From Clytia hemisphaerica (lineage: Eukaryota > Cnidaria > Hydrozoa > Leptothecata > Clytiidae), in contig CACVBU010000738.1 of the NCBI GenBank assembly GCA_902728285.1, positions 438,370-502,369 on the forward strand: 64,000 bases of DNA. The letters run 5' to 3'. Below, in pieces: positions 1 to 64,000 of the stretch. Numbering within the stretch: position 1 is the first letter of the stretch; each line of letters opens with the position of its first letter. The notes under the pieces were generated by a model. That model searched no databases. It saw only the letters and a program-made list of their open reading frames with translations, and was not told where the DNA came from. Made by a program: the position numbers and the translations under genes.

Positions 1-367
1 AACGAACGCGTAGAATCAATAAACGTTTTCCCCAACCCACAAAATGTTACAGAGCTTAGACGCTTCCTAGGAATGGCACAAAAACTATCTCGTTTTTGTC
101 CAAAATTGTCTAAATCAGCTGAACCACTTCAAGGATTGCTTAGTGTGAAGAATGACTTTCTATGGACTAAAGATCACACAAAAACGTTTAATCGAGGTTA
201 AAAAAGTGTTATGGGAAGTCTTGGGGACAGATGGGAATAAGTGTAATACTTTACCAGAAACATAAAGACGATTGGAAGCCTGGTGATTGTGCTTCAAGAT
301 TCCCATCCGGAAGTGAGAGAAACTACTGTCCCATAGAGTTAGAGATATTAGCTGCTACTTGGGAATG
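1..367 (+). pseudogene. Ty3/gypsy pol fragment: end of reverse transcriptase and start of RNase H
   Basis: From base 2 one frame reads the connector that follows the reverse-transcriptase palm in gypsy elements: NPQNVTELRRFLGMAQKLSR, then SAEPLQGLL. That frame stops near 201. About 20 bases further on another frame gives RNase H-like residues (ILYQKHKDDWKP, then CPIELEILAATWE), stopping at 366. At least one frameshift is therefore fixed, and the copy is dead. The left edge is cut by the window. RNase H sequence resumes near 1640 after a LINE insertion. Family identity is inferred from these conserved motifs; the clade within Ty3/gypsy cannot be named from the sequence alone. Confidence 0.8.
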
Positions 368-369
368 AC

Positions 370-1640
370 GAGAATAAACTTATATTTACAACTTATTTAT
401 TTACATTAATATATTTCCCAGCTCTATCTACCTCTATGAAACGATCATGCTTAACATTTTACAATTTATGGAGATCTTTTTCCAATTCTGTGAGCAATTT
501 TTTTTGAAGTTGGCGACAGATGTTGCAGCTACAACATCATCTCCAAGACCATTCCATATGTCAATACTTCTGTAGAATAACGAATTTGTTTGATACCCTC
601 TGACACCATCATTTGCAAAGTTTCTTTGTAGTTCGTAATCGTGCTGACGCTTCAGGCGTTCACGAAGGGCAAAATTTTGACAGGCCAATGATTTATCATA
701 AATGTGAAGATGTTTATATACTTCAACCATATTGCCAATTTTGCGTCTGATTTTCAGTGTCGGAAGGTTAATCTTACGGAGACGGTATTCGTAAGATTTG
801 TTCTTGTACCCGCTAACCAGTCTCGTGGTCCTTTGCTGAACACTTTCGATGGCATCGATGTGTTTGATAAGTCGTGGAGACCAAACGGTTTGAGCGTACT
901 CAAGACGAGGTCGGACAAACGCTATAAAAAGAGTGTGGAGCATTTCTGGTGAAAGAAAGTCAAAACTTCTGCTGATCAGACCAACGATTGAGTTAGCTTT
1001 CTTGATTTTACCAAAGATGAGTTCTTCAAAATTCAGTTCCCCGACGATAATCACTCTGAGATCTTTATCTTGATCCACGTGCTCCAGGATTAACCCGTCT
1101 ATGTTGTATGGATGAGCATGTTTGATGTTCCAAAATGTTCCCAGTGTTAGCACGTGGCATTTATCTGGGTGGAATCTGAGTGGCCAGTCCTTTGACCATT
1201 TTTCCATTGCGTCGATATCATGTTGCAAGCAAATGGCATCTTCAGCACTATTTATCTCCTCAACAAGCTTAGTGTCGTCTGCAAAGAGGTACATATCAGA
1301 GCTTGTAACCTCAGGTAGATCGTTGATATATAGCACAAAAATAAATGGATCAAGAACACTTCCCTGTGGGACACCGCTGAGTACTTTACCTTCCTTGGAT
1401 AGTTTAGCATTTGCCTTGACATACTGATATCGATCCGACAGAAAGGATTTGATCCAGTCTAACGTGTATCCTTTGATACCGTAATTTTTCATGTATTGAA
1501 AAGTCAAAATGAACATTTTCGGACTTTCTTTTATATTATATTCTTTGATACCGTATGCGTCGAGTTTCTTGAGTAATCTGCGGTGTGGAACTGTATCGAA
1601 GGCCTTGGCAAAGTCGAAATAGATATCCTACGAAATAGAT
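370..1640 (-). mobile_element. 5'-truncated CR1/jockey-like LINE inserted in the gypsy RNase H
   Basis: The main frame, complement of 434-1516, encodes 360 residues of a non-LTR reverse transcriptase. It shows the VLSGVPQGSVLDPFIFVLYI block, the catalytic box as YLFADD, a thumb region and the usual C-terminal tail ending in an IWNGLGDDVV-like motif. The reading continues upstream in another frame to about 1640 (YFDFAKAFDTVPHRRLL). A 70-bp insertion between two copies of TTTGATACCGTA (near 1472 and 1542) breaks the frame there, so the listed start codon is not native. No endonuclease domain is present, as expected of 5' truncation during target-primed reverse transcription. CR1/jockey placement is inferred from these motifs. 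Confidence 0.85.
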
Positions 1641-2231
1641 AACGTCCTACAAGGACTACAACATTTCAATTTAGAAAAGCGACCATAAGCCCCGCAATCC
1701 TATTTTGAACACTAAACTTATTTCTGAACTATCACCCAGGATTCAAAGAATGAGAATGTTGAAATTTAATTTTACAGCATCATACGTACTAGGCAAAGAC
1801 CTTTATAGATGCAGATGCGTTCTCGCGAGCACCATGCTCACAACCATCAGAAAGTGATATTATTTACGAACAAGAAATTAACATTCACGTGAATAACGTT
1901 ATGACTATCTTACCAGCTTCCAACGAAATGCTTACTAAAATTTCCACAGAAACTAAAGCAGAAAAACTATTAGAAGAAGTTCAATATCACATTCATAATG
2001 GCTGGCTAATAAATCGCAACCAGTGTTCACCATACTGAGAGCATAGAACTAATTTAACAATATTGAACAATTTGTTGATGTTATACCGAAAAACTGCAAC
2101 TGGAAATTCTGACTAGAATACACGCTGGACACAACGGGATAGAAAAGTGCGAGCAAAAACGACGATCAAGACAGAGTATTTTTTGGCCCGGCACGGTTAA
2201 GGGCGTTAAATCAATCTTGAAACAATGTAGA
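1641..2231 (+). pseudogene. Ty3/gypsy pol fragment: end of RNase H and integrase zinc-binding region
   Basis: After the LINE the gypsy reading resumes, in more than one frame: DHKPRNPILNTKLISELSP, then RIQRMRMLKFNFTASYVLGK, the usual end of the RNase H domain. From about 2095 comes the start of the integrase HHCC region (HAGHNGIEKCEQK, then FWPGTVKGVKSILKQC). Several stops interrupt the frames. The order matches a gypsy pol that was once continuous with bases 1-367. Confidence 0.75.
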
Positions 2232-2593
2232 ACTACTTCAATCGTAGAAATTTTAGCGAGACTAATTTTAGCGTATATTAGCGAGCCAGGAAAATCTTGA
2301 TTTTTTTTGGATTTATTTTAGCGAATCACGATTTCAAAAAATTTCGCATGGATAAATTTTAGCGAATACTCGTATTACATTATTGATTGAATTCGTTTTC
2401 TAGCATTGTTTTGCACTGAAACCCTTTCTATTGATAAAAATGTATCAAGGCAATATAACCAGAAATTTCGCGTGGATAAATTTTAGCGATCTAGCGATTC
2501 GGCGTGTTTTAGCGAGATTTATTTTAGCGAAAACAGGAAAACTCGCTATAACGCTAAAATTAGTCTCGCTAAAATTTCTACGATTAAAGTAGT
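2232..2593. mobile_element. 362-bp MITE nested in the gypsy integrase
   Basis: The two ends are near-perfect inverted repeats of about 43 bp, beginning ACTACTTCAATCGTAG on the left, with the right end AAGTAGT. The interior is full of short variants of ATTTTAGCGA on both strands. There is no coding capacity. It interrupts the CxxC part of the gypsy integrase zinc finger, whose reading resumes at 2594, so it arrived after the gypsy element. The target duplication is not clear. Confidence 0.75.
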
Positions 2594-2760
2594 GCAAGAT
2601 TACTGTCATCAAAGCCAAAGAGTCCATCATTGCATCAAGGCATACCGGATAGAGCATGGCAACAAGTGGGTAGCGACATATTCTATTTTGGAGGAGAGAA
2701 CTATCTAATTGTTGCGGATTACTATTCATTGTGGCCGAGGTTTACGTCTTAACTTCCGCA
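2594..2760 (+). pseudogene. Ty3/gypsy pol fragment: start of the integrase catalytic core
   Basis: One frame reads WQQVGSDIFYFGGENYLIVA followed by DYYSLWPE. This is the conserved start of the gypsy integrase core, including the first catalytic Asp (GSD) and the DYYS block. Recognisable pol sequence fades after about 2760. No long terminal repeat was found. Confidence 0.75.
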
Positions 2761-2974
2761 AAAAGATTTTGTGGGTTTTTACCCTCAGATTTTATTATTT
2801 TTAAAAATGTTTTTCACTCAGATCACAGAAGGTCACTAGGGTAACATAACTGCCGAATATCAGAAGTTAATTCTTTCTGGTTGCTGCTGAGATTTTCTGA
2901 GGTTTGTTAAGGAATGTCCAAAACCTTATCAGGTGGGATGCCCACCAGTTTCCATCGTTTTTAGAAAGTCATGT

Positions 2975-3260
2975 ACAGCTGAGAAGAAGCGTTTTGACGA
3001 GAGGAATCCAAGAAGTGCTGTACCAAAAACTCAAAATAATCCTAATTCGAGATATCGGCAAAACAATGATATTTAAGTTACAAGATTCGTCTAAAAACAC
3101 AATCATTCACGAACACGTTCAAAAAGACGGCTTCAATAACGTTGTTAACGAAAAACGCCGATGATTTCATTTATGTTAATGCGATTCACGCAAAATTTTG
3201 ACTGGTGATGCAGATAACCATTCTAACATTCTAACGGTGTTTTTCGATAGTGACGTTATT
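2975..3260. repeat. Dispersed repeat, diverged copy near 51985-52160
   Basis: The words AGAAGCGT, GAGATATCGGCAAAACAATGAT and related ones recur in the same order near 51985-52160 (AGAAGCGTATT, then AAGATATCGACCAAACACTATG). I read this as a dispersed non-coding repeat. The short open frame at 2904-3164 has no recognisable domain and is not called a gene. Confidence 0.4.
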
Positions 3261-3935
3261 GAAAAAATTATTTTGACGTGTTTTTTCGACGGATATTTGC
3301 CCCCGCAGGGAGCCTAAAGCGACCAAGGATGGCATTCATAGCTTTACGTATAAGGAAGTTGGGCAAACATCTCCTAATTTTGCGCGCGTTTTTCAGTATT
3401 TTATTTCCGCTTAAATGGTGCCCCGGTAGCATTAAGCTCAGTTTGTCTTTTTCTTATCCCTAATGAATCTAGGAAATTCCTTTTTTTATACAACAAGTAG
3501 TTATTAATCACCCAACACAAAGAATTTGAGTAGTTATGCTACCATGGACTTATTATAGAGACTCTGGATAAACATCAAATGAAACGGTGGAGAGCCAAGT
3601 ATTGTCTTTCTATTGTTTCAGAAAACAATCGATGTACTGGATTTGTCCGCAAAGGATAAATGTCATGGCGGCTCAAAGGACTCTGATTTTGAAAAATGAT
3701 AAATACTCTTATTTCTAAAATGGTCTCTAACTTTTTCTATTCGTACTTTTGCTAGCAAAAAGTTTTAAAAATAAATGCTAGAATACCAAGAGGATACATT
3801 TATGAAATCTGGTGTGAAAAAAAAACCATAGGACGAGTAAAATCAAATCAAATGCTTATAAAAACATGAAATTTTAAATTGGGAATAACTTTCGAATATT
3901 TCTCCGAGAAGAGCTGAGATTGACATACATTAGAC
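3261..3935. other. Unannotated stretch
   Basis: AT-rich DNA with only short, unconvincing open frames. I see nothing I can name. Confidence 0.5.
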
Positions 3936-3937
3936 GT

Positions 3938-4690
3938 GTGGGTGCGAAGCGTGTCAGTGGAAGGGTGTGGTTCTAAGGTGTTTTGGGTGCAAAGCGTATC
4001 AGTGAAGGGTGTGGTTCTAAGGTGTTTTGGGTGCGAAGCGTATCAATGGAAGGGTGTGGTTCTATGGTGTTTTGGGTGCGAAACGTATCAGTGAAGGGTC
4101 TAGGTTCTAACGCGTTTTGGCTGCGAAGCGTGTCAGTGGAAGGGTGTGGTTCTAGGGTGTTTTGGGTGCGAAGCGGATCAGTGAAGGGTGTGGTTCTAAG
4201 GTGTTTTGGGTGCGAAGCGTATCAGTCAAGGGTCTAGGTTCTAACGCGTTTTGGGTACAAAGTGTATCAGTGAAGGGTCTAGGTTCTAACGCGTTTTGGG
4301 TGCAAAGCGTATCAGTGGAAGGGTGTGGTTCTAGGGTGTTTTGGGTGCGAAGTGTATCAGTGAAGGGTCTAGGTTCTAACGCGTTTTGGGTGCGAATCGT
4401 ATCAGTGGAAGGGTGTGGTTCTATGGTGTTTTGGGTGTAAAGCGTATCAGTGAAGGGTCTAGGTTCTAACGCGTTTTGGGTGCGAAGCGTATCAGTGGAA
4501 GGGTGTGGTTCTATGGTGTTTTCGGTGCGAAGCGTATCAGTGAAGGGTCTAGGTTCTAACGCGTTTTGGGTGCGAAGCGTATCAGTGAAGGGTCTAGGTT
4601 CTAACGCGTTTTGGGTGCGAAGCGTATCAGTGGAAGGGTGTGGTTTTAAGGTGTTTTGGTTGTAAAGCGTATCAGTGAAGGGTTAAACGT
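3938..4690. repeat. Minisatellite of 44-45-bp units, about 16 copies
   Basis: Two unit types are intermingled and share GTGCGAAGCGTATCAGTG. One continues GAAGGGTGTGGTTCTA and the other AAGGGTCTAGGTTCTAACG, and both end in GTTTTGG. Most units are exactly 45 bp, so long stretches stay open as a 15-residue repeating peptide of the type VRSVSVKGLGSNAFW. Some units are 44 bp and shift the frame, and there are stop codons between blocks. There is no start context or flanking exon. It is best seen as a minisatellite, not a gene. Confidence 0.9.
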
Positions 4691-5923
4691 ATTAGTGAAA
4701 CTGGGTGGAGAATAAGGTGGGGTCTACTTTCGGTCAGTAAATTTACCTTTGGGTGCCAAGCGTATCAGTCACTCTCACTTTGGTGCCCATGGGCCCTGTA
4801 ATGTCAACCTGATCCCAATAAAGCTTTTTGACATTGGATTGACATGGATGTGGAGCAAAATTGATCAGAAAAAGGAAAAGAAAAACATTTATTTGCTTAT
4901 ATCAGCATAATATAACAATAGGACGACACTGCCCTGATATGTGTCTGATTTAAGCGTTGCAGCAACGCTTAAAAACGATAACACTCCCGGTAGCTTCTAT
5001 AGAGATGAATTTTCGTGGTATTGTTTATCAGGAAAAATCTTTTTAACATGACAATTGTTCTGTGATACAGGGATGTCCATTATTTGAAAAGGTTCACTGG
5101 ATCATCGAGACAAAGAAATCAGTGAAAAAAATAGCCTAAAAATTGTTATTGAAAAATTCTTTAGTAGGCTAAATCTATTGACCACTTGACAATCTTAAGA
5201 CAGGTCGCCTAACTTTGACTTAAAAAAGGAGAACAATTTAAATTTTAAAATAATTCATTTATTTTGGTAATGTTGCCTAGGCAACGCGAATTAAAAGCAT
5301 AAACATATTTAATAGAACGTGAATAGGGGAATATTTTTTTCGAGGAATTTAGACAAAAAGAATTAGAACCTTTGAATTAAAGTAATAGGTCCAAAAATTT
5401 TAATTAATAAAATGATCCTCTATTCCTTCTAAAGGAATGGTAAATAAAAACAGACCTTTATAATGAATTTTAATTTGATAGGAGAATATTCTCTAATATT
5501 TTTTAATCTATTTTCACAAAATAAATATATGAACATGTTTATCTTATCAAACCAATAGCTAATGGAACATAGAGATGATAATCATAAATTTTAGACCAAT
5601 GAAAACAATCTGTTTTAAACAGTACAGATAAACGAAAAAAGACGTTGGGACTTAGATTTTGTTCTACAGAGAGCTTAGTATGGAAGTGGAAGTTGATTCG
5701 TTACTGTATTGCAAGAGAAGAATTTAAAACGCCATTGATAATGGTCACAGCGTACTTTGAGAGGTTTTATTTGGCATAGAGTTGTTCTTGGAAAACATTG
5801 AATCCTATTCCAGACATGTTAGATAATGAAACATTTAACATAGCTTTTCTTGATAATTATATGGCTCTGGTTACCCATCGAGCACTCTGACATCATCGAT
5901 TCGTCTAACCTTGATTAGATACA
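4691..5923. other. Unannotated AT-rich stretch
   Basis: There are no open frames of note, no clear inverted repeats and no RNA gene that I can see. Confidence 0.5.
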
Positions 5924-6230
5924 ATGAAACATCAATTCAAAAGACGTCTTTCAGCGATCGCCACAATATCAGGAGACATAAGACCTCTTGACAATCACCA
6001 CAATCAAACTGAAAGAAAAGTTTTGAGGCCAGCTATAGTAAGCCTTAAACTTCCCTCAATCGGGAACAGTAACCAGTGTTCGAACACTGTTTTGGAAAGT
6101 GTACCGATAGCATCTATAAGAACTAATTCATCTGGCAAATCGACCCGGCAAGAATCGTATCAAGATTTCAATAATGGTTACCGCAAGAAACTTCCTCCCA
6201 TTTTGATCAAAAGTAGATCAACATTAAATG
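5924..6230 (+). CDS. Candidate first exon of an unrecognised small gene
   Basis: An ATG at 5924 opens 102 codons of normal-looking composition, Ser/Arg/Lys-rich, with segments such as PAIVSLKLPSIG and GYRKKLPPILIKSRS. A plausible splice donor (AATG|GTGAGA) follows at 6231. Used as a donor, it leaves phase 1, which matches the candidate exon at 7510. Without splicing the frame runs on to 6289. I do not recognise a family. The gene could be spurious; the evidence is only the open frame, its less AT-biased codons and the fitting splice phase. Confidence 0.3.
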
Positions 6231-7509
6231 GTGAGAGTTTTGCTTTCGTTTTGTCAGAAAACTTTTCAAAAACATTAACGTTTTTGTGAAAGAGAGAATA
6301 GTCCTAAAAGTTAGAATAACCCTTCTAATACTAAAGATCTTTATCGAAAATCTTCTCAAATTCGGTGAGGAGATTTTTAATCTACCTTTGGTAACTTCGA
6401 TAATTATCAGAGCCATAAAGTATGTGAGAAAAGGGGACTATGATTTTTTGTTAAGATTTTAGGTTTATGGTTTTCGAATACTTGAACATTAAAAGATGGA
6501 TTTCTCTGACTCTTTGTATCCGTGATTCGCAGAAAAACTTCCGATCGCCATTATCACCATACCTTGTATTTGAATAACCTTTATCTAATTCATACACCAT
6601 TTGACATATATTTAACATTATTATACTGTGAATTTCCGGCTAATCTCCTAATCTGAGTACTTTTAATTGTGAACTTCTAACGATGTTTGTCCACACTGAA
6701 ACTTCCTCTAAAAAAGCCAATATGCTACCCTGAGTATCAGAGGTTAAGTTTTCAAAAAATATATTAACCTCTGAAGACCAATAATAGAAATTTTATCGCG
6801 CATGTGTCAATCTAATCACTGTAGAAAGAATCAAAGATGAAGAGTAAATATTACAATATTAATGTCTAGCAGACTGTATCAGTATGCAGTTTACTATTTA
6901 CGAATTCCCCAGAAACCTCCAAGTGTAATTGAAATGAGTTTCTTTCGATAGAAATCTTTTACATGATTCCCAAATGTATAACAGTAGTTACTAAACTGTT
7001 GGAAATGCTATTTTAATTGAATCGAAATAATAGACAGACTTTATGTTATGATTTTCTATCACTGACTCTTTTTAAAAAGCATTGATGACATTTGTGAGTT
7101 GTGTTTTCAACGACGGGAATAAAAGTATCAACTTTGAACCTCATCCAAGATCTTGGATGGTCGTCATGGTTACTTTTCTCTGCGTTGGTTGCCCGCTGAA
7201 TAGAATCTGGATTGGTCGGCACAGCGTTGATATATGATTTCGACTGTGCTTTTCACTGTACCAATATGCAGTATATAAGAAGTACAAATTCATCAGTAGC
7301 CTGCCGTCGAGAGGCTCGACAGAATGAAAAGGCCAAACAACACAGCATATTATTTATATTATGCAAATTGTGTTATGATCCAATTTTCTTGAACTAATTC
7401 CCTTCACGCTCTCCATTGTAAAACACATGGTATTATTTCCTCAGTCTCGCTAAGGGTCTCTAATTGAATTTAAAAGAATTATATTCAATGACCAACGTTC
7501 ACGCATTAG
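6231..7509. other. Unannotated stretch, possible intron
   Basis: If the exons at 5924 and 7510 belong together, this is their intron. It carries no repeat that I can define and only short open frames. Confidence 0.25.
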
Positions 7510-7685
7510 GAGGCCTCAAACTGATGTACCGGCTATCGGCCTATCGCTCAACATTGAATATGAATACGAAAATTATGGAAATTCGAGAGACGAATCAAGC
7601 AGGCTGTGGAGACTGTTCATCTAACGTTTCCGGACCATCTAAAAAGAATGACAAATTTCTGGAAACATTACATGAACTAAAATAA
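7510..7685 (+). CDS. Candidate terminal exon of the same unrecognised gene
   Basis: The acceptor CGCATTAG precedes 7510. In the phase left by the donor at 6231 the frame reads GGLKLMYRLSAYRS and ends ...FLETLHELK at a TAA (7683-7685). An AATAAA overlaps the end, near 7681. The polypyrimidine tract is weak. There is no recognised domain. It could equally be a chance open frame. Confidence 0.25.
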
Positions 7686-8285
7686 AAGTTGAAAAAAAAA
7701 CTCTACAAAATGTCTTTCGTGGATTATGTATCAGGTTGGGTTTGCCTCTGTACTATACTATCCAAAAAAAATTGAATTTTTTGACCCTCATTTGGACTAA
7801 TTTGTCAAAATTTCGATGCTTTTAGGTGCAAAAAATTGAAATTTTCCAATTTTTCGGACTCTAACCTAAAATGGGACTGAGATTTAATTTTTATTTTTTC
7901 CGATCCTTACAGGGAGTGCCACAGGTTCCAAAGAGGTACCCTGAAAAGGGCGACACACACCCGTACCTTCACTTGCCTAAACGCGCCTAAGTACACTTAA
8001 GTAAAATAGCCGTAAGTCATAAAAAGTATTATCTGGTACCAGATGTGTTAATATGCTACGACACGCTTTGCTCTGAAGTCCGTCCCTTTAGAGCTTTAGC
8101 GTGGGCGGCTGCCAATACGCCATCGGAATATCAGACAATAAAAAGTACGGCGAATTTACGGTTGTTCCATCCCGTGCGTTTTGCCGTACCAAGTTGACTG
8201 TTTTCGATAAAAATTTTCTTCGGTCAACTTGGTATACTTTCGATCAACATGGTACGGCGTTTTTGTCCATACCAAGTTGACTGTC
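7686..8285. other. Unannotated stretch with diverged half-units of the next array
   Basis: No gene is visible. From about 8190 the words CCAAGTTGACTG and GGTCAACTTGGTA appear as degenerate half-units leading into the 62-bp array. Confidence 0.5.
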
Positions 8286-8765
8286 TCACATATAAGCCAA
8301 CCAGGTCAGCATAGTACAGTGTTTTTGCTCAAACCGAGTTGACTGTCTCACATATAAGCCAACCAGGTCAACATAGTACAGTGTTTTTGCTCAAACCGAG
8401 TTGACTGTCTCACATATAAGCCAACCAGGTCAACATAGTACAGTGTTTTTGCTCAAACCAAGTTGACTATGTCACATATAAGCCAACCAGGTCAACATAG
8501 TACAGTGTTTTTGCTCAAACCAAGTTGACTATGTCACATATAAGCCAACCAGGTCAACATAGTACAGTGTTTTTGCTCAAACCAAGTTGACTATGTCACA
8601 TATAAGCCAACCAGGTCAACATAGTACAGTGTTTTTGCTCAAACCGAGCTGACTGTCTCACATATAAGCCAACCAGGTCAACATAGTACAGTGTTTTTGC
8701 TCAAACCGAGTTGACTGTCTCACATATAAGCCAACCAGGTCAACATAGTACAGTGTTTTTGCGAA
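8286..8765. repeat. 62-bp tandem array, about 8 copies
   Basis: The unit begins TCACATATAAGCCAACCAGG, then TCAACATAGTACAGTG, then TTTTTGCTCAAACC, then GAGTTGACTG. Copies are nearly identical. The last segment varies: GAGTTGACTGTC at both ends of the array and AAGTTGACTATGTC in the middle copies. Each unit holds facing half-sites (AGTTGAC and GTCAAC). A lone relative lies at about 10213 (CAAACCAAGTTGACTATG). Confidence 0.9.
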
Positions 8766-9794
8766 GCTAATTTATGAGCGAAGCAGTTTTGCTATATTGT
8801 GCACGTACCTTTAACATCTATCCCAAGCGAAAATTTGCTATAAAATTTGCTATATAAATCACATCTTCAAACCGATGATTTTATCAAAATGACCTTGAAT
8901 GGTTTGGCTTGAAGCCACGAAAATTTTCTCGGTTTGGTAGCTAGGACTGCGAAAAATGCCGTTTTAAAATGGTGTACCCTAGCAGTGAACAGCAACAAAA
9001 TTACCGGAAGCCGAAACACGGACTTAGAATCCGAAGTTGATAAAATTGCCGCGCGGGCGGCACGCATCTAAACAATCTAAGCAGTAGTTCTTCGGTTTTT
9101 AATGTTTATTTTGCTGTTAAATGGAAAAAAAATAGTTTGAACGGTGACATAAGGATCTTCATCATCCCTTGACTTTTAACAGCAAGTATCAAGTATCAAA
9201 TAAGGTCAATCAATCATTGACTTGCAAAAACTTTGCAAGTCGCGCGGGCGGGAGGATTATCTGGCACCCAGATGGTGAAATTTTCATCCGACACGCTAAA
9301 GCTCTTAAGATCGGGAAAATTTTCAACATCTGGAAGGTTTACATTACGGAATTTTACGAGACCGCGTCAAGAATTTTCCAGCGGGAGGTCTGGTAACCCA
9401 GCTCTCGTTTTCGGGGATTGGCGGGTCCAACTGAAATATTTATAGGTTTACGCACAAGGGCTGTTGAACCCGACTGAGGACGCGACACATCAAAGGCCGA
9501 CTATCATTCCTCTCCGATGGGAAATTGGCCAAATCAAAACTGCCGAAGAACCAACAAGCCACCTTTGTACATTTTTGTTTTTGTTTTATTTTTATGTTTT
9601 GTGATGATTTCGACAGACGATTCGTGATTCGAATAAAAATGTTCGATCGTTCGACGAATATCGTTCGATTTTATTAAGGCACCATTTACACTAGAATAAC
9701 TAAAAGGAAAACAAAAGAGCGATGCGCGGGCAGCGGCGGGTGTTGTGCCGCCGTGGATTATGTGGTGTGTTTGGGGCATTAAGGATCTTACGAC

Positions 9795-10084
9795 CATTGA
9801 GTTTCAAGCCCGAAGGGCTAGAGGTCAATCTCTAACCTTTCTCAGGCAAGAAAAATTGAAGCCTTAAAATATGCGCCGTATTTTTGATGACGGATTGAAT
9901 CTAGCAATTCCTTTGTTTTCGAGTGATATATTTTTCGAAATTAAGCGGTAAATTTTAATTTCAATCCGTCATTTGTGTAAAAACCAGGCGGGTCGCTCAA
10001 GGCCGCGCAACTTTGGTAGGATTTCTTGGCTTCAAATCCTACCAAAGAGATTGAGCTCTAGCCCTTCGGGCTTGAAACTCAATG
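9795..10084. mobile_element. 290-bp MITE with 29-bp inverted repeats
   Basis: The left arm CATTGAGTTTCAAGCCCGAA plus GGGCTAGAG (9795-9823) is repeated inverted at 10056-10084. The interior contains GACGGATTGAAT, a GCGGTAAAT word and a small hairpin around GGCTTCAAATCCTACC. These interior words recur in the same order at about 50755-51010, which marks a family of at least two copies in this window. Confidence 0.8.
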
Positions 10085-10140
10085 CTTACGACCCTGTCTC
10101 TATAGCGGCTTTATTAGAAGAGGGATTTTTAGAGTCTCTT

Positions 10141-10342
10141 ATTTTGCTAGCAACTTGCGAATTGAGGTGGAGTCTGGATCGCTTCGCAACCCTTATATAA
10201 TACGGCTAGTTGCTCAAACCAAGTTGACTATGTGTTGACCGGTGTAATAAAACTACGGTAAGTGGAAACGGACTAGTGTATATGTATAAGAATTGCGAAG
10301 CGATCCAGGCAAGTCACTCGATTCGCAAGTTGCAAGCAAAAT
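10141..10342. mobile_element. 202-bp palindromic MITE
   Basis: About 50 bp at each end are inverted copies with some mismatches. The left arm reads ATTTTGCTAGCAACTTGCGA, then TGGATCGCTTCGCAA; the right arm is its imperfect reverse complement, ending GCAAGTTGCAAGCAAAAT. There is no coding capacity. Confidence 0.75.
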
Positions 10343-13300
10343 ATTTACAGGGTCACACACTAGAAATGGCAAGTTAAAATAGATTCATAATCAATTTGTA
10401 AATGTAAACCCTGCGAAACCCCAACAACTGCTCAGGTTCAGGAAGACCAAGCCTCTTTAGAACAAACACTTCAGGTGTACAAACTTCCGACGTTTACTTC
10501 TACGGATTTGAAGAAAATTATGATTTTTTTCATGAATCGTTGTGAAAAGTCTGAAAAGTTCAATGATCATTTGTCCACCCTGAGCCTTGAGTATTTTTAT
10601 TTCTTAGTTTTTGTTTTAGTCTCGTTTTACTTCCGGTTTCGAACTCCTTGCGTTCAAAATCGAACTTTCGAATCTTTCTAATTTTAAATTTCGAACGTTC
10701 GAAAAAAAATAACATTCGAAAACTTTTTTCCTATATAAACACCCCTGTGTCATAGACCCACTGGAAAACTTGGCAAAAATTTCGACCTCTCTAGCCTCTT
10801 CAAAAGGTCTTCCTTGCAAAGAGCCCAGAGAATCAAAAAAAGTTAAACAAACTTTAAACATCACTGGTTTATTGAGACAGGGATGTGAAATACAGAGGAT
10901 TTCAAGACTAGAATTTAATAGAAATAAGTTGACTTATGTATTTTCAAAATTCAATAACCATATTAATTAGGAATATTGTATCATTGCATCGTAAATTCTG
11001 AAAAATTTAACAAAGTTCTAAAATTTATCTAAACTATTACTGCTATTAGCGTTGTAAAATCCTGAGATAAAAATAAAGAAAAACCAGATAAAAAAACTGA
11101 GATATAGAAAGTATTCTTCAACCATTCTACTAAGTAAAAACTCTAAATCTTACTGGCTGTGATTTTTTTCAAAGATGGGAAACTCTTATCTTAAGTTTGC
11201 TGGAGGCAAGTACTTGGCAGTCTTTTACCCTCTTACTCGAGTTGTTGACAAACAGGAGCAAATTCTTCACATAAAAAGTAAAAAATCTGTGACTTTTTTC
11301 TAGGCTGTAGCACAGGAATTCAAAACAATTAAAATGCATCCATAAACATATTGTCATGTTTTGTCGTTGTATTTCGACATTATACAAGCTATTAATAACC
11401 ATTACCAGCAATATAATCCTTTATAATACAGTCACATGTCAATGTTCTATATCTCTGACCATCGATGCGTATTCATAAAAAACAAACAACCAAAGATCCC
11501 ACATCATCGAGGGTTGGCCAGGCCAAAATTTCATAAACAACGACAAACAAACATTTCTCCTTCCACTGAATAAGTGGAGGAATAAATTCTTCCAGGTTAG
11601 CCATATCCAAAAGCGCAGAATATTTTTGTTCCCATCAATTCAAAACATACAAAAAGTCCAGTGATGCTCACTAAACATACTACCAAGATTCAATCTAAAC
11701 CAAAAGGAATGGCTTTCCCACCATACGTATACAGTTCATTTCTTCAGCTTAGATCCTCTTCTTGCAATGAAGCGACAACTCGGTTGAGCCTTGCCTGTCG
11801 ATGAAAGAATAAAAATTCCATCTTCTTTCTTCTCATTCCGCAAGTTCCTTTTCATCAAGCACCATCTCTTTTCAAAACACCAATCTCTCTTTTCAAAACA
11901 ATAAATGTTTGTTTGTTGTTTTTAGTCAACATTCGAATTTGGAAAAGTTCGAAAGCCCTTCGAAAGACTGTGCTCGAGTCAATGCAATGACTTCTTTAAA
12001 AATGAGCGCCATTTGAACGTTTCTTGAACGCTTCCAGCCCGCGCTGATTTTCCGATCTCTTCTTTAGATTTCCTAATTTAAACCTTAAGGAGATAAAAAC
12101 AAGGCGCATTTAGTACCGGTAACCACGTGTATTATCTCCGTAGCTTTTAAGAATTGGTATATCTAAACGCACGAGGCGACACTTTTTGAAAAAAACGAAT
12201 TTAACCATCCGTAATTCCAGGTCTCTCCGCCGCGATTCTAGGTTTGATCTAAGGAAGGGCGGACGGCTTTCTCAATCATTTCTACGTTTGAAAGATTGGA
12301 TATATATAGTAATTTTTCAATTGCGCTCCCCAGCGTAGGTGAGATTTAAAGGTACATATACACGATAGCAAAACTGCTTCGCTCATGTATATTCGCTTCG
12401 CAAAAACAATTTTCAAAATGGTAGCCTTAGCAGCGATTTGAGAAATCTCAAAAAAATTTGAGCTCAATCAGAAATAGAGGTCACAAGGTCACTCAAATGA
12501 GAGATTATATTACTTCAAATGTCGTCTTGAAGTTGATGAAAGATACACACACACTACAAATAATGAAATGAGGTAAGTTTTACTTATATCCAATGCCCTC
12601 TTTCAGAAAACTAGTCCGTTTTGTCAGTGTCTAGAAAATATATTTGTGTGTGTAAAGTGTGATGCGCTTTATAATACTTTTATCTTCCACTATGCATGTC
12701 AGTCAGTTAGTGGAAGTAGTTCAATATTAGACTGATTTTTGAAAACATGAGCCAAAATTTGTTCTTGTTATGGTTTTGAAATGACACCCAAAAAGCTTGG
12801 TTAAATCTGTGTGATGCCATGATAGAGGTGCCATTTCGAGCGCTGTCATGAAAATAGGGTTAGTATTGACTATAGGGACAGTGATTATAGGGGCACATTG
12901 TTTGTATTGTATTCTTCTTTGATTGACAGGTCTTTTGATCCAATTACAGTGTAGCTGGAACCTCTATATTCCAGGATTAGAAAAAGCTATACCTGTTATC
13001 TTTTTTCTTTAAAGAATCAACAAGCCATCAACATCGATAAATTACACACATTTCCTCAGAAACTTTTCGAATTATCTGCCATTATGACTTTCTTGAAGCC
13101 GTTTCGAAATTAACCAATCGGGTTATGTATCGGAATTCCTATGGGAGTTCTTTTCCGAGATTTGTAAAATAGCTAAGTCGGCAAAAAAACTTTTCCCGGG
13201 GGTTTGAGGAAAAAACAGAGCTGCTATCATTTGTTCTTTATGTAACATATATTTAAATTTGCGCTCAAAAATACTTTAATAAATATATAACTTAACAATA

Positions 13301-13787
13301 TTCAATATACTATTTGTATACTATTAGTAACACTTATTAGTTTATCGTTTGGAATACCCCCGTATTTGAACCATTATATCGTGGGCGCAAAATAGGGCGG
13401 AAACTATATAGCACCCTCAGTGCAAGATTGCCGCCTCATCTTTATTCGCCCGCGCGAGAATGTGAGCTAATCATTTTTTTCTCGCGCGCTCAATGGGAAA
13501 AGGAAAGTGATCGATATTCTTTGAAGGAAAAACGTCAGAAACAAACCCAAAGACCAAAAGATGTATATATTTTGTTGTCGAGAATGGATCCTGTGAAGAT
13601 GAAAAAATTTCTGCTATGCATTTTTTTCGGAACGCTGAAAAACTCTAATTTCGACCTCCCTTAAGGTAAAGAGGTTGCAAGATTTGGGTTAGCGAGGCAA
13701 AAATTGCTAAAAAGCTGGTAAAATCCAGCTTCACTGAATTATAAAAAGAGGGAATGAAAGTTTTCTATTACTGATTCAATTAAAGAA
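10343..13787. other. Long unannotated AT-rich stretch
   Basis: I find no supported gene. Short open frames are scattered and lack splice or domain support. At 12349-12386 a segment (GGTACATATACACGATAGCA, then AAACTGCTTCGCTC) is an inverted match to 8775-8811, suggesting remnants of one repeat family. Confidence 0.5.
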
Positions 13788-14015
13788 TTACCGTGAAAAA
13801 GGGTAACTTGCATCAGTGGAGGCTAACATGCATAGTCCTCAAATGAATGACCTGGCTGGTCATTAAAATACAACTATGCAGCTCCGCTCGCAGCTCTACT
13901 CTACCATTTTTGTTTTGATTTATTTTTGTATTTTAATGACCAGCTGGGTCTTTCATTTGAGGGCTATGCATGTTTATAGCCTCCAATGAGGCAAGTTACC
14001 CTTTTTCACGGTAAA
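13788..14015. mobile_element. 228-bp palindromic MITE with ~85-bp arms
   Basis: The left arm starts TTACCGTGAAAAAGGGTAAC and continues to the words GACCTGGCTGGTCATTAAAA. The right arm is its inverted copy, ending GTTACCCTTTTTCACGGTAA. Only about 50 bp lie between the arms, so the strand could fold into a long hairpin. Confidence 0.85.
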
Positions 14016-14900
14016 TACTAACAATACTAAAATATTCTTCTCAACTTCAAATTTATAAGACGGGGGCAGTGTAGACCTAACTCTTCATACAAAAATTACG
14101 GGAAACGCATATTTGGACTTTGTACCCTATGCTGCACTGAAGCACTTGAGCCAAAATCCCGCAAAGGCGGGACAAAAATCAGTTTTTTGAAGTTTGCAAA
14201 AAAACGCCACATAGAAGATCTTTCAAATTCAGTATGTGAATAGAGCAGTAAAAAATACAATTTTTCTATTTTTCCTTTTTTTTGCAAAAGTTCTAGGAAT
14301 GAAAATACCTAAAGGGATAATGATAATTGAATACTATCCATTGATGATCCGCGGCACTATCGTAAAGCTAGAATCACTTCGCGTACACTTCGCTTGAGAA
14401 AATGATTGACAGATTGAAGTTTTTCATCCCCGCGGCGCATGCCGCGCGGGAGCTCGGGCGCTATGCGAGAGTTCTCGGCTCAATCATCGGACCGCGCTAA
14501 AAATGGTAAACTGAGCTGTGATAGATCATTTCGATGGAAGTTGTTGGAATGTTTACAAGGCTCTTGACAGAAAATCGTTTGTTTCATTGTCAATGATGAC
14601 AGTGTGGTTATTAATTTTGTTAGATCTGACAAATTGATGTTTGTAAGTGCACTTTATAGTTTTGATTCCCATTTGAAGAATCATATTCTGGTTTTCATGT
14701 TATTAGATGCTGTTTTAGAGCTTTAGGTCTACACTGGGGGGTATAAATGATTGAAAAAATCTGCTTTTTATAAGAATATCTTAGACCTGATTTTAGAAAA
14801 CAGCCCAAACCAAATACTATTTTCCACAATGAATTCTCCTAGTTCCTATATAAAAAATATTTCTTTCAAATTTTTACACTCAAACTGCAATTAATCTGAT
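14016..14900. other. Unannotated stretch with a short GC-rich island
   Basis: There is no gene call. A GC-rich patch around 14430-14505 (GCGGCGCATGCCGCGCGGGA) stands out in this AT-rich window, but it has no open frame or RNA signature I can support. Confidence 0.4.
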
Positions 14901-15338
14901 CATGATTCAAGGGCATTTTTAGTTGGGTTCTTGATTCTAGGGCAGTTTCAGCTGGACTCGTGATTCTAGGGCATTTTTAGTTGGATTCGTGATTCTAGGG
15001 CAGTTTTCGCTGGGTTCGCGATTCTAGGGCAGTTTCCGTTGGGTTCGTGATTCTAGGGCATTTTTAGTTGGACTCGTGATTCTAGGGCAGTTTCAGCTGG
15101 ACTCGTGATTCTAGGGCATTTTTAGTTGCATTCGTGATTCTAGGGTAGTTTCAGCTGGACTCGTGATTCTAGGGCAGTTTCAGCTGGATTCGTGATTCTA
15201 GGGTAGTTTCAGCTGGATTCGTGATTCTAGGGCATTTTTAGTTGCATTCGTGATTCTAGGGCAGTTTCCGCTGGGTTCTTGATTCTAGGGCATTTTTAGC
15301 AGGACTTGTGATTCTAGGGCAGTTTCAGCTGGATTCGT
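14901..15338. repeat. 29-bp minisatellite, about 15 copies
   Basis: The unit reads GGGCAGTTTCAGCTGGACTC, then GTGATTCTA, with a second variant GGGCATTTTTAGTTGGATTC. The two variants are intermingled. Flanking DNA on either side is ordinary AT-rich sequence. Confidence 0.9.
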
Positions 15339-15555
15339 GGGAGCAGTGGAAAGTAGGAAACCTTGGAAAGTCTTTTATTTTTACTTAACCTCTACCAAAC
15401 CTTTTAAAACAGATAAAAATGACAACTGGAAAAATATTTCAGGCTGACACATATGCTTATGTTATGTTTAGGAATTCTAAGAATGTGAGCCTTCATATGC
15501 TTATAAGCGTTATGTTTATATAAAGAAAAACATGTATTAGAAATTTATCTAAAAA

Positions 15556-15763
15556 TGTACGAATATCAACCCTTTGATTGATATCATCTATGTATCACGA
15601 AGCAAAGGAAAATTGCCCAAGAGGCACAGCCTTATTAGAAAATGTTCGGAAATCAACCCTTGGATAGATATCACCCATGTATCACGAAGCAAATTAAAAT
15701 TGTCCCAGAGTCACGGCTTTATTAGAAAATGTTCGAAAATCATCCCTTGGATAGAAATCACCC
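15556..15763. repeat. 87-88-bp satellite, left block
   Basis: Units begin ATCAACCCTTGGATAGATAT, then CACCCATGTATCACGAAG, and end near a CACGGCTTTATTAGAAAATG word. Starts at about 15564, 15652 and 15739 give periods of 88 and 87. The array is interrupted at 15763 and resumes at 16729. Confidence 0.85.
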
Positions 15764-16728
15764 GGTTAGTGTAAACCGCAGGTTGCAGGTTACAGGTCAT
15801 AGGTCACAGGTTACAGGTTAACAAAACACAGACCGGAAAACTGTAACGCACTCGTAACATACAATTCATAACATACAACTCATAACATAAGTTCCTGAAA
15901 ATATTATATGTAATGGAAATGTAATATCAAAATATGTTAATACCTTAATAATGTTATTTAGAAGACTTAAACGACAAATCATCAACCCCAAATATTGACA
16001 ACAAATGACACTTAAATTATGTAAATAATGATGTTATCTCAAAGTATGAGGTTTTGTACGCCAATTAACAATAAAATATTCTTCATGCATAATAGGATGC
16101 TGACACTGCAAGTGGATATAGATTGACAGGTTTTAAAACAATAAATACTCCAAGAGAGCTGTTTTAGAGAGATGAAAAAGGTGACGTCATTTTATCAAAA
16201 ATACAAAGCAGGGGATAAAGATATTGAAACATTTATAAAATATAATCCCATTGACGCTATTTTCATCAATTCTTGTTATCACACCCAAGGTGATGCAGGA
16301 GATAAAATGAGATATGACATAGTGATTGTGAAATAGCTTTTTTCCTGTTAGGGGGCTGTTTAAAGCAAAGGTGAGATCGATATTCCAATATTTCTTTATT
16401 CATTGTATATAACATACGTAACATGCGTATAACATTGAAAATATATTTTTTTTACATGTGCGATATAGATGTAATATATAATACAAGTATTATAGGTCCG
16501 TGTTATACACGGTATAAAACGCGAAATCACATGGTCAGCACGTGGGTAGATTTTTAGCTTTAAAATAGTTCTAGACCAATAAAATACCTTTGGAATTATA
16601 TTTTTGACATTAACAACTGTTTTTCAAACATTTTCTTTGTGTTTTACAGTAATTGAAGCTGACCAACACTGACCTGTGACCTGTAACCTGTAACCTGTAA
16701 CCTGCAACCTGCGGTGTACACTTACCGG
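15764..16728. mobile_element. 965-bp foldback/MULE-like element with 9-bp target duplication
   Basis: It is inserted in the satellite and flanked by direct repeats AAATCACCC at 15755-15763 and 16729-16737. The ends are inverted: GGTTAGTGTAAACCGCAGG on the left, CCTGCGGTGTACACTTACCGG on the right. Inside, each arm is a run of 7-bp units of the type GGTTACA, GGTTGCA, GGTCACA. The middle is AT-rich with no open frame. A 9-bp duplication with long repeat-built ends fits a non-autonomous Mutator-like or foldback element; the superfamily is inference. Confidence 0.8.
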
Positions 16729-17015
16729 AAATCACCCATGTATCACGAAGATAATGAAAATTGGCCCAGAGTCACGGCCTTATTAGAAAAGGTTTGAAAA
16801 TCAACACTTGGATAGATATCACCCCTGTATCACGAAGCAAATTAAAATTGCCCCAGAGTCACGGCTTTATTAGAAAATGTTTGAAAATCAACCCTTGGAT
16901 AGAAATCTATTAGAAAAGGTTTGAATATCGACCCTTGGATAGATATCATCTATGTATCACGAAGAAAATGAAGATTGCCCCAAGAGTCACGGCTTTATTG
17001 AAAAAGTTCAAATGA
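16729..17015. repeat. 87-88-bp satellite, right block
   Basis: Continuation of the satellite after the insertion, with three to four further, more diverged units (TATCACGAAG and CACGGCTTTATTAGAAAA words at the same spacing). Confidence 0.8.
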
Positions 17016-17546
17016 ATCAGCTCGTCATGCGAATCACGAATAAGGAGGACTAAAATTAACCCAGATTCACAGTTAATGAGGGTAAAGATTTTTGTGAATT
17101 ACGCACCAAATTATCACAAGTGAGAGAATCTGCCTCAGAGGGTCACGGCAAAAAAGAATGCCCTCTCAAGTAAATTTTTAATGCATGAAATAGAATTACC
17201 CTAGTATCAAGAGTCACCAGAGAACTAGACTTAAATAAGAAAACACACGAATTTTCCTAATCTCTGTTCATTATTTCTTTCTTTGATATCACATGAATAA
17301 ATCAAATTAATATTTACATTTTATAAGAATAAAAAATTACCAATATAAATAGTTGCGATTTGTTTAAGTGAAGCAACCCCTGTCTCCCCTTTCCATCATT
17401 TATTCTAATCGAATTACAAGAAAATCGATCTGTTGCCCTATAGTCACGACTGTCCCCATTTTCACGCTACCCTATAGTAATGGATGTGCTTGAACAACTG
17501 GTGGTTGCCATGCCATTTCAAGAATAAATGAAGCGTCATTTTTCTT

Positions 17547-18288
17547 GTCACAAATAAGTTGTGTTCGCGTCCTCCGACCGACTCACTTTCTATCTTAAAA
17601 ATCCGACCCTTTTCTAGTCGGAAAGTCAGAAAATTTGTCGGATTTTTTAGCGATATTATTCAAAGAATTTTGTAGATTCAGCGTTGTCAGCGTTTTTTGA
17701 TCATCCTTAAGTGTTTTTAAGATTTTTATCTGCAATTTTTCAAAGATTGTTTGCGTTAAAAGGCGCTGCGCAACTGCTTTTTGCATAAGGCGGCAATCAC
17801 AAATATCTTTGTTTATAAATTTGTAGGACTTTTTCTCTCCTTCATTCAAAAATCTAGTGATTTCTAGCATATTCGCGGCATTTTGACTTTGTTTATCATT
17901 ACATGTGTCCTTTTTGGTCGGAGGTCACAGTGTTGTTCAAAGGTTATAATTTGAAACCACCCATAACACGCGGTTGTTTTGGCTGCTTGCTGGCTGGTAG
18001 TGTTTCCTTCAAGAATACACTCCAAAAATGGATGATGGAGGTGAGAAAACCCGAAAATTTTTACGACGGACCGACAGACCGACTCACTTTTTAGACCCAA
18101 CGAGGACGCGAAATGAAGATATTTGTGATTGCCGCCTAATCATATTGCAGCTCGCACACTCTATGATTCTTGTCGCCTGAAAAAACCTCTGCTCAGAGAG
18201 CACATTTTTCCGATGATTTAAGATGCCAAGCAACCGACCGACTTACATTTTGGGGCTGGAAATGACGCGAACACAACTTATTGGTGAC
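17547..18288. mobile_element. 742-bp non-autonomous inverted-repeat element
   Basis: The ends are inverted copies: GTCACAAATAAGTTGTGTTC on the left and, on the right, the reverse complement of GTCACCAATAAGTTGTGTTC. GCGTC follows in both. Further in, GCGGCAATCACAAATATC (17791) is mirrored at 18115. The word CCGACCGACTCACTTT occurs near both ends. Overlapping open frames on both strands show no domain. Confidence 0.8.
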
Positions 18289-19258
18289 CCAAGCTTAAAA
18301 GATCAAAGATAAAAACCATAAGTGGCCAAAAATTATTGTTAGCCAATCTTGGGGATTTGCCAAACTCAAAATTAAGTGGTCGTGGCTTCTACATAAAGAC
18401 GATGAAAGACATATCTGCACTTATTTCTTCATACTTTCCAGTCTCTTGTTCGTACTTTTTCTAACTTTCTGTTAGGGTTAGGGTCTTAAAACTGCACGAA
18501 ATCCGTCTTTCATATTCGAATCAATCTCCTGGCAAAAGTTGAGAATAACAGCTTGGCTACCATCTTGTGTTTACACACATTTTTCATAAACTCATTTAGT
18601 ATAGCATGGAGGTATAAAGAAACAGGAGATGTATGCTATTGTAACTAAGCTCGCCCTACGGTTAAAAAAGTTACGATGTAGGCATGCTCATAATCTCATA
18701 TATCGTCCATTTTTAATGAGCTCTTTTATCCATACGTGAAATCTTATTGGCTCATTTAAGCTTTAGAAATTAGATGAGATGAGATCCATTGTTTCTGACG
18801 TCAGTGTATGAAAATATTTGGACTAAAAAAAGGCCTGTAAACTTGGCAATCCTTCATCAAATGATAAGATTTTTCGATCAATGTTTTGTTTAGAGTGAAC
18901 TCTATTGCTTGAGACTTTCCTTCAAAATTCTCCAGCAACTTTATGTCTACAAATTGAATCTGAAATCGTGTGTGCTTATAAAGAGCTTTTCATTTTCTGG
19001 CTTGAGAAATATCTATTCAAAACAAAATTTTGTTGAACACAAACTTGTTTTGTGGACAAATTTTTATTTAATTTTCGTATATGTGACTCCCCAAGCGATT
19101 TGAAGTAGTTCTACTAGAAAGTCGTATTTTGTCAGGCGAGCTTAGTATTTTCTTTTGATATATTTCATAAAAGAAATCAAAAGACTTTAACGACCAATTA
19201 CCGACACATTCAACTCCTGTTTTTCTCAACTTCAGTTGAGTTGAGCTAGAATCTGACA
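18289..19258. other. Unannotated stretch
   Basis: Ordinary AT-rich DNA. The only open frame of note (18909-19103) has no domain or splice context, and I call nothing. Confidence 0.5.
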
Positions 19259-19271
19259 ATGTCTGTATGTA

Positions 19272-19522
19272 TGTCCGTCCGAAAAATTTGGGGCAGCCTG
19301 AAGACTTCAAAAATAGTTCGATCTGAAATTTCGCACACTTGTTCCTTGGGTAAATATCTGGGGGTGTTTTTTTTCATTTTTCAAAAATGTTTTATTTTTG
19401 GGGCCTCGGGACGATTTTTTCGCCAAAACAAGGCTAAGACTTTGGGGCAGCCTGGAGAATTCAAAAATTGTTCGATTTGGCTGAAATTTTGCACACTTGT
19501 TCCTTGGGTGAATATCTGGGGG
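19272..19522. repeat. ~154-bp tandem repeat, left part
   Basis: Two units, starting at about 19290 and 19444, contain GGGGCAGCCTG, CAAAAATTGTTCGATTTGGC and TTGTTCCTTGGGTGAATATC, followed by a T-rich stretch and GGGGCCTCGGGACGA. The second unit is cut by the element at 19523. Confidence 0.8.
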
Positions 19523-20212
19523 CAGTGGCATTATGACAGGGGGGCCGGGGGGCCATGGCCCCCCCCAGCGGAGCTTTTTTGAAGGGATTTTTTTAAACCC
19601 CTCAATCTTAAAAGTCATACTTTAAGCACCTTTAACTGCGCCCCAGGACCAATTTTACTGAGATAATTTTAAAATGCTTGCAATTTTTTTGCTCGCTTTG
19701 CTCGCAATAAAGTTAATTGGTAACTTCTTTCCAATCGAGCTATCTTACAAGTTTTTTTGCGTACAATATAGCATTATGAAATGAAAATCTAACTGCGCCC
19801 CAAGACCAATTTGCTGACAACAATATTGAAATTATAAAACATCGATTTTTTCGCTCGCTTTGCTCGCATTACACATTGTTTCAGATTGTTTCTTTAAGTT
19901 TCTTTTCACTCTAGCAAGTGTCAAATTTGTCTATTTTTATTTAGTGATTTAGGGTAACTTGGCAGTCGCTTTTCAAAAATTTTCTAGTCGGCCCCAACCA
20001 TGGTGGTGCCTGTTTATCCCTTTTCCATTCATCAAAGATATATCTACTCTTATCCACTAAAACATTTCCTTCCTCGTTATGCCTAGGCAAATGAATTAGT
20101 AAAAGTTTAGAAACTGGTGGCTGGGGCGCCACTTTGGAAAATTGGGGGGGGGCGCCATTTGAAAAAAAATTGACTTTGGCCCCTCCAGAAAAATTTTCCC
20201 ACAACGACACTG
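19523..20212. mobile_element. 690-bp hAT-like non-autonomous element
   Basis: It begins CAGTGGCATTATGACAGGGG and ends in the inverted counterpart ACAACGACACTG. CAGTGGCGT-type termini followed by G/C runs are typical of hAT elements. The flanks TCTGGGGG (19515-19522) and TCGGGGGT (20213-20220) match at 6 of 8 positions, consistent with an aged 8-bp target duplication. An internal motif CGCTCGCTTTGCTCGCA occurs twice. There is no transposase. Superfamily is inferred from the ends. Confidence 0.7.
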
Positions 20213-20540
20213 TCGGGGGTATTTTTTTTCATTTTTCAAAAATTTTGATTTTTTGGGCCTGGGGACAAGTTTTTTGCCAAAATGAGGCTAAAACTTGAGG
20301 CAGCCCGGAGACTTCAAAAATTGTACGATTTGGCTGAAATTTTGCACACTTGTTCCTTGGGTGAATATCTGGGTTTTTTTTTTCATTTTTCAAAAATTTT
20401 GATTTTTGGGGCCTTGGGACGAGTTTTTCGCCAAAACTAGGCTAAAACTTGGGGCAGCCCGGAGACTTCAAAAATTGTTCGATTTGGCTGAAATTTTGCA
20501 TACATGTGTACCAAATTTCAGCCAAAACGGACAAAGTTAT
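20213..20540. repeat. ~154-bp tandem repeat, right part
   Basis: The array interrupted at 19523 continues with about two more units (GGCAGCCCGGAGACTTCAAA, then TTCGATTTGGCTGAAATTTT). Confidence 0.8.
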
Positions 20541-20779
20541 AATATTTGCTACCCAATACTAAATATTTGAAATGTTACAATTGGGCTTTAGAATAACAAA
20601 AATATCTGAAGTTGAGCCCATTGCGGTGCGCACGTTCGACTATTCATGAGTATAGAAAGATTAAAAAACTGGACTGTGAAATAGTTTACTGTCTGGTGAT
20701 CAAGGCTAAAGAAGAGATTGCAGAGGTGCAAACTCTCTGCAAATTTCCAAAAGTTTGATTTCTCACGCATTTTTTGTAT

Positions 20780-20940
20780 TTGAGAAAAATGAATTTCCGA
20801 TTTTCGGAAAAAGTTTCCCCGATTTTCCAATTTCCGGAAAATTGTTTCCCCAATTTTCCAATATTCGGAAGAACGTAATTCCCAGATTTCTGATTTTTTG
20901 GAGAAAATTTTCTGATTTCCTATATCAGAAAATCGGGAAA
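20780..20940. repeat. Degenerate low-complexity repeat
   Basis: Repeated variants of GATTTTCC.ATTTCCGGAAAA and GTTTCCCC give a short imperfect tandem stretch. The overlapping open frame at 20755-20994 encodes only the Phe/Lys/Ile-rich repeat and is not called. Confidence 0.6.
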
Positions 20941-21899
20941 AACCGGGCTAAGATTTCAGATTTCGCTTCAAAATTTTTATCTCACACAAAATGAACATCT
21001 CAAGTTGGCAGGTCTGATATGGTGATTTATAGTTCTAAATCCTGTGAAATTTGTTGCCTTTTTTAGACAAACTTTGATGTCAATCTACTTTACCTGACAG
21101 AATTTTGAACCTCAAATGCCTGTTTTTCTTTACATGTTTGAGTAGTTTTTCCAGAGCTTAAAAAAACATTTTCTGGATTTCGCTATATAAGTTATCCCTT
21201 GTGAGATTTACAAAGGCAGGGGGTGTCCATGCTGATGGTAACTCTTTACAAAAATTATTGTGAAACCACACAAGATGAGCTGATCCTTTGGGATCAGAGA
21301 AAGCTTTTGAGCAATTCTCACTGAATGAAAATTCTGCTCGGTTTTCCCCATATTGGATTATCTATATATATACAAACAACAACGAGTGGCTGAATTATTT
21401 TTCCTCTTAGAGAGACGAAGGATAATCAGTCCTCTTTATCCTGGCTTGGGACAGGCTGACGGTCATTTAAGACAGTCAGGCGATATTACCCCAGCGGCCT
21501 GTACAACATGACAACAAACTCCAGGTAGACTGACAGGAGAAGAAAACAAAATATGAATCAACAAGGGTTTAAACACCTCAGACTTCTTTGGAGTCGACTG
21601 CACTAGACACCAGGCAGGGGACATCCTCGCACATCCTGATGTATGATATATAAACATACAGAAATAATGACAGCAATTTTGCTCTGGTGAGATTTTGTAG
21701 GAAAATAGTATCTCAAGATTTTTGGTTGATTTAGATATATGTGGATCTTTTTAGTTATCGCATTTTTGTTGGTTTCATTGGGTAATTTTTTCAAAACAAA
21801 AAACAAATGGTTTAGTTGTGTTTAGAACGTTTTACTGTGATAAATTATCCAAAGTTAATTTTTTTATTTCATTCTCCTCCTTTTTGTCTTTTTTTACAG
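20941..21899. other. Unannotated stretch
   Basis: No repeat or gene is supported. It would be the promoter or intron region of the FAM149 gene if the exon at 21900 is real. Confidence 0.4.
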
Positions 21900-22014
21900 T
21901 GATTGAATCTACAAACAAGTTGGCAATATGGAAAAAAGAAGATTCTATTTGTCATACACCTCATCAAGAAAATTGCTCACACAACATGACTAGAAGGTCT
22001 CGTTCTATTGATAT
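21900..22014 (+). CDS. Candidate 5' exon, possibly of the FAM149 gene
   Basis: A strong acceptor (pyrimidine tract ending TTTTTTTACAG) precedes 21900 and a perfect donor (ATAT|GTAAGT) follows 22014. The frame between is open and contains an ATG at 21986 starting MTRRSRSID. Its phase 2 end would join in frame to an internal acceptor in the exon at 28021, at the tandem TAGCAG near 28087-28091. That would give an alternative N-terminus with a 6-kb intron. The Arg/Ser-rich start is similar in character to vertebrate FAM149B1. The exon is well formed; its link to FAM149 is inference. Confidence 0.5.
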
Positions 22015-25000
22015 GTAAGTTTTGCTTTTTCCTTTTTCTACATGACATTTACTGTCTGTGATGATTCTAAACATTCCTAAGATCGTTGTTTTCCAGGTGA
22101 CGAAGCAAACCTATGCTTCTAGACTAGAATTATTTTCAACCTTACGTACAAGACCGAGCTCTAAAACAAATTTTGAGCTTTACAGCAGCCTGTGATAACA
22201 ACAAGTTAAAAAGATTGTTTGGGTATTTTTCCAAATTTCCTTTTTCCACAATAACAATTTCGAGCATTTTTGAATAAGTGTTCTTTAACTTCATATATGA
22301 TCATACGGTATCTGTAGTGTAAAGATTATTTTAAAAATAAGAAACCTGAGATGCATTCTTGCTGGTGAATCTAAAACCTCCGAGTGGCAATATTTGGTTA
22401 ATGCTTTTGCTTTATACAAAAAATTCTGTTTTTAAGTTATTCTTATCGAACGAAAGCTCGTTGGAAATGCGGACTACTGCCTTACATTGAGTGAATTCAA
22501 GCAACTTAAATCAGAGTGTTCATTATCTTTATAAAAGTTCAAGACAATACCATCTATAAACTGATTGCTCATTTTAAAAGAAGTAATCGATATTTCATTT
22601 AATCAAGTTTTAAGTAAAGTTAAAAGCACCACAGGGTTCTTATCTTATTTGGAAACTGTAAAGAATTGTGTTGATTTGAAACCATGGTCACTAAATAATC
22701 CATTCGATTACTCAAAAATAAGAAACATGTGGATTTATTTTGTAAATTTGATTTTCTGATGGGTCTGTTTTCATTAAAAGTGTTGATAGGGCAGGTCCAC
22801 CATATCAAAACTCATTCAGCACTTTCATTCATTTTCTATATACAGTATAATGTCATAGAGAGAAAGGGGGTTTGCAATGAGAAAGATATCAATAATTTAA
22901 CAATTTCTTTCCTTAATGTTTCTTTCCATTATTCTTTTCAAAGAAATCTCAATGAATATTGTGTAGAGTTTTTTATCTATATACATTTTTCATTTTCGTT
23001 TTTCTTTACAATATACCCAACAAAACTAATGTCATCATCAAGTTTTTTTATTCTTCATTTATTTTCTCGTTTTTTTATAATCAATCTTATTACGAACAAG
23101 CTTTTGTTGTTATGGGCTATCCAGTTTGTTACTAATGTTTTCAATAGAGAGATACTATCTTGGAAACCAGTATTGAAAATGTCTCTCTTTCTTTTTATTT
23201 TAAAATCTTAATCCATCTTTTTGTCCTGTGAGATTTTTTTTGGTTTGTATGACCCAGTTTGTATCAAAGAGATGGAGTCCTTCTATTTCTTTATAATGAG
23301 TAAATGAGGGGTGTCTGTTGAATCGATTATACCATTTTTATAATGCTTAATGTTATTATTATAAAGAATCTTTTTACATTTTATTGGGTTCCAGTGTATT
23401 ACTTTGTGGGCACGACTATCAAAGAAGGATTTCAATGTTGTGTTTTGCTTTTCATAAGATGGTAATAAAAGGGGACAATTTTGGTTCAGTGATAGATACA
23501 GTTATGATAAATAGAAGTACCTCCTTTTAAATTGACCACACTCTTGTATGAATGTATATTATGGTTATTTTTGTGAGCTAAGATGAATTCAAAGAGGATT
23601 TGTTTAGAACGAGGCTTGTTAAAGAGACAGATGAAAGTTTCCTTAGTGAACAGTTTGACCCTCTCAAAAGTGCCGTAGGTTATGGCTATAATTGTATAAA
23701 ATGTTCGATATCATTTCAGTTTAGAAGAGTTTGACAAACATTTTTCTGAAAAATATGTCCTCAATGTCGATAGTTTATCGTTGGGTTATATTATTCGCTA
23801 TGCATTCATCATTTCTTTTCGTTTTTCCAATCTGAAACAACAATACCATCTTCCTCATCAGTTTTCTAGGTAAACGAGTCTTGTATGCTGAATTTGTAGG
23901 GCTTATCGTTTTCTTATATTTGTATAACAAAACAAAAGAAATTATAATTTTAAAGGTAATTTTGCATAGTCCACGCACGTCATCTATATGTCTTTTTGCT
24001 ATTTCCTTCAGAATGCTGTCTTACAAACACTATTAACCTTCAAGGTTTTAAAGAATAATCGGAAGGGAAAGTTAAATCGCAAGTCTTTTGTTAAGTGTTA
24101 ACTTTAACATATTGAAAATTCACATAATTGGAAAAAAATGAACCTATCCTCTATTTATCATTTCAATTTTTATAGTATGAATATAGTATCAGTTGATGTA
24201 GTTAGAGTCGGAAGAGATTCCGGCATGCTGGTCCTTTTTCGGGGGAATATAGAAATATTTATAAGCAGTAGAGAGTAATTAATAAATCGAATATAGGAAG
24301 GCGGGATCCTTTTTTAAAAGGTCACCATTCCTTCATACAAAATGATTGTCACCACAAGTCCTCATCATCATCATTGGAGCAAATTGAACTTCATTCAGTA
24401 TTAATATTTATAGTATAAGGGGTATCCACCGAGATATGATATAAAATATATGTGAAGAAATAAGAATTTCTGTCCAACTATATTCACTCAGGAGATTTGG
24501 GTGGCAGAGCAGCATATGCATTTCGTCCTTATTAGAACTCGTCAACACTGCGTATATATACTTACTTTTTCCTCCAAAGTGGTGGACTTCATTACTGTAC
24601 AGTTTTGCCCAAGTTATGTTTATGTTTAAGAATAATCCTCTCTACAGAAGTTCCAAGTATTTGTCTTTGTTACTATTTGAAATTGAATTTTAGTAAAATA
24701 TGAAAGTGATTGCGAAGATTGACGAACAGCATTGAGGCTAAACTAAGGGAATTTCGTTTTTATTAAAGCATTTAAAAACTCGTATTATAGCCAGCATTAG
24801 CTTCAAATTTACGTAACACGAAGATGATTAGTTTTTACTTTAGACTAGGTCTGTCACATGATCATATTTCTAGTTTATTTTCAGTTGTTATTTTCAGTTA
24901 TCTTCTATTTTTTCTAGTTCCTCCTTTATAAAAATTTGCGGTTTTAATTATCGCAAACTTTCATTCATCTCTGTTTTTTATTATCACTTCACGAACTGTT

Positions 25001-27473
25001 TTGGGTTGTTTTTGGACCCTTTTTCTCACTTCTTTGTTTGCAAAAAGAAACTCATTATGGGAGAGAGGTTTATTCTTTTGATAGAATGATATCGGTTCTC
25101 AAGACCGAGGAAGTATTTTCCTCTCAACAATCTATGTTCATAATATTTTGAAAATAATATTGTTTTCTTTTTCAACAAGTCTAGCAGTATAATAAATCAA
25201 GATGTATTAGCTAAGGAGAGCTTAAAATTACCAGAAGGAGTGCAGACTTTTTTGACAATGTGATTATCTATTTAAAATACCATGAATAGAAAATTAATGT
25301 CATAAAAATCTGCTCTCCTGCACAAATTTGGGTCCTTCTTGGCTGCGTTACTGATTACCTACGAATCCGCATCTGAATCCTAATTGTTTTTGTCCATTTG
25401 GTGGTTGCATTGTCTTATGTTTTTCATGTTATGTCGTTTGCACCTTTGCCACTTTTAGCTTAGACTTTTGTACAGCTCCTGGTACAATACAAGAAATATT
25501 AAGAGTGTTGAGATTTCTTGTACATTCTTTGACAGAAACGGACAAATATAGGAACAAAATCACATCTAGTTTTATTGTACGAGTTTTCATCGGGTGATTG
25601 GTTTATTGGTGAGTTTTGATATCTAAGTGATGTTTTTAGACGCTTCATGGTACTCTGCATTGCTAGACAGTTGTCATGAAATACATGCTTTTTTATGTTT
25701 TTCCATTTCATCGTAGATATAACTTTTTTGGGGAAAATCATCCTGAAATATAAGGTTAGGATCCAAATTCAACTTTAATTTAACATTACCTGAAGCAAAG
25801 AATACCATTCTTGTGAAGGTTTTAAGGCTTATTGGGGGATGATTGACAATTTACAGTTAAACATGTTCTACAATGGCATTCTTAGGCTCAGCTACCAGAT
25901 TCCATGATGGTGACAGTGTCATCCATCATCAGTACATTCTTTTATAAAATAAGTGTTAGTCTGTGAAGGCATTGGTCTCGAAATTTTTGTCAAAATATTC
26001 TGAAGTTGTTGTATGACGAGTAATACAAATTGCTACCGATACAATAAAATAGGGAAGAATGTTTTCCTTAGATTCGAAACTTTGTGCCTTTTATCTAATA
26101 GTCTAACCTCTCCGACGTCAAGAGAAGATGATTTCGAAAATCTAAAAAAATCTTGGTATATCTTTACCCGTTTTTTCCTGTTTCTACCATATTGTTTTTA
26201 ATCCCTATGGAGAATTTTACCTTTATTTTACACTCAGTTTATAGAAAACTCCTTTTTTACTTGGAACAGATTACCAATTGATGAGCTTTTCAGGTGAAAT
26301 TATATTTTCAGATTGCCTCTTATTAACATCTTAGTCAATAGACATTGAGTAACAACTCTTTTGTTCGTTAATTACTTACGGAAACATTTCGGAAATTGGA
26401 GCATAGGGTGACCAGTACTAAAGTCTCAGACAACATGGTGTTAGCGAGTTGGTGGTGTACCAAAAACTCCAAAATTCTTTTTGTATCAAGGGGGTACTTC
26501 ATTACCGAAAAGTTGGCATAAAGAGAAAAAAATGGAACTAAATTAGGTATTTTTTGTAATTAAAAATAATTTAAAGCTTTTCCTTTGAAGAAACATTTCC
26601 TCTCTTCAACTTTTTATGCACACAGTCAAATATTATTCAAAAAATTAGCTAAATACAAAAAAATAATTGTTGTCTGAAGTATCGAAACATTAAAATTTGT
26701 ATACACGAGTACTTGAAATTGGGGTTGTTGTGTAAAATATTCGCGGAAATCCTTTTAACCGGAATATGTCTGAGATTTGGGTAGTGACCCCCTGCCTAAC
26801 CTTGTTGAAAGGTAACTTCAAATCAAGATGGTAGATTTGGGATTTAAAATTTTTGATGGTTGAATTTATTATTTACTTTATCATATTAATCTGATTTCCT
26901 GATTTAACGCATTTTGTTATTTTTCGATGAAAAATTATTACCTTTTAAAGTAGTCCTAAAATGGCTAAAAATGGTCAAATTGAGTTAAATTTTTTCACCG
27001 GCTGTAACCTTTTTAACAAAGGTAAATAGTGAAAACTTTGAAATCAGCAAAGTTCAAAGTTGAATTTATAACTTTAGATTTTTGATCCTATTTTCATCTG
27101 CTAGGTCAACTTAATTTGCGATCAAGTTTTTTATCGTCGCTTTTATTTTTTCTCAAATTTCTCAAAAAGAAGGAACCGTTTCTTATCATTTCGTGCTGTT
27201 CAAGTGTGGTTCAATTAAGGTTCCGTTGGACAATATTTATTTTTACAACCATTTTGCATGTTCCCTTGTCTACTATATAAACAAAATATAACGTTATGCT
27301 ATGGTAACTTTTATACACACGGCACAACCTTGCACGTTTTTCTGACTTTTTCTCTCATTTGTATTCGTCCTATACACTGAGGCTTAGATTAGTCTTGAAG
27401 CTTTTAAGCATCTTAGCAACGGTTGATTAAAATGTTGTTTGGGTTTGACACGAATCATAAAAAGATGACCTAG
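22015..27473. other. Unannotated AT-rich stretch
   Basis: There are open frames of up to 160 codons (22729-23211), but they are Phe/Ile/Leu/Ser-rich translations of T-rich DNA without domains. I find no inverted-repeat elements or RNA genes I can support. Confidence 0.5.
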
Positions 27474-27806
27474 TAGTAAGGGGCCATTTCTTAGGACCCG
27501 TGACAACGGGAGCTTGTCATATCCAGTGCAGTTTAGACGAAGTTAGACGCCACGAATTTAGTTTGTGTTAAACAAACAGGATTGCGAGCTTAAGATGACC
27601 TTTTTTGCTTGTATACTTGTATAAAGGATATGTTGTAGAAAACCTTTCGCCCAGAATTTTATATAGACTGTAACATTAGTCTTTGGACCATAAAAGTTTA
27701 GCCGAGTCTAATTCGTGGACCCGCATTCAACAAGTCTTTCGAATAAGCCGAAAAAATTCCACTCTGGAAATTGTTGTCACGGGTCTTAAGGAATAGTCCT
27801 TTACTA
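27474..27806. mobile_element. 333-bp MITE
   Basis: The left end TAGTAAGGGGCCATTTCTTA, then GGACCCGTGACAAC, is mirrored at the right end (GTTGTCACGGGTCTTAAGGA, then ATAGTCCTTTACTA), a ~34-bp inverted repeat with a few mismatches. There is no coding capacity. Confidence 0.75.
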
Positions 27807-28020
27807 CAGTTCCCAATGTTTGTGTTTGAAGTTTGATTTATAATCAATTACTTGTTATTAATCATATTTTTTTAAACCTGAATCTCGATATAGCTGTGAA
27901 ATAAGTATCAAAATAAAATGGTTGTTTGGAAAAACTATAAGTGAATAAAAATTAAAATGTAAAGACTAATGAAAATAATTTGTACCACTTTTGGGTCAAA
28001 TTTTGTTCGATTGTTCTTCA

Positions 28021-28190
28021 ATGTTGGTACATCGACCACAATCTACATGGATGATCGGCGCTAGTAGAAATTTATCTACCGCTGGTAGCAGTAGAATCGG
28101 GTCTGCAAAATACACCTCACGAAGTGCTGCTCTTGATTTACATCAAAATGAGGCTAAAAACAAAAACTATCCATCATTGATTCTACAAGG
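28021..28190 (+). CDS. FAM149B1-like: FAM149 exon 1 (residues 1-57)
   Basis: Runs from the first in-frame ATG after an upstream stop at 27976 to the donor CAAGG|GTACAA, ending in phase 2. It encodes the basic Ser-rich N-terminus (YTSRSAALDL). A second in-frame ATG lies at 28051. A tandem TAGCAG inside could act as acceptor for the exon at 21900. Confidence 0.7.
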
Positions 28191-31100
28191 GTACAAACGA
28201 ATCTTATTGAATGTTCATGGTCTTTCGATTTTAGAATTGAAATCTGATAATGTTTCAGTATTCTTAAAACAATACGTGTTTCTTTGTTTGACAGGTATTC
28301 TCCTCACCGGGAAATCTTTTTAAAGGTGTCCCACCGGTTCCGTAACACCGAGATGTGTACAATTGATGAGTTAGTAGATATTTTCGGGTAAAACATGAAA
28401 TACAGTTTGTTTGAATCAGCTAATATAACTGGAATATTTTACTGTCAATTTTTGTATAAATTCCAAGTTTGAAATTCATAATTTCTTTTATCTAGACATG
28501 GTTTATCCAAGACGACAATCGAAAGCCTACGACCACTGCCTGAGAAAGCGGAGGAGCCCTCGCCTCATCACTCGACCATCCAACAACACACCCTCCCTGG
28601 TTACGGCTCCACCGCATTCGGCCATCAAGTGCCGCCACGGTTGCGTGGCTTATCGGTTGAATCAGACGAGGAGTCATTTATTTCGGAGGATAAACTTTCC
28701 ATAAGCGATGCTTCTTCGTTAGGGACTATAAGGTCCAGTAGCTCTTTCGGTTCGATACAGTCTGTCAGGACACTTGGAAATACAAGCACCGGTCGATCCA
28801 GTGTATATTCTTGGGGAAATGATGACGTAAGGGTTTATTTTTTACGATAACGAAGACTTTGATATATTATTAGGTACAGCGAGACTTTGATAGGCCCTGT
28901 GGGGAAAAATTCTCCACTTATTCACTTCCCCCTTCTCTTTACTTGAGTAATAATTCGAACAACTTAAAAATAGTTAACCTTGACTAATATCTCCAAAAGA
29001 TTCAGCATACGAACAAAAATGTAATGGCTTGAATCGAAGTGCTTTGTTTGAAAGGATATAACGTTTTAAAGATGAAGCCCGGAAAATTGCCTTACCGAAA
29101 AATCGAGTCCTAAATTCATCAATCGATCAATCAGCAGTCTAATCACACTTAATTCGAACTCCAATGGTTCTATATTAGGTATTATTTCAAGTGGTACTCT
29201 TAGGTTCCAAATAAACGGGGGGGGGTGGAAAATTTTCTAGATTTTAATAAACGGGGGGGACCTAGTTGCCGGGGGGGGTTGGAAATTGTACTTCTGAAAC
29301 CCAAAAATAAGGTAAAAATAGGCTACAATCACGCTATTTAGAGCAAAATAAGGGGCCTTCTCTTTGACAGCTGAAAATATTCTTAGAGATTAATAAACGG
29401 GGGGTCCTAATAAGGTCCGGGGGGGTTGGAAAATTTTCGAAAAATTAACAAGTGGGGGCGTTTATTTGGAACCTAAGAGTACTTATCAGTAATAAGTTCT
29501 TCGGTAAAAAAATTCGTCGACTAGAAATTCTGTCGCCTACCAATACCTTTCTACCAATAAAAATATCCTTTTATTTCTATCGAAGATTTTAGCTTTGAGT
29601 CTCAATTCAAGTTCAAGCTACCGTTTGAAAGTTTTCTAGAACTTTTTTTCGACTTTTGAGTAAAGGACTATGTCAGTTGTTAGATTTCGATTTTATATTT
29701 TAGGAGTTCGACAAGCAAGCTGCAAATAAAGTCTGGGACATCTTTGAAGATGTAGATCAATGTTTATTTCAAAACAGCATTAGTAAGTTGCTTTTTTGAT
29801 CACATTTTCCCATAACAAGTGAACCGCCACAAGCTTACAAAAATATTGCGAAAAGACAAAACATTACTTGCGAAATTTGTAAACAAACTGTATGCAGCGG
29901 ATACAAAATCAAAACAAATGTCACATGTTAAAATAAAAAATCAAACCAAATATGGCTAATTTTGATTGTTCAATTGTTTTACAAGTTTGTTTTGGACACG
30001 TGATTCTAATTGTTCTCTTTAATGACACGTGGTTCGGGCCATGTTTGCATTTTACTACTTTTATGTCCCTTTAAGAAGAGATTTTAAGAAGAAGGGATTT
30101 TTGATCGATTTTTACAAACAACATTCGCTTGCATTTTGAAACTTTTATGAATAAGGCAAAAATGATCCACGACCTACGCTACTCCACGCTTCAATACTGA
30201 AATTATATTCAGATAATATATCTTTACTTTACCCTCTAACGGGATACCATAAAAAAGGTTGTATGAAAGCTATCATCAATTTCAATTCATCAATTTGTCG
30301 AATAATATTTCCTGATATTTCTAAAAAAATTCAAATAAAATTGACTGAATATTGAGTATTCTGTTGTCGGTTTTTTTGCTTGGGTTTTGTCTTTAAACCA
30401 ACCCTTCACAGACAAACAGTTTTGTTGACGATGAAGAAAAAACCTATTTTAGACTTCACATAATCTGTTCTTTGTAATTACAATAACTAATCGACAATCC
30501 TTATGTTCGGAAGTAAAACTCTCGAAATGTGCCTGCCGTCTGACCAATTTTCGACTTCCTCAATCTTCTTGAAGGGTCGATATTTTCTTCTTTTTTTACT
30601 ATTCAATTGAGTCATGGGGGGAGGAGGTCACTACTAAAATCTCAAACCTATATGACGATTTAGAGGCCTGAAAATGATAATATACTGATAAGATACCCCA
30701 TTTAAATAATTCTGCTTCAGGTCATCTAGTTTTCTCTCGACCGTAAAGATAACAATGGACCAACCTTTGCTCATGATTTGAATCCTAATCCCTGTCTTCA
30801 AATGCACAAATATCTGCTAGGAAATAAAAGGGGTAAAAGATTAGGAAGGTCATTATCTCTTTGACCGAAAGTCAAAGGGGGTACTAGGTTTGTGAGGAGA
30901 CAGGTATGTGCGAGTCAGGATTCGACTCTGTGAGAAACCAAATTTCCAAAATTTTACCCCGTTTTTTTTCTCTACCCTGTGAGAGACTATTTTTCTCAAT
31001 TTTCAGTCAAAATTTTCTAACTTTGGTCCAAACTACGAAGGTTTATGACCCTGTGAGGGAGTTAAATTTTCATTATTTGTCTTTTTGGGACCCTGTCAGA

Positions 31101-34100
31101 GACTAGATTGCTGCTTTATTGGTTTTCTACTCATGTGAGAGACTATCGAGGGTGTATAAAAGGGACATCCACTGGATATCCACTTTTGAACAAAAATTGT
31201 TAACCCCCTGGATATCCGATATCCTCAACGGGGGGGGGGGGGGCACGGACTATTTTTGGAAAAGCCCATTGTGGCTCGCACATACCTAATACCATTTTTC
31301 GCCCCCCCCCTCAATTTCGAAGTAAGTACGCTGGACTCTCCTAAGTTTGACTTTCAAGGGAACAAAAACATTTTTGAATAAGACAGAGTTGAATGTATTG
31401 AATCAGATGGACAATATGCAACACATTTTTGTAACAGAATAACGTTGTATGTTTAAAGAATGTCTTTTCGATTTTTAGAAGAGGGTCAAGGAGATCCAAT
31501 GAAAGAAGAATGTTTTGATTGGAAAAGTTCCTTCAAATATATCAGGTAACAATGATGATAATTACTGTGGGAGAATCTTTCCGTTATCTTTATACATCAA
31601 AGGGTTTTCAGTGTTCTATGTTGTTTGAGGCCTAAAAAAGCGTACTTCTGAAAACATAATTCACTTATGTTACACGCAGGTATAATAAGCAGCAATAGTT
31701 TAGGGGCGAATTAAAGATATACTCTGGCAATCTATGTACCCACTACCCTTCAAAAAGTAGAAACGTATCCTTAAATTATCATTGTATTAATAATTTACTT
31801 AATTCAGTCTTATATACATTTTTATAAGAACAAACTATATAAGAATATAAGTGTTTGATGGCAAAAATATTGAGAACATTTAAAGGATCTGCCCTCTAAA
31901 AGACCCAATTTCTTAGGAAATTGCCCCAAAATTCTCACAAAATAGTGAAAATGAGAACTTTTTAAGAACATTTTTAGACTTCAAACTCAAAATGTTAAGA
32001 AAGAACATCCAAAAACTTAAACTTAAACTTTTTTTGAACATGTGATTGCAGGGTAACAGGAAGACAACTGACGCCAGACCATGAAGAAGGGACACAAATC
32101 ATCCCGACAGCCCTTCCAACTTCACACCGAAACAGTGATATCGATGAAGATGATGACATTTTATCTGTTAATGATGGTTTCTATGGAGATGACGAAATAG
32201 AAAGCGATACCACGAGGTATAAAGGACTGGGCTCTACTAAGAAAAAAGAGAGAAAAAAAGGTCTCGTCCTTCGGGAGACGTGGTGTTTTTTTCCCTGTGG
32301 CTAGAAAATCTCACTTGTCCTATGCCAAGATAATAAATAACACACCAAAAGATAATATTAATAATTGATAACACATTATTTGTAAAATTATTCCTTGACC
32401 CAGCTTCGAATTTTTTTGATTGATCGATGATTTTAATTTTCTTTCCATAGTTTGGGTGTATATGGTAATAAAGCAGGCATATTGTTAGATAGTGAAGGTA
32501 AATTCTAGTAAGATTATCTTTTTTGCAGTAAATTTATTTCCTTCCCCGTGAGAATTAGATCATCCTTAGAGGATGAAGATATGATTTGAGATTTTGCTTT
32601 CACTACGGATCTCTTTAAACAGTCACGTGTAAGAAGAAAAAAAATTCTCCTCCCTACTTTTTTGTTCGAAAAGTAGACGACATGATATTTTTAACATCGA
32701 GTATGTCTCCGTTCAAAGGTGTAAACCCATATGTTGTCAACCTTCTCTGATTCGAACCTCTACAATTCGAATATTTCTATAATTCGAACTAAAAAGCTGG
32801 TCCCCCAGCTGAGAAGTAATGTAAAATGCTCTATAGTTCGAACCATAGTCCCTTGAATATCGAATTAGAGAGAGGGACAACTGCAGATCTTATCACGAAA
32901 GTGATCATTCTATTTTCAGATGTACTTCCACATTTGAATGAGGAGGTGTTTGCACAACACGGTCAAGTTGAAGAGTTTTTTGCCTTCGATGAAAAAACAA
33001 TGTAGGTATTGTATGAGCCCGGGGTCTACTTAAGGACATTTGATTTATAGGCTGGATCGCTTGACTAATAATATGGTAGTACCGGTAATAATATGGTAGT
33101 TCTCGATTCTGAGATTTTGCTCGCAAGATTTTTGTTGTCTTTAAAGGTAATAAAAAGGATGAAGAAATGTTGAAAATATTGTATAGCAAATCCGTCATTC
33201 TTGTTGGTTTCCCCATCGTCAATTGGTTCTTATTTTTGTGTTTTTCTTTCAAAATAGCGATCTAGTCAAGTGCTCCTAGTCTACTTCACCGAAAATTATC
33301 ATAAAGCAAAGCTAAGCCAAAAAAGACTCTAGTCTAGTTTTCTAGTTGACTTGGTTTCATATGATAATGGCTCAAATGTTATCGAAAAGCTTTTTGTGTC
33401 ATGAGCCAAATTATATTCAAACTTATCATTTTGATCTTTTCTGGTAATGATACTATTTATTAATAAGTATAACTTTTAATACAAATCCTGTAATTTGGTA
33501 AAGAATATTTTTCTATTTTTCAGTGAAACTTCTAGAGACAGTTGTAAGGACATGAAAATGAAGCGAAGAGCTATCCCGCCAATCACACCACAAGCTCTCG
33601 CTCGTGATATGGCGTTGAGTGAATGCTTTGATCATGTCTGGTCACAGGTAACATTGTTGAAAATAAATATTATCTTTAAAAGGGAAAGTTTATCGAAAGG
33701 AATAATTTGTATTTTTTTTCTTAACAGGTCATCAGGGGTGGACTCGGGCAAAAAAAGATAGAGATCAAGTGCAGGGCGACGAGTTTTTACTTTCCCAGTC
33801 AAAGATGTAAAATTAGAAAAACGAGTATTTTTTTGGTAATAATTGGGAAAAATGAGAAATAATGGGGAAAGGTCAAGATTTTTAGCAAATCTTGGCGAAA
33901 AAAGTCAAAACATGAGTCACAACCCCGTCGATTGGTAAGGATGATACCCCCTGGGGTGAAAAATACAAATTTAAGTTAGCCTCCTCCCCTCCTCTTTCTA
34001 ATGGGGAAGAGTTTGGTTTCTTAACAGCCTTAGTTTCCTCCGGAATCTCACGATTTCAAACTTTGTAATTAAACTTTTGTTTTGAAACACCCGGTAGGTT

Positions 34101-37100
34101 TTATGTTGATAACATTATGAAACATTATAATTATAAATATATATTCCCTCAATGTAAAGGAAAAAATGATACATATATTGCAAAATCCCAGATCCGAGTC
34201 CCTTTTGAATAATTTACATACATACTACTTTATTTTCAACTTTTGTAATAGCCCTGTAATGGACGGGCGAAAATTTTCTCCTCACATTGATTTTATTGTC
34301 TTATCAACAGCAACAAAAAAACTTCATTTTCTTGATGGAAATGAATCTCTATTAGTTGTTTTTTTCACTTATTTTATTCTTTCCCTTATATTGCTCTATT
34401 TTTAGGCGGTGAAAACTTTAAGTGACCTTCTGAAATTGTACATCAAAGCAAGAAGCGTTGATAGAGGTTTGTTGTAACACTTTTGCTGTTTCCTTCGTTC
34501 ATAAATTCAGAATAAAGGGTGCGAACATTTCTTTCAGTGGGTGCGGTGTCTAAAAATTACAGGAATATGATTTTGTATTGCAAGCCTTTCACTATTTAAG
34601 GGATTGGAAGTTTGAGAGTTTTGATACAACGTAATAATATGGTTTATGTATGAGGATATTGCAGAGCATGGAGAGCGACCGTAGTGCAAAGGTACAGCGT
34701 TCGGTTAAGATGCGTTAGGCTGCAGGTTCAATCCCCGGCCGAGTCACATCAAAAACTTCGTACCTAGTACAAAAAATGGTACTGGATGCCGCTCTGATTG
34801 ACAATTAAAGTGAAGGATCAAGGGTAAGTGGAGCAATCCAGGGAGAAAGTTTGGCGCTCTCCCCTACTTTCAGCATTAAGAAGAGGAGATATTAACCTTT
34901 TTTGCGCGCAAAAAAGTTGAAATTTTTCTAATTTTCTTTTTGAAACACAAAACTTTAAAGTGCCATAAAAGCTTGTAGCCTTTGATTTAGAAGATGGTTT
35001 TGGTACCATTGAAAAGCTATTTTCATACTCTTTCTAAAAGCATTCGGTCTATGCCCCTTTAATATTTTTTTTTTGAGCTTGCATAAAGATTTTTTTGAAT
35101 AACAATTTCAATATATACAAATTTTACCTCATAAATACTTCCAAGATGTTCTTGAAAAGAAAAGGAAATCTATGTAAAAAAATACTAGTCCCGGAGCCAG
35201 TCCCGGTATTACGGAAGCCGAGAAGGGCCACACAAAATAAAGAATTCCAATACAAAATAAAAAATTCCAATACAAAATAAAAAATTCCAATACAAAATAA
35301 CAAATTCAAATACAAAATAAAAAAAGTTAAACACAAAATAAAAAAAAGTTCAATACAAAATAAAAAAAGTTCAATACAAAATAAAAAAAGTTCAATACAA
35401 AATAAAAAAAGTTGAACCCAAAATAAAAAAAGTTGAACACAAAATAAAAAAAGTCCAACACAAAATAAAAAAAGTTCATGAATACAAAATAAAAAATTCA
35501 ATACATACAAAAAGTGGGACCCAAAAATGGCCAAAGTCTTATGTTGTGAGCCTGGATACTTATCATTGACCGTGATGTTTAAGGTTTTAGTTAGTTGGGT
35601 TGATCTTTTTGGCTCCCATTACTTCAGTTCATGCTTCCCTGGAGTCCTCAATTGCAAGATTTTGTGTCCTACTTTAGCTTTTCAAGAATTTAGGGCCCCT
35701 GGTACCAATTTTTGAAATTTTTGAAAGTCCGGGTCCAAACCTTAGGGGGTTCCAATTTTTAAGATTTTGGGACCTTTTTTGGGGGTTCACGAGTCCCGGT
35801 ATTCAAAAATGCCATTTTTCATTTTGTGTTTTTTTTTATTTCGTATCGGAAGTTTTTATTTTGTATTGAAATATTTTTTATTTTGTATCAGAATTTTTTA
35901 TTTTGTATATATTGGGACTTTCTATTTTGTATTGGAATTTCTTATTTTGTTATGGGATTCTTTATTTTGTATTGATGTTTTTTATTTTGTGTGGCCCTTC
36001 TCGGCCACCGTACGGTATGGATTTTTGATATCACCTCAAACGTAAGTAGTCAATAGTATACCTTTAAATCAAGTGGGCAGGAGCTATGGCCTCAAGTCTG
36101 AGACTCAGTATTTTGGCTTGTTTTGGACGCATATACGCGTCCCTCGTGGTCTAAGGGTAAAGGGGGGCCTCTAAGGGAATTGATGATACAAGAGAATTAC
36201 AAAATTACCAGTTTGAAATCAACGTGGTATAGATTAGATTTGATAGCATTGATAAATTAGGAGTTTGGTGTAAGGATCGTCTCTTCCAAACTGGAGGATC
36301 GGGATAAATATTTTTTAGTATACCGAAAATCCGCTGGCTGTGACATCGAGGGTGAAATTGTGATCACGAGTTTCTTTTTCGGTTACACAGGTTAAGTGGT
36401 TTGTTTTGCTATAACAACCAGCGCGGACCAAATTAGTTTTGTGTGAATCTTTTATACGTACTTTACCGAAAAAGTTTAAATAGCAATTTCAGTTTCACAA
36501 AAAAATAACCGTGTAAAAAGATGTTTTTCGTTAGACGGAATTCTGGAGGATAAATTTGTTCCTTCCCAATTAACAAACATCACCCAGGAATAATTTCTGA
36601 AAAGATTCCGCCTTTTGCACCTAAGAAAGTTTTCTAAATTCATTTTTCATGCAAAGTGTTGAAGAGTATTTCCTCAGGATATCCACATTTAAATTAGAAG
36701 AAAAAAAATCATCGATTCACAAGAATAATATTTTTCCGCACTTTCAAGTTGAGTTTCTGAATTTAGGAACACAGTCAAAAAGAGTAAACATTTCTTTCCG
36801 TTCATCATGAGAGTTTGAACATAAATTGAGTGAGTGATACTTCCCGGAGCTGCCGAATTACGTGAAGAGGTTTTTTTAGTCTTTTTTTAAAAATGATTTT
36901 GGATATTTTGTAGTCTAGACACATTTTTTTCCCCATTTGACCTCTTTTTTTTCATTCGAGCCGTGTTGTGAGTTAAGCTACATGTGTGTTATGTAATACA
37001 ATAGTGTGCAGTAGTTTAGTGTTACACTATCCAAAGAGAACATTTTGAATCTTCCATACTACTGTATGATCACCACTACTATCTAGATCCTCCTATCCTA

Positions 37101-40100
37101 TGGGCGTTTTTATAGTTATTTTTTGTAGACTGGGAAAGATTTTATTAAAGCGAACGCCAAAACTTACTGAAATAACTCTAATAATAAACTTAGCTCCTTT
37201 TTGTCCATCTTATCTCGAATTATCCCCTTTAGAGTTTTAAGTTTTACATAAGTGTTCCCGTTTCATATCAGACACATTCATGTTTTTATATCGGGCCGGT
37301 GTCTCCTATTGATGTGTTGTGTTAGATTTCGTGCTAAATAAACAAAAAATTGTTTTTCTTGTTGCTCCACATCCTTGTCAATACAATGTTAAAAGCTTTG
37401 TAAATTAAAATTGATCAGTAAGCAAACGATATCAGCCTATTTAAAAAAAACCCTTTAAATTTTGTTCCTTCTTTAAAAAAATTTATCTACCCATCCCCAT
37501 TTTGACTTTCTACTTACGTTCTTTTAGAAAACAAGTATTCTAATGTCAGAGATGATTTATTGGAAAGTGCGTTAACTTTGCATGGTACACACGATCCTTA
37601 CAAAATGCCACCGCAACTACATTCTCAGGCATGATATTTGATATTTTCTTCTCTCTTTATTTCACCTAAGGGATAACTTGAACCAAGGTAAGGTGAATCT
37701 TCTTTCATGGTATTCTTTTGTCTCAAGAAGTATCGATTCAAATGGCTGAATTCTATCTTCCCTAAGAGAACAGGACGAGAATAACGTTTAGACTCGATGT
37801 TCCAAATAAGCGAGCCTCTTCGAAAATTTACTGGTTCTTATAAAAATGAAAGTGCATCCATTCCTTTCCTGTATTAAAACTCAAAGATAGAATAGTGTCC
37901 CCCTACTGTATTAAAATTTGTAAACAAAAGGCTATTCGTATGTTAAAGGGGAACTCAACAAATTTTTCATTTTTATTTTTTTCCTGATTTTTGGTAATAT
38001 TAAGTATAAAAATGAGAAAGAAAGTATATAGGTTCGATCTCTCAAATAAAAATCATGAAAAATCTCTCTTAACTTCAGTTAAAAATATGTTCAAAAAATC
38101 ACCCCCTTTCTTTTTAAAAAAGATCGACTTCTCTTTGGATTATGACGTCAAAGTATTCAGAAAACAGAACAAATTCAGTTATGACTACAGTAAGTTTTCA
38201 GAATTCTGTTTTAAATAAGAAATAAATACATAGAAAAGTATTCCTGGTAAATTGTGGGTGATTTAGCTGAATAACAATAAAAAATCCAACAAGAAACACA
38301 AAAATTTAGTCACAAACCCTCTACCGAAGGGCCTGTCTTCACTGATTTTTAGCCTGAGAAGATAAGCATCTTCCTCTTTCTGAATGCAGCTACGTCATAA
38401 AACAGCTGAAAGTGCGTCTTTTTTATTTGATAAACAATTTCATTTTAGTAGAGGGGAGCCTCTTTTTAAAAGCTCATTAAACAAATTTTTAGAGTGAAAG
38501 GAGAGTTGCAACCTTGAAATTTTGAAATTTATCGTTGAAACAAACCATTTCAGGATAGAAAAAAAAAATCCAAAATATGTTGAGTTCCCCTTTAACTTCG
38601 TCTGTATAATGAAGTTATAAATCATTCAGTCCTATACCAGGTTGAACTTTGTTGTCCCAAATTTCATGTTTTCTGTCAATTTTGATGTTTCTCCAGAGCC
38701 AGTTTCATCAATATTTGCTTCTATTTTTGAAACATAAACTAGAAAAGTTATTTCATACTTAATTAAGAGGGCGAGAAAGTGCCTACTTTGCAACATTAAA
38801 AAGAACGACAAATTTCATCATCCACAACCCCGACCGAAAGTTACTGTACCCTATGTGGTAATAGCTGATTCTTTATTACTGTAGGGTTGTAATTTTAACC
38901 AGGATAATAGGAAATATATATGGATGAATTCGATATTTTTCTATGACATTGCTCTCTGTCAATTGTTTTCTTTTTGAAGTACCAAACCTTTGACTGCTTT
39001 GACTGTTTCGACTTCTCGTCTAACAGACTTTCGATTTATTTGCTTTGAGTGTTCTGATATTGTTTTTTGTTCGCTTTGTAGATGAAAATGAAACCAGATT
39101 TGAGCGATTTGAAAGACGTGATGACGATTCGTTCAGTTTCATTAAAACAACGTGCTCCCAGTACCAGCATGTAAGTGTATTTCTTCATTCAGTGTCGTAT
39201 CCAATAGGCCATTTCACAGTCACAAAGCGTAATGGGTAATCAGGACTACTGCGCGCTAATGACGACTTACTATTGGTCCAAAGCGTCCAAAGTTTTTAAA
39301 AATGTTGAAGATTTTTGCGTCTAGCCAACAGAAAGCCGTTATGTCGGCGCAATCAGATTACCCATGATCCATTTCGACTGTGAAATGGCCTATGTCGTCT
39401 TCCGAAAAAGACAAATTGACCGAAATCACCAGGAGATTTCCTAACATAGAGGTTTCTCGGGTTTTTTTAAGTTACGTAATTTCCGCCATTATTGAAGAAA
39501 ACGTTCGAATCACAGATATCTCATGTAAAACACTAGATAGAGCTACTTTGTTTTTCCCAAGCAACGGCAGGTGAATCAAAATAAGGTGTCATCTTTGCTA
39601 AAAGTAAGTCACAGTAGAAACCTTGGTTTTCACTGTTGAAACTTTTTTGACACTGCAATGACTTCAAAATTTGACGTCACTTCATCCAAGATGGCGAATT
39701 ATTTTGATCCAAATAGGGCAGGAAAAGCTACATCTAGTGTTTTATATAAGATATCTGTAGTTCGAATCGGTAGTACAAATCAAACGTTTGCTTCCATAAT
39801 GGCGGAAGTTGCATAAGTTAACAAAAGATGAAAAACCTCTATTCATGATATACACCACTGGAGAGTTTTCTGAGAACTTTTAAAATTTTCCACCCAATAC
39901 GTCATTTAAACAATAGAAGTGACGTATTGGGTGTAAATTTATGAAAATTCTTGGAAGACTCTTCAGTGTTGCATATCATGATAAATGCGAAGATGTCTAT
40001 AGTTTTCTTCCTGATAAAAAAATCGGAATTTAGTATCGATATTTAACTTGTATAGGACGTTGATATAGGACTAAGGTAGCTAGTTTCAAATATCTTATCA

Positions 40101-43100
40101 ATGGGATATGAAATCGAGGCCCCATTAAGGATGTTGGTGAGATGAAAGCCAACGGAGTGACATATGGAATACTAGGTTCTTTCTCCCTATCTCTCCCTAT
40201 CTACCTTTGTTCTTTTGATTTTTTTTATTAGGTACCGACACGAAGATGACGGACAGGTATAATAATTGTACTTGATTCTTACTTAACTAGAATATGATGC
40301 GATGACAGGCATATTTTAGAATAGAACTTACAGCAAAATATTTTCATTTTTGTTAATTAGAGCGGAGAGAGAACACATTTCCTCTCATATTCTGGTGTCT
40401 CTCACGCGTCTTTCTATAAGAGTCCGTCCCAGTTTTAACAGATTCTGTTTACCATTATTGTTGCCACATCAGGCGTGTTAATAGTTGATTTTAAGATTGC
40501 TTCAATTTTCTTTCTCATAGGTTACTAACCCTAAAAAATATAATTTTTAATTCAAATTTTTCGAATAGAGTCGTCTGGGTACATCAAGTAGCACGATGAC
40601 ACAAAAAACGTTTGGTGGTAAAACAAGTAGCTTGCTTTACGACCGCATGATGTCTGCAAAGACTCCTAAACGGTAAAAATTTCTTCCAGCGTTTAATCAG
40701 ACACAATAGACCTTTTCACAAATTACGTCACGAACATCACTTGCCTCGTTTTGAAATTATTGCCAAGGTGATAAACTCCAAGCGAATTTCATTAAAACCC
40801 CGATTAAAACTACTTTTCATTTATGAAGAAAATCATTTAATGTCTCAAGGGATATAATCACCATGGTAATTGTTTGAATACGAGGCAAGTGATGTTCGTG
40901 ACGTAATTTATGAAAAGGTCTATTAGTTCTTTTATACGTCGATAGCTATAAGTGTATTGGATTTTGAATATCTTTGTCCGGATACGAATTATGTTTTTAA
41001 ACTTTTTTTGAATCTGTTACATCATGTTAATTTTACAACCCATCTTTTTTACTATATCGAAATGGTTTAAATTTTCTATTCGGTTTTAGGACGATACGCT
41101 TGCAACCATTACAACCTCCTAAAACAGCTGGTCACGTGGTAAGACTAATTCCATTTTTACGTTCCGGTGTTTTTAGGTAAAAAGCGAAAAAGCCAACATA
41201 CCTCTCTGTCGAGGAGGTCTATTTTGGAAAAGATGACCCACCTGGATTTTTTTTCCAATTTTTCAGGACCCCCTTGCATATTTTTCTCATTTTTTGGACC
41301 ACCCTGGATTTTAGAACCCGTTTTCCAGACCACCCTGGACGTCACACCTCCTCAACATAGGAGGTACAGACTATTTTGGAGTAGCCGATTAGTTCGAATA
41401 CGTTTCTTTGGTGGCAACTTACACGTTTTTTTTTTTTATTAGAACCTAGTTTATAAGAACATATAGGCTGAAATTCGTCGAAAAATTAAGAACATCTTAA
41501 GAACATGCCCAGCCTCAGTTTGGAAAAAAATGACGAGAAACTACAATTTTTCCCTCTTTTTAAGCAGTTTTAACCGAATTTAGGGGTGGATCTTCAAAAG
41601 TCGAGAGTCGAATATTGTCCAAATTTTGCCAAATTTAAGTGCTCTTTATTTTGTATCATATTGTCGATTTAGAGTAGTCTGAAAAATTAAGAACGCATTT
41701 AAGAACATTTTAGGCTGAAAATTGCTAAAAAAAATAAGCACATCCAGGCTCAGCCAAATTTTAGGTGTTCTAATAAAAAAAAAAACGTGTATTTTATTAA
41801 CTAATAGATAACTAACACATATAACTTAAAGATTATTATTAGTCTTTAAAAGAATAATACTGAGTCTGAGTAATTAGTATTACTTCGAATAAGCGCCCTT
41901 TCTTTGAGGAAGAAATTAAAAAAACGTGCCTCACCGAATAAACGCCTCTCCCCGAGGGCGTTTATTCAATGCAAGTACTGTAAGAAAGTATATTATAAAA
42001 AATGATAATGATAATGATTGTACCCCTTAACGGTATTCGAACTGACTTTGACATAAATTATTCCATAAACGCCCCCTCTCGAATATACGCCCCTTTTAAA
42101 AAACTAAAAAAAAATAAATAAATAAACGCCACAGGCGTTTATTCCAAGTAATACGGTAATTATTGTGTACTCTTGTAGATGTGTTAAATGACATGGAAAG
42201 AGTAATTTTTCAATTTTCTATGACTTCAGGACTCCAATATAGGAGAGATACGAGGGACGAGACTGTCAAATGTCACTGTAGGAAACGGTCAGCAATCATG
42301 GTAAGATTTTGTGCAATAAATCTTTGGAAGTGGGATAGCAAACGCTTAAAGGAGCGATGGTCAAGTGGTCAAAGGCGTCAGCGTCTCGAACCAGGGTTTC
42401 GCGAATCGAATCCTCGCTCCTTTCAATGTCATCCGTTCAGTTGGCTGGCCGTGGATCCCGTGAAAACAATCACTGTCTAAAAGTCCTAGATTACTGGGCT
42501 ATCCACTATCTAAACGTTATACATAAGCCTGGGCGTTAAAATTTATATATAAGGTTTAGATAGTGGATAGCCCAGTAATCTACCAAAAATTTCGGGTTGG
42601 TGTCTGATTGTGCAGCGTTAAGTTTAATAGCTTCGAACTTTTTCAAAGTACTATCTAATATCTAAATTTGGTTACAAATTTCGGTGTTTTTTAGATTAGG
42701 GTCGTCCAAAATTTGATACAGTAATATAGGTGTAATATGTTATAATACGAGATTATATGCTATTGAGGGATATTAGTTTGTTTATCATAATACCATAACC
42801 TAACCTCTTTTAAACTTAGTCGTCTAGCGACTTTAAATCTTAGTTGTAAGGTATAATTTAAATATTACTGCTCTAGTCATTGAAAGTTGAGGGATCATAA
42901 TATGTAATAGTTATCGGACAGTTGCGAGTACAATATGAGAAATATTTTAAGAGTTCCGGGATTTTTCCGTACAATATTTTCCGAGCCTTTAGGCGAGGAA
43001 AATATACGGAAAATCCGGAACGAGTGAAATATTTCCATATTGTACGAGCAAATGTCTGATAACTGGTTTATCGGTGATCCAAAAAATGCACTTTTTGTTT

Positions 43101-46100
43101 TGGAAAAAACGCAGGGCACTTTTGTAGCAAAGTGACGTTAGATTGCTACTGCCGCTACAATGCAACAACATCTTTTCGTCAATTTATATTTTGTACATGT
43201 AAAATACAAGATATATTGTACTCTTTTTAACCAATCAGATTGCAGATATTTTTTGGATCGCCGATAACTACTAGTTTGGAGATATAAATACGATGTTACG
43301 TCAAACTGTCAATTTATTTTCCTTTTGTTTGTTTCAGGGTTGCAAGGAATGGTACATTACCACCGCTGGATCGTTTGGGTACAACTGAGGAACTCCGAAA
43401 AAGCCCAGTAAGTTGAATACTCCCATACAATCAGGTGGTTCAGAAAACAGTGCTTAAATGTTTATTTGTCATTTGAAAGGAACCAAAATATTTAAATGAG
43501 TATGAATCTTGTGAAGAAATATTGATAGTCAATTGATCGAAAGTTGCCGTTTCATGCATGAAAAACTTATAGATGGAAAATCTTCCTATTTTATGGATTA
43601 GAATAACAATCAGAAAACAACATGTTTTTCGAAAGTTACATTATCCCGAGTGCAGAGCTTGAAACCACAGGGATTTATTTTGGATTCCGAAACATCACTC
43701 GAAATGGAATCTTAGATTTCCTTTTCGAAAATTCCCCTTATGTTAAGTTCTCGCCTTACTTAACTTAAGGACTTTTTGCTCTTTTCGCCAAAATTACTTT
43801 ATATTTCACCCTAGCCAGCCTTGAGCTGAAAATTGCGTTTTGTAGAACACACTTCAATCATCTTCAATCAAAATCTATGATTTATTAGTTTATAAAATAT
43901 CTTTCCAGTGGTGTATAAGTCGGTGCAATATTTCTTACATAAAAAAAATGCAACCTGTCCACATACAGAATTTAGACAAGCTTTTATTTAGTTTTTTTAA
44001 CATCTTTTTTTTTTCAGAAACGAAATACACGAGCATCAAGTGCTGTAAATGCACCGTCAAAGTGAGTTTTAAACATTTGACCTTCCCCCACATGTTTTTA
44101 AAGTCTAAAACGTTTTATTTGTTACTCATGGTGGTTTTTTGCCTGTTTTCCTTCCCTTCATTAGCCAACAACGATTGGTAAACTTTTCCATTTCTAGGAA
44201 ATTTCTCAAATATTTCTAAACAAAAAAGTTGCATGGTGGTGTAAAACACCCCTGTTAAAAATAGGTTTAATGTTAATATTGCTTCATGACTAGATTTCTT
44301 TTCTTCCAGACATTCATCTCAAAGGGATCGAGGAGGAGGAGGAATTAGCATGCTGCCCGACTCACGTCCCAACACCAATCACTCTTACAGGGTAAGAATG
44401 AGCCTTTCCATTTTATATCCATTCAGGAGGGTGGACGAACATTTCCAGAGAGTAACCTGAGAAAAATTTCCAGGGGTGTTTTTTCATTTTTCCAAGGGGG
44501 TAAAAAGTAATTCTAAAATTTCCAGGGGGTAAAAGACTGATTTCAGTTCGTCCACCCTTATGATTTAGATATGAAAAGAATTTTTCGAAGAGTATATTTT
44601 CAAATTTAGCCATTTTCCAGGGGTATCCACACATTTTCAATGATTTCATTTTGACTTAAAAAGGTTCGTTCACCCCCTGTATGGTTTTTTTAATGGAACA
44701 GCCCAATGTCTCCCTTTTTAACTTCAACATAATTGCGTCCTAAATGTCAGTCATAATAAAGAACAAACAATTGAACTATTCTCAGTTGTTTGGTTTTCAC
44801 TAACCCATATTTTTGGTAATCACTCTTGTGATCACCCTAAGAATACCATCAAGAAATAGGTTTCTTCTATTATCTTGTTTTTTCCTCTTGCAACTTCAAA
44901 TTTTGAAGTTAAGATTCTAAAAGTTTGAAAACGAAGATGAAAAATGAAGAAGAAAACGTGAAGAACGACAAAAATTTTCTTTTCTAAAACTTTGAACTTC
45001 GTTGATTTCAAATATGTATTCAGATTCTTATCTTTCTTTTTAATAAAAAGTTAAAACCCTTTGCAATAGGTCCATTATCGCTGATTTTGACCTATTTTGG
45101 AGGGCTATAACTTTTAGGTGTTAAACGTTTCTTTTTTTAATCCAACAGAGTGATGTGAGGACGCCCCACCAATTCAACAGACCAGCTTCTCGGTCACGTG
45201 ACTTTCCGGTCAACAAATTATACGGACAGTCACATCCTCAAACGATTAACGAGAATTCTTATCTTCGAATTTCTTCGCATTTTCGTAACGACCCTCCTAA
45301 TCAACAGGAGGTTGATGATTTCGTTCTTTGGGGTAGGTTCAATTTTTTTAAATCACTCTTATATGGGTTGTTTCTGTCAAACTTGCTTTTCAGGATAATC
45401 GCACGATGAGTTATTTTTTCTTTTTTTTTATTTAATCGTTAATTGCATCCTGTAGAGAGCAATTAATCGTTAATCACACTCTTCAATGACGCGCCAATGT
45501 TTACAAAATTGATTTTAATGTTTTTCTTACATTTTTTATCGAACGTTTTAATTGCATTCGAAATTCATTTTATGAGAAAGAAAATCTTTAGGTAAACAAT
45601 AAAAGAAAAACATAGAGAGAAGACTTTTAGTGTAATTTACTTTCCTAATGGGGAAAAAGTAGTGAAAAAAATGGTGCGATTAACTCGTAATCACATAATA
45701 ACTCGTACAATTCGAAAATTGCACTCGTGATTTTTTTGTTTCAAATTTTCCTCGTCCCTTCGGAGTCGAAAAATTAATAACAAAAAAATCACTCGTGCAA
45801 TTATTCTCGAATTGCACTCGTCATCATGTGATTACATATATTATAATCTTTCGGACCCACTCCTCTCACTACAGGGTGAATTAAAGACAATCTGTAAAGT
45901 TATATCTAATAAGCTTTCTAAAAGAAGCAGTTACTTTACTTTACTTGATCTTCATAGCACCAAAACCGGGAGGAGATGTTTTTACAAGCTTTTATTTGAT
46001 TTGGTTGGTCGTTAACCAGTAATAAAACAATTTTGTTACTTTTTTAAAGAACGCGTTATTTTTATTCCTTCAAATGACCAATTATTAAAGTATCTTATAA

Positions 46101-49100
46101 AAACTCAATCTCATCTTCAAACCAAAGTAGGATTCGAATAATAGAATGTCGAATTAAGGTCGAATTGAGTGTAGTACATTGATTTAATTGTCTGCATTTT
46201 CTTATAATCGTACTCGACAAAGTCGCAGGTCGACAAAAGAAATTTACAGTCTGCATTTTATTTCAACCTAGCCTAGAAATCTAAGCTAGTTTGATTCAGT
46301 CACTTGGATAAATCTGATGGTTAAGTTGTGACCGAATAACTAGCTTAGGGACAGTAAACTCGGTAGCTTATCAACTGACAACAACGACAATTCAAATTTC
46401 GCGGCGAGGGATAACGTAAACTCACATAATTTGCATAATTATTCGTCGTTGACTTAATTCGTTTCATATCAAAAAAAATCACACCACACACAGAACATAA
46501 TATCAAAACATTATTTAGATTTTTTTATTTTGTCTTTTTTTCTATCTTCTGATTGGCTCTTATTGTAAGATTAGATAAACAAACTCTCCGTCTTACAGTT
46601 TATGCGCTCCTTTTGTAAAATATAAAACGAAATTCTATTGTAAAGTGTGCCGATGGAGAGTGAAGGAAAAATTTGTTTATTTTTTTCAAAAAGTTATGTT
46701 TTATGGAAAAGTCAACAAGAGACAAATTCGTTCCTTGAGTGATAATTTTGTGATTTGACATAAAAGTATTTTGTATGATTTTTACAAAGCTCATCTTAAA
46801 AATAACCTTCAACAAGATACTGTAAATAAAAATTACTTTAGACTAGCAGGCTAAAATACCGTATACAAAACAATGTAATCAATCCCCCCCCAAAAAAAAA
46901 CATTTTCTTGAGTCTTGAATTCGTATAGCTGTCACTGAAAATAAGCACCGACAGTTTTATGTTCTTCGAAAACGAAAGATGTCATTGTCTGTAAAATCGA
47001 CCATAAAGTCTCAAATTCATAAAACAACAAGAAACCACAACCAGTCAAAAACCAAGAACTGTCTATCATCTATCCATTACAGCATGATACAATATCATGT
47101 CATGCAATCCAATCAGAATACAGAACTACAGCATAGGATCTGTACAAGTACTCTCTCTTATATATTGCCACATACGATAGTCAATGTTCAATCACAAATC
47201 TTTACTTTATTATTTGCCATTCTGGAAACAAGCAACTTTTGCTGTCTTTACGACGAATAGCATTCTTTTTTCTTCGTCAGTTCAATTCTTCCCAAAAACA
47301 AGAGGAGCACTATCAGGTCGGGATCAGGCCTTGAAAACTTTTTCTGATACAGTATTCCAAATATCCATCATAATATAATCGAAGAAAGATCTTGCATTAA
47401 ATGAGTACTCGTTTTCTGATAAAATAATTATAAACTTCTATCACTCACGAAAACTCCCGATTTTTTACCACGTGACCCACTCTGACCAATCAGAAGCTCA
47501 CCGAATCCTGCGTTCATATTATGAACGCGCCCTTTCCCTAAGCCAGTATTCCAAGGCAAACTTAAAATCCGTAAATATAAAAAATGTAATAAATATAATA
47601 AAAACGCTATATTGCCATAAGCCGTGTGTCCTAGCCTTGTGAATACGGGCTTAGTTAACTAGGCTAATTTCAACCCAAGCTTCATGGAATATATCAATTT
47701 TTCTAATCATTCTATTTTTTATTTATTTTTTATTTAGGACATGGGCCACCACTGATATCACATCAACAACGTCGAGGTAAAACTGCAAATCAAAGGTAGT
47801 CCCTTCCCCTCAATGTAATCATAGTTTTTTTTCTAATAATTTATTGAATTTAGTATTTTTTAGGAATATTTTCGTACATTCTGACCTAACTGATATGGAA
47901 CTTAAGATGTTGTCGTATAATTTAGATCTTGATGTTATTCAAAAGACGCGCCAAAGCTTAACAAGAGTTTTTAATGTTATTTTTTGTCGACGGTTGACAT
48001 GACAGCCAGAATTCACTGAAACTTTTCCATTCTCCGAAGGTTTGGAAGTTCTTAAGCTGAACCTAAAAGATTTTTGGAATATTTCCTTGATTTAAAACCA
48101 AGCAAGAACTTTCAATAATGTTTATATTTTTGTGTAAATAATATTTCATCCTATACATATATTATTACTGTACAGAGGAACTAATTTTTCCACTTTTTAT
48201 TCAAAAAAAGCAATTCTAATTTATTGGACAAAATAAATTTTCAACTCTTTTTGGAGTTCAATGGATTTACTTGAAATTTTATTTTGATTATTCACTAATC
48301 CCGTGACCCCTGTCACCTTGAATGATCTACTACACAAATCAAAATTCTAAATGGTGAAAATAAAGAGCATAAACCGAGGAGTGTTAAAAGCTCCCACATT
48401 CCATTGGGAATCTCTTTGTTATCGATTTCTCGATTTGGGATTTTTTTTGGGTTCGCAAAAGGTAAGTGGTCTATCGTGCTTGACCTGCTCAATGTGTCGA
48501 GAAAAAGAGGCTGTTTTGACTTTTGTTTGAAATAGTCCTGGGGGTACTAGGTTTACGAGATGACGATGATGTATGAGCCAAAGTTCGAAAATCGACCTTT
48601 TGAGAGACTGAATTTCGATAATTTTGTCCAATTTTTGACTTTTTGCCCCCCCCCCCTGAGAGAAACTATTTCCCCAAAAGTTTAGCCAAAATGTTCAAAT
48701 TTTAGTCCAAATTTTTTAAATTTATGACCCTTTCAGTCAATCAATTTTTGATATTCCTTAATTTAGGAACCCCCACTCGTTACTTTTTAATGATTTTGTA
48801 CCCCTTTGAGGGAATTTTGAGGGTGTGAATAAGGGACCCTTATGGCTCGCACATATCCGACCTATTTTGCCTAAGTATCCCCCTGGGCAACTAGTACATC
48901 GTTTTTACAAAAAATTTCAAGATTTTTTAAAGATTTTTGCAAAATTACACCCAAAAAACTACTGTCAATGTCCTCATGATCAGGCTACATGATCACAAAA
49001 ATGGTCAGTATTCTGAATATTGGTCCATCACTGAAAAATAAACAGCTAACAAATCTGATTTAAGCTCTTACCCGGAGGTGTACCCTTGCCGACCTATGGG

Positions 49101-52100
49101 GGTGTGCTGCTGAAGTTTGAAAAATTGACCCTACGTGGGACTGTTTTTTTTTTGAAAAAAGTGACCCTGAATCCGTTTATAATTTCTTTCTGTTTTTCAT
49201 CCATACACTGCTGAACAGTTTTCTTCATTCTCCTTCGGGATGCTTCCATTAGAATGAAAGTTTCTTCAGTGATGGTACATTTGTACTTCTTGCCCACCAA
49301 CTCGACTTCTACCTTAAGGGTATAAATTTTCGCGGGGATTATATTTCGCGAATTTCGTCTTTTTCGCGAAATATAATCCCTCGCGAAAATTTTCAAACTC
49401 TCATCTCTCGAAAATTAAGTTTTTTACACTAAAAATTCTTTCAGCTAAGAAACTCTCTTAAACGAGTCTCCATTACTCGAATGTCTCCGTAATTCGAATA
49501 AATTTTCATTCCTCGTAGCCGTTCGAGTTATGGAGACTCTACTGTACACATAAACTCTCGTAATCAAACTAACGAAAAATGTGAAAATCTGAAAAAATTC
49601 GCCAATTCGTGAAATTAAATCCCCGTGAAAATTTACAGTCGAAGTTAGTCGCGAGAATACTAAAACCAGTTATGTTTTGATATAGTTTGTCCTTATATAA
49701 AACCGTACAGTAATGGAACTCTTCTACCACTGCACTGCAGTCGCGTGTGGTCTAACCCTTGTTTCAAATGCCTTTAAATTATATACCAATCGACGCAGAA
49801 TTTTACGTAAATTCCAAAAATGAATAAAAAACGCAAGCTTCTCTATCAAAACTTATGGCTTTTTAAATTACAGCCGGTATTTATTGACCCCTCTACTAAA
49901 CGTTATTGGCGAACGTGTTAAGATTGGTTATATCTTCAGTTTTTGTTTTTATTTCACGATTTGTTATTTTAAAAGATATTTTTATCAAGGTAAAGATCCC
50001 GATTAGTAGGAAATTGTAACACTAAACACCAAATAAGGTAATCGTATACTAAAACCAGGCTATTTAGAGTAATTTAGCTAAGCTAAATATTTTCATAAAA
50101 CTAATACAAAAAGTCAAAGTCAAGACGCGCGACACCTGGCGACATCAGAAAACAAACCTAATTCTCGGATAATTTTTACCTTTCTTTCAATTTGATGAAG
50201 AAGTCGAGACCAGCAGCATACGGGTTCACATCCATGTTCAATATAATGACACTACTTTACAACATGAGCCTGATGGATAATTTTGAAGACTTTGGAATTA
50301 TTAACTTTCTGAGTAAAAACTTTTATATTTTAACAATCAAGTATCTTTGAGCAATTGCACAAGAAATTCGCTCAACTTTTTCTTAATATTTTGACCTTCG
50401 AAGCCTTATGTTTTGATATAGTTTGCCCTTATATAAAACCGTACAGTAATTTTTTGCTGTTTTTTCAGAAGAACTAAACAAAAAATCTATATATCCAAGT
50501 TCTTGTTTTCCTTTCTAAATCACATGGGCAATAATTGATTTTGTTAGAAAATAACACACAACAGTAAATCTAAAAATAATAAAAAATCTGCACAAATTTA
50601 TTTGTTTGCACGTTAATCACCTACAAAATCTTACGGTTTCCCAATCATTCAAAATAAATTGTGGGATTGATATCTGTATATAGTTGAAATAATTATGGCA
50701 TGTGTTACGCAGAGCGTGGGAGGAGCCCTATTATCATCATCTTCGTTTCAGCAAATGAGTCTCAAAGTCGAAAGCTCGAGGCAAATCTTCAACCTTTCGT
50801 AAGCAAGAAACATTGTAGTAGCTTATGGTACAGGCAAGAAACATGAAGCCACATTTCAAATGACGGATTGAATTTAACACTTTCGTTGTCTTTATGTTTT
50901 AAATTTTTCAAATTCTGGCGGTAAATGTTACTTCGGATCCAGCGTTTGTATGAAAACCACGCGGACCGCGTAATTTATGTAGAAAATAAATGGCTTCAAA
51001 TCCTACATTTGATACTTGACTATGGGGTAAAATGATCACATTAAAATTTTCTTTCTAGGTGAATATGGGACTGAAATTCCAAAATTTTCTCAAAATCCAT
51101 TTTTTTCCGAATTCCCCCAAAAAGGTACGAGGGACTGACTTTTTCTATTTCGGTGTTTTTGCGACCCTACCTGCCACTCATGGAGGTGAAAAAAGGTAAC
51201 TTGATACACAGCGGTACATCCCCGTACAACTTTTTGCATAAAGTACCCTCCCCCCGGGAGCTCTTAGATAGAGGTTGAAAAATTTGCCCGTGACTTTCAG
51301 ACCAAAGTGTTCCAGAGCAAAATTCTTTATCTTGTCCCATATAACAGTCAAGGACTATTGCAAACTAGGATAAATGCGAGTGTTTAGCCTAAATAGGATA
51401 AGTCATCCTAACTAGGATAAAATCTATATCCTAATTAGGATAAAAGGAAGAAAAACTTGATTTATTGAATAAACTTTGAGATCCGCGTCGAGATTTGCAT
51501 GAATTTAAGTAATTTAGAACCAGCAAAGTATGCTTGTGAAGTTTCGTCTCCCAGTCAGCGTGCGTTCAGAAGTTATTCAATTTTCAAGAAGTACTTTATA
51601 AACTCCAAATGTTAAGTATCAAACTTTCTTAGTGATAACTTTGTTTATGATGATTGTTTTTTAAAGAAAATTTCAAATAGAGATCTTGATAAACAATATA
51701 GAGATATAACACAGCACTCTCTATATTTGTTTCAAGTAGAATGAACACTTTTGCCACTTTCATTCACTCAAGCTTGTTTTAAAGATCTTTATTTTTTTAT
51801 GACGGGAAAAGCGCGTAACACATAAAATATCATGTACTATTCCTCCTAATTAAGCTATTTTATCTTAGTTAGGATAAATGTTTTCTATTTTCTTACTCCG
51901 CGCTAATGTACTAAGAACTCAGGTGAGTTAAGGCAAGTCTCAAATATATTTTGCGTGACGCGCACCGCTTCCCATTGTTCCTTAACTTTTGTATATAGCT
52001 CAAAAGAAGCGTATTAAGGAGAGGATTTCGGAAAGTGCTGGGCCGAAAATTTAAATTAAGCCAATCTCAAGATATCGACCAAACACTATGATTTTGACGT

Positions 52101-53401
52101 TATGAAATACATCGAAAAAACACGTCATAAGTAAGATTTAAATGACGTCATTACATAATAATAATAATAATAATAATGATATATTTCTGGCATTTCCAAA
52201 ATTTACATTTGGCTCTTCACCTGAAAATTCTGTATATAATATATGTGCAATGTCTAGAAAAAAAATTGTAAAATAACCTGGTAGTATACTGAAGAAAAAT
52301 TGGGACCGTATGCGGACAAGCAGATAGGGACGAAGCGGTGGGCTAGTATGACGAATAAAATGATTAGGATTAAGAAGTATAAGGGGTAAAATGTAAATAG
52401 TGATAGTGATAGAGCTGGACTAAAACCTAAACAAATCCCAGTATCTGAGTATGCTAGCTGAGGCCATCGCAATGTGTGCTATTATAAAAAATTAACGAAT
52501 ATATTTAAAAAAAAAATACTAACATAATGTTATAAGCTAGACTAGACTAAGGTTCAAGTACTATTGGTGGCTAGAGGTAAAGTAAGCGACAAAATAGATC
52601 TAAGAACTCGGTGAGATAGAATCACGACAGAGCGTAAGATAGAATGAGTATAACTTGCATAGATTGCAACACCGAAGGCTGTGTAAAAGTGTACTGGACC
52701 TTGCAAAACACGACCAGTATTTTGACATAAACAAGACGACTAGAAGTCGAAAATTTCGCCTTAAATAAGACGAAAAAAAAAGAACATTGAAATCCTTGGA
52801 GAACAATACACACAATTAAAACTTGAAGAGGAATGCGGAAAATTAATAAGATAAACGAAAAGGCAAGGTAAAATTTTACGTCATTTCCGGTCAAAAATAT
52901 CCAATATTTTGAACTTGAAAAGAGACAAGGTTCGAGATTCCAAGCAATTCGTAGAAAAGTTTTCTTTCATTCTAGCCGAAAATCTGCTTTCGTTTTTTAA
53001 TGAACAGGAAAATACAGGTTGGTATAGCGGCAAAAACGAGTAACTTGAGTGTGGATTTCATGAATCTAAAAATTATATAATTCCAAGTATTCGTAATTCC
53101 AAAATTTCGATAGTACATAGTTCATAGAAAATAGCTAGCAATTTACAAATTTACAAGTAATGTGCAAATTTGGCTTTTTTTCACATCCGGTGGATTTCCG
53201 GCTTCCAAAATAATAAAAATTAGTTCTCAGTGTTTCGTTTACATAAATGTCACATTTCGAGTAATCAAACCATACAAAGTTTACATACCAAAACGTTTTT
53301 TTTTTCCAACAGGAACAAATCACCAGACATTTCGAAGATTGAGGTCAAGTCTGGATACATACGTCGAAGAAGTCACAGTGGAATCATGGAAATCGCGATA
53401 A
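28021..53401 (+). CDS. FAM149B1-like: FAM149 family protein (FAM149B-like), 21 coding exons, 690 residues
   Basis: Exons below were joined by splice consensus and phase; the total is 2073 nt, an exact multiple of three with no internal stop. The product resembles vertebrate FAM149B1, with conserved blocks in order: LRPLPEKAEEPSP, SVYSWGNDDEFDKQAANKVW, EECFDWKSSFKYIRVTGRQL (DUF3719 region), VEEFFAFDEKTM, IPPITP...FDHVWSQ, NGTLPPLDRLGTTEEL, and LPDSRPNTNHSYR. In humans FAM149B1 localises to primary cilia, works with TBC1D32 and CDK20, and is mutated in a Joubert-type ciliopathy; the same role here is inference. At 690 residues it is somewhat longer than the human protein (about 580). The start is the ATG at 28021, although an upstream exon at 21900 is possible. 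All introns are GT-AG except one probable GC-AG. An AATAAA lies at 53648. Confidence 0.85.
28496..28826 (+). CDS. FAM149B1-like: FAM149 exon 2 (residues 57-167)
   Basis: Acceptor TTTTATCTAG, donor GATGAC|GTAAGG. The frame reads through LRPLPEKAEEPSP, an acidic patch (SVESDEESF) and a Ser-rich stretch to SVYSWGNDD, which corresponds to the SDFSWG motif of vertebrate FAM149B1. Confidence 0.88.
29194..29482. mobile_element. 289-bp MITE in FAM149 intron 2
   Basis: The ends GTACTCTTAGGTTCCAAATA, then AACG, are perfect inverted repeats. Adjacent G-rich runs (GGGGGGG with GTTGGAAA) recur three times inside. The left end begins with GTA, so a TA target site is possible. Confidence 0.85.
29704..29782 (+). 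CDS. FAM149B1-like: FAM149 exon 3 (residues 168-194)
   Basis: Acceptor TATATTTTAG, donor ATTA|GTAAGT. It encodes EFDKQAANKVWDIFEDVDQC, then LFQNSI, the family helix that precedes the DUF3719 core. Confidence 0.9.
30855..31300. repeat. Dispersed repeat in FAM149 intron 3, related to 48535-48905
   Basis: It shares with 48535-48905 the order: GGGGGTACTAGGTTT, a GTATG.GAG word, repeated CCTGTGAGAGACT phrases, a poly-C/G run, TGGCTCGCACATA, and CCCCCTGG. GGTATGTGCGAG and CTCGCACATACC face each other across the element. Confidence 0.65.
31479..31545 (+). CDS. FAM149B1-like: FAM149 exon 4 (residues 194-216)
   Basis: Acceptor CGATTTTTAG, donor ATCAG|GTAACA. It encodes GQGDPMKEECFDWKSSFKYI, the heart of the DUF3719 region. 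Confidence 0.9.
32052..32216 (+). CDS. FAM149B1-like: FAM149 exon 5 (residues 216-271)
   Basis: Acceptor GTGATTGCAG, donor ACGAG|GTATAA. It encodes VTGRQLTPD and a long acidic stretch (NSDIDEDDDILSV, then GDDEIESDTT). Confidence 0.9.
32451..32497 (+). CDS. FAM149B1-like: FAM149 exon 6 (residues 271-287)
   Basis: Acceptor CTTTCCATAG, donor GTGAAG|GTAAAT. It encodes SLGVYGNKAGILLDSE, comparable to the FGIRGKKL segment of the vertebrate protein. Confidence 0.85.
32920..33001 (+). CDS. FAM149B1-like: FAM149 exon 7 (residues 287-314)
   Basis: Acceptor CTATTTTCAG, donor ACAAT|GTAGGT. It encodes GQVEEFFAFDEKTM, matching the EEYLAFD motif of FAM149B1. Confidence 0.88.
33524..33647 (+). CDS. FAM149B1-like: FAM149 exon 8 (residues 314-355)
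   Basis: Acceptor TCTATTTTTCAG, donor TCACAG|GTAACA, phase 0. It encodes KRRAIPPITPQALARDMALS, then ECFDHVWSQ, matching the family PPI.P...VFDSVW block. Confidence 0.92.
34406..34466 (+). CDS. FAM149B1-like: FAM149 exon 9 (residues 356-376)
   Basis: Acceptor TATTTTTAG, donor AGAG|GTTTGT. It encodes AVKTLSDLLKLYIKARSVDR. The donor is weak but the phases on both sides agree. Confidence 0.8.
34665..34840 (+). mobile_element. tRNA-derived SINE in FAM149 intron 9
   Basis: It has an A-box-like GACCGTAGTGCAAAGG and a near-consensus B box GGTTCAATCCC about 50 bases later, then a non-tRNA body (AAAAACTTCGTACCTAGTAC, then GGATGCCGCTCTGATTG). The B-box match and order indicate a polymerase III SINE head. 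The 3' limit is a guess. Confidence 0.6.
35203..36018. mobile_element. ~816-bp foldback element with arms made of an 18-bp repeat
   Basis: The outer ends are inverted: CCCGGTATTACGGAAGCCGA, then GAAGGGCCACACAAAATAA, on the left; the mirror TTATTTTGTGTGGCCCTTCT, then CGGCCACCGTACGGTATGG, on the right. Inside each arm is a tandem run of about 17-18-bp units (ACAAAATAAAAAATTCCAAT and its reverse complement). The resulting open frames (complement of 35124-35534; 35767-36045) encode only Phe/Leu-rich repeats and are not genes. It lies in FAM149 intron 9. Confidence 0.8.
37528..37628 (+). CDS. FAM149B1-like: FAM149 exon 10 (residues 376-409), probable GC donor
   Basis: Acceptor ACGTTCTTTTAG. The frame reads NVRDDLLESALTLHGTHDPY, then KMPPQLHSQ. 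There is no GT at the end; CTCAG|GCATGA is a plausible GC-AG donor and gives phase 0, matching the next exon. An alternative GT donor inside (GCATG|GTACAC, near 37582) would join in a different frame that is also open, but it loses the family-like MTIRSVSLKQR segment of exon 11. Confidence 0.7.
37942..38596. mobile_element. 655-bp inverted-repeat element in FAM149 intron 10
   Basis: The ends GTTAAAGGGGAACTCAACAA and TGTTGAGTTCCCCTTTAAC are inverted copies. There is no domain inside; the small open frames (37991-38218 and complement of 38440-38625) are Lys/Phe-rich and unconvincing. Confidence 0.8.
39082..39170 (+). CDS. FAM149B1-like: FAM149 exon 11 (residues 410-439)
   Basis: Acceptor TCGCTTTGTAG, donor AGCAT|GTAAGT. 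It encodes MKPDLSDLKDVMTIRSVSLK, then QRAPSTS, which aligns with the NDLLVHGMPLQPR region of vertebrate FAM149B1. Confidence 0.82.
39203..39393. mobile_element. 191-bp MITE in FAM149 intron 11
   Basis: Left end AATAGGCCATTTCACAGTCA, right end ACTGTGAAATGGCCTAT. The next intron-borne MITE at 40705 begins AATAGACCTTTTCACA, so the two are probably related. Confidence 0.8.
40232..40256 (+). CDS. FAM149B1-like: FAM149 exon 12, 25-nt microexon (residues 439-447)
   Basis: Acceptor TTTTTTTATTAG, donor GGACAG|GTATAA. It encodes YRHEDDGQ, and phases fit both neighbours. Very short, so less certain than the others. Confidence 0.65.
40569..40672 (+). CDS. FAM149B1-like: FAM149 exon 13 (residues 448-482)
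   Basis: Acceptor TTCGAATAG, donor AAACG|GTAAAA. It encodes a Ser/Thr/Lys-rich segment (TFGGKTSSLLYDRMMSAKTP). Confidence 0.82.
40705..40924. mobile_element. 220-bp MITE in FAM149 intron 13
   Basis: It has near-perfect ~45-bp inverted ends: AATAGACCTTTTCACAAATT, then ACGTCACGAACATCACTTGC, mirrored by GCAAGTGATGTTCGTGACGT, then AATTTATGAAAAGGTCTATT. Confidence 0.88.
41090..41138 (+). CDS. FAM149B1-like: FAM149 exon 14 (residues 482-498)
   Basis: Acceptor TTCGGTTTTAG, donor CACGTG|GTAAGA. It encodes RTIRLQPLQPPKTAGHV, comparable to the RRRNPPPRTLHP stretch of FAM149B1. Confidence 0.85.
41877..42154. mobile_element. 278-bp MITE in FAM149 intron 14
   Basis: The ends GTATTACTTCGAATAAGCGC and GCGTTTATTCCAAGTAATAC are inverted copies. 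Internal GAATAAACGCC words recur in both orientations. The AATAAACG core resembles the ends of the MITE at 29194. Confidence 0.8.
42230..42300 (+). CDS. FAM149B1-like: FAM149 exon 15 (residues 499-522)
   Basis: Acceptor ATGACTTCAG, donor TCATG|GTAAGA. It encodes DSNIGEIRGTRLSNVTVGNG. The phase matches exons 14 and 16. Confidence 0.78.
42351..42420 (+). tRNA. Degenerate tRNA-like sequence (pseudogene or SINE head)
   Basis: The ends GGAGCGA and TCGCTCC pair perfectly as an acceptor stem, and the D-arm region TGGTCAAGTGGTCAAAGGC matches an A box. A CTCGAAC loop-like stretch would give a Ser CGA anticodon, but the anticodon stem does not pair. The B-box-like GAATCGAATCC lies too close to the acceptor stem, with no proper T arm. 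I therefore read it as a decayed tRNA or tRNA-derived SINE head, not a working tRNA. It lies in FAM149 intron 15. Confidence 0.45.
42487..42582. repeat. Perfect 29-bp inverted repeat (hairpin) in FAM149 intron 15
   Basis: Arms 42487-42515 (TAGATTACTGGGCTATCCAC...) and 42554-42582 are exact reverse complements around a 38-base loop. Such perfect arms suggest recent origin. It follows the tRNA-like sequence by 66 bases. Confidence 0.9.
42909..43064. repeat. 156-bp imperfect palindrome in FAM149 intron 15
   Basis: The left half (AGTTATCGGACAGTTGCGAG, TACAATATGAGAAATATTT, GTTCCGGGATTTTTCCGTA) is mirrored by the right half, ending GTACGAGCAAATGTCTGATA. Probably a small MITE. Confidence 0.75.
43338..43407 (+). 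CDS. FAM149B1-like: FAM149 exon 16 (residues 522-545)
   Basis: Acceptor TTTGTTTCAG, donor AGCCCA|GTAAGT. It encodes VARNGTLPPLDRLGTTEELR, matching the NNLLPPIGTAEVE motif of FAM149B1. Confidence 0.9.
44018..44061 (+). CDS. FAM149B1-like: FAM149 exon 17 (residues 546-560)
   Basis: Acceptor TTTTTTTTCAG, donor TCAAA|GTGAGT. It encodes KRNTRASSAVNAPS, similar to the SSRAQSAVVDEP stretch of FAM149B1. Confidence 0.85.
44310..44391 (+). CDS. FAM149B1-like: FAM149 exon 18 (residues 560-587)
   Basis: Acceptor CTTTTCTTCCAG, donor ACAGG|GTAAGA. It encodes SQRDRGGGGISMLPDSRPNT, then NHSYR, matching the LLPDFFPRPNT motif of FAM149B1. Confidence 0.92.
45149..45332 (+). CDS. FAM149B1-like: FAM149 exon 19 (residues 588-649)
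   Basis: Acceptor TTTAATCCAACAG, donor TTTGGG|GTAGGT, phase 1. It encodes FNRPASRSRDFPVNKLYGQS and ends in QQEVDDFVLW. Confidence 0.85.
45687..45835. repeat. 149-bp imperfect palindrome in FAM149 intron 19
   Basis: GTAATCACATAATAACTCGT, then TTGCACTCGTGATTTTTTTG, is mirrored by CAAAAAAATCACTCGTGCAA and ACTCGTCATCATGTGATTAC. Probably a MITE core. Confidence 0.7.
47738..47776 (+). CDS. FAM149B1-like: FAM149 exon 20 (residues 649-662), with an alternative donor at 47795
   Basis: Acceptor TTTTTTATTTAG. It encodes GHGPPLISHQQRR. The donor CGAG|GTAAAA at 47777 (phase 1) leads to the 690-residue product. A second donor CAAAG|GTAGTC at 47796 (phase 2) also keeps the frame open and would switch the frame of the last exon. 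Confidence 0.75.
48535..48905. repeat. Dispersed repeat in FAM149 intron 20, related to 30855-31300
   Basis: It carries the same ordered words as the copy at 30855: GGGGGTACTAGGTTTACGAG, TTTTGAGAGACTGAATTT, a poly-C run, TATGGCTCGCACATAT, and TATCCCCCTGG. Confidence 0.65.
49319..49638. mobile_element. ~320-bp MITE with a nested pogo/Tc1-type palindrome
   Basis: Outer inverted ends: TATAAATTTTCGCGGGGATT, then ATATTTCGCGAATT, against the mirror AATTCGTGAAATTAAATCCC, then CGTGAAAATTTACA. Inside, GAGTCTCCATTACTCGAA (49464) faces TTCGAGTTATGGAGACTC (ending about 49540), resembling the ends of pogo/Tigger-type MITEs. Similar ATTCGAA fragments occur near 32700-32870 and 46130-46160. Confidence 0.7.
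50755..51010. mobile_element. Diverged second copy of the 9795-10084 MITE family
   Basis: It shares in order AAGCAAGAAACAT-like words, GACGGATTGAATTTA, GGCGGTAAATGTTA, AAAACCACGCGGACCGCG and GGCTTCAAATCCTAC with the element at 9795. The terminal inverted repeats have decayed. Confidence 0.6.
51364..51443. repeat. Cluster of TAGGATA motifs
   Basis: Five or more copies of (A/T)AGGATAA, including the self-complementary TATCCTAATTAGGATA, occur within 80 bases, with a further copy at about 51871. Function unknown; possibly MITE debris. Confidence 0.45.
51985..52157. repeat. Dispersed repeat, diverged copy of 2975-3260
   Basis: Shares AGAAGCGTATT, GAGAGGATTTCGGAAAGTGC and AAGATATCGACCAAACACTA with the segment at 2975-3260. 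Confidence 0.4.
52158..52960 (-). mobile_element. Non-coding LINE- or SINE-like remnant with (ATT)n tail
   Basis: On the minus strand it ends in AAATGCCAGAAATATATCAT followed by a run of ATT (52158-52180), as many non-LTR elements do. The body is pyrimidine-rich on the minus strand, like the 3' end of the LINE at 62.1-62.4 kb. The open frames within (complement of 52254-52472 and 52600-52894) have no domains. It lies in the last FAM149 intron. Confidence 0.45.
53313..53401 (+). CDS. FAM149B1-like: FAM149 exon 21, terminal (residues 662-690)
   Basis: Acceptor TTTTTTTTTCCAACAG. In phase 1 it reads GTNHQTFRRLRSSLDTYVEE, then VTVESWKSR and TAA. In phase 2 (from the alternative donor at 47795) the same exon reads SPDISKIEVKSGYIRRRSHS and runs to a TAG at 53466, ending in a hydrophobic segment (IRIVIFVLSMVGWW). 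The phase 1 reading is preferred because its donor is the stronger. Confidence 0.65.
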
Positions 53402-53647
53402 GAATTGTTATTTTTGTATTATCAATGGTCGGTTGGTGGCTGAGCGCGACAGTTGATTTACTATAGAAATGCTGAAAATCATAAAATTTTATGTTTCCAA
53501 TGAGCAAATACAGCATATTGTGAAAATCGGATGAAACGATTATGATACAATGACTTTTAAGCGCATATTTTGCAGTATCGATGTCGGCGATTGTATCGAA
53601 TGTTGGTGATTGTAATGAAAATTTTCGAAGCCATTCGACTCTTTGTT

Positions 53648-53653
53648 AATAAA
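53648..53653 (+). terminator. Polyadenylation signal of the FAM149 gene
   Basis: A canonical AATAAA lies 247 bases after the TAA at 53401 and about 180 bases after the alternative stop at 53466. Confidence 0.6.
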
Positions 53654-53659
53654 GACTGA

Positions 53660-54882
53660 AAATGACGACGATTTAGGATATTTTGAGATTCAATGAATTT
53701 AAGCTGCATTAGGATAAGCAATTACATCAATTGTAATAATTCCAAAATAGAAATATATATCCACTTATACCACTATTCAACGTTTCAATAATTATCCTTA
53801 TAATATCAACCAAAATGCATACATATATAGATGAAGCAATTCACTTGCAATGCACTTCCATATTCTTCCATATTGTCTATTTTTTAAACTCTGTGACAGT
53901 CTTTTTGATTTTTGAGTAGGCAAATGAATAACAAAAAGAATACAAGAAAATAATAAAGCAATTAACAAAAACCTATTAAAATGGTAGAAACATTACTTTG
54001 TTTTGAATATAATAATTTAAAAAAATCTAATAAATTATGAAAAACAGAAGAAAAATGATAAATATAAAAAATAGGAATAAATAATATAAAAATAGGAATA
54101 AATACTACAATAAACAAAATAATACATTTAATGCCATATCCATAGGTATGTAAGTTTCCTGACGAGATAGTAATCAAAAATGAATTAATGAAAGGCATCT
54201 TTAAACTAATTGTCCTTTGTCTATAGATTTTTTTCTACCATAGACCATCCATAAAAGACACTCACACATTTTGACCCATTTCTCACACCCTCCCCAACTT
54301 CATCTGCAAATGTCAAATTCAACAGAGCCCTCCTTTTGGTTAATGCAGAAAAAAAGCCTTCCTCCCCAAAGAATAAATGTCTTTTAAGAATAGTCTTTAA
54401 ATGTCAGAAAACTTACATAAGAATGGGCGGGGTGGTGGGATGACCTTAATTTGCATATTTCCAACAGAGTTAAGCTTCGATCCTTAATTACAAAGTTCAT
54501 TTTATCCAGAATCAAACCTGTACTGATATCATATTAACAGATTTTCGATAACATCATTGCTTTAAAGAGTATTCCTAGTTTACTCAATCTATCACAAAAA
54601 AATTTCCTTTGATCAATTCAAACTGTTCATAAGGAAGCATCTATGACAACATAAGCAAATGTATCTGAATCGTTGGCTAATTTTCTGATGATTAATTTTT
54701 AAGTTAGGTAAAATTTGCTATAGGAGAAAAGGGATACTATACCCTTTTTATTTGAGATATTTTTTTTTTACTTCCTGCAATTTTGGCCACTCAAAACTAA
54801 TCATCAGAAAGTTGAGATCATCCACCACCCCAGTTTCCAACCCCCCCCCTTGTCCCGCCGGGAATCGCCTCTGACGGGTATT
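53660..54882. other. Unannotated AT-rich stretch between FAM149 and the Helentron
   Basis: It contains (AT)-rich low complexity and one hydrophobic minus-strand frame (complement of 53962-54198) that is not convincing. The Helentron 3' terminus should lie here, but I could not fix it. Confidence 0.5.
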
Positions 54883-56967
54883 CTAAGCTAGCAAAGTCAG
54901 CGATAATTTGATTCCATCATGATCGGATAAGTTCACACATTTACGAATAACTTCAATACCATACTCGTGCACCAATTCCTTATGTGTCCAAATTTGATCA
55001 AGCATTTTCCCATCGATATGTGTTGGAAAGTTCGGAACTAAATCATAATCTTGAAGAATGTCAGCCAACAATTGATCATGCTCCATTTCAAAGCCGTCCA
55101 TGTTGAAGTCTCCTAAAATGATATCAATTGTATATCTTTCAATAAATTGAGCAAGATTGTAACAGAACACATCACGTTGAACTCTTGAACTTTTATAGAG
55201 AACCAAAACACAAAATTCCTTTTCAGTAAATTCAGCTTTTCTAAATTTTACAAGAGAAAAGCACGATGAATGATCATACTCATCAATGTCAATAAAAGAA
55301 GGAGAATGACAGACAGTAACACTGTTGAATTTATGCTGGTCAATATTATGACTAAGAATATAATAAGGAAGCTTTTCATGAATACTTTGTTTGTCTTCCT
55401 CAGAATGCTCATAACTCATCTGTGTCTCTGTCAGACATAACAAATCATTTTCATACAAAAATCTGTCCTTTTGAATATCAACTGCATGTCGTTTTAAAGA
55501 TCTTACATTCAATAGGCAAACATTTAAATTAGAACTGCACCTCATAATATCTGCAACTCTTTCAACTTTGTTCTGACGCAATCGTGTGTATTCTTCACTA
55601 ACTTTATAACTACAGACAAAAGCACTACGTCGATATTGACCAGTAAAGTACAAACCATTTAAATTTTTCACTCTGCTCATTGCAACATACATTTGACCAG
55701 CATTGAACTTTCTTTGCCTTGCAAGGTCAAAACTAACGACTACTGAATCCAAAGTCAATCCTTGAACTTTGTGCACTGTACAAGCATAAGCTAGCTTAAG
55801 AGGAAATTGTGTCCGAGAAATGATGGGTGAAGTGTATGGGTTTTTTTTGTCAAAGGGAAAATTTACCTCACTCTTTTCAATGGGAACAGTTTCAGTGGCC
55901 TTAGCATATTGGTCTTTACTTTGAGCTTTTATTCCAGCCGTCTTATCGTCTAGTTTAACATAAATTAGCTCTGCTTTATTGTTTCTGAATTTTACGTCAG
56001 TGACGGTTCCAAGTTGACCATTGATCAACCTATCCTCTATATCAATATTACTAATTAGCATTACTCTTGCCCCTATTTTCAAATCAAATAGAACTGATAA
56101 GCCACCTGTATCGTTAAGTGGCAGGTTCTTAACTTTGGTAATTTGAGATTCAGTAAAATTCCTTGGATAAACGTCCATAGCTTCTACATTTATTGTTTCC
56201 GAGGGCAGAGTATCTAATCTTTGAATATTGTGAAGATGGACTGAAGCATTTTCTGCAAACAAATGCAATGATTCTATTGGATAATCAGGGTGTTCTCGTG
56301 TTATCAATCTAGATTTAATCATACTTTCATCATTACTATTCAATTCACCTAATCTTACATTGTTCAAGAGATCAATGAAGTCAGAGTCATCCTTTTGACG
56401 CATAATCTCATCTAATTCAGCTAGTTTGAATAGGTGCCATAATTTGAATGCACCAATAATAGGTCCCTCAGTTGAAAATACTGGACTTTGAAAAATTGGA
56501 GGTAATTGAAAGAGGTCTCCACAAACAATGATACTTTTCCCTGCAAATGGTGTGTTGTCATTTACACCAAAAATTTCACATAATCTTGTATGGATGTTCA
56601 AAAGCTGTTGCGACGAAATCATAGATATTTCATCAATTATTATCAACTTTACATGATGTAATTTATTTCTAATGGCAGTCCTTTGTTTGTCAGCCATATT
56701 TCTGAATTTTCCAACTGGAATACTCAATCCTGTGTGTACTGTGGTGCCAGATATATTGATAGCTGCTATACCAGTTGGGGCCAATTTAATAATACGTGGC
56801 TTCTCTAGCTCATCACTTTTATATGCTAGGACTTTTGACAAACAATTGTAAATACATTTAATTAAGTGAGATTTTCCTACGCCCGCACCACCTGTTAAAA
56901 ATATTCTCAATGGTTCTAGTAGTACAGGATTATTGGACTTGAATTTTGCACATACATTTTCCCCCAA
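54883..56967 (-). CDS. Helentron helicase-endonuclease: PIF1-like helicase fused to an AP-endonuclease-like domain
   Basis: This 694-codon uninterrupted frame is the C-terminal part of a Helentron polyprotein. Helicase motifs: Walker A GGAGVGKS at residues 26-33, Walker B IIIDEIS at 109-115, CGDLFQLPP at 149-157, YACTVHKVQGLTLDSV at 394-409 and AMSRVKNLNGLYF at 429-441. From about 480 an endonuclease/exonuclease/phosphatase domain follows: NVCLLNVRSL (482-491), LTETQ (512-516), GDFNMDGF (619-626) and LSDHD (680-684), so the Glu, Asp/Asn and His catalytic positions are kept. In such elements the helicase unwinds DNA in rolling-circle transposition. The first residues overlap the upstream frame: a base slip in CCCCC near 56963 splits a formerly continuous protein, so the listed start is artificial. 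Confidence 0.92.
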   Translation of the reverse strand: MGENVCAKFKSNNPVLLEPLRIFLTGGAGVGKSHLIKCIYNCLSKVLAYKSDELEKPRIIKLAPTGIAAINISGTTVHTGLSIPVGKFRNMADKQRTAIRNKLHHVKLIIIDEISMISSQQLLNIHTRLCEIFGVNDNTPFAGKSIIVCGDLFQLPPIFQSPVFSTEGPIIGAFKLWHLFKLAELDEIMRQKDDSDFIDLLNNVRLGELNSNDESMIKSRLITREHPDYPIESLHLFAENASVHLHNIQRLDTLPSETINVEAMDVYPRNFTESQITKVKNLPLNDTGGLSVLFDLKIGARVMLISNIDIEDRLINGQLGTVTDVKFRNNKAELIYVKLDDKTAGIKAQSKDQYAKATETVPIEKSEVNFPFDKKNPYTSPIISRTQFPLKLAYACTVHKVQGLTLDSVVVSFDLARQRKFNAGQMYVAMSRVKNLNGLYFTGQYRRSAFVCSYKVSEEYTRLRQNKVERVADIMRCSSNLNVCLLNVRSLKRHAVDIQKDRFLYENDLLCLTETQMSYEHSEEDKQSIHEKLPYYILSHNIDQHKFNSVTVCHSPSFIDIDEYDHSSCFSLVKFRKAEFTEKEFCVLVLYKSSRVQRDVFCYNLAQFIERYTIDIILGDFNMDGFEMEHDQLLADILQDYDLVPNFPTHIDGKMLDQIWTHKELVHEYGIEVIRKCVNLSDHDGIKLSLTLLA

Positions 56968-58397
56968 TTTAGTACTATATCAAAAATATCTCTTTGCTTA
57001 GAATTTAAAGATCTTATATGGGTATTGATTTGGTCATCAGTTTGCAAGCCATGAACTGTTTGAGTAAATGGTGCAAAATTTTGTTCGATATCATGACTTT
57101 CATCATCATTTTCATTGTCTGATGAGTTGCTCATTAGGTCTTGCACTTCATCATTTTCTTGTTGAGCAAAGGCATCTTGATTATGCATAAGATCATTGCG
57201 ATAGTTTTGAAGTACTAAATCAACAAGATGACCATCAGGTTCAAAAATTTGCTTGTTCTCGTTAACAACTGCATTGACTTCATCTAAATTGAGCTTCAAC
57301 ACATATGAACCATCAAGTTTCAAATCATTCTCTTCTGATCTAAATGGGTAAAACAACATTAGAATATGGTGGGAAAATTTTTCTGCATGTTTGTTTTTGT
57401 TAGGAGTGTAGTACCTCAAAACTTTTGGAACTTTACGAAGCTTAAGTTTTTCCTTACTGTTGAGTAATTTGGCTGATTTTGGAAGTGTTTGGGGTTCTTG
57501 ATGATTCACTGCACTTGTTGAGTCATCTAGTACAGTAGGCTGCCAATCATTTTCATCATTTTTATTTTTTTTTGTGTCTAATGTATAGTTTGCACAGAAT
57601 GTGGCATAACACATAGTATTGAATTGCCCTGTGTTTGGGCGGTCAATATATCTGTTTAACATATTTCGTTTGAAAAGATCATCAGAATCCTCAGGCAATT
57701 CCTCAATTTCTTCTTTTGACTTGAAAATTCTGTACCTTTGATCAGGTAAGTTAGTGTTAACGAATGAAATAGCAGGAAAGCATTTTCTAAGCCACAGTTC
57801 AGGCATTGTTAAGTAAACTGCTTCCTGGATTGAGCATTCTCTATTAGAGTTGTAAACTTTGGCAATTTTAGACATTTTCTCAAACTGACTGTCATTTGAA
57901 TCTTTGGCCTGTTTTAATGCTTCTTGCATTGCAGTTGAACACTTATCTTCACTTTTTGAAAAATAGGCACACATGTATGTAACTGCCTTGTATGCATTAA
58001 ACACTAGTTGGATATCGATGTTGGCCTCCCATGCTAGGAGGCCTTCTGCAAAATAATTGTTGACAAAACAAGAATATGGGTCACGTTTTAGAAACAAATG
58101 CTGATCTTTGTCTGGTGAGATTGATAAGTAATATTCATACGTTTCATAATTTAACCCTAAAGAATCCAAAATTGTATCAATAGATCCAATTTCAATATAC
58201 TCAGGCTTATCAGGATCCAAAATGTTTCTCTTTTTAGGATGCAAATTTGTATCTATAAATTCTTGAACAGTTTGGATCACATTATTTCTAGCAACCAAAA
58301 CCTCATGTTTTTTCAGTTTCAGGTAACCCTTCAGGAAGCGGTTCAGACAAAATAGTACGCTTGCAGAAAAGTTTTCCAAATTTAAATCGGCATTCAT
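56916..58397 (-). pseudogene. Helentron polyprotein, segment between Rep and helicase
   Basis: A 493-codon frame, Helitron-like in its order. It carries NYFAEGLLAWEANIDIQLVF and AYKAVTYMCAYFSKSEDKCS, the conserved stretch after the Rep domain, then PELWLRKCFPAISFVNT. An acidic Asn/Asp/Glu-rich linker follows, and it ends at LNSKQRDIFDIVLNW, which should run straight into the helicase. The first ~28 codons (to about 58310) are out of register: the true reading there is the overlapping frame, complement of 58303-58575. Slips at a T run near 58310 and a C run near 56963 bound the segment. Confidence 0.85.
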
Positions 58398-58595
58398 TTT
58401 TGCGATATTTACTACACGTTCTTGAATGGGAGTGTATTTGATATTTAGTGACTAAATTCCATAACTCAGGACTTTCTTCTCTATCAGGGACATTAGCAGA
58501 AATAACACTATCTATGTGTTCAATATACTTTTCTTTTCCGTCTTCAAGTTTTGGGACATCTTTAGCCCCAAGCAAACAATGATCAGTGGGCTACC
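58303..58595 (-). pseudogene. Helentron Rep segment with zinc-finger-like motif
   Basis: The frame reads HCLLGAKDVPKL, then WNLVTKYQIHSHSRTCSKYR, then KNECRFKFGKLFCKRTI. The H.H...C....C spacing after the HUH motif is typical of Helitron Rep proteins. It ends by frameshift near 58310. Confidence 0.8.
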
Positions 58596-58925
58596 CCTGA
58601 AAGTAAATTCTACTCTGAGAGCATAGTATGTAATTTTCCAAGTTGGCCGTCATTATAATCTCTTTGAAAAACAACTCTTTTCTATATGATATTGACGCAC
58701 AAGCACAACAGGATTGCTATTAAGTAGGGCACATCTAGATTGGTAATCAAGAAGTTCATGATCCGTATCAGCATCCCCGCTTAATTGTCTGATAATAGTA
58801 ACAAATTCCTCCCACCGTAAATCGGCACAAGAGAGAGTCATGAAGTATTCGGGACACCAAGTTGTTTACCCATTGCAAGAACATCAGATAACATATGTTG
58901 CCAGTATGCAGGGGTTCCTTTTATA
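58575..58925 (-). pseudogene. Helentron Rep core with damaged HUH motif
   Basis: In pieces of different frames it shows STIKGTPAYWQHMLSDVLAM (from about 58930), MTLSCADLRWEEFVTI (from 58841), and YYALRVEFTFRGSP, then LIIVC, around 58630-58575. Intact relatives carry SPHIH at the last site, the HUH metal-binding motif of the rolling-circle nuclease. Here base changes or a slip leave SPLII in one frame and HCLL in the next, so the nuclease cannot be made. Frameshifts also lie near 58845 and 58670. Confidence 0.8.
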
Positions 58926-59176
58926 GTACTCATAACTTGTATGCATTATCAGATGCTACGCAATTTTGAATTGTATCATTAAAAATTATTTGCTAATAAT
59001 CCTGCAGTCAAGTTGGAATTTGAATTCTCATTGCGATATTGATCTTACTTCTAAGATTAAGCTGTAGTAAAGTTTTGTGAGCAAAAAAAAAATGTAATCT
59101 GAATCCGAAGCAAACTTTGAGTGTAATTTAAAAGACGCTGATTAAGTACTTTGTTGGCGACAATTTATATCTCGCT

Positions 59177-59389
59177 CTACGTTATGACCAAATTTCCCAG
59201 TAGGAAAAGATGAGGATGGGCTAGCTCTTCACAGAACTCGTCTTGTGTTAATGAATGTGGGGTTTGACCTTCACCTTGCAAAATTGCATTTTCATCATCT
59301 AAAATAAGTTGGCACTTCTGATACAATAACTGTTCATCAGTTGGTGTCCGATACGCACTGAGGAGTGGATCATCACGAATCAAATTCAT
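59177..59389 (-). pseudogene. Helentron N-terminal segment before Rep
   Basis: Seventy codons ending EELAHPHLFLLGNLVI, a degraded match to the (F/Y)PHLFP.GKFGY signature that opens Helitron-like N-terminal domains. The frame ends in a shift. Confidence 0.65.
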
Positions 59390-59689
59390 TCTCTAATTGC
59401 TCTTCAAAAGGCTTAATAAAGTAACTGTTGTATCATCTACAAATCTTATATCATTGGAAGAAGCGCTTGATACGGGATCATTATTTGATAAAACCCTTTC
59501 AACAAATTCATCATTTTACTTGGTCGATGATGACATATCAATATCTATATCATGATACAAAGGATTATTATTCACTAAAAAGTCCAAAGTTTCAAATACT
59601 TTTGTCGTCTTACTTGCTGAGAAATAACAGGGTTTTTGTAGGATATCTTTCTTTTTATTCAACATTTATTACACCACTACTACACTTCC

Positions 59690-59985
59690 TCTAGGAAAGT
59701 ACTTTGCATACACCTGGTGTTTCAATGGGAACATTGCATATTGCACCTTGTAATTTAGGGATTCTCCTTTACGCATTATCCTGACTTTAGAAAATAAAAT
59801 TCTTTGAGCCACTAAAATTCTTTCCAGTTTTCGTATATCATTTAGATTATCTGGGAGATCAAAAATTTGAAGCTTGTTAGTAACAGACTGACATGGGATT
59901 TCTCCCTTCGTTAATTTACTATGACAAGTTGTGCATACGTAGAAATTACCATCGAACGTTAGGTTACAGGATTTTAAAAATTTTC
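59690..59985 (-). pseudogene. Helentron N-terminal zinc-binding domain (DUF6570-like)
   Basis: A frame without its own ATG reads SCNLTFDGNFYVCTTCHSKL, then TKGEIPCQSVTNKLQIFDLP and RKLERILVAQRILFSKVRIM. The CxxC pair, the LP segment and the LE..L...RI.F..I block are those of the domain found upstream of Rep in many Helitrons. A frameshift splits the end: one frame gives GAICNVPIETPGVCKVL and the other runs on. Confidence 0.75.
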
Positions 59986-60151
59986 TATTTCTTCAAAGCT
60001 GATTAATGAGTACTTTTGTTCATCAAACCCAACACAGATTTTTTAAACATACTGCGATTTACACATCACACAGATGTAAGAAGGACCCTCCTGTTTTTTC
60101 TGCCTGAATTTTTCGACCCTTTTTCCTGAATTAAGTTTCTTGTTGTTAGTG

Positions 60152-60539
60152 TAAGAGGATTTTGCAGCCTTGCACTTATTTTTTTTTTCGTGTTCATGTT
60201 TTTCTGATCCTTTATATAATTCGCGAAAAGATTTTGCAGCCTTGCGCCTATTTCTTTTTCGTGTTCATGTTTTCTGATCCTTTATTTAATTCACGTGAGA
60301 GATTTTGCAGCTTTGCGCTTCTTTTCTTTTTGGTGTTTGTGTTTTTCGCTACCTCTAAGTTCTTCAAACCTTCTTTTGCGCGAAGCTTTTTTTTGCCAAC
60401 ATAATACCTCTTTTGAAATCACTCTTTTGGTATTTTCGTATGAGTGAAAATTGGTTTTCAAATAAATGACATTAAACAAATTTGCCTTATACTCAGATCT
60501 TATGTAATTCTTTATTTCAGTAATATTTTCAAACTGCAA
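60152..60539 (-). pseudogene. Helentron basic repeat region
   Basis: About three copies of a ~62-bp direct repeat (GATTTTGCAGC.TTGC, TTTTTCGTGTTCATG, CTGATCCTTTAT) lie at 60152-60345. On the minus strand they encode Lys/Arg-rich units of the type GSEKHEHEKK and RKAAKS. The frame, complement of 60291-60539, also has EIKNYIRSEYKANLF. Such basic stretches could aid nuclear entry or DNA binding; that is inference. Confidence 0.6.
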
Positions 60540-60559
60540 AAGTACTGACGTACCGATTT

Positions 60560-60960
60560 CACCAGGAACTTGATGGCCCTTACACTTACTATGGGAATCA
60601 AATACAAATATTTTTCATTGTAATGTAATGGAGACACCTAAACAATTTCCAGCTATTACTAAGACTGCACCAGAATGCTGCAACAAAGTTCTTCATTGAC
60701 AAAATTAACTGAAATACCTTCGTTCTCAAAATATCCTTCAACGATATTGAATCTAGTGACCAGATACTATTTCCAACTGCAATAACTTTCTGGAATTCTT
60801 CAATTAATGGTGATTGTCTAGTGATGCCAAGATTTTTAAAATTAGATCCCCTTGATTCAAAACATAATCCAAATCATGAGTCTTCCAAAGTGATAATTTT
60901 CTGAGCTGTGCATAGCAATGGCAAAAAACAATTGGATGAACATTGTATACCAGCAGTCTC
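60560..60960 (-). pseudogene. Helentron cysteine-protease-like domain remnant
   Basis: Read in shifted frames: AGIQCSSNCFFAIAM at about 60955-60910, THDLDYVLNQGDLILKILAS at about 60880-60820, and HSGAVLVIAGNCLGVSITLQ near 60680-60620. The order Cys box, W..DLD.VL..GD, and a C-terminal hydrophobic GN strand fits transposon-borne proteases. Several stops lie between, so this part is non-functional. Confidence 0.5.
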
Positions 60961-61387
60961 GCCAAACTTGATTTCCTTGATTGATGAAATGAACTTGAAT
61001 ACTTTTTATCTCTTCCTGTGGTGGACCTGGATTAAGTTCTATATCACCTGACAATAGTAATGATAGTTGACCTTTAAAAGTAGTAAGAACTGGCTCTGGT
61101 AAATTATACCCTGCATTATTTGGATACTGAACAAACATTCCATTCTTTGAAAAATGCATAAGGTCAAGAGGTGTTTGAATTTCGACTGTTTCGTAAGACT
61201 TAGGGATTGCAAAAACTAAAAGTGTAAAAAGTGCTATGAATCTAACGGGTTTCAATAATCGAGAAAAGGCATTTTTAGAAAATTTGGAGCCGAGATAAAA
61301 ATGGACTTTAGAAATTGACTTCACATTTCTCTGAGCTGTGTAGGCAAAGCCTCCTATCAACGCACGGTATGATTCAATGGATATCAT
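60857..61387 (-). CDS. Helentron leader: hydrophobic segment, 2A-like motif, cysteine-protease-like start
   Basis: A 176-codon frame. Residues about 45-62 are hydrophobic (RFIALFTLLVFAIP). Then comes GQLSLLLSGDIELNPGP, an exact fit to the 2A ribosome-skipping consensus D(V/I)ExNPG|P, so the leader would be released co-translationally. Just after, one frame reads HFINQGNQVW; a neighbouring frame of the same DNA reads KFGETAGIQCSSNCFFAIAM, then LWKTHDLDYVLNQGD, which resembles the Cys box and following motif of the C76/OTU-like cysteine proteases carried by some transposons. A frameshift at about 60960 therefore breaks the protein after the 2A site. It is inferred to be the N-terminus of the Helentron by position and strand. 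Confidence 0.65.
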   Translation of the reverse strand: MISIESYRALIGGFAYTAQRNVKSISKVHFYLGSKFSKNAFSRLLKPVRFIALFTLLVFAIPKSYETVEIQTPLDLMHFSKNGMFVQYPNNAGYNLPEPVLTTFKGQLSLLLSGDIELNPGPPQEEIKSIQVHFINQGNQVWRDCWYTMFIQLFFAIAMHSSENYHFGRLMIWIMF

Positions 61388-61674
61388 TTCAAAACTAAAA
61401 AACTATATGTAAATCTCTGAGACTCAATATTTCTAATGTATCTAATAAGATATTTGTAAAAGCTGACAATGCAGCTTGGTATTGTAATCACTTGACATGC
61501 AAGTGAGTTTAACTTTAAAGCTGGTCGATCGTACACCGCTGATGCTAACAATTCAGTGGCCCGTAGTGCATGAACCTGAAGAAAAAAGGCCTCAATCAGA
61601 TTTAGTGGCCCGTAGTGATAAATCCGAAGGGCAAAAAAAAAAGCAACAAAAAAGAAAAAAAATGCCACAATCAA

Positions 61675-62141
61675 ATCAGTGCAGTTAATGATGAATATGA
61701 AGTGGCAAAACAGGCTTTGAACAGTTCTGAGGAGCAGAGCTGCTAGGCAAAAATGAAAGTAAATACTTACTATTCTTCTTTTTAATTTAAAGTAATTTTG
61801 ATTACGTTGATCTCACGTTAACGGCTGTGGACCACGACTGGACTGGCAGTATATTGACTGGTTGATTTAAATGTTAGCAGCTTTGAGCTACCATATTTGG
61901 CACATTTGATAAAAAAACTACCCGGATGGGGATTGTGAGCATTGATGGCTAAACAGATTGTTTGATCACGTGCTCACGGAAACAGAACGCCCGAAAAAAC
62001 GCCACACGCCATTATTTCGCCCGAAAAATTTTTTCGCCACGCACACCAGAAAGGCTATCGTATCTTTCGCTAGGCGAAATAAATAAATGAGCATAGCAAC
62101 TATCTAAATTAAAATTAATGAACATAATTAACATCAAATGG

Positions 62142-62174
<33 letters not shown>

Positions 62175-62458
62175 AGAATATAATAAAGTCATAATATGCA
62201 CTGAAGAAAATACAGACTAAGTAAACCTAAGAACAGATGGGCTAAATCTAAAAATCAGAATGATGAGACTAGGGAACCAGGCTACGAGTAGGGATATTAG
62301 AAGAATTGAAATCAGAATTAATTTAAAACTAAAAGGCGCTTTGTGAATCAAATCGAGGATTAGACTAAAATAGGTATAAGAAATAATATAAACATAGAAA
62401 GCACCAGCTAGGAAATAGCGAGTAGCAACGCAGGGACTACAGTTGGTAGAATATGGTA
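61675..62458. other. Unannotated stretch with an A-run of about 30 bases
   Basis: It holds the presumed Helentron 5' end and the 3' flank of the next LINE. A run of about 30 A on the plus strand lies at about 62140-62170. Upstream, GCCCGAAAAAACGCC and TTTCGCCCGAAAAATTTTTT words suggest another repeat, which I could not delimit. Confidence 0.4.
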
Positions 62459-64000
62459 CTACTGCAAGCTCCTAGCTAGGGCTTTGTCGAACAAATATTT
62501 TTTTGTTTCTTGACAAACGGCTTTGTAAGTTTCTGAGTCACGACAGTTAACAGGTAGTTCATTAAAAACTTTAGAAGCTTCAGATTCAAAGGAACCACTA
62601 ACATTACAGGTTTCACGAAATTTAGGTTCACCAATTAATTCCGTTTGAGTCTTGGCTTGCACATTTTCTCCATAGGGAGGAATTGGGCCAGTCATTCATA
62701 TTCACTGATTTCCACGCAAGTTTAGCCAAAACTGTATTCGGTCCGTTCTTGACAGGTAGTCCCTTTCATATCTATTACGTCAGACTTGCGAGAGTAGCTC
62801 TTCCGACGAAGCTAGCTGTGGCATTTTGGACCTGTTGTAATTGGTGAATAGATATTGTGGTGCGTTGTGAATTACGGTATTACCATATCTATTACTCAAT
62901 ACAAGAGATTCTGCCAATTGGCGTCGTACACGGTATGGTAAATATCGTTTGATGAGGTAGACTCTTCAGCGTGCCATATGCTTTAGGACGATTTTTTTGA
63001 CATGTTCATTCCATGTTAGGTTTTCGGTGAAGATGATTCCTAACAGCTTGAATAGGGGAACACGCTCAATCACATTTTCGTTATTTGAATTGATTTCGAA
63101 TTCAAAATTATGCCTCCTTGCCATTTGAGATGTGGCAAAGAGCATCGATTTAGTTTTTCTGGCGTTAAATATCAAGTTCGAATCCAGCGACCATTTCTCA
63201 ATTACGCTAATATCAGAGTTCATTTCAGTGACACAATTTTCAAGCTCGTTTGGTTTGGTGTGGCGATATATAGTCGTGTCATCAGCATATTGAACACATT
63301 TTGCGGTGGTTTTTGTTGCCATGTCGTACACGTAAATGTTGAAGAGAATGGGTCCAAGTATGCTTCCTTGGGGGACGCCATTAGTAACTGTGAGAATGGA
63401 TGACTTCTTGTCGTTGATCTGTACGTACTGAAGTCGATTGCTCAGATAGTTGGAGATAACATAGAGTGACTTTTTTGAGAATCGTAGTGTGTGAAGTTTT
63501 TTGATAAGAGTTTCAAATCAACTGTATCAAATGCTTTTGAAAAGTCAGCGAGAACTGCAAGAGTGATTTCGCCTCGATTCATCGCTTTCAGGATGTCGTT
63601 TTTGATTTTGATGCAGGTGGTTATTGTGCAGTGACCCTTTCGAAAACAGATTGATGTATTGATAGTAGTTCTTCACTTTCTAGATAGTTTGTCATTTGTG
63701 TCATAATCAGTCTCTCGTATACTTTTGAAAGGATCGGTAATATGGATATTGGACGGTAGTCGCTCGGATCAGCGGGTGACTCAATTTTAGGAATAGGGCT
63801 GATTTTCGAGATCTTCCACTGGCTAGGAAAGACGGATTGTCGAATGGAAGAGTTGATAATATGGCAAATGGGACTACAGATTTCATCGATGACGAGTTTA
63901 ATGTATTTCGACGGTATCTGGTCATGGCCGGTTGAGCAGTCGTTTCGAAGATTACATAAGGCTTTACGAACGTCAGCGTAGGAAACTTCGTTTATGTCGA
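62459..64000 (-). mobile_element. LINE (CR1/jockey-like) reverse transcriptase, running off the window
   Basis: On the minus strand, from the right edge inward, several frames give PADPSDYRPISILPILSKVY-like fingers sequence (about 63780-63710), then LAVLADFSKAFDTVDLKLL (63560-63510), GS(I)LGPI-type block at about 63350, CVQYADDTTIYRHT (YADD box, frame complement of 62966-63331), and the C-terminal tail EASKVFNELPVNCRD, then YLFDKALARSL (complement of 62459-62695). Frameshifts at about 63517 and in 62700-62960 show it is dead. It differs clearly in sequence from the LINE at 370-1640. Confidence 0.85.

What the first reader, a model, noticed from the sequence alone, without database searches (positions are those of the whole stretch)
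28021..53401. Complete FAM149B-like cilium gene reconstructed across 25 kb
No single open frame reveals this gene; it appears only when short exons are joined. All 21 exons have splice consensus, the phases agree at every junction, the total length is a multiple of three, and the conserved blocks come in the vertebrate order. This gives a full-length early-animal member of a poorly characterised cilium family.
Basis: partly seen in the sequence, partly recalled or inferred. Interest (0 to 1): 0.75.

Follow-up and report, generated by a model that had tools for sequence, protein, structure and literature searches.

The report
Intron-split FAM149 cilium gene
The stretch holds a real, intron-rich animal gene of the FAM149 cilium family; it is an ordinary new copy of a known gene, and its 3' end and several middle exons are still unsettled.

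Summary
The joined exons are a real + strand gene of the FAM149 family. The spliced 5' part passes Pfam's DUF3719 cut-off (30.7 bits, cut-off 23); the three exons of that region tested singly do not. The hit needs exons 31479-31545 and 32052-32216 joined (34.5 bits). A homology-free splice/coding score puts the region far above shuffles (chain 155.7, maximum 33.1 in 10 shuffles).

Not upheld: phase agreement is no evidence by itself, since shuffled DNA gives phase-consistent chains of up to 41 exons at the lax setting. The end at 53401 is not established; a stop at 47799 fits too. Exons 1-2, exon 7 and exons 10-16 have weaker or mixed support; the recalled-protein alignment used other stretches between 33648 and 43337. 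"Early animal" could not be tested.

Most likely function, by homology: a regulator of the CCRK/CDK20-ICK/CILK1 kinase cascade, with TBC1D32, that limits cilium length. New member of a known kind; low interest.

The parts
28021..28190 (+). exon 1, proposed start ATG (low to moderate confidence; weak donor, 2.4 bits)
   Evidence: open frame from ATG; no homology support
28295..28387 (+). exon 2 (93 bases, optional in phase; moderate)
   Evidence: acceptor 12.3, donor 5.6 bits; kept in homology-free chains; partly matched by the recalled protein at the low intron penalty, not at 12 or 15
28496..28826 (+). exon 3 (high)
   Evidence: 36.0 bits, best exon of the chain; aligns with recalled human FAM149B1
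29704..29782 (+). exon 4, segment just before the DUF3719 match (high)
   Evidence: residues 199-224 of the joined product, before the hit at 231-273
31479..31545 (+). exon 5, first part of the DUF3719 match (high)
   Evidence: DUF3719 34.5 bits when joined to exon 6; no hit alone or with exon 4 only
32052..32216 (+). exon 6, rest of the DUF3719 match (acceptor high; donor unsure)
   Evidence: donor at 32216 scores 3.0 bits, the homology-free chains use 32282 and the recalled-protein alignment 32260
32451..32497 (+). exon 7 (moderate to low)
   Evidence: 17.8 bits in the homology-free chains; skipped by the recalled-protein alignment at both penalties
32920..33001 (+). exon 8, conserved block EVFAQHGQVEEFFAFDE (high)
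33524..33647 (+). exon 9, conserved block AIPPITPQ..FDHVWSQ (high)
   Evidence: 32.1 bits
34406..34466 (+). exon 10 (low to moderate)
   Evidence: acceptor 7.6, donor 4.7 bits; in the recalled-protein alignment at penalty 12, not at 15; omitted by homology-free chains
38362..38411 (+). exon 11 (low; weak acceptor 3.0 bits)
   Evidence: in the alignment at penalty 12, not at 15; chain at penalty 14 uses only its donor, chain at 17 omits it
39082..39170 (+). exon 12 (moderate; frame unsure: phase 0 or phase 2)
   Evidence: acceptor and donor 8.8 bits each; phase differs between the two chains; not used
40232..40256 (+). exon 13, 25 bases (low)
   Evidence: in the chain at penalty 14, not at 17; not used
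40569..40672 (+). exon 14 (low to moderate; weak acceptor 2.1 bits)
   Evidence: in the chain at penalty 14, not at 17; matched at the low intron penalty, not
41090..41138 (+). exon 15 (moderate)
   Evidence: 21.5 bits; matched, not
42230..42300 (+). exon 16 (moderate)
   Evidence: 23.8 bits; matched up to 42277, not
43338..43407 (+). exon 17, ARNGTLPPLDR block (high)
   Evidence: 24.7 bits; at both penalties
44018..44061 (+). exon 18, TRASSAV block (high)
   Evidence: 23.2 bits; at both penalties
44310..44391 (+). exon 19, LPDSRPNTNHSY block (high)
   Evidence: 26.2 bits; at both penalties (at 15 with a later end)
45149..45332 (+). exon 20 (moderate to high)
   Evidence: 19.0 bits; 45149-45197 matched by the recalled protein at penalty 12
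47738..47799 (+). terminal exon of model A, stop at 47799
   Evidence: acceptor 9.5 bits; in phase; only a 3-residue match
47738..47776 (+). same exon spliced onward in model B (reader-like)
   Evidence: donor 6.0 bits
53313..53401 (+). terminal exon of model B, stop at 53401
   Evidence: acceptor 12.5 bits; AATAAA at 53648; no homology support

Best explanation
A protein-coding gene of the FAM149 family on the + strand, from about 28021 (or an ATG slightly downstream) to at least 45197, with about 20 short exons. By homology its product is a ciliary regulator that works with the CCRK/CDK20 - ICK/CILK1 kinase cascade and TBC1D32 in intraflagellar transport turnaround, and so limits cilium length. 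Shown: most exons of the 5' part, their frame, and a DUF3719 domain assembled across an intron. Inferred from work on human FAM149B1 and worm xbx-4: the ciliary role. Inferred only: expression, exact start, exact end, middle exons and partners in this animal.
For: DUF3719 at 30.7 bits (cut-off 23) for the joined 5' part; 0 of the 3 exons of that region tested alone. Exons 5+6 joined 34.5 bits; exons 4+5, and exons 4+6 without 5, no hit. + strand exon statistic 10 against shuffle mean 1.05, maximum 3. Chain score 155.7 against shuffle maximum 33.1 and - strand 22.1. The homology-free chain at penalty 17 has 17 exons: 14 are exactly in my model, 2 share its acceptor, 1 is not in it. Recalled human FAM149B1: spliced alignment 111.4 bits, against reverse complement 26.8, reversed protein 36.1 and five shuffled proteins 35.6-46.8. 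Literature: PMC8622907 (abstract and passages), PMC13126320 (part 1 of 3), PMC9391949 (passages).
Against: No transcript or second species could be compared. Its C half is weaker: 48.0 against a shuffle maximum of 41.3 in 12. At penalties 12 and 15 its alignment uses none of my exons 12-16 and skips exon 7. The homology-free chain at penalty 14 has 26 exons: 16 exactly in my model, 3 sharing one border, and 7 not in it (33728, 37671, 39562, 40056, 47281, 52575, and 53313-53343 in another phase), so the method over-predicts. Exons 12-20 as a 198-residue piece match no Pfam family. The six-frame DUF3719 search of the whole genome gave 0 matches, as expected for a domain split by introns, but its 14 controls gave none either.
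Confidence: 0.93

Rival explanations
1. Same gene, but the transcript ends at 47799 (model A) or in another 3' exon, and the 53313-53401 exon is not part of it, or belongs to an alternative isoform.
For: 47738-47799 is an in-phase terminal exon with a 9.5-bit acceptor. Beyond 45197 the recalled protein matches only 3 residues, at 47738-47748. The intron to 53313 would be 5.5 kb.
Against: 53313 has the strongest acceptor of the model by a small margin (12.5 bits against 12.4 and 12.3), and an AATAAA lies about 250 bases after 53401. AATAAA/ATTAAA is common here, though: 27 sites in 44001-54000, also at 48232 and 48359.
Confidence: 0.5
2. A FAM149 pseudogene or decayed copy.
For: Weak sites at exon 1 (donor 2.4), exon 6 (donor 3.0), exon 11 (acceptor 3.0) and exon 14 (acceptor 2.1); several middle exons uncertain.
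Against: The conserved blocks are open in a single consistent frame and introns are present, so it is not a retrocopy. Exons were picked for being open, so the lack of stops by itself says little.
Confidence: 0.04
3. A chance chain of open frames with no gene.
For: Phase-consistent chains of up to 41 exons arise in shuffled sequence at the lax setting.
Against: Scores far above shuffles and a DUF3719 match above the curated cut-off.
Confidence: 0.01

Closest known systems
Human FAM149B1 (Joubert syndrome gene; JBTS36 in a cited title)
   Same: conserved blocks in the same order, 138 of 557 aligned positions identical (25%) in blastp of model A to the recalled sequence
   Different: 116 residues before the aligned part against 11, and a different C-terminus; 682 or 704 residues against 582 (recalled)
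C. elegans xbx-4
   Same: reported FAM149B1 homologue with ciliary function (PMC13126320, PMC9391949)
   Different: not compared by sequence here
FAM149A
   Same: same family, by recall
   Different: not compared; A against B not resolved

Membership tests
FAM149 / DUF3719 | DUF3719 domain (PF12516) above gathering score | tested here: met
   30.7 bits against 23 for the 5' part; 29.9 for full model A and 34.5 for exons 5+6; model B was not scanned
FAM149 / DUF3719 | collinear conserved blocks outside DUF3719 as in vertebrates | tested here: inconclusive
   seen only against a recalled human sequence: N half strong, C half modest, middle exons not recovered at penalties 12 and 15
FAM149B rather than FAM149A | closer to B than to A in a tree | not testable with these tools
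   no animal protein collection; own-genome search for a paralogue not answered (and repeats)
FAM149B | localises to or regulates cilia through CCRK/ICK | not testable with these tools
   reported for homologues only (PMC8622907, PMC9391949, PMC13126320)
FAM149 | expressed spliced transcript | not testable with these tools
   no RNA data

The most novel reading that the evidence does not exclude
The short C-terminal blocks (LPPLDR, TRASSAV, LPD-RPNT) keep their order between this animal and vertebrates in an otherwise poorly conserved tail, so they would be old docking motifs for the CCRK-TBC1D32 module rather than vertebrate additions.
Probability: 0.3. Interest if true: 0.35.

Novelty: new member of a known kind. 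Interest (0 to 1): 0.18.

Why it matters
It gives one more distant sequence for a Joubert-syndrome cilium gene, useful for marking conserved blocks. It also illustrates a gene whose domain appears only after splicing; a six-frame search did not find it, although that search had no working positive control. It does not change what is known of the family.

Tried and rejected
Rejected: phase agreement as evidence. Exon 39562-39603, which does not follow exon 12 in the phase I chose, and the other extra exons of the chain at penalty 14. The first spliced alignment, with intron penalty 6 (291.3 bits, no control run), gave spurious micro-exons and was redone at 12 (111.4 bits, with controls) and 15 (74.6 bits, no controls). 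At penalty 12 the middle used 37528-37584, 38362-38411, 39208-39235 and 39411-39570; at 15 it used 35584-35701, 37528-37584 and 39411-39570; neither used my exons 12-16, so that part stays uncertain. Local alignment of model A to the recalled protein by halves gave 251.2 (shuffle maximum 97.8) and 134.4 (maximum 111.4) in 300 shuffles each, but model A was chosen partly with that protein in view. A - strand enrichment in 1-25600 (6 exons above 20 bits) was looked into; in the listing, 5 of 6 such rows come from a reverse-transcriptase ORF.

Led nowhere: whole-genome DUF3719 search, 0 matches; Pfam on five single-frame pieces, 0 families for 5 of 5 at E up to 1; PDB search with the 386-residue part, best E 1.4, to eIF5B; GTDB genomes with 64 residues of exons 5-6, 127 pattern matches and no relative; Rfam and tRNA scans of the window, none. 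Exons 8-10 gave a sub-threshold JAKMIP_CC3 match (13.2 bits, cut-off 30.2), disregarded. Lineage: contigs 947-951, 1 and 2 were sampled at their first 3,000 or 10,000 bases for a mitochondrial contig; the first 3,000 bases of the two shortest, 15.8 and 24.5 kb, were read for ORFs and did not look mitochondrial, and no tRNA was found in the nine loci, scanned with the bacterial code. Papers: DUF3719, 0 papers; FAM149 with cnidarian, 0 papers. Passages seen in PMC12665794, PMC10721274, PMC7615029 and PMC12158429 were reference-list entries, plus a gene table in PMC7615029. Three key papers are not held; their titles are known only from reference lists.

Full report
What was checked. The finding claims a FAM149B-like gene of 21 exons between 28021 and 53401. 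The exons were not listed, so I rebuilt the gene.

Gene model. Candidate exons were scored with generic splice-site matrices (from recall, not trained on this species) and a simple codon score. The 5' part joins nine exons, 28021-28190 to 33524-33647, in one frame of 386 residues. Further in-phase exons lead to 45149-45332, and then either to a stop at 47799 (model A: 21 exons, 682 residues) or, through 47776, to a stop at 53401 (model B: 22 exons, 704 residues).

Is it more than chance? On the + strand of 27901-53500 there are 10 candidate exons (best per 100-base bin) above 20 bits and 5 above 24. The - strand has 1 and 0; 20 dinucleotide shuffles have means of 1.05 and 0.05 and maxima of 3 and 1. 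The best phase-consistent chain scores 155.7 with 26 exons at penalty 14, against 22.1 for the - strand and a maximum of 33.1 in 10 shuffles. At penalty 9 it is 319.5 with 43 exons, against 132.3 and a maximum of 148.4. That control also shows that phase agreement alone says little: at penalty 9 shuffles gave chains of 34.8 exons on average, up to 41. At penalty 17 the homology-free chain has 17 exons, of which 14 are exactly in my model, 2 share its acceptor and 1 (47281-47316) is not in it. At penalty 14, 16 of 26 are exactly in it, 3 share one border and 7 are not in it. This is not independent of how I chose the model, which came from lists made with the same scores.

Family test. The joined 386-residue product matches Pfam DUF3719 at 30.7 bits (cut-off 23, E 2.6e-7, residues 231-273). 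The three exons of that region tested alone do not match, 0 of 3. Model A matches at 29.9 bits. Exons 5+6 joined give 34.5 bits; exons 4+5 give nothing, and exons 4+6 without 5 give nothing. So the domain is built across the junction 31545/32052. A six-frame search of the genome does not find it, as expected for a domain split by introns; that search also gave nothing in its 14 control genomes, so it has little weight. No solved structure is related (best E 1.4).

Order of blocks. Plain tblastn gives no significant single hit: the best is E 0.069, four of the top five lie in model exons 4, 3, 9 and 5, and the second best lies on the other strand. A spliced alignment at penalty 12 scores 111.4 bits, against 26.8 on the reverse complement, 36.1 for the reversed protein and 35.6-46.8 for five shuffled proteins. 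By halves it is 93.7 against a shuffle maximum of 37.2, and 48.0 against 41.3, in 12 shuffles each. It recovers exons 3-6, 8 and 9 and exons 17-19 at both penalties, and exons 10, 11 and part of 20 at penalty 12 only; it does not recover exons 7 and 12-16. blastp of model A gives 105 bits with 138 of 557 identical, but model A was chosen partly with this protein in view. This supports one gene through to about 45197; it is a lead, since the reference is recalled and was typed after I had seen exons.

Weak points. Exon 1 has a weak donor (2.4 bits) and no homology. The donor of exon 6 is open: 32216, 32260 or 32282. Exons 10 and 11 add 111 bases and can be dropped in phase; the strict chain drops them. 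Exon 12 is read in different phases by two chains. Exon 14 has a weak acceptor (2.1 bits). After 45332 almost nothing but splice scores speaks.

How it works. By homology (inference): human FAM149B1 loss gives cilia dysfunction and Joubert syndrome (PMC8622907, abstract), and the worm homologue xbx-4 is needed for normal cilium structure (PMC13126320, part 1 of 3). A figure legend in PMC9391949 states that XBX-4 regulates DYF-18 (CCRK), and its reference list has a title placing FAM149B1 with TBC1D32, CCRK and ICK in intraflagellar transport turnaround; that paper is not held. The likely role is a scaffold or regulator of that kinase cascade that limits cilium length. Expression and function here are untested.

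Novelty. A new member of a known kind. In the library searched, 59 papers hold FAM149B1. The lineage claim 'early animal' could not be tested (and repeats).

Noticed in passing
54883-61402, - strand: Helitron-type element (by recall of such elements) just 3' of the gene: Pif1 helicase with an Exo_endo_phos-like segment (24.1 bits, just under its cut-off of 24.5) at 54883-56979, and DUF6570 (25.5 bits, cut-off 24.3) at 59669-59992.
   Followed up: partly
61022-61045, - strand; L006 1049-1333 and 2548-2817: A 2A-like motif DIELNPGP after a hydrophobic stretch, upstream of DUF6570 on the same strand. Contig C947 (L006) has a relative with the same motif, 47 of 95 identical, and downstream a piece like the window's DUF6570 ORF, 26 of 45 identical, though itself below the DUF6570 cut-off (14.0 bits). 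Two papers hold both 'Helitron' and '2A peptide', neither term in title or abstract (listing only).
   Followed up: partly
434-1627 and 62966-63517, - strand: Reverse-transcriptase (RVT_1) matches, 66.9 and 65.6 bits.
   Followed up: no
3939-4683, 8244-8762, 14903-15339: Tandem arrays with units of 45, 62 and 29 bases.
   Followed up: no
5915-6289, + strand: Open frame of 124 residues that looks coding but has no Pfam match at E up to 0.1; perhaps an exon of an upstream gene.
   Followed up: partly
35232-35505 and 35832-35990: Short-period repeats (21 and 20 bases) inside the large intron before exon 11 or 12.
   Followed up: no
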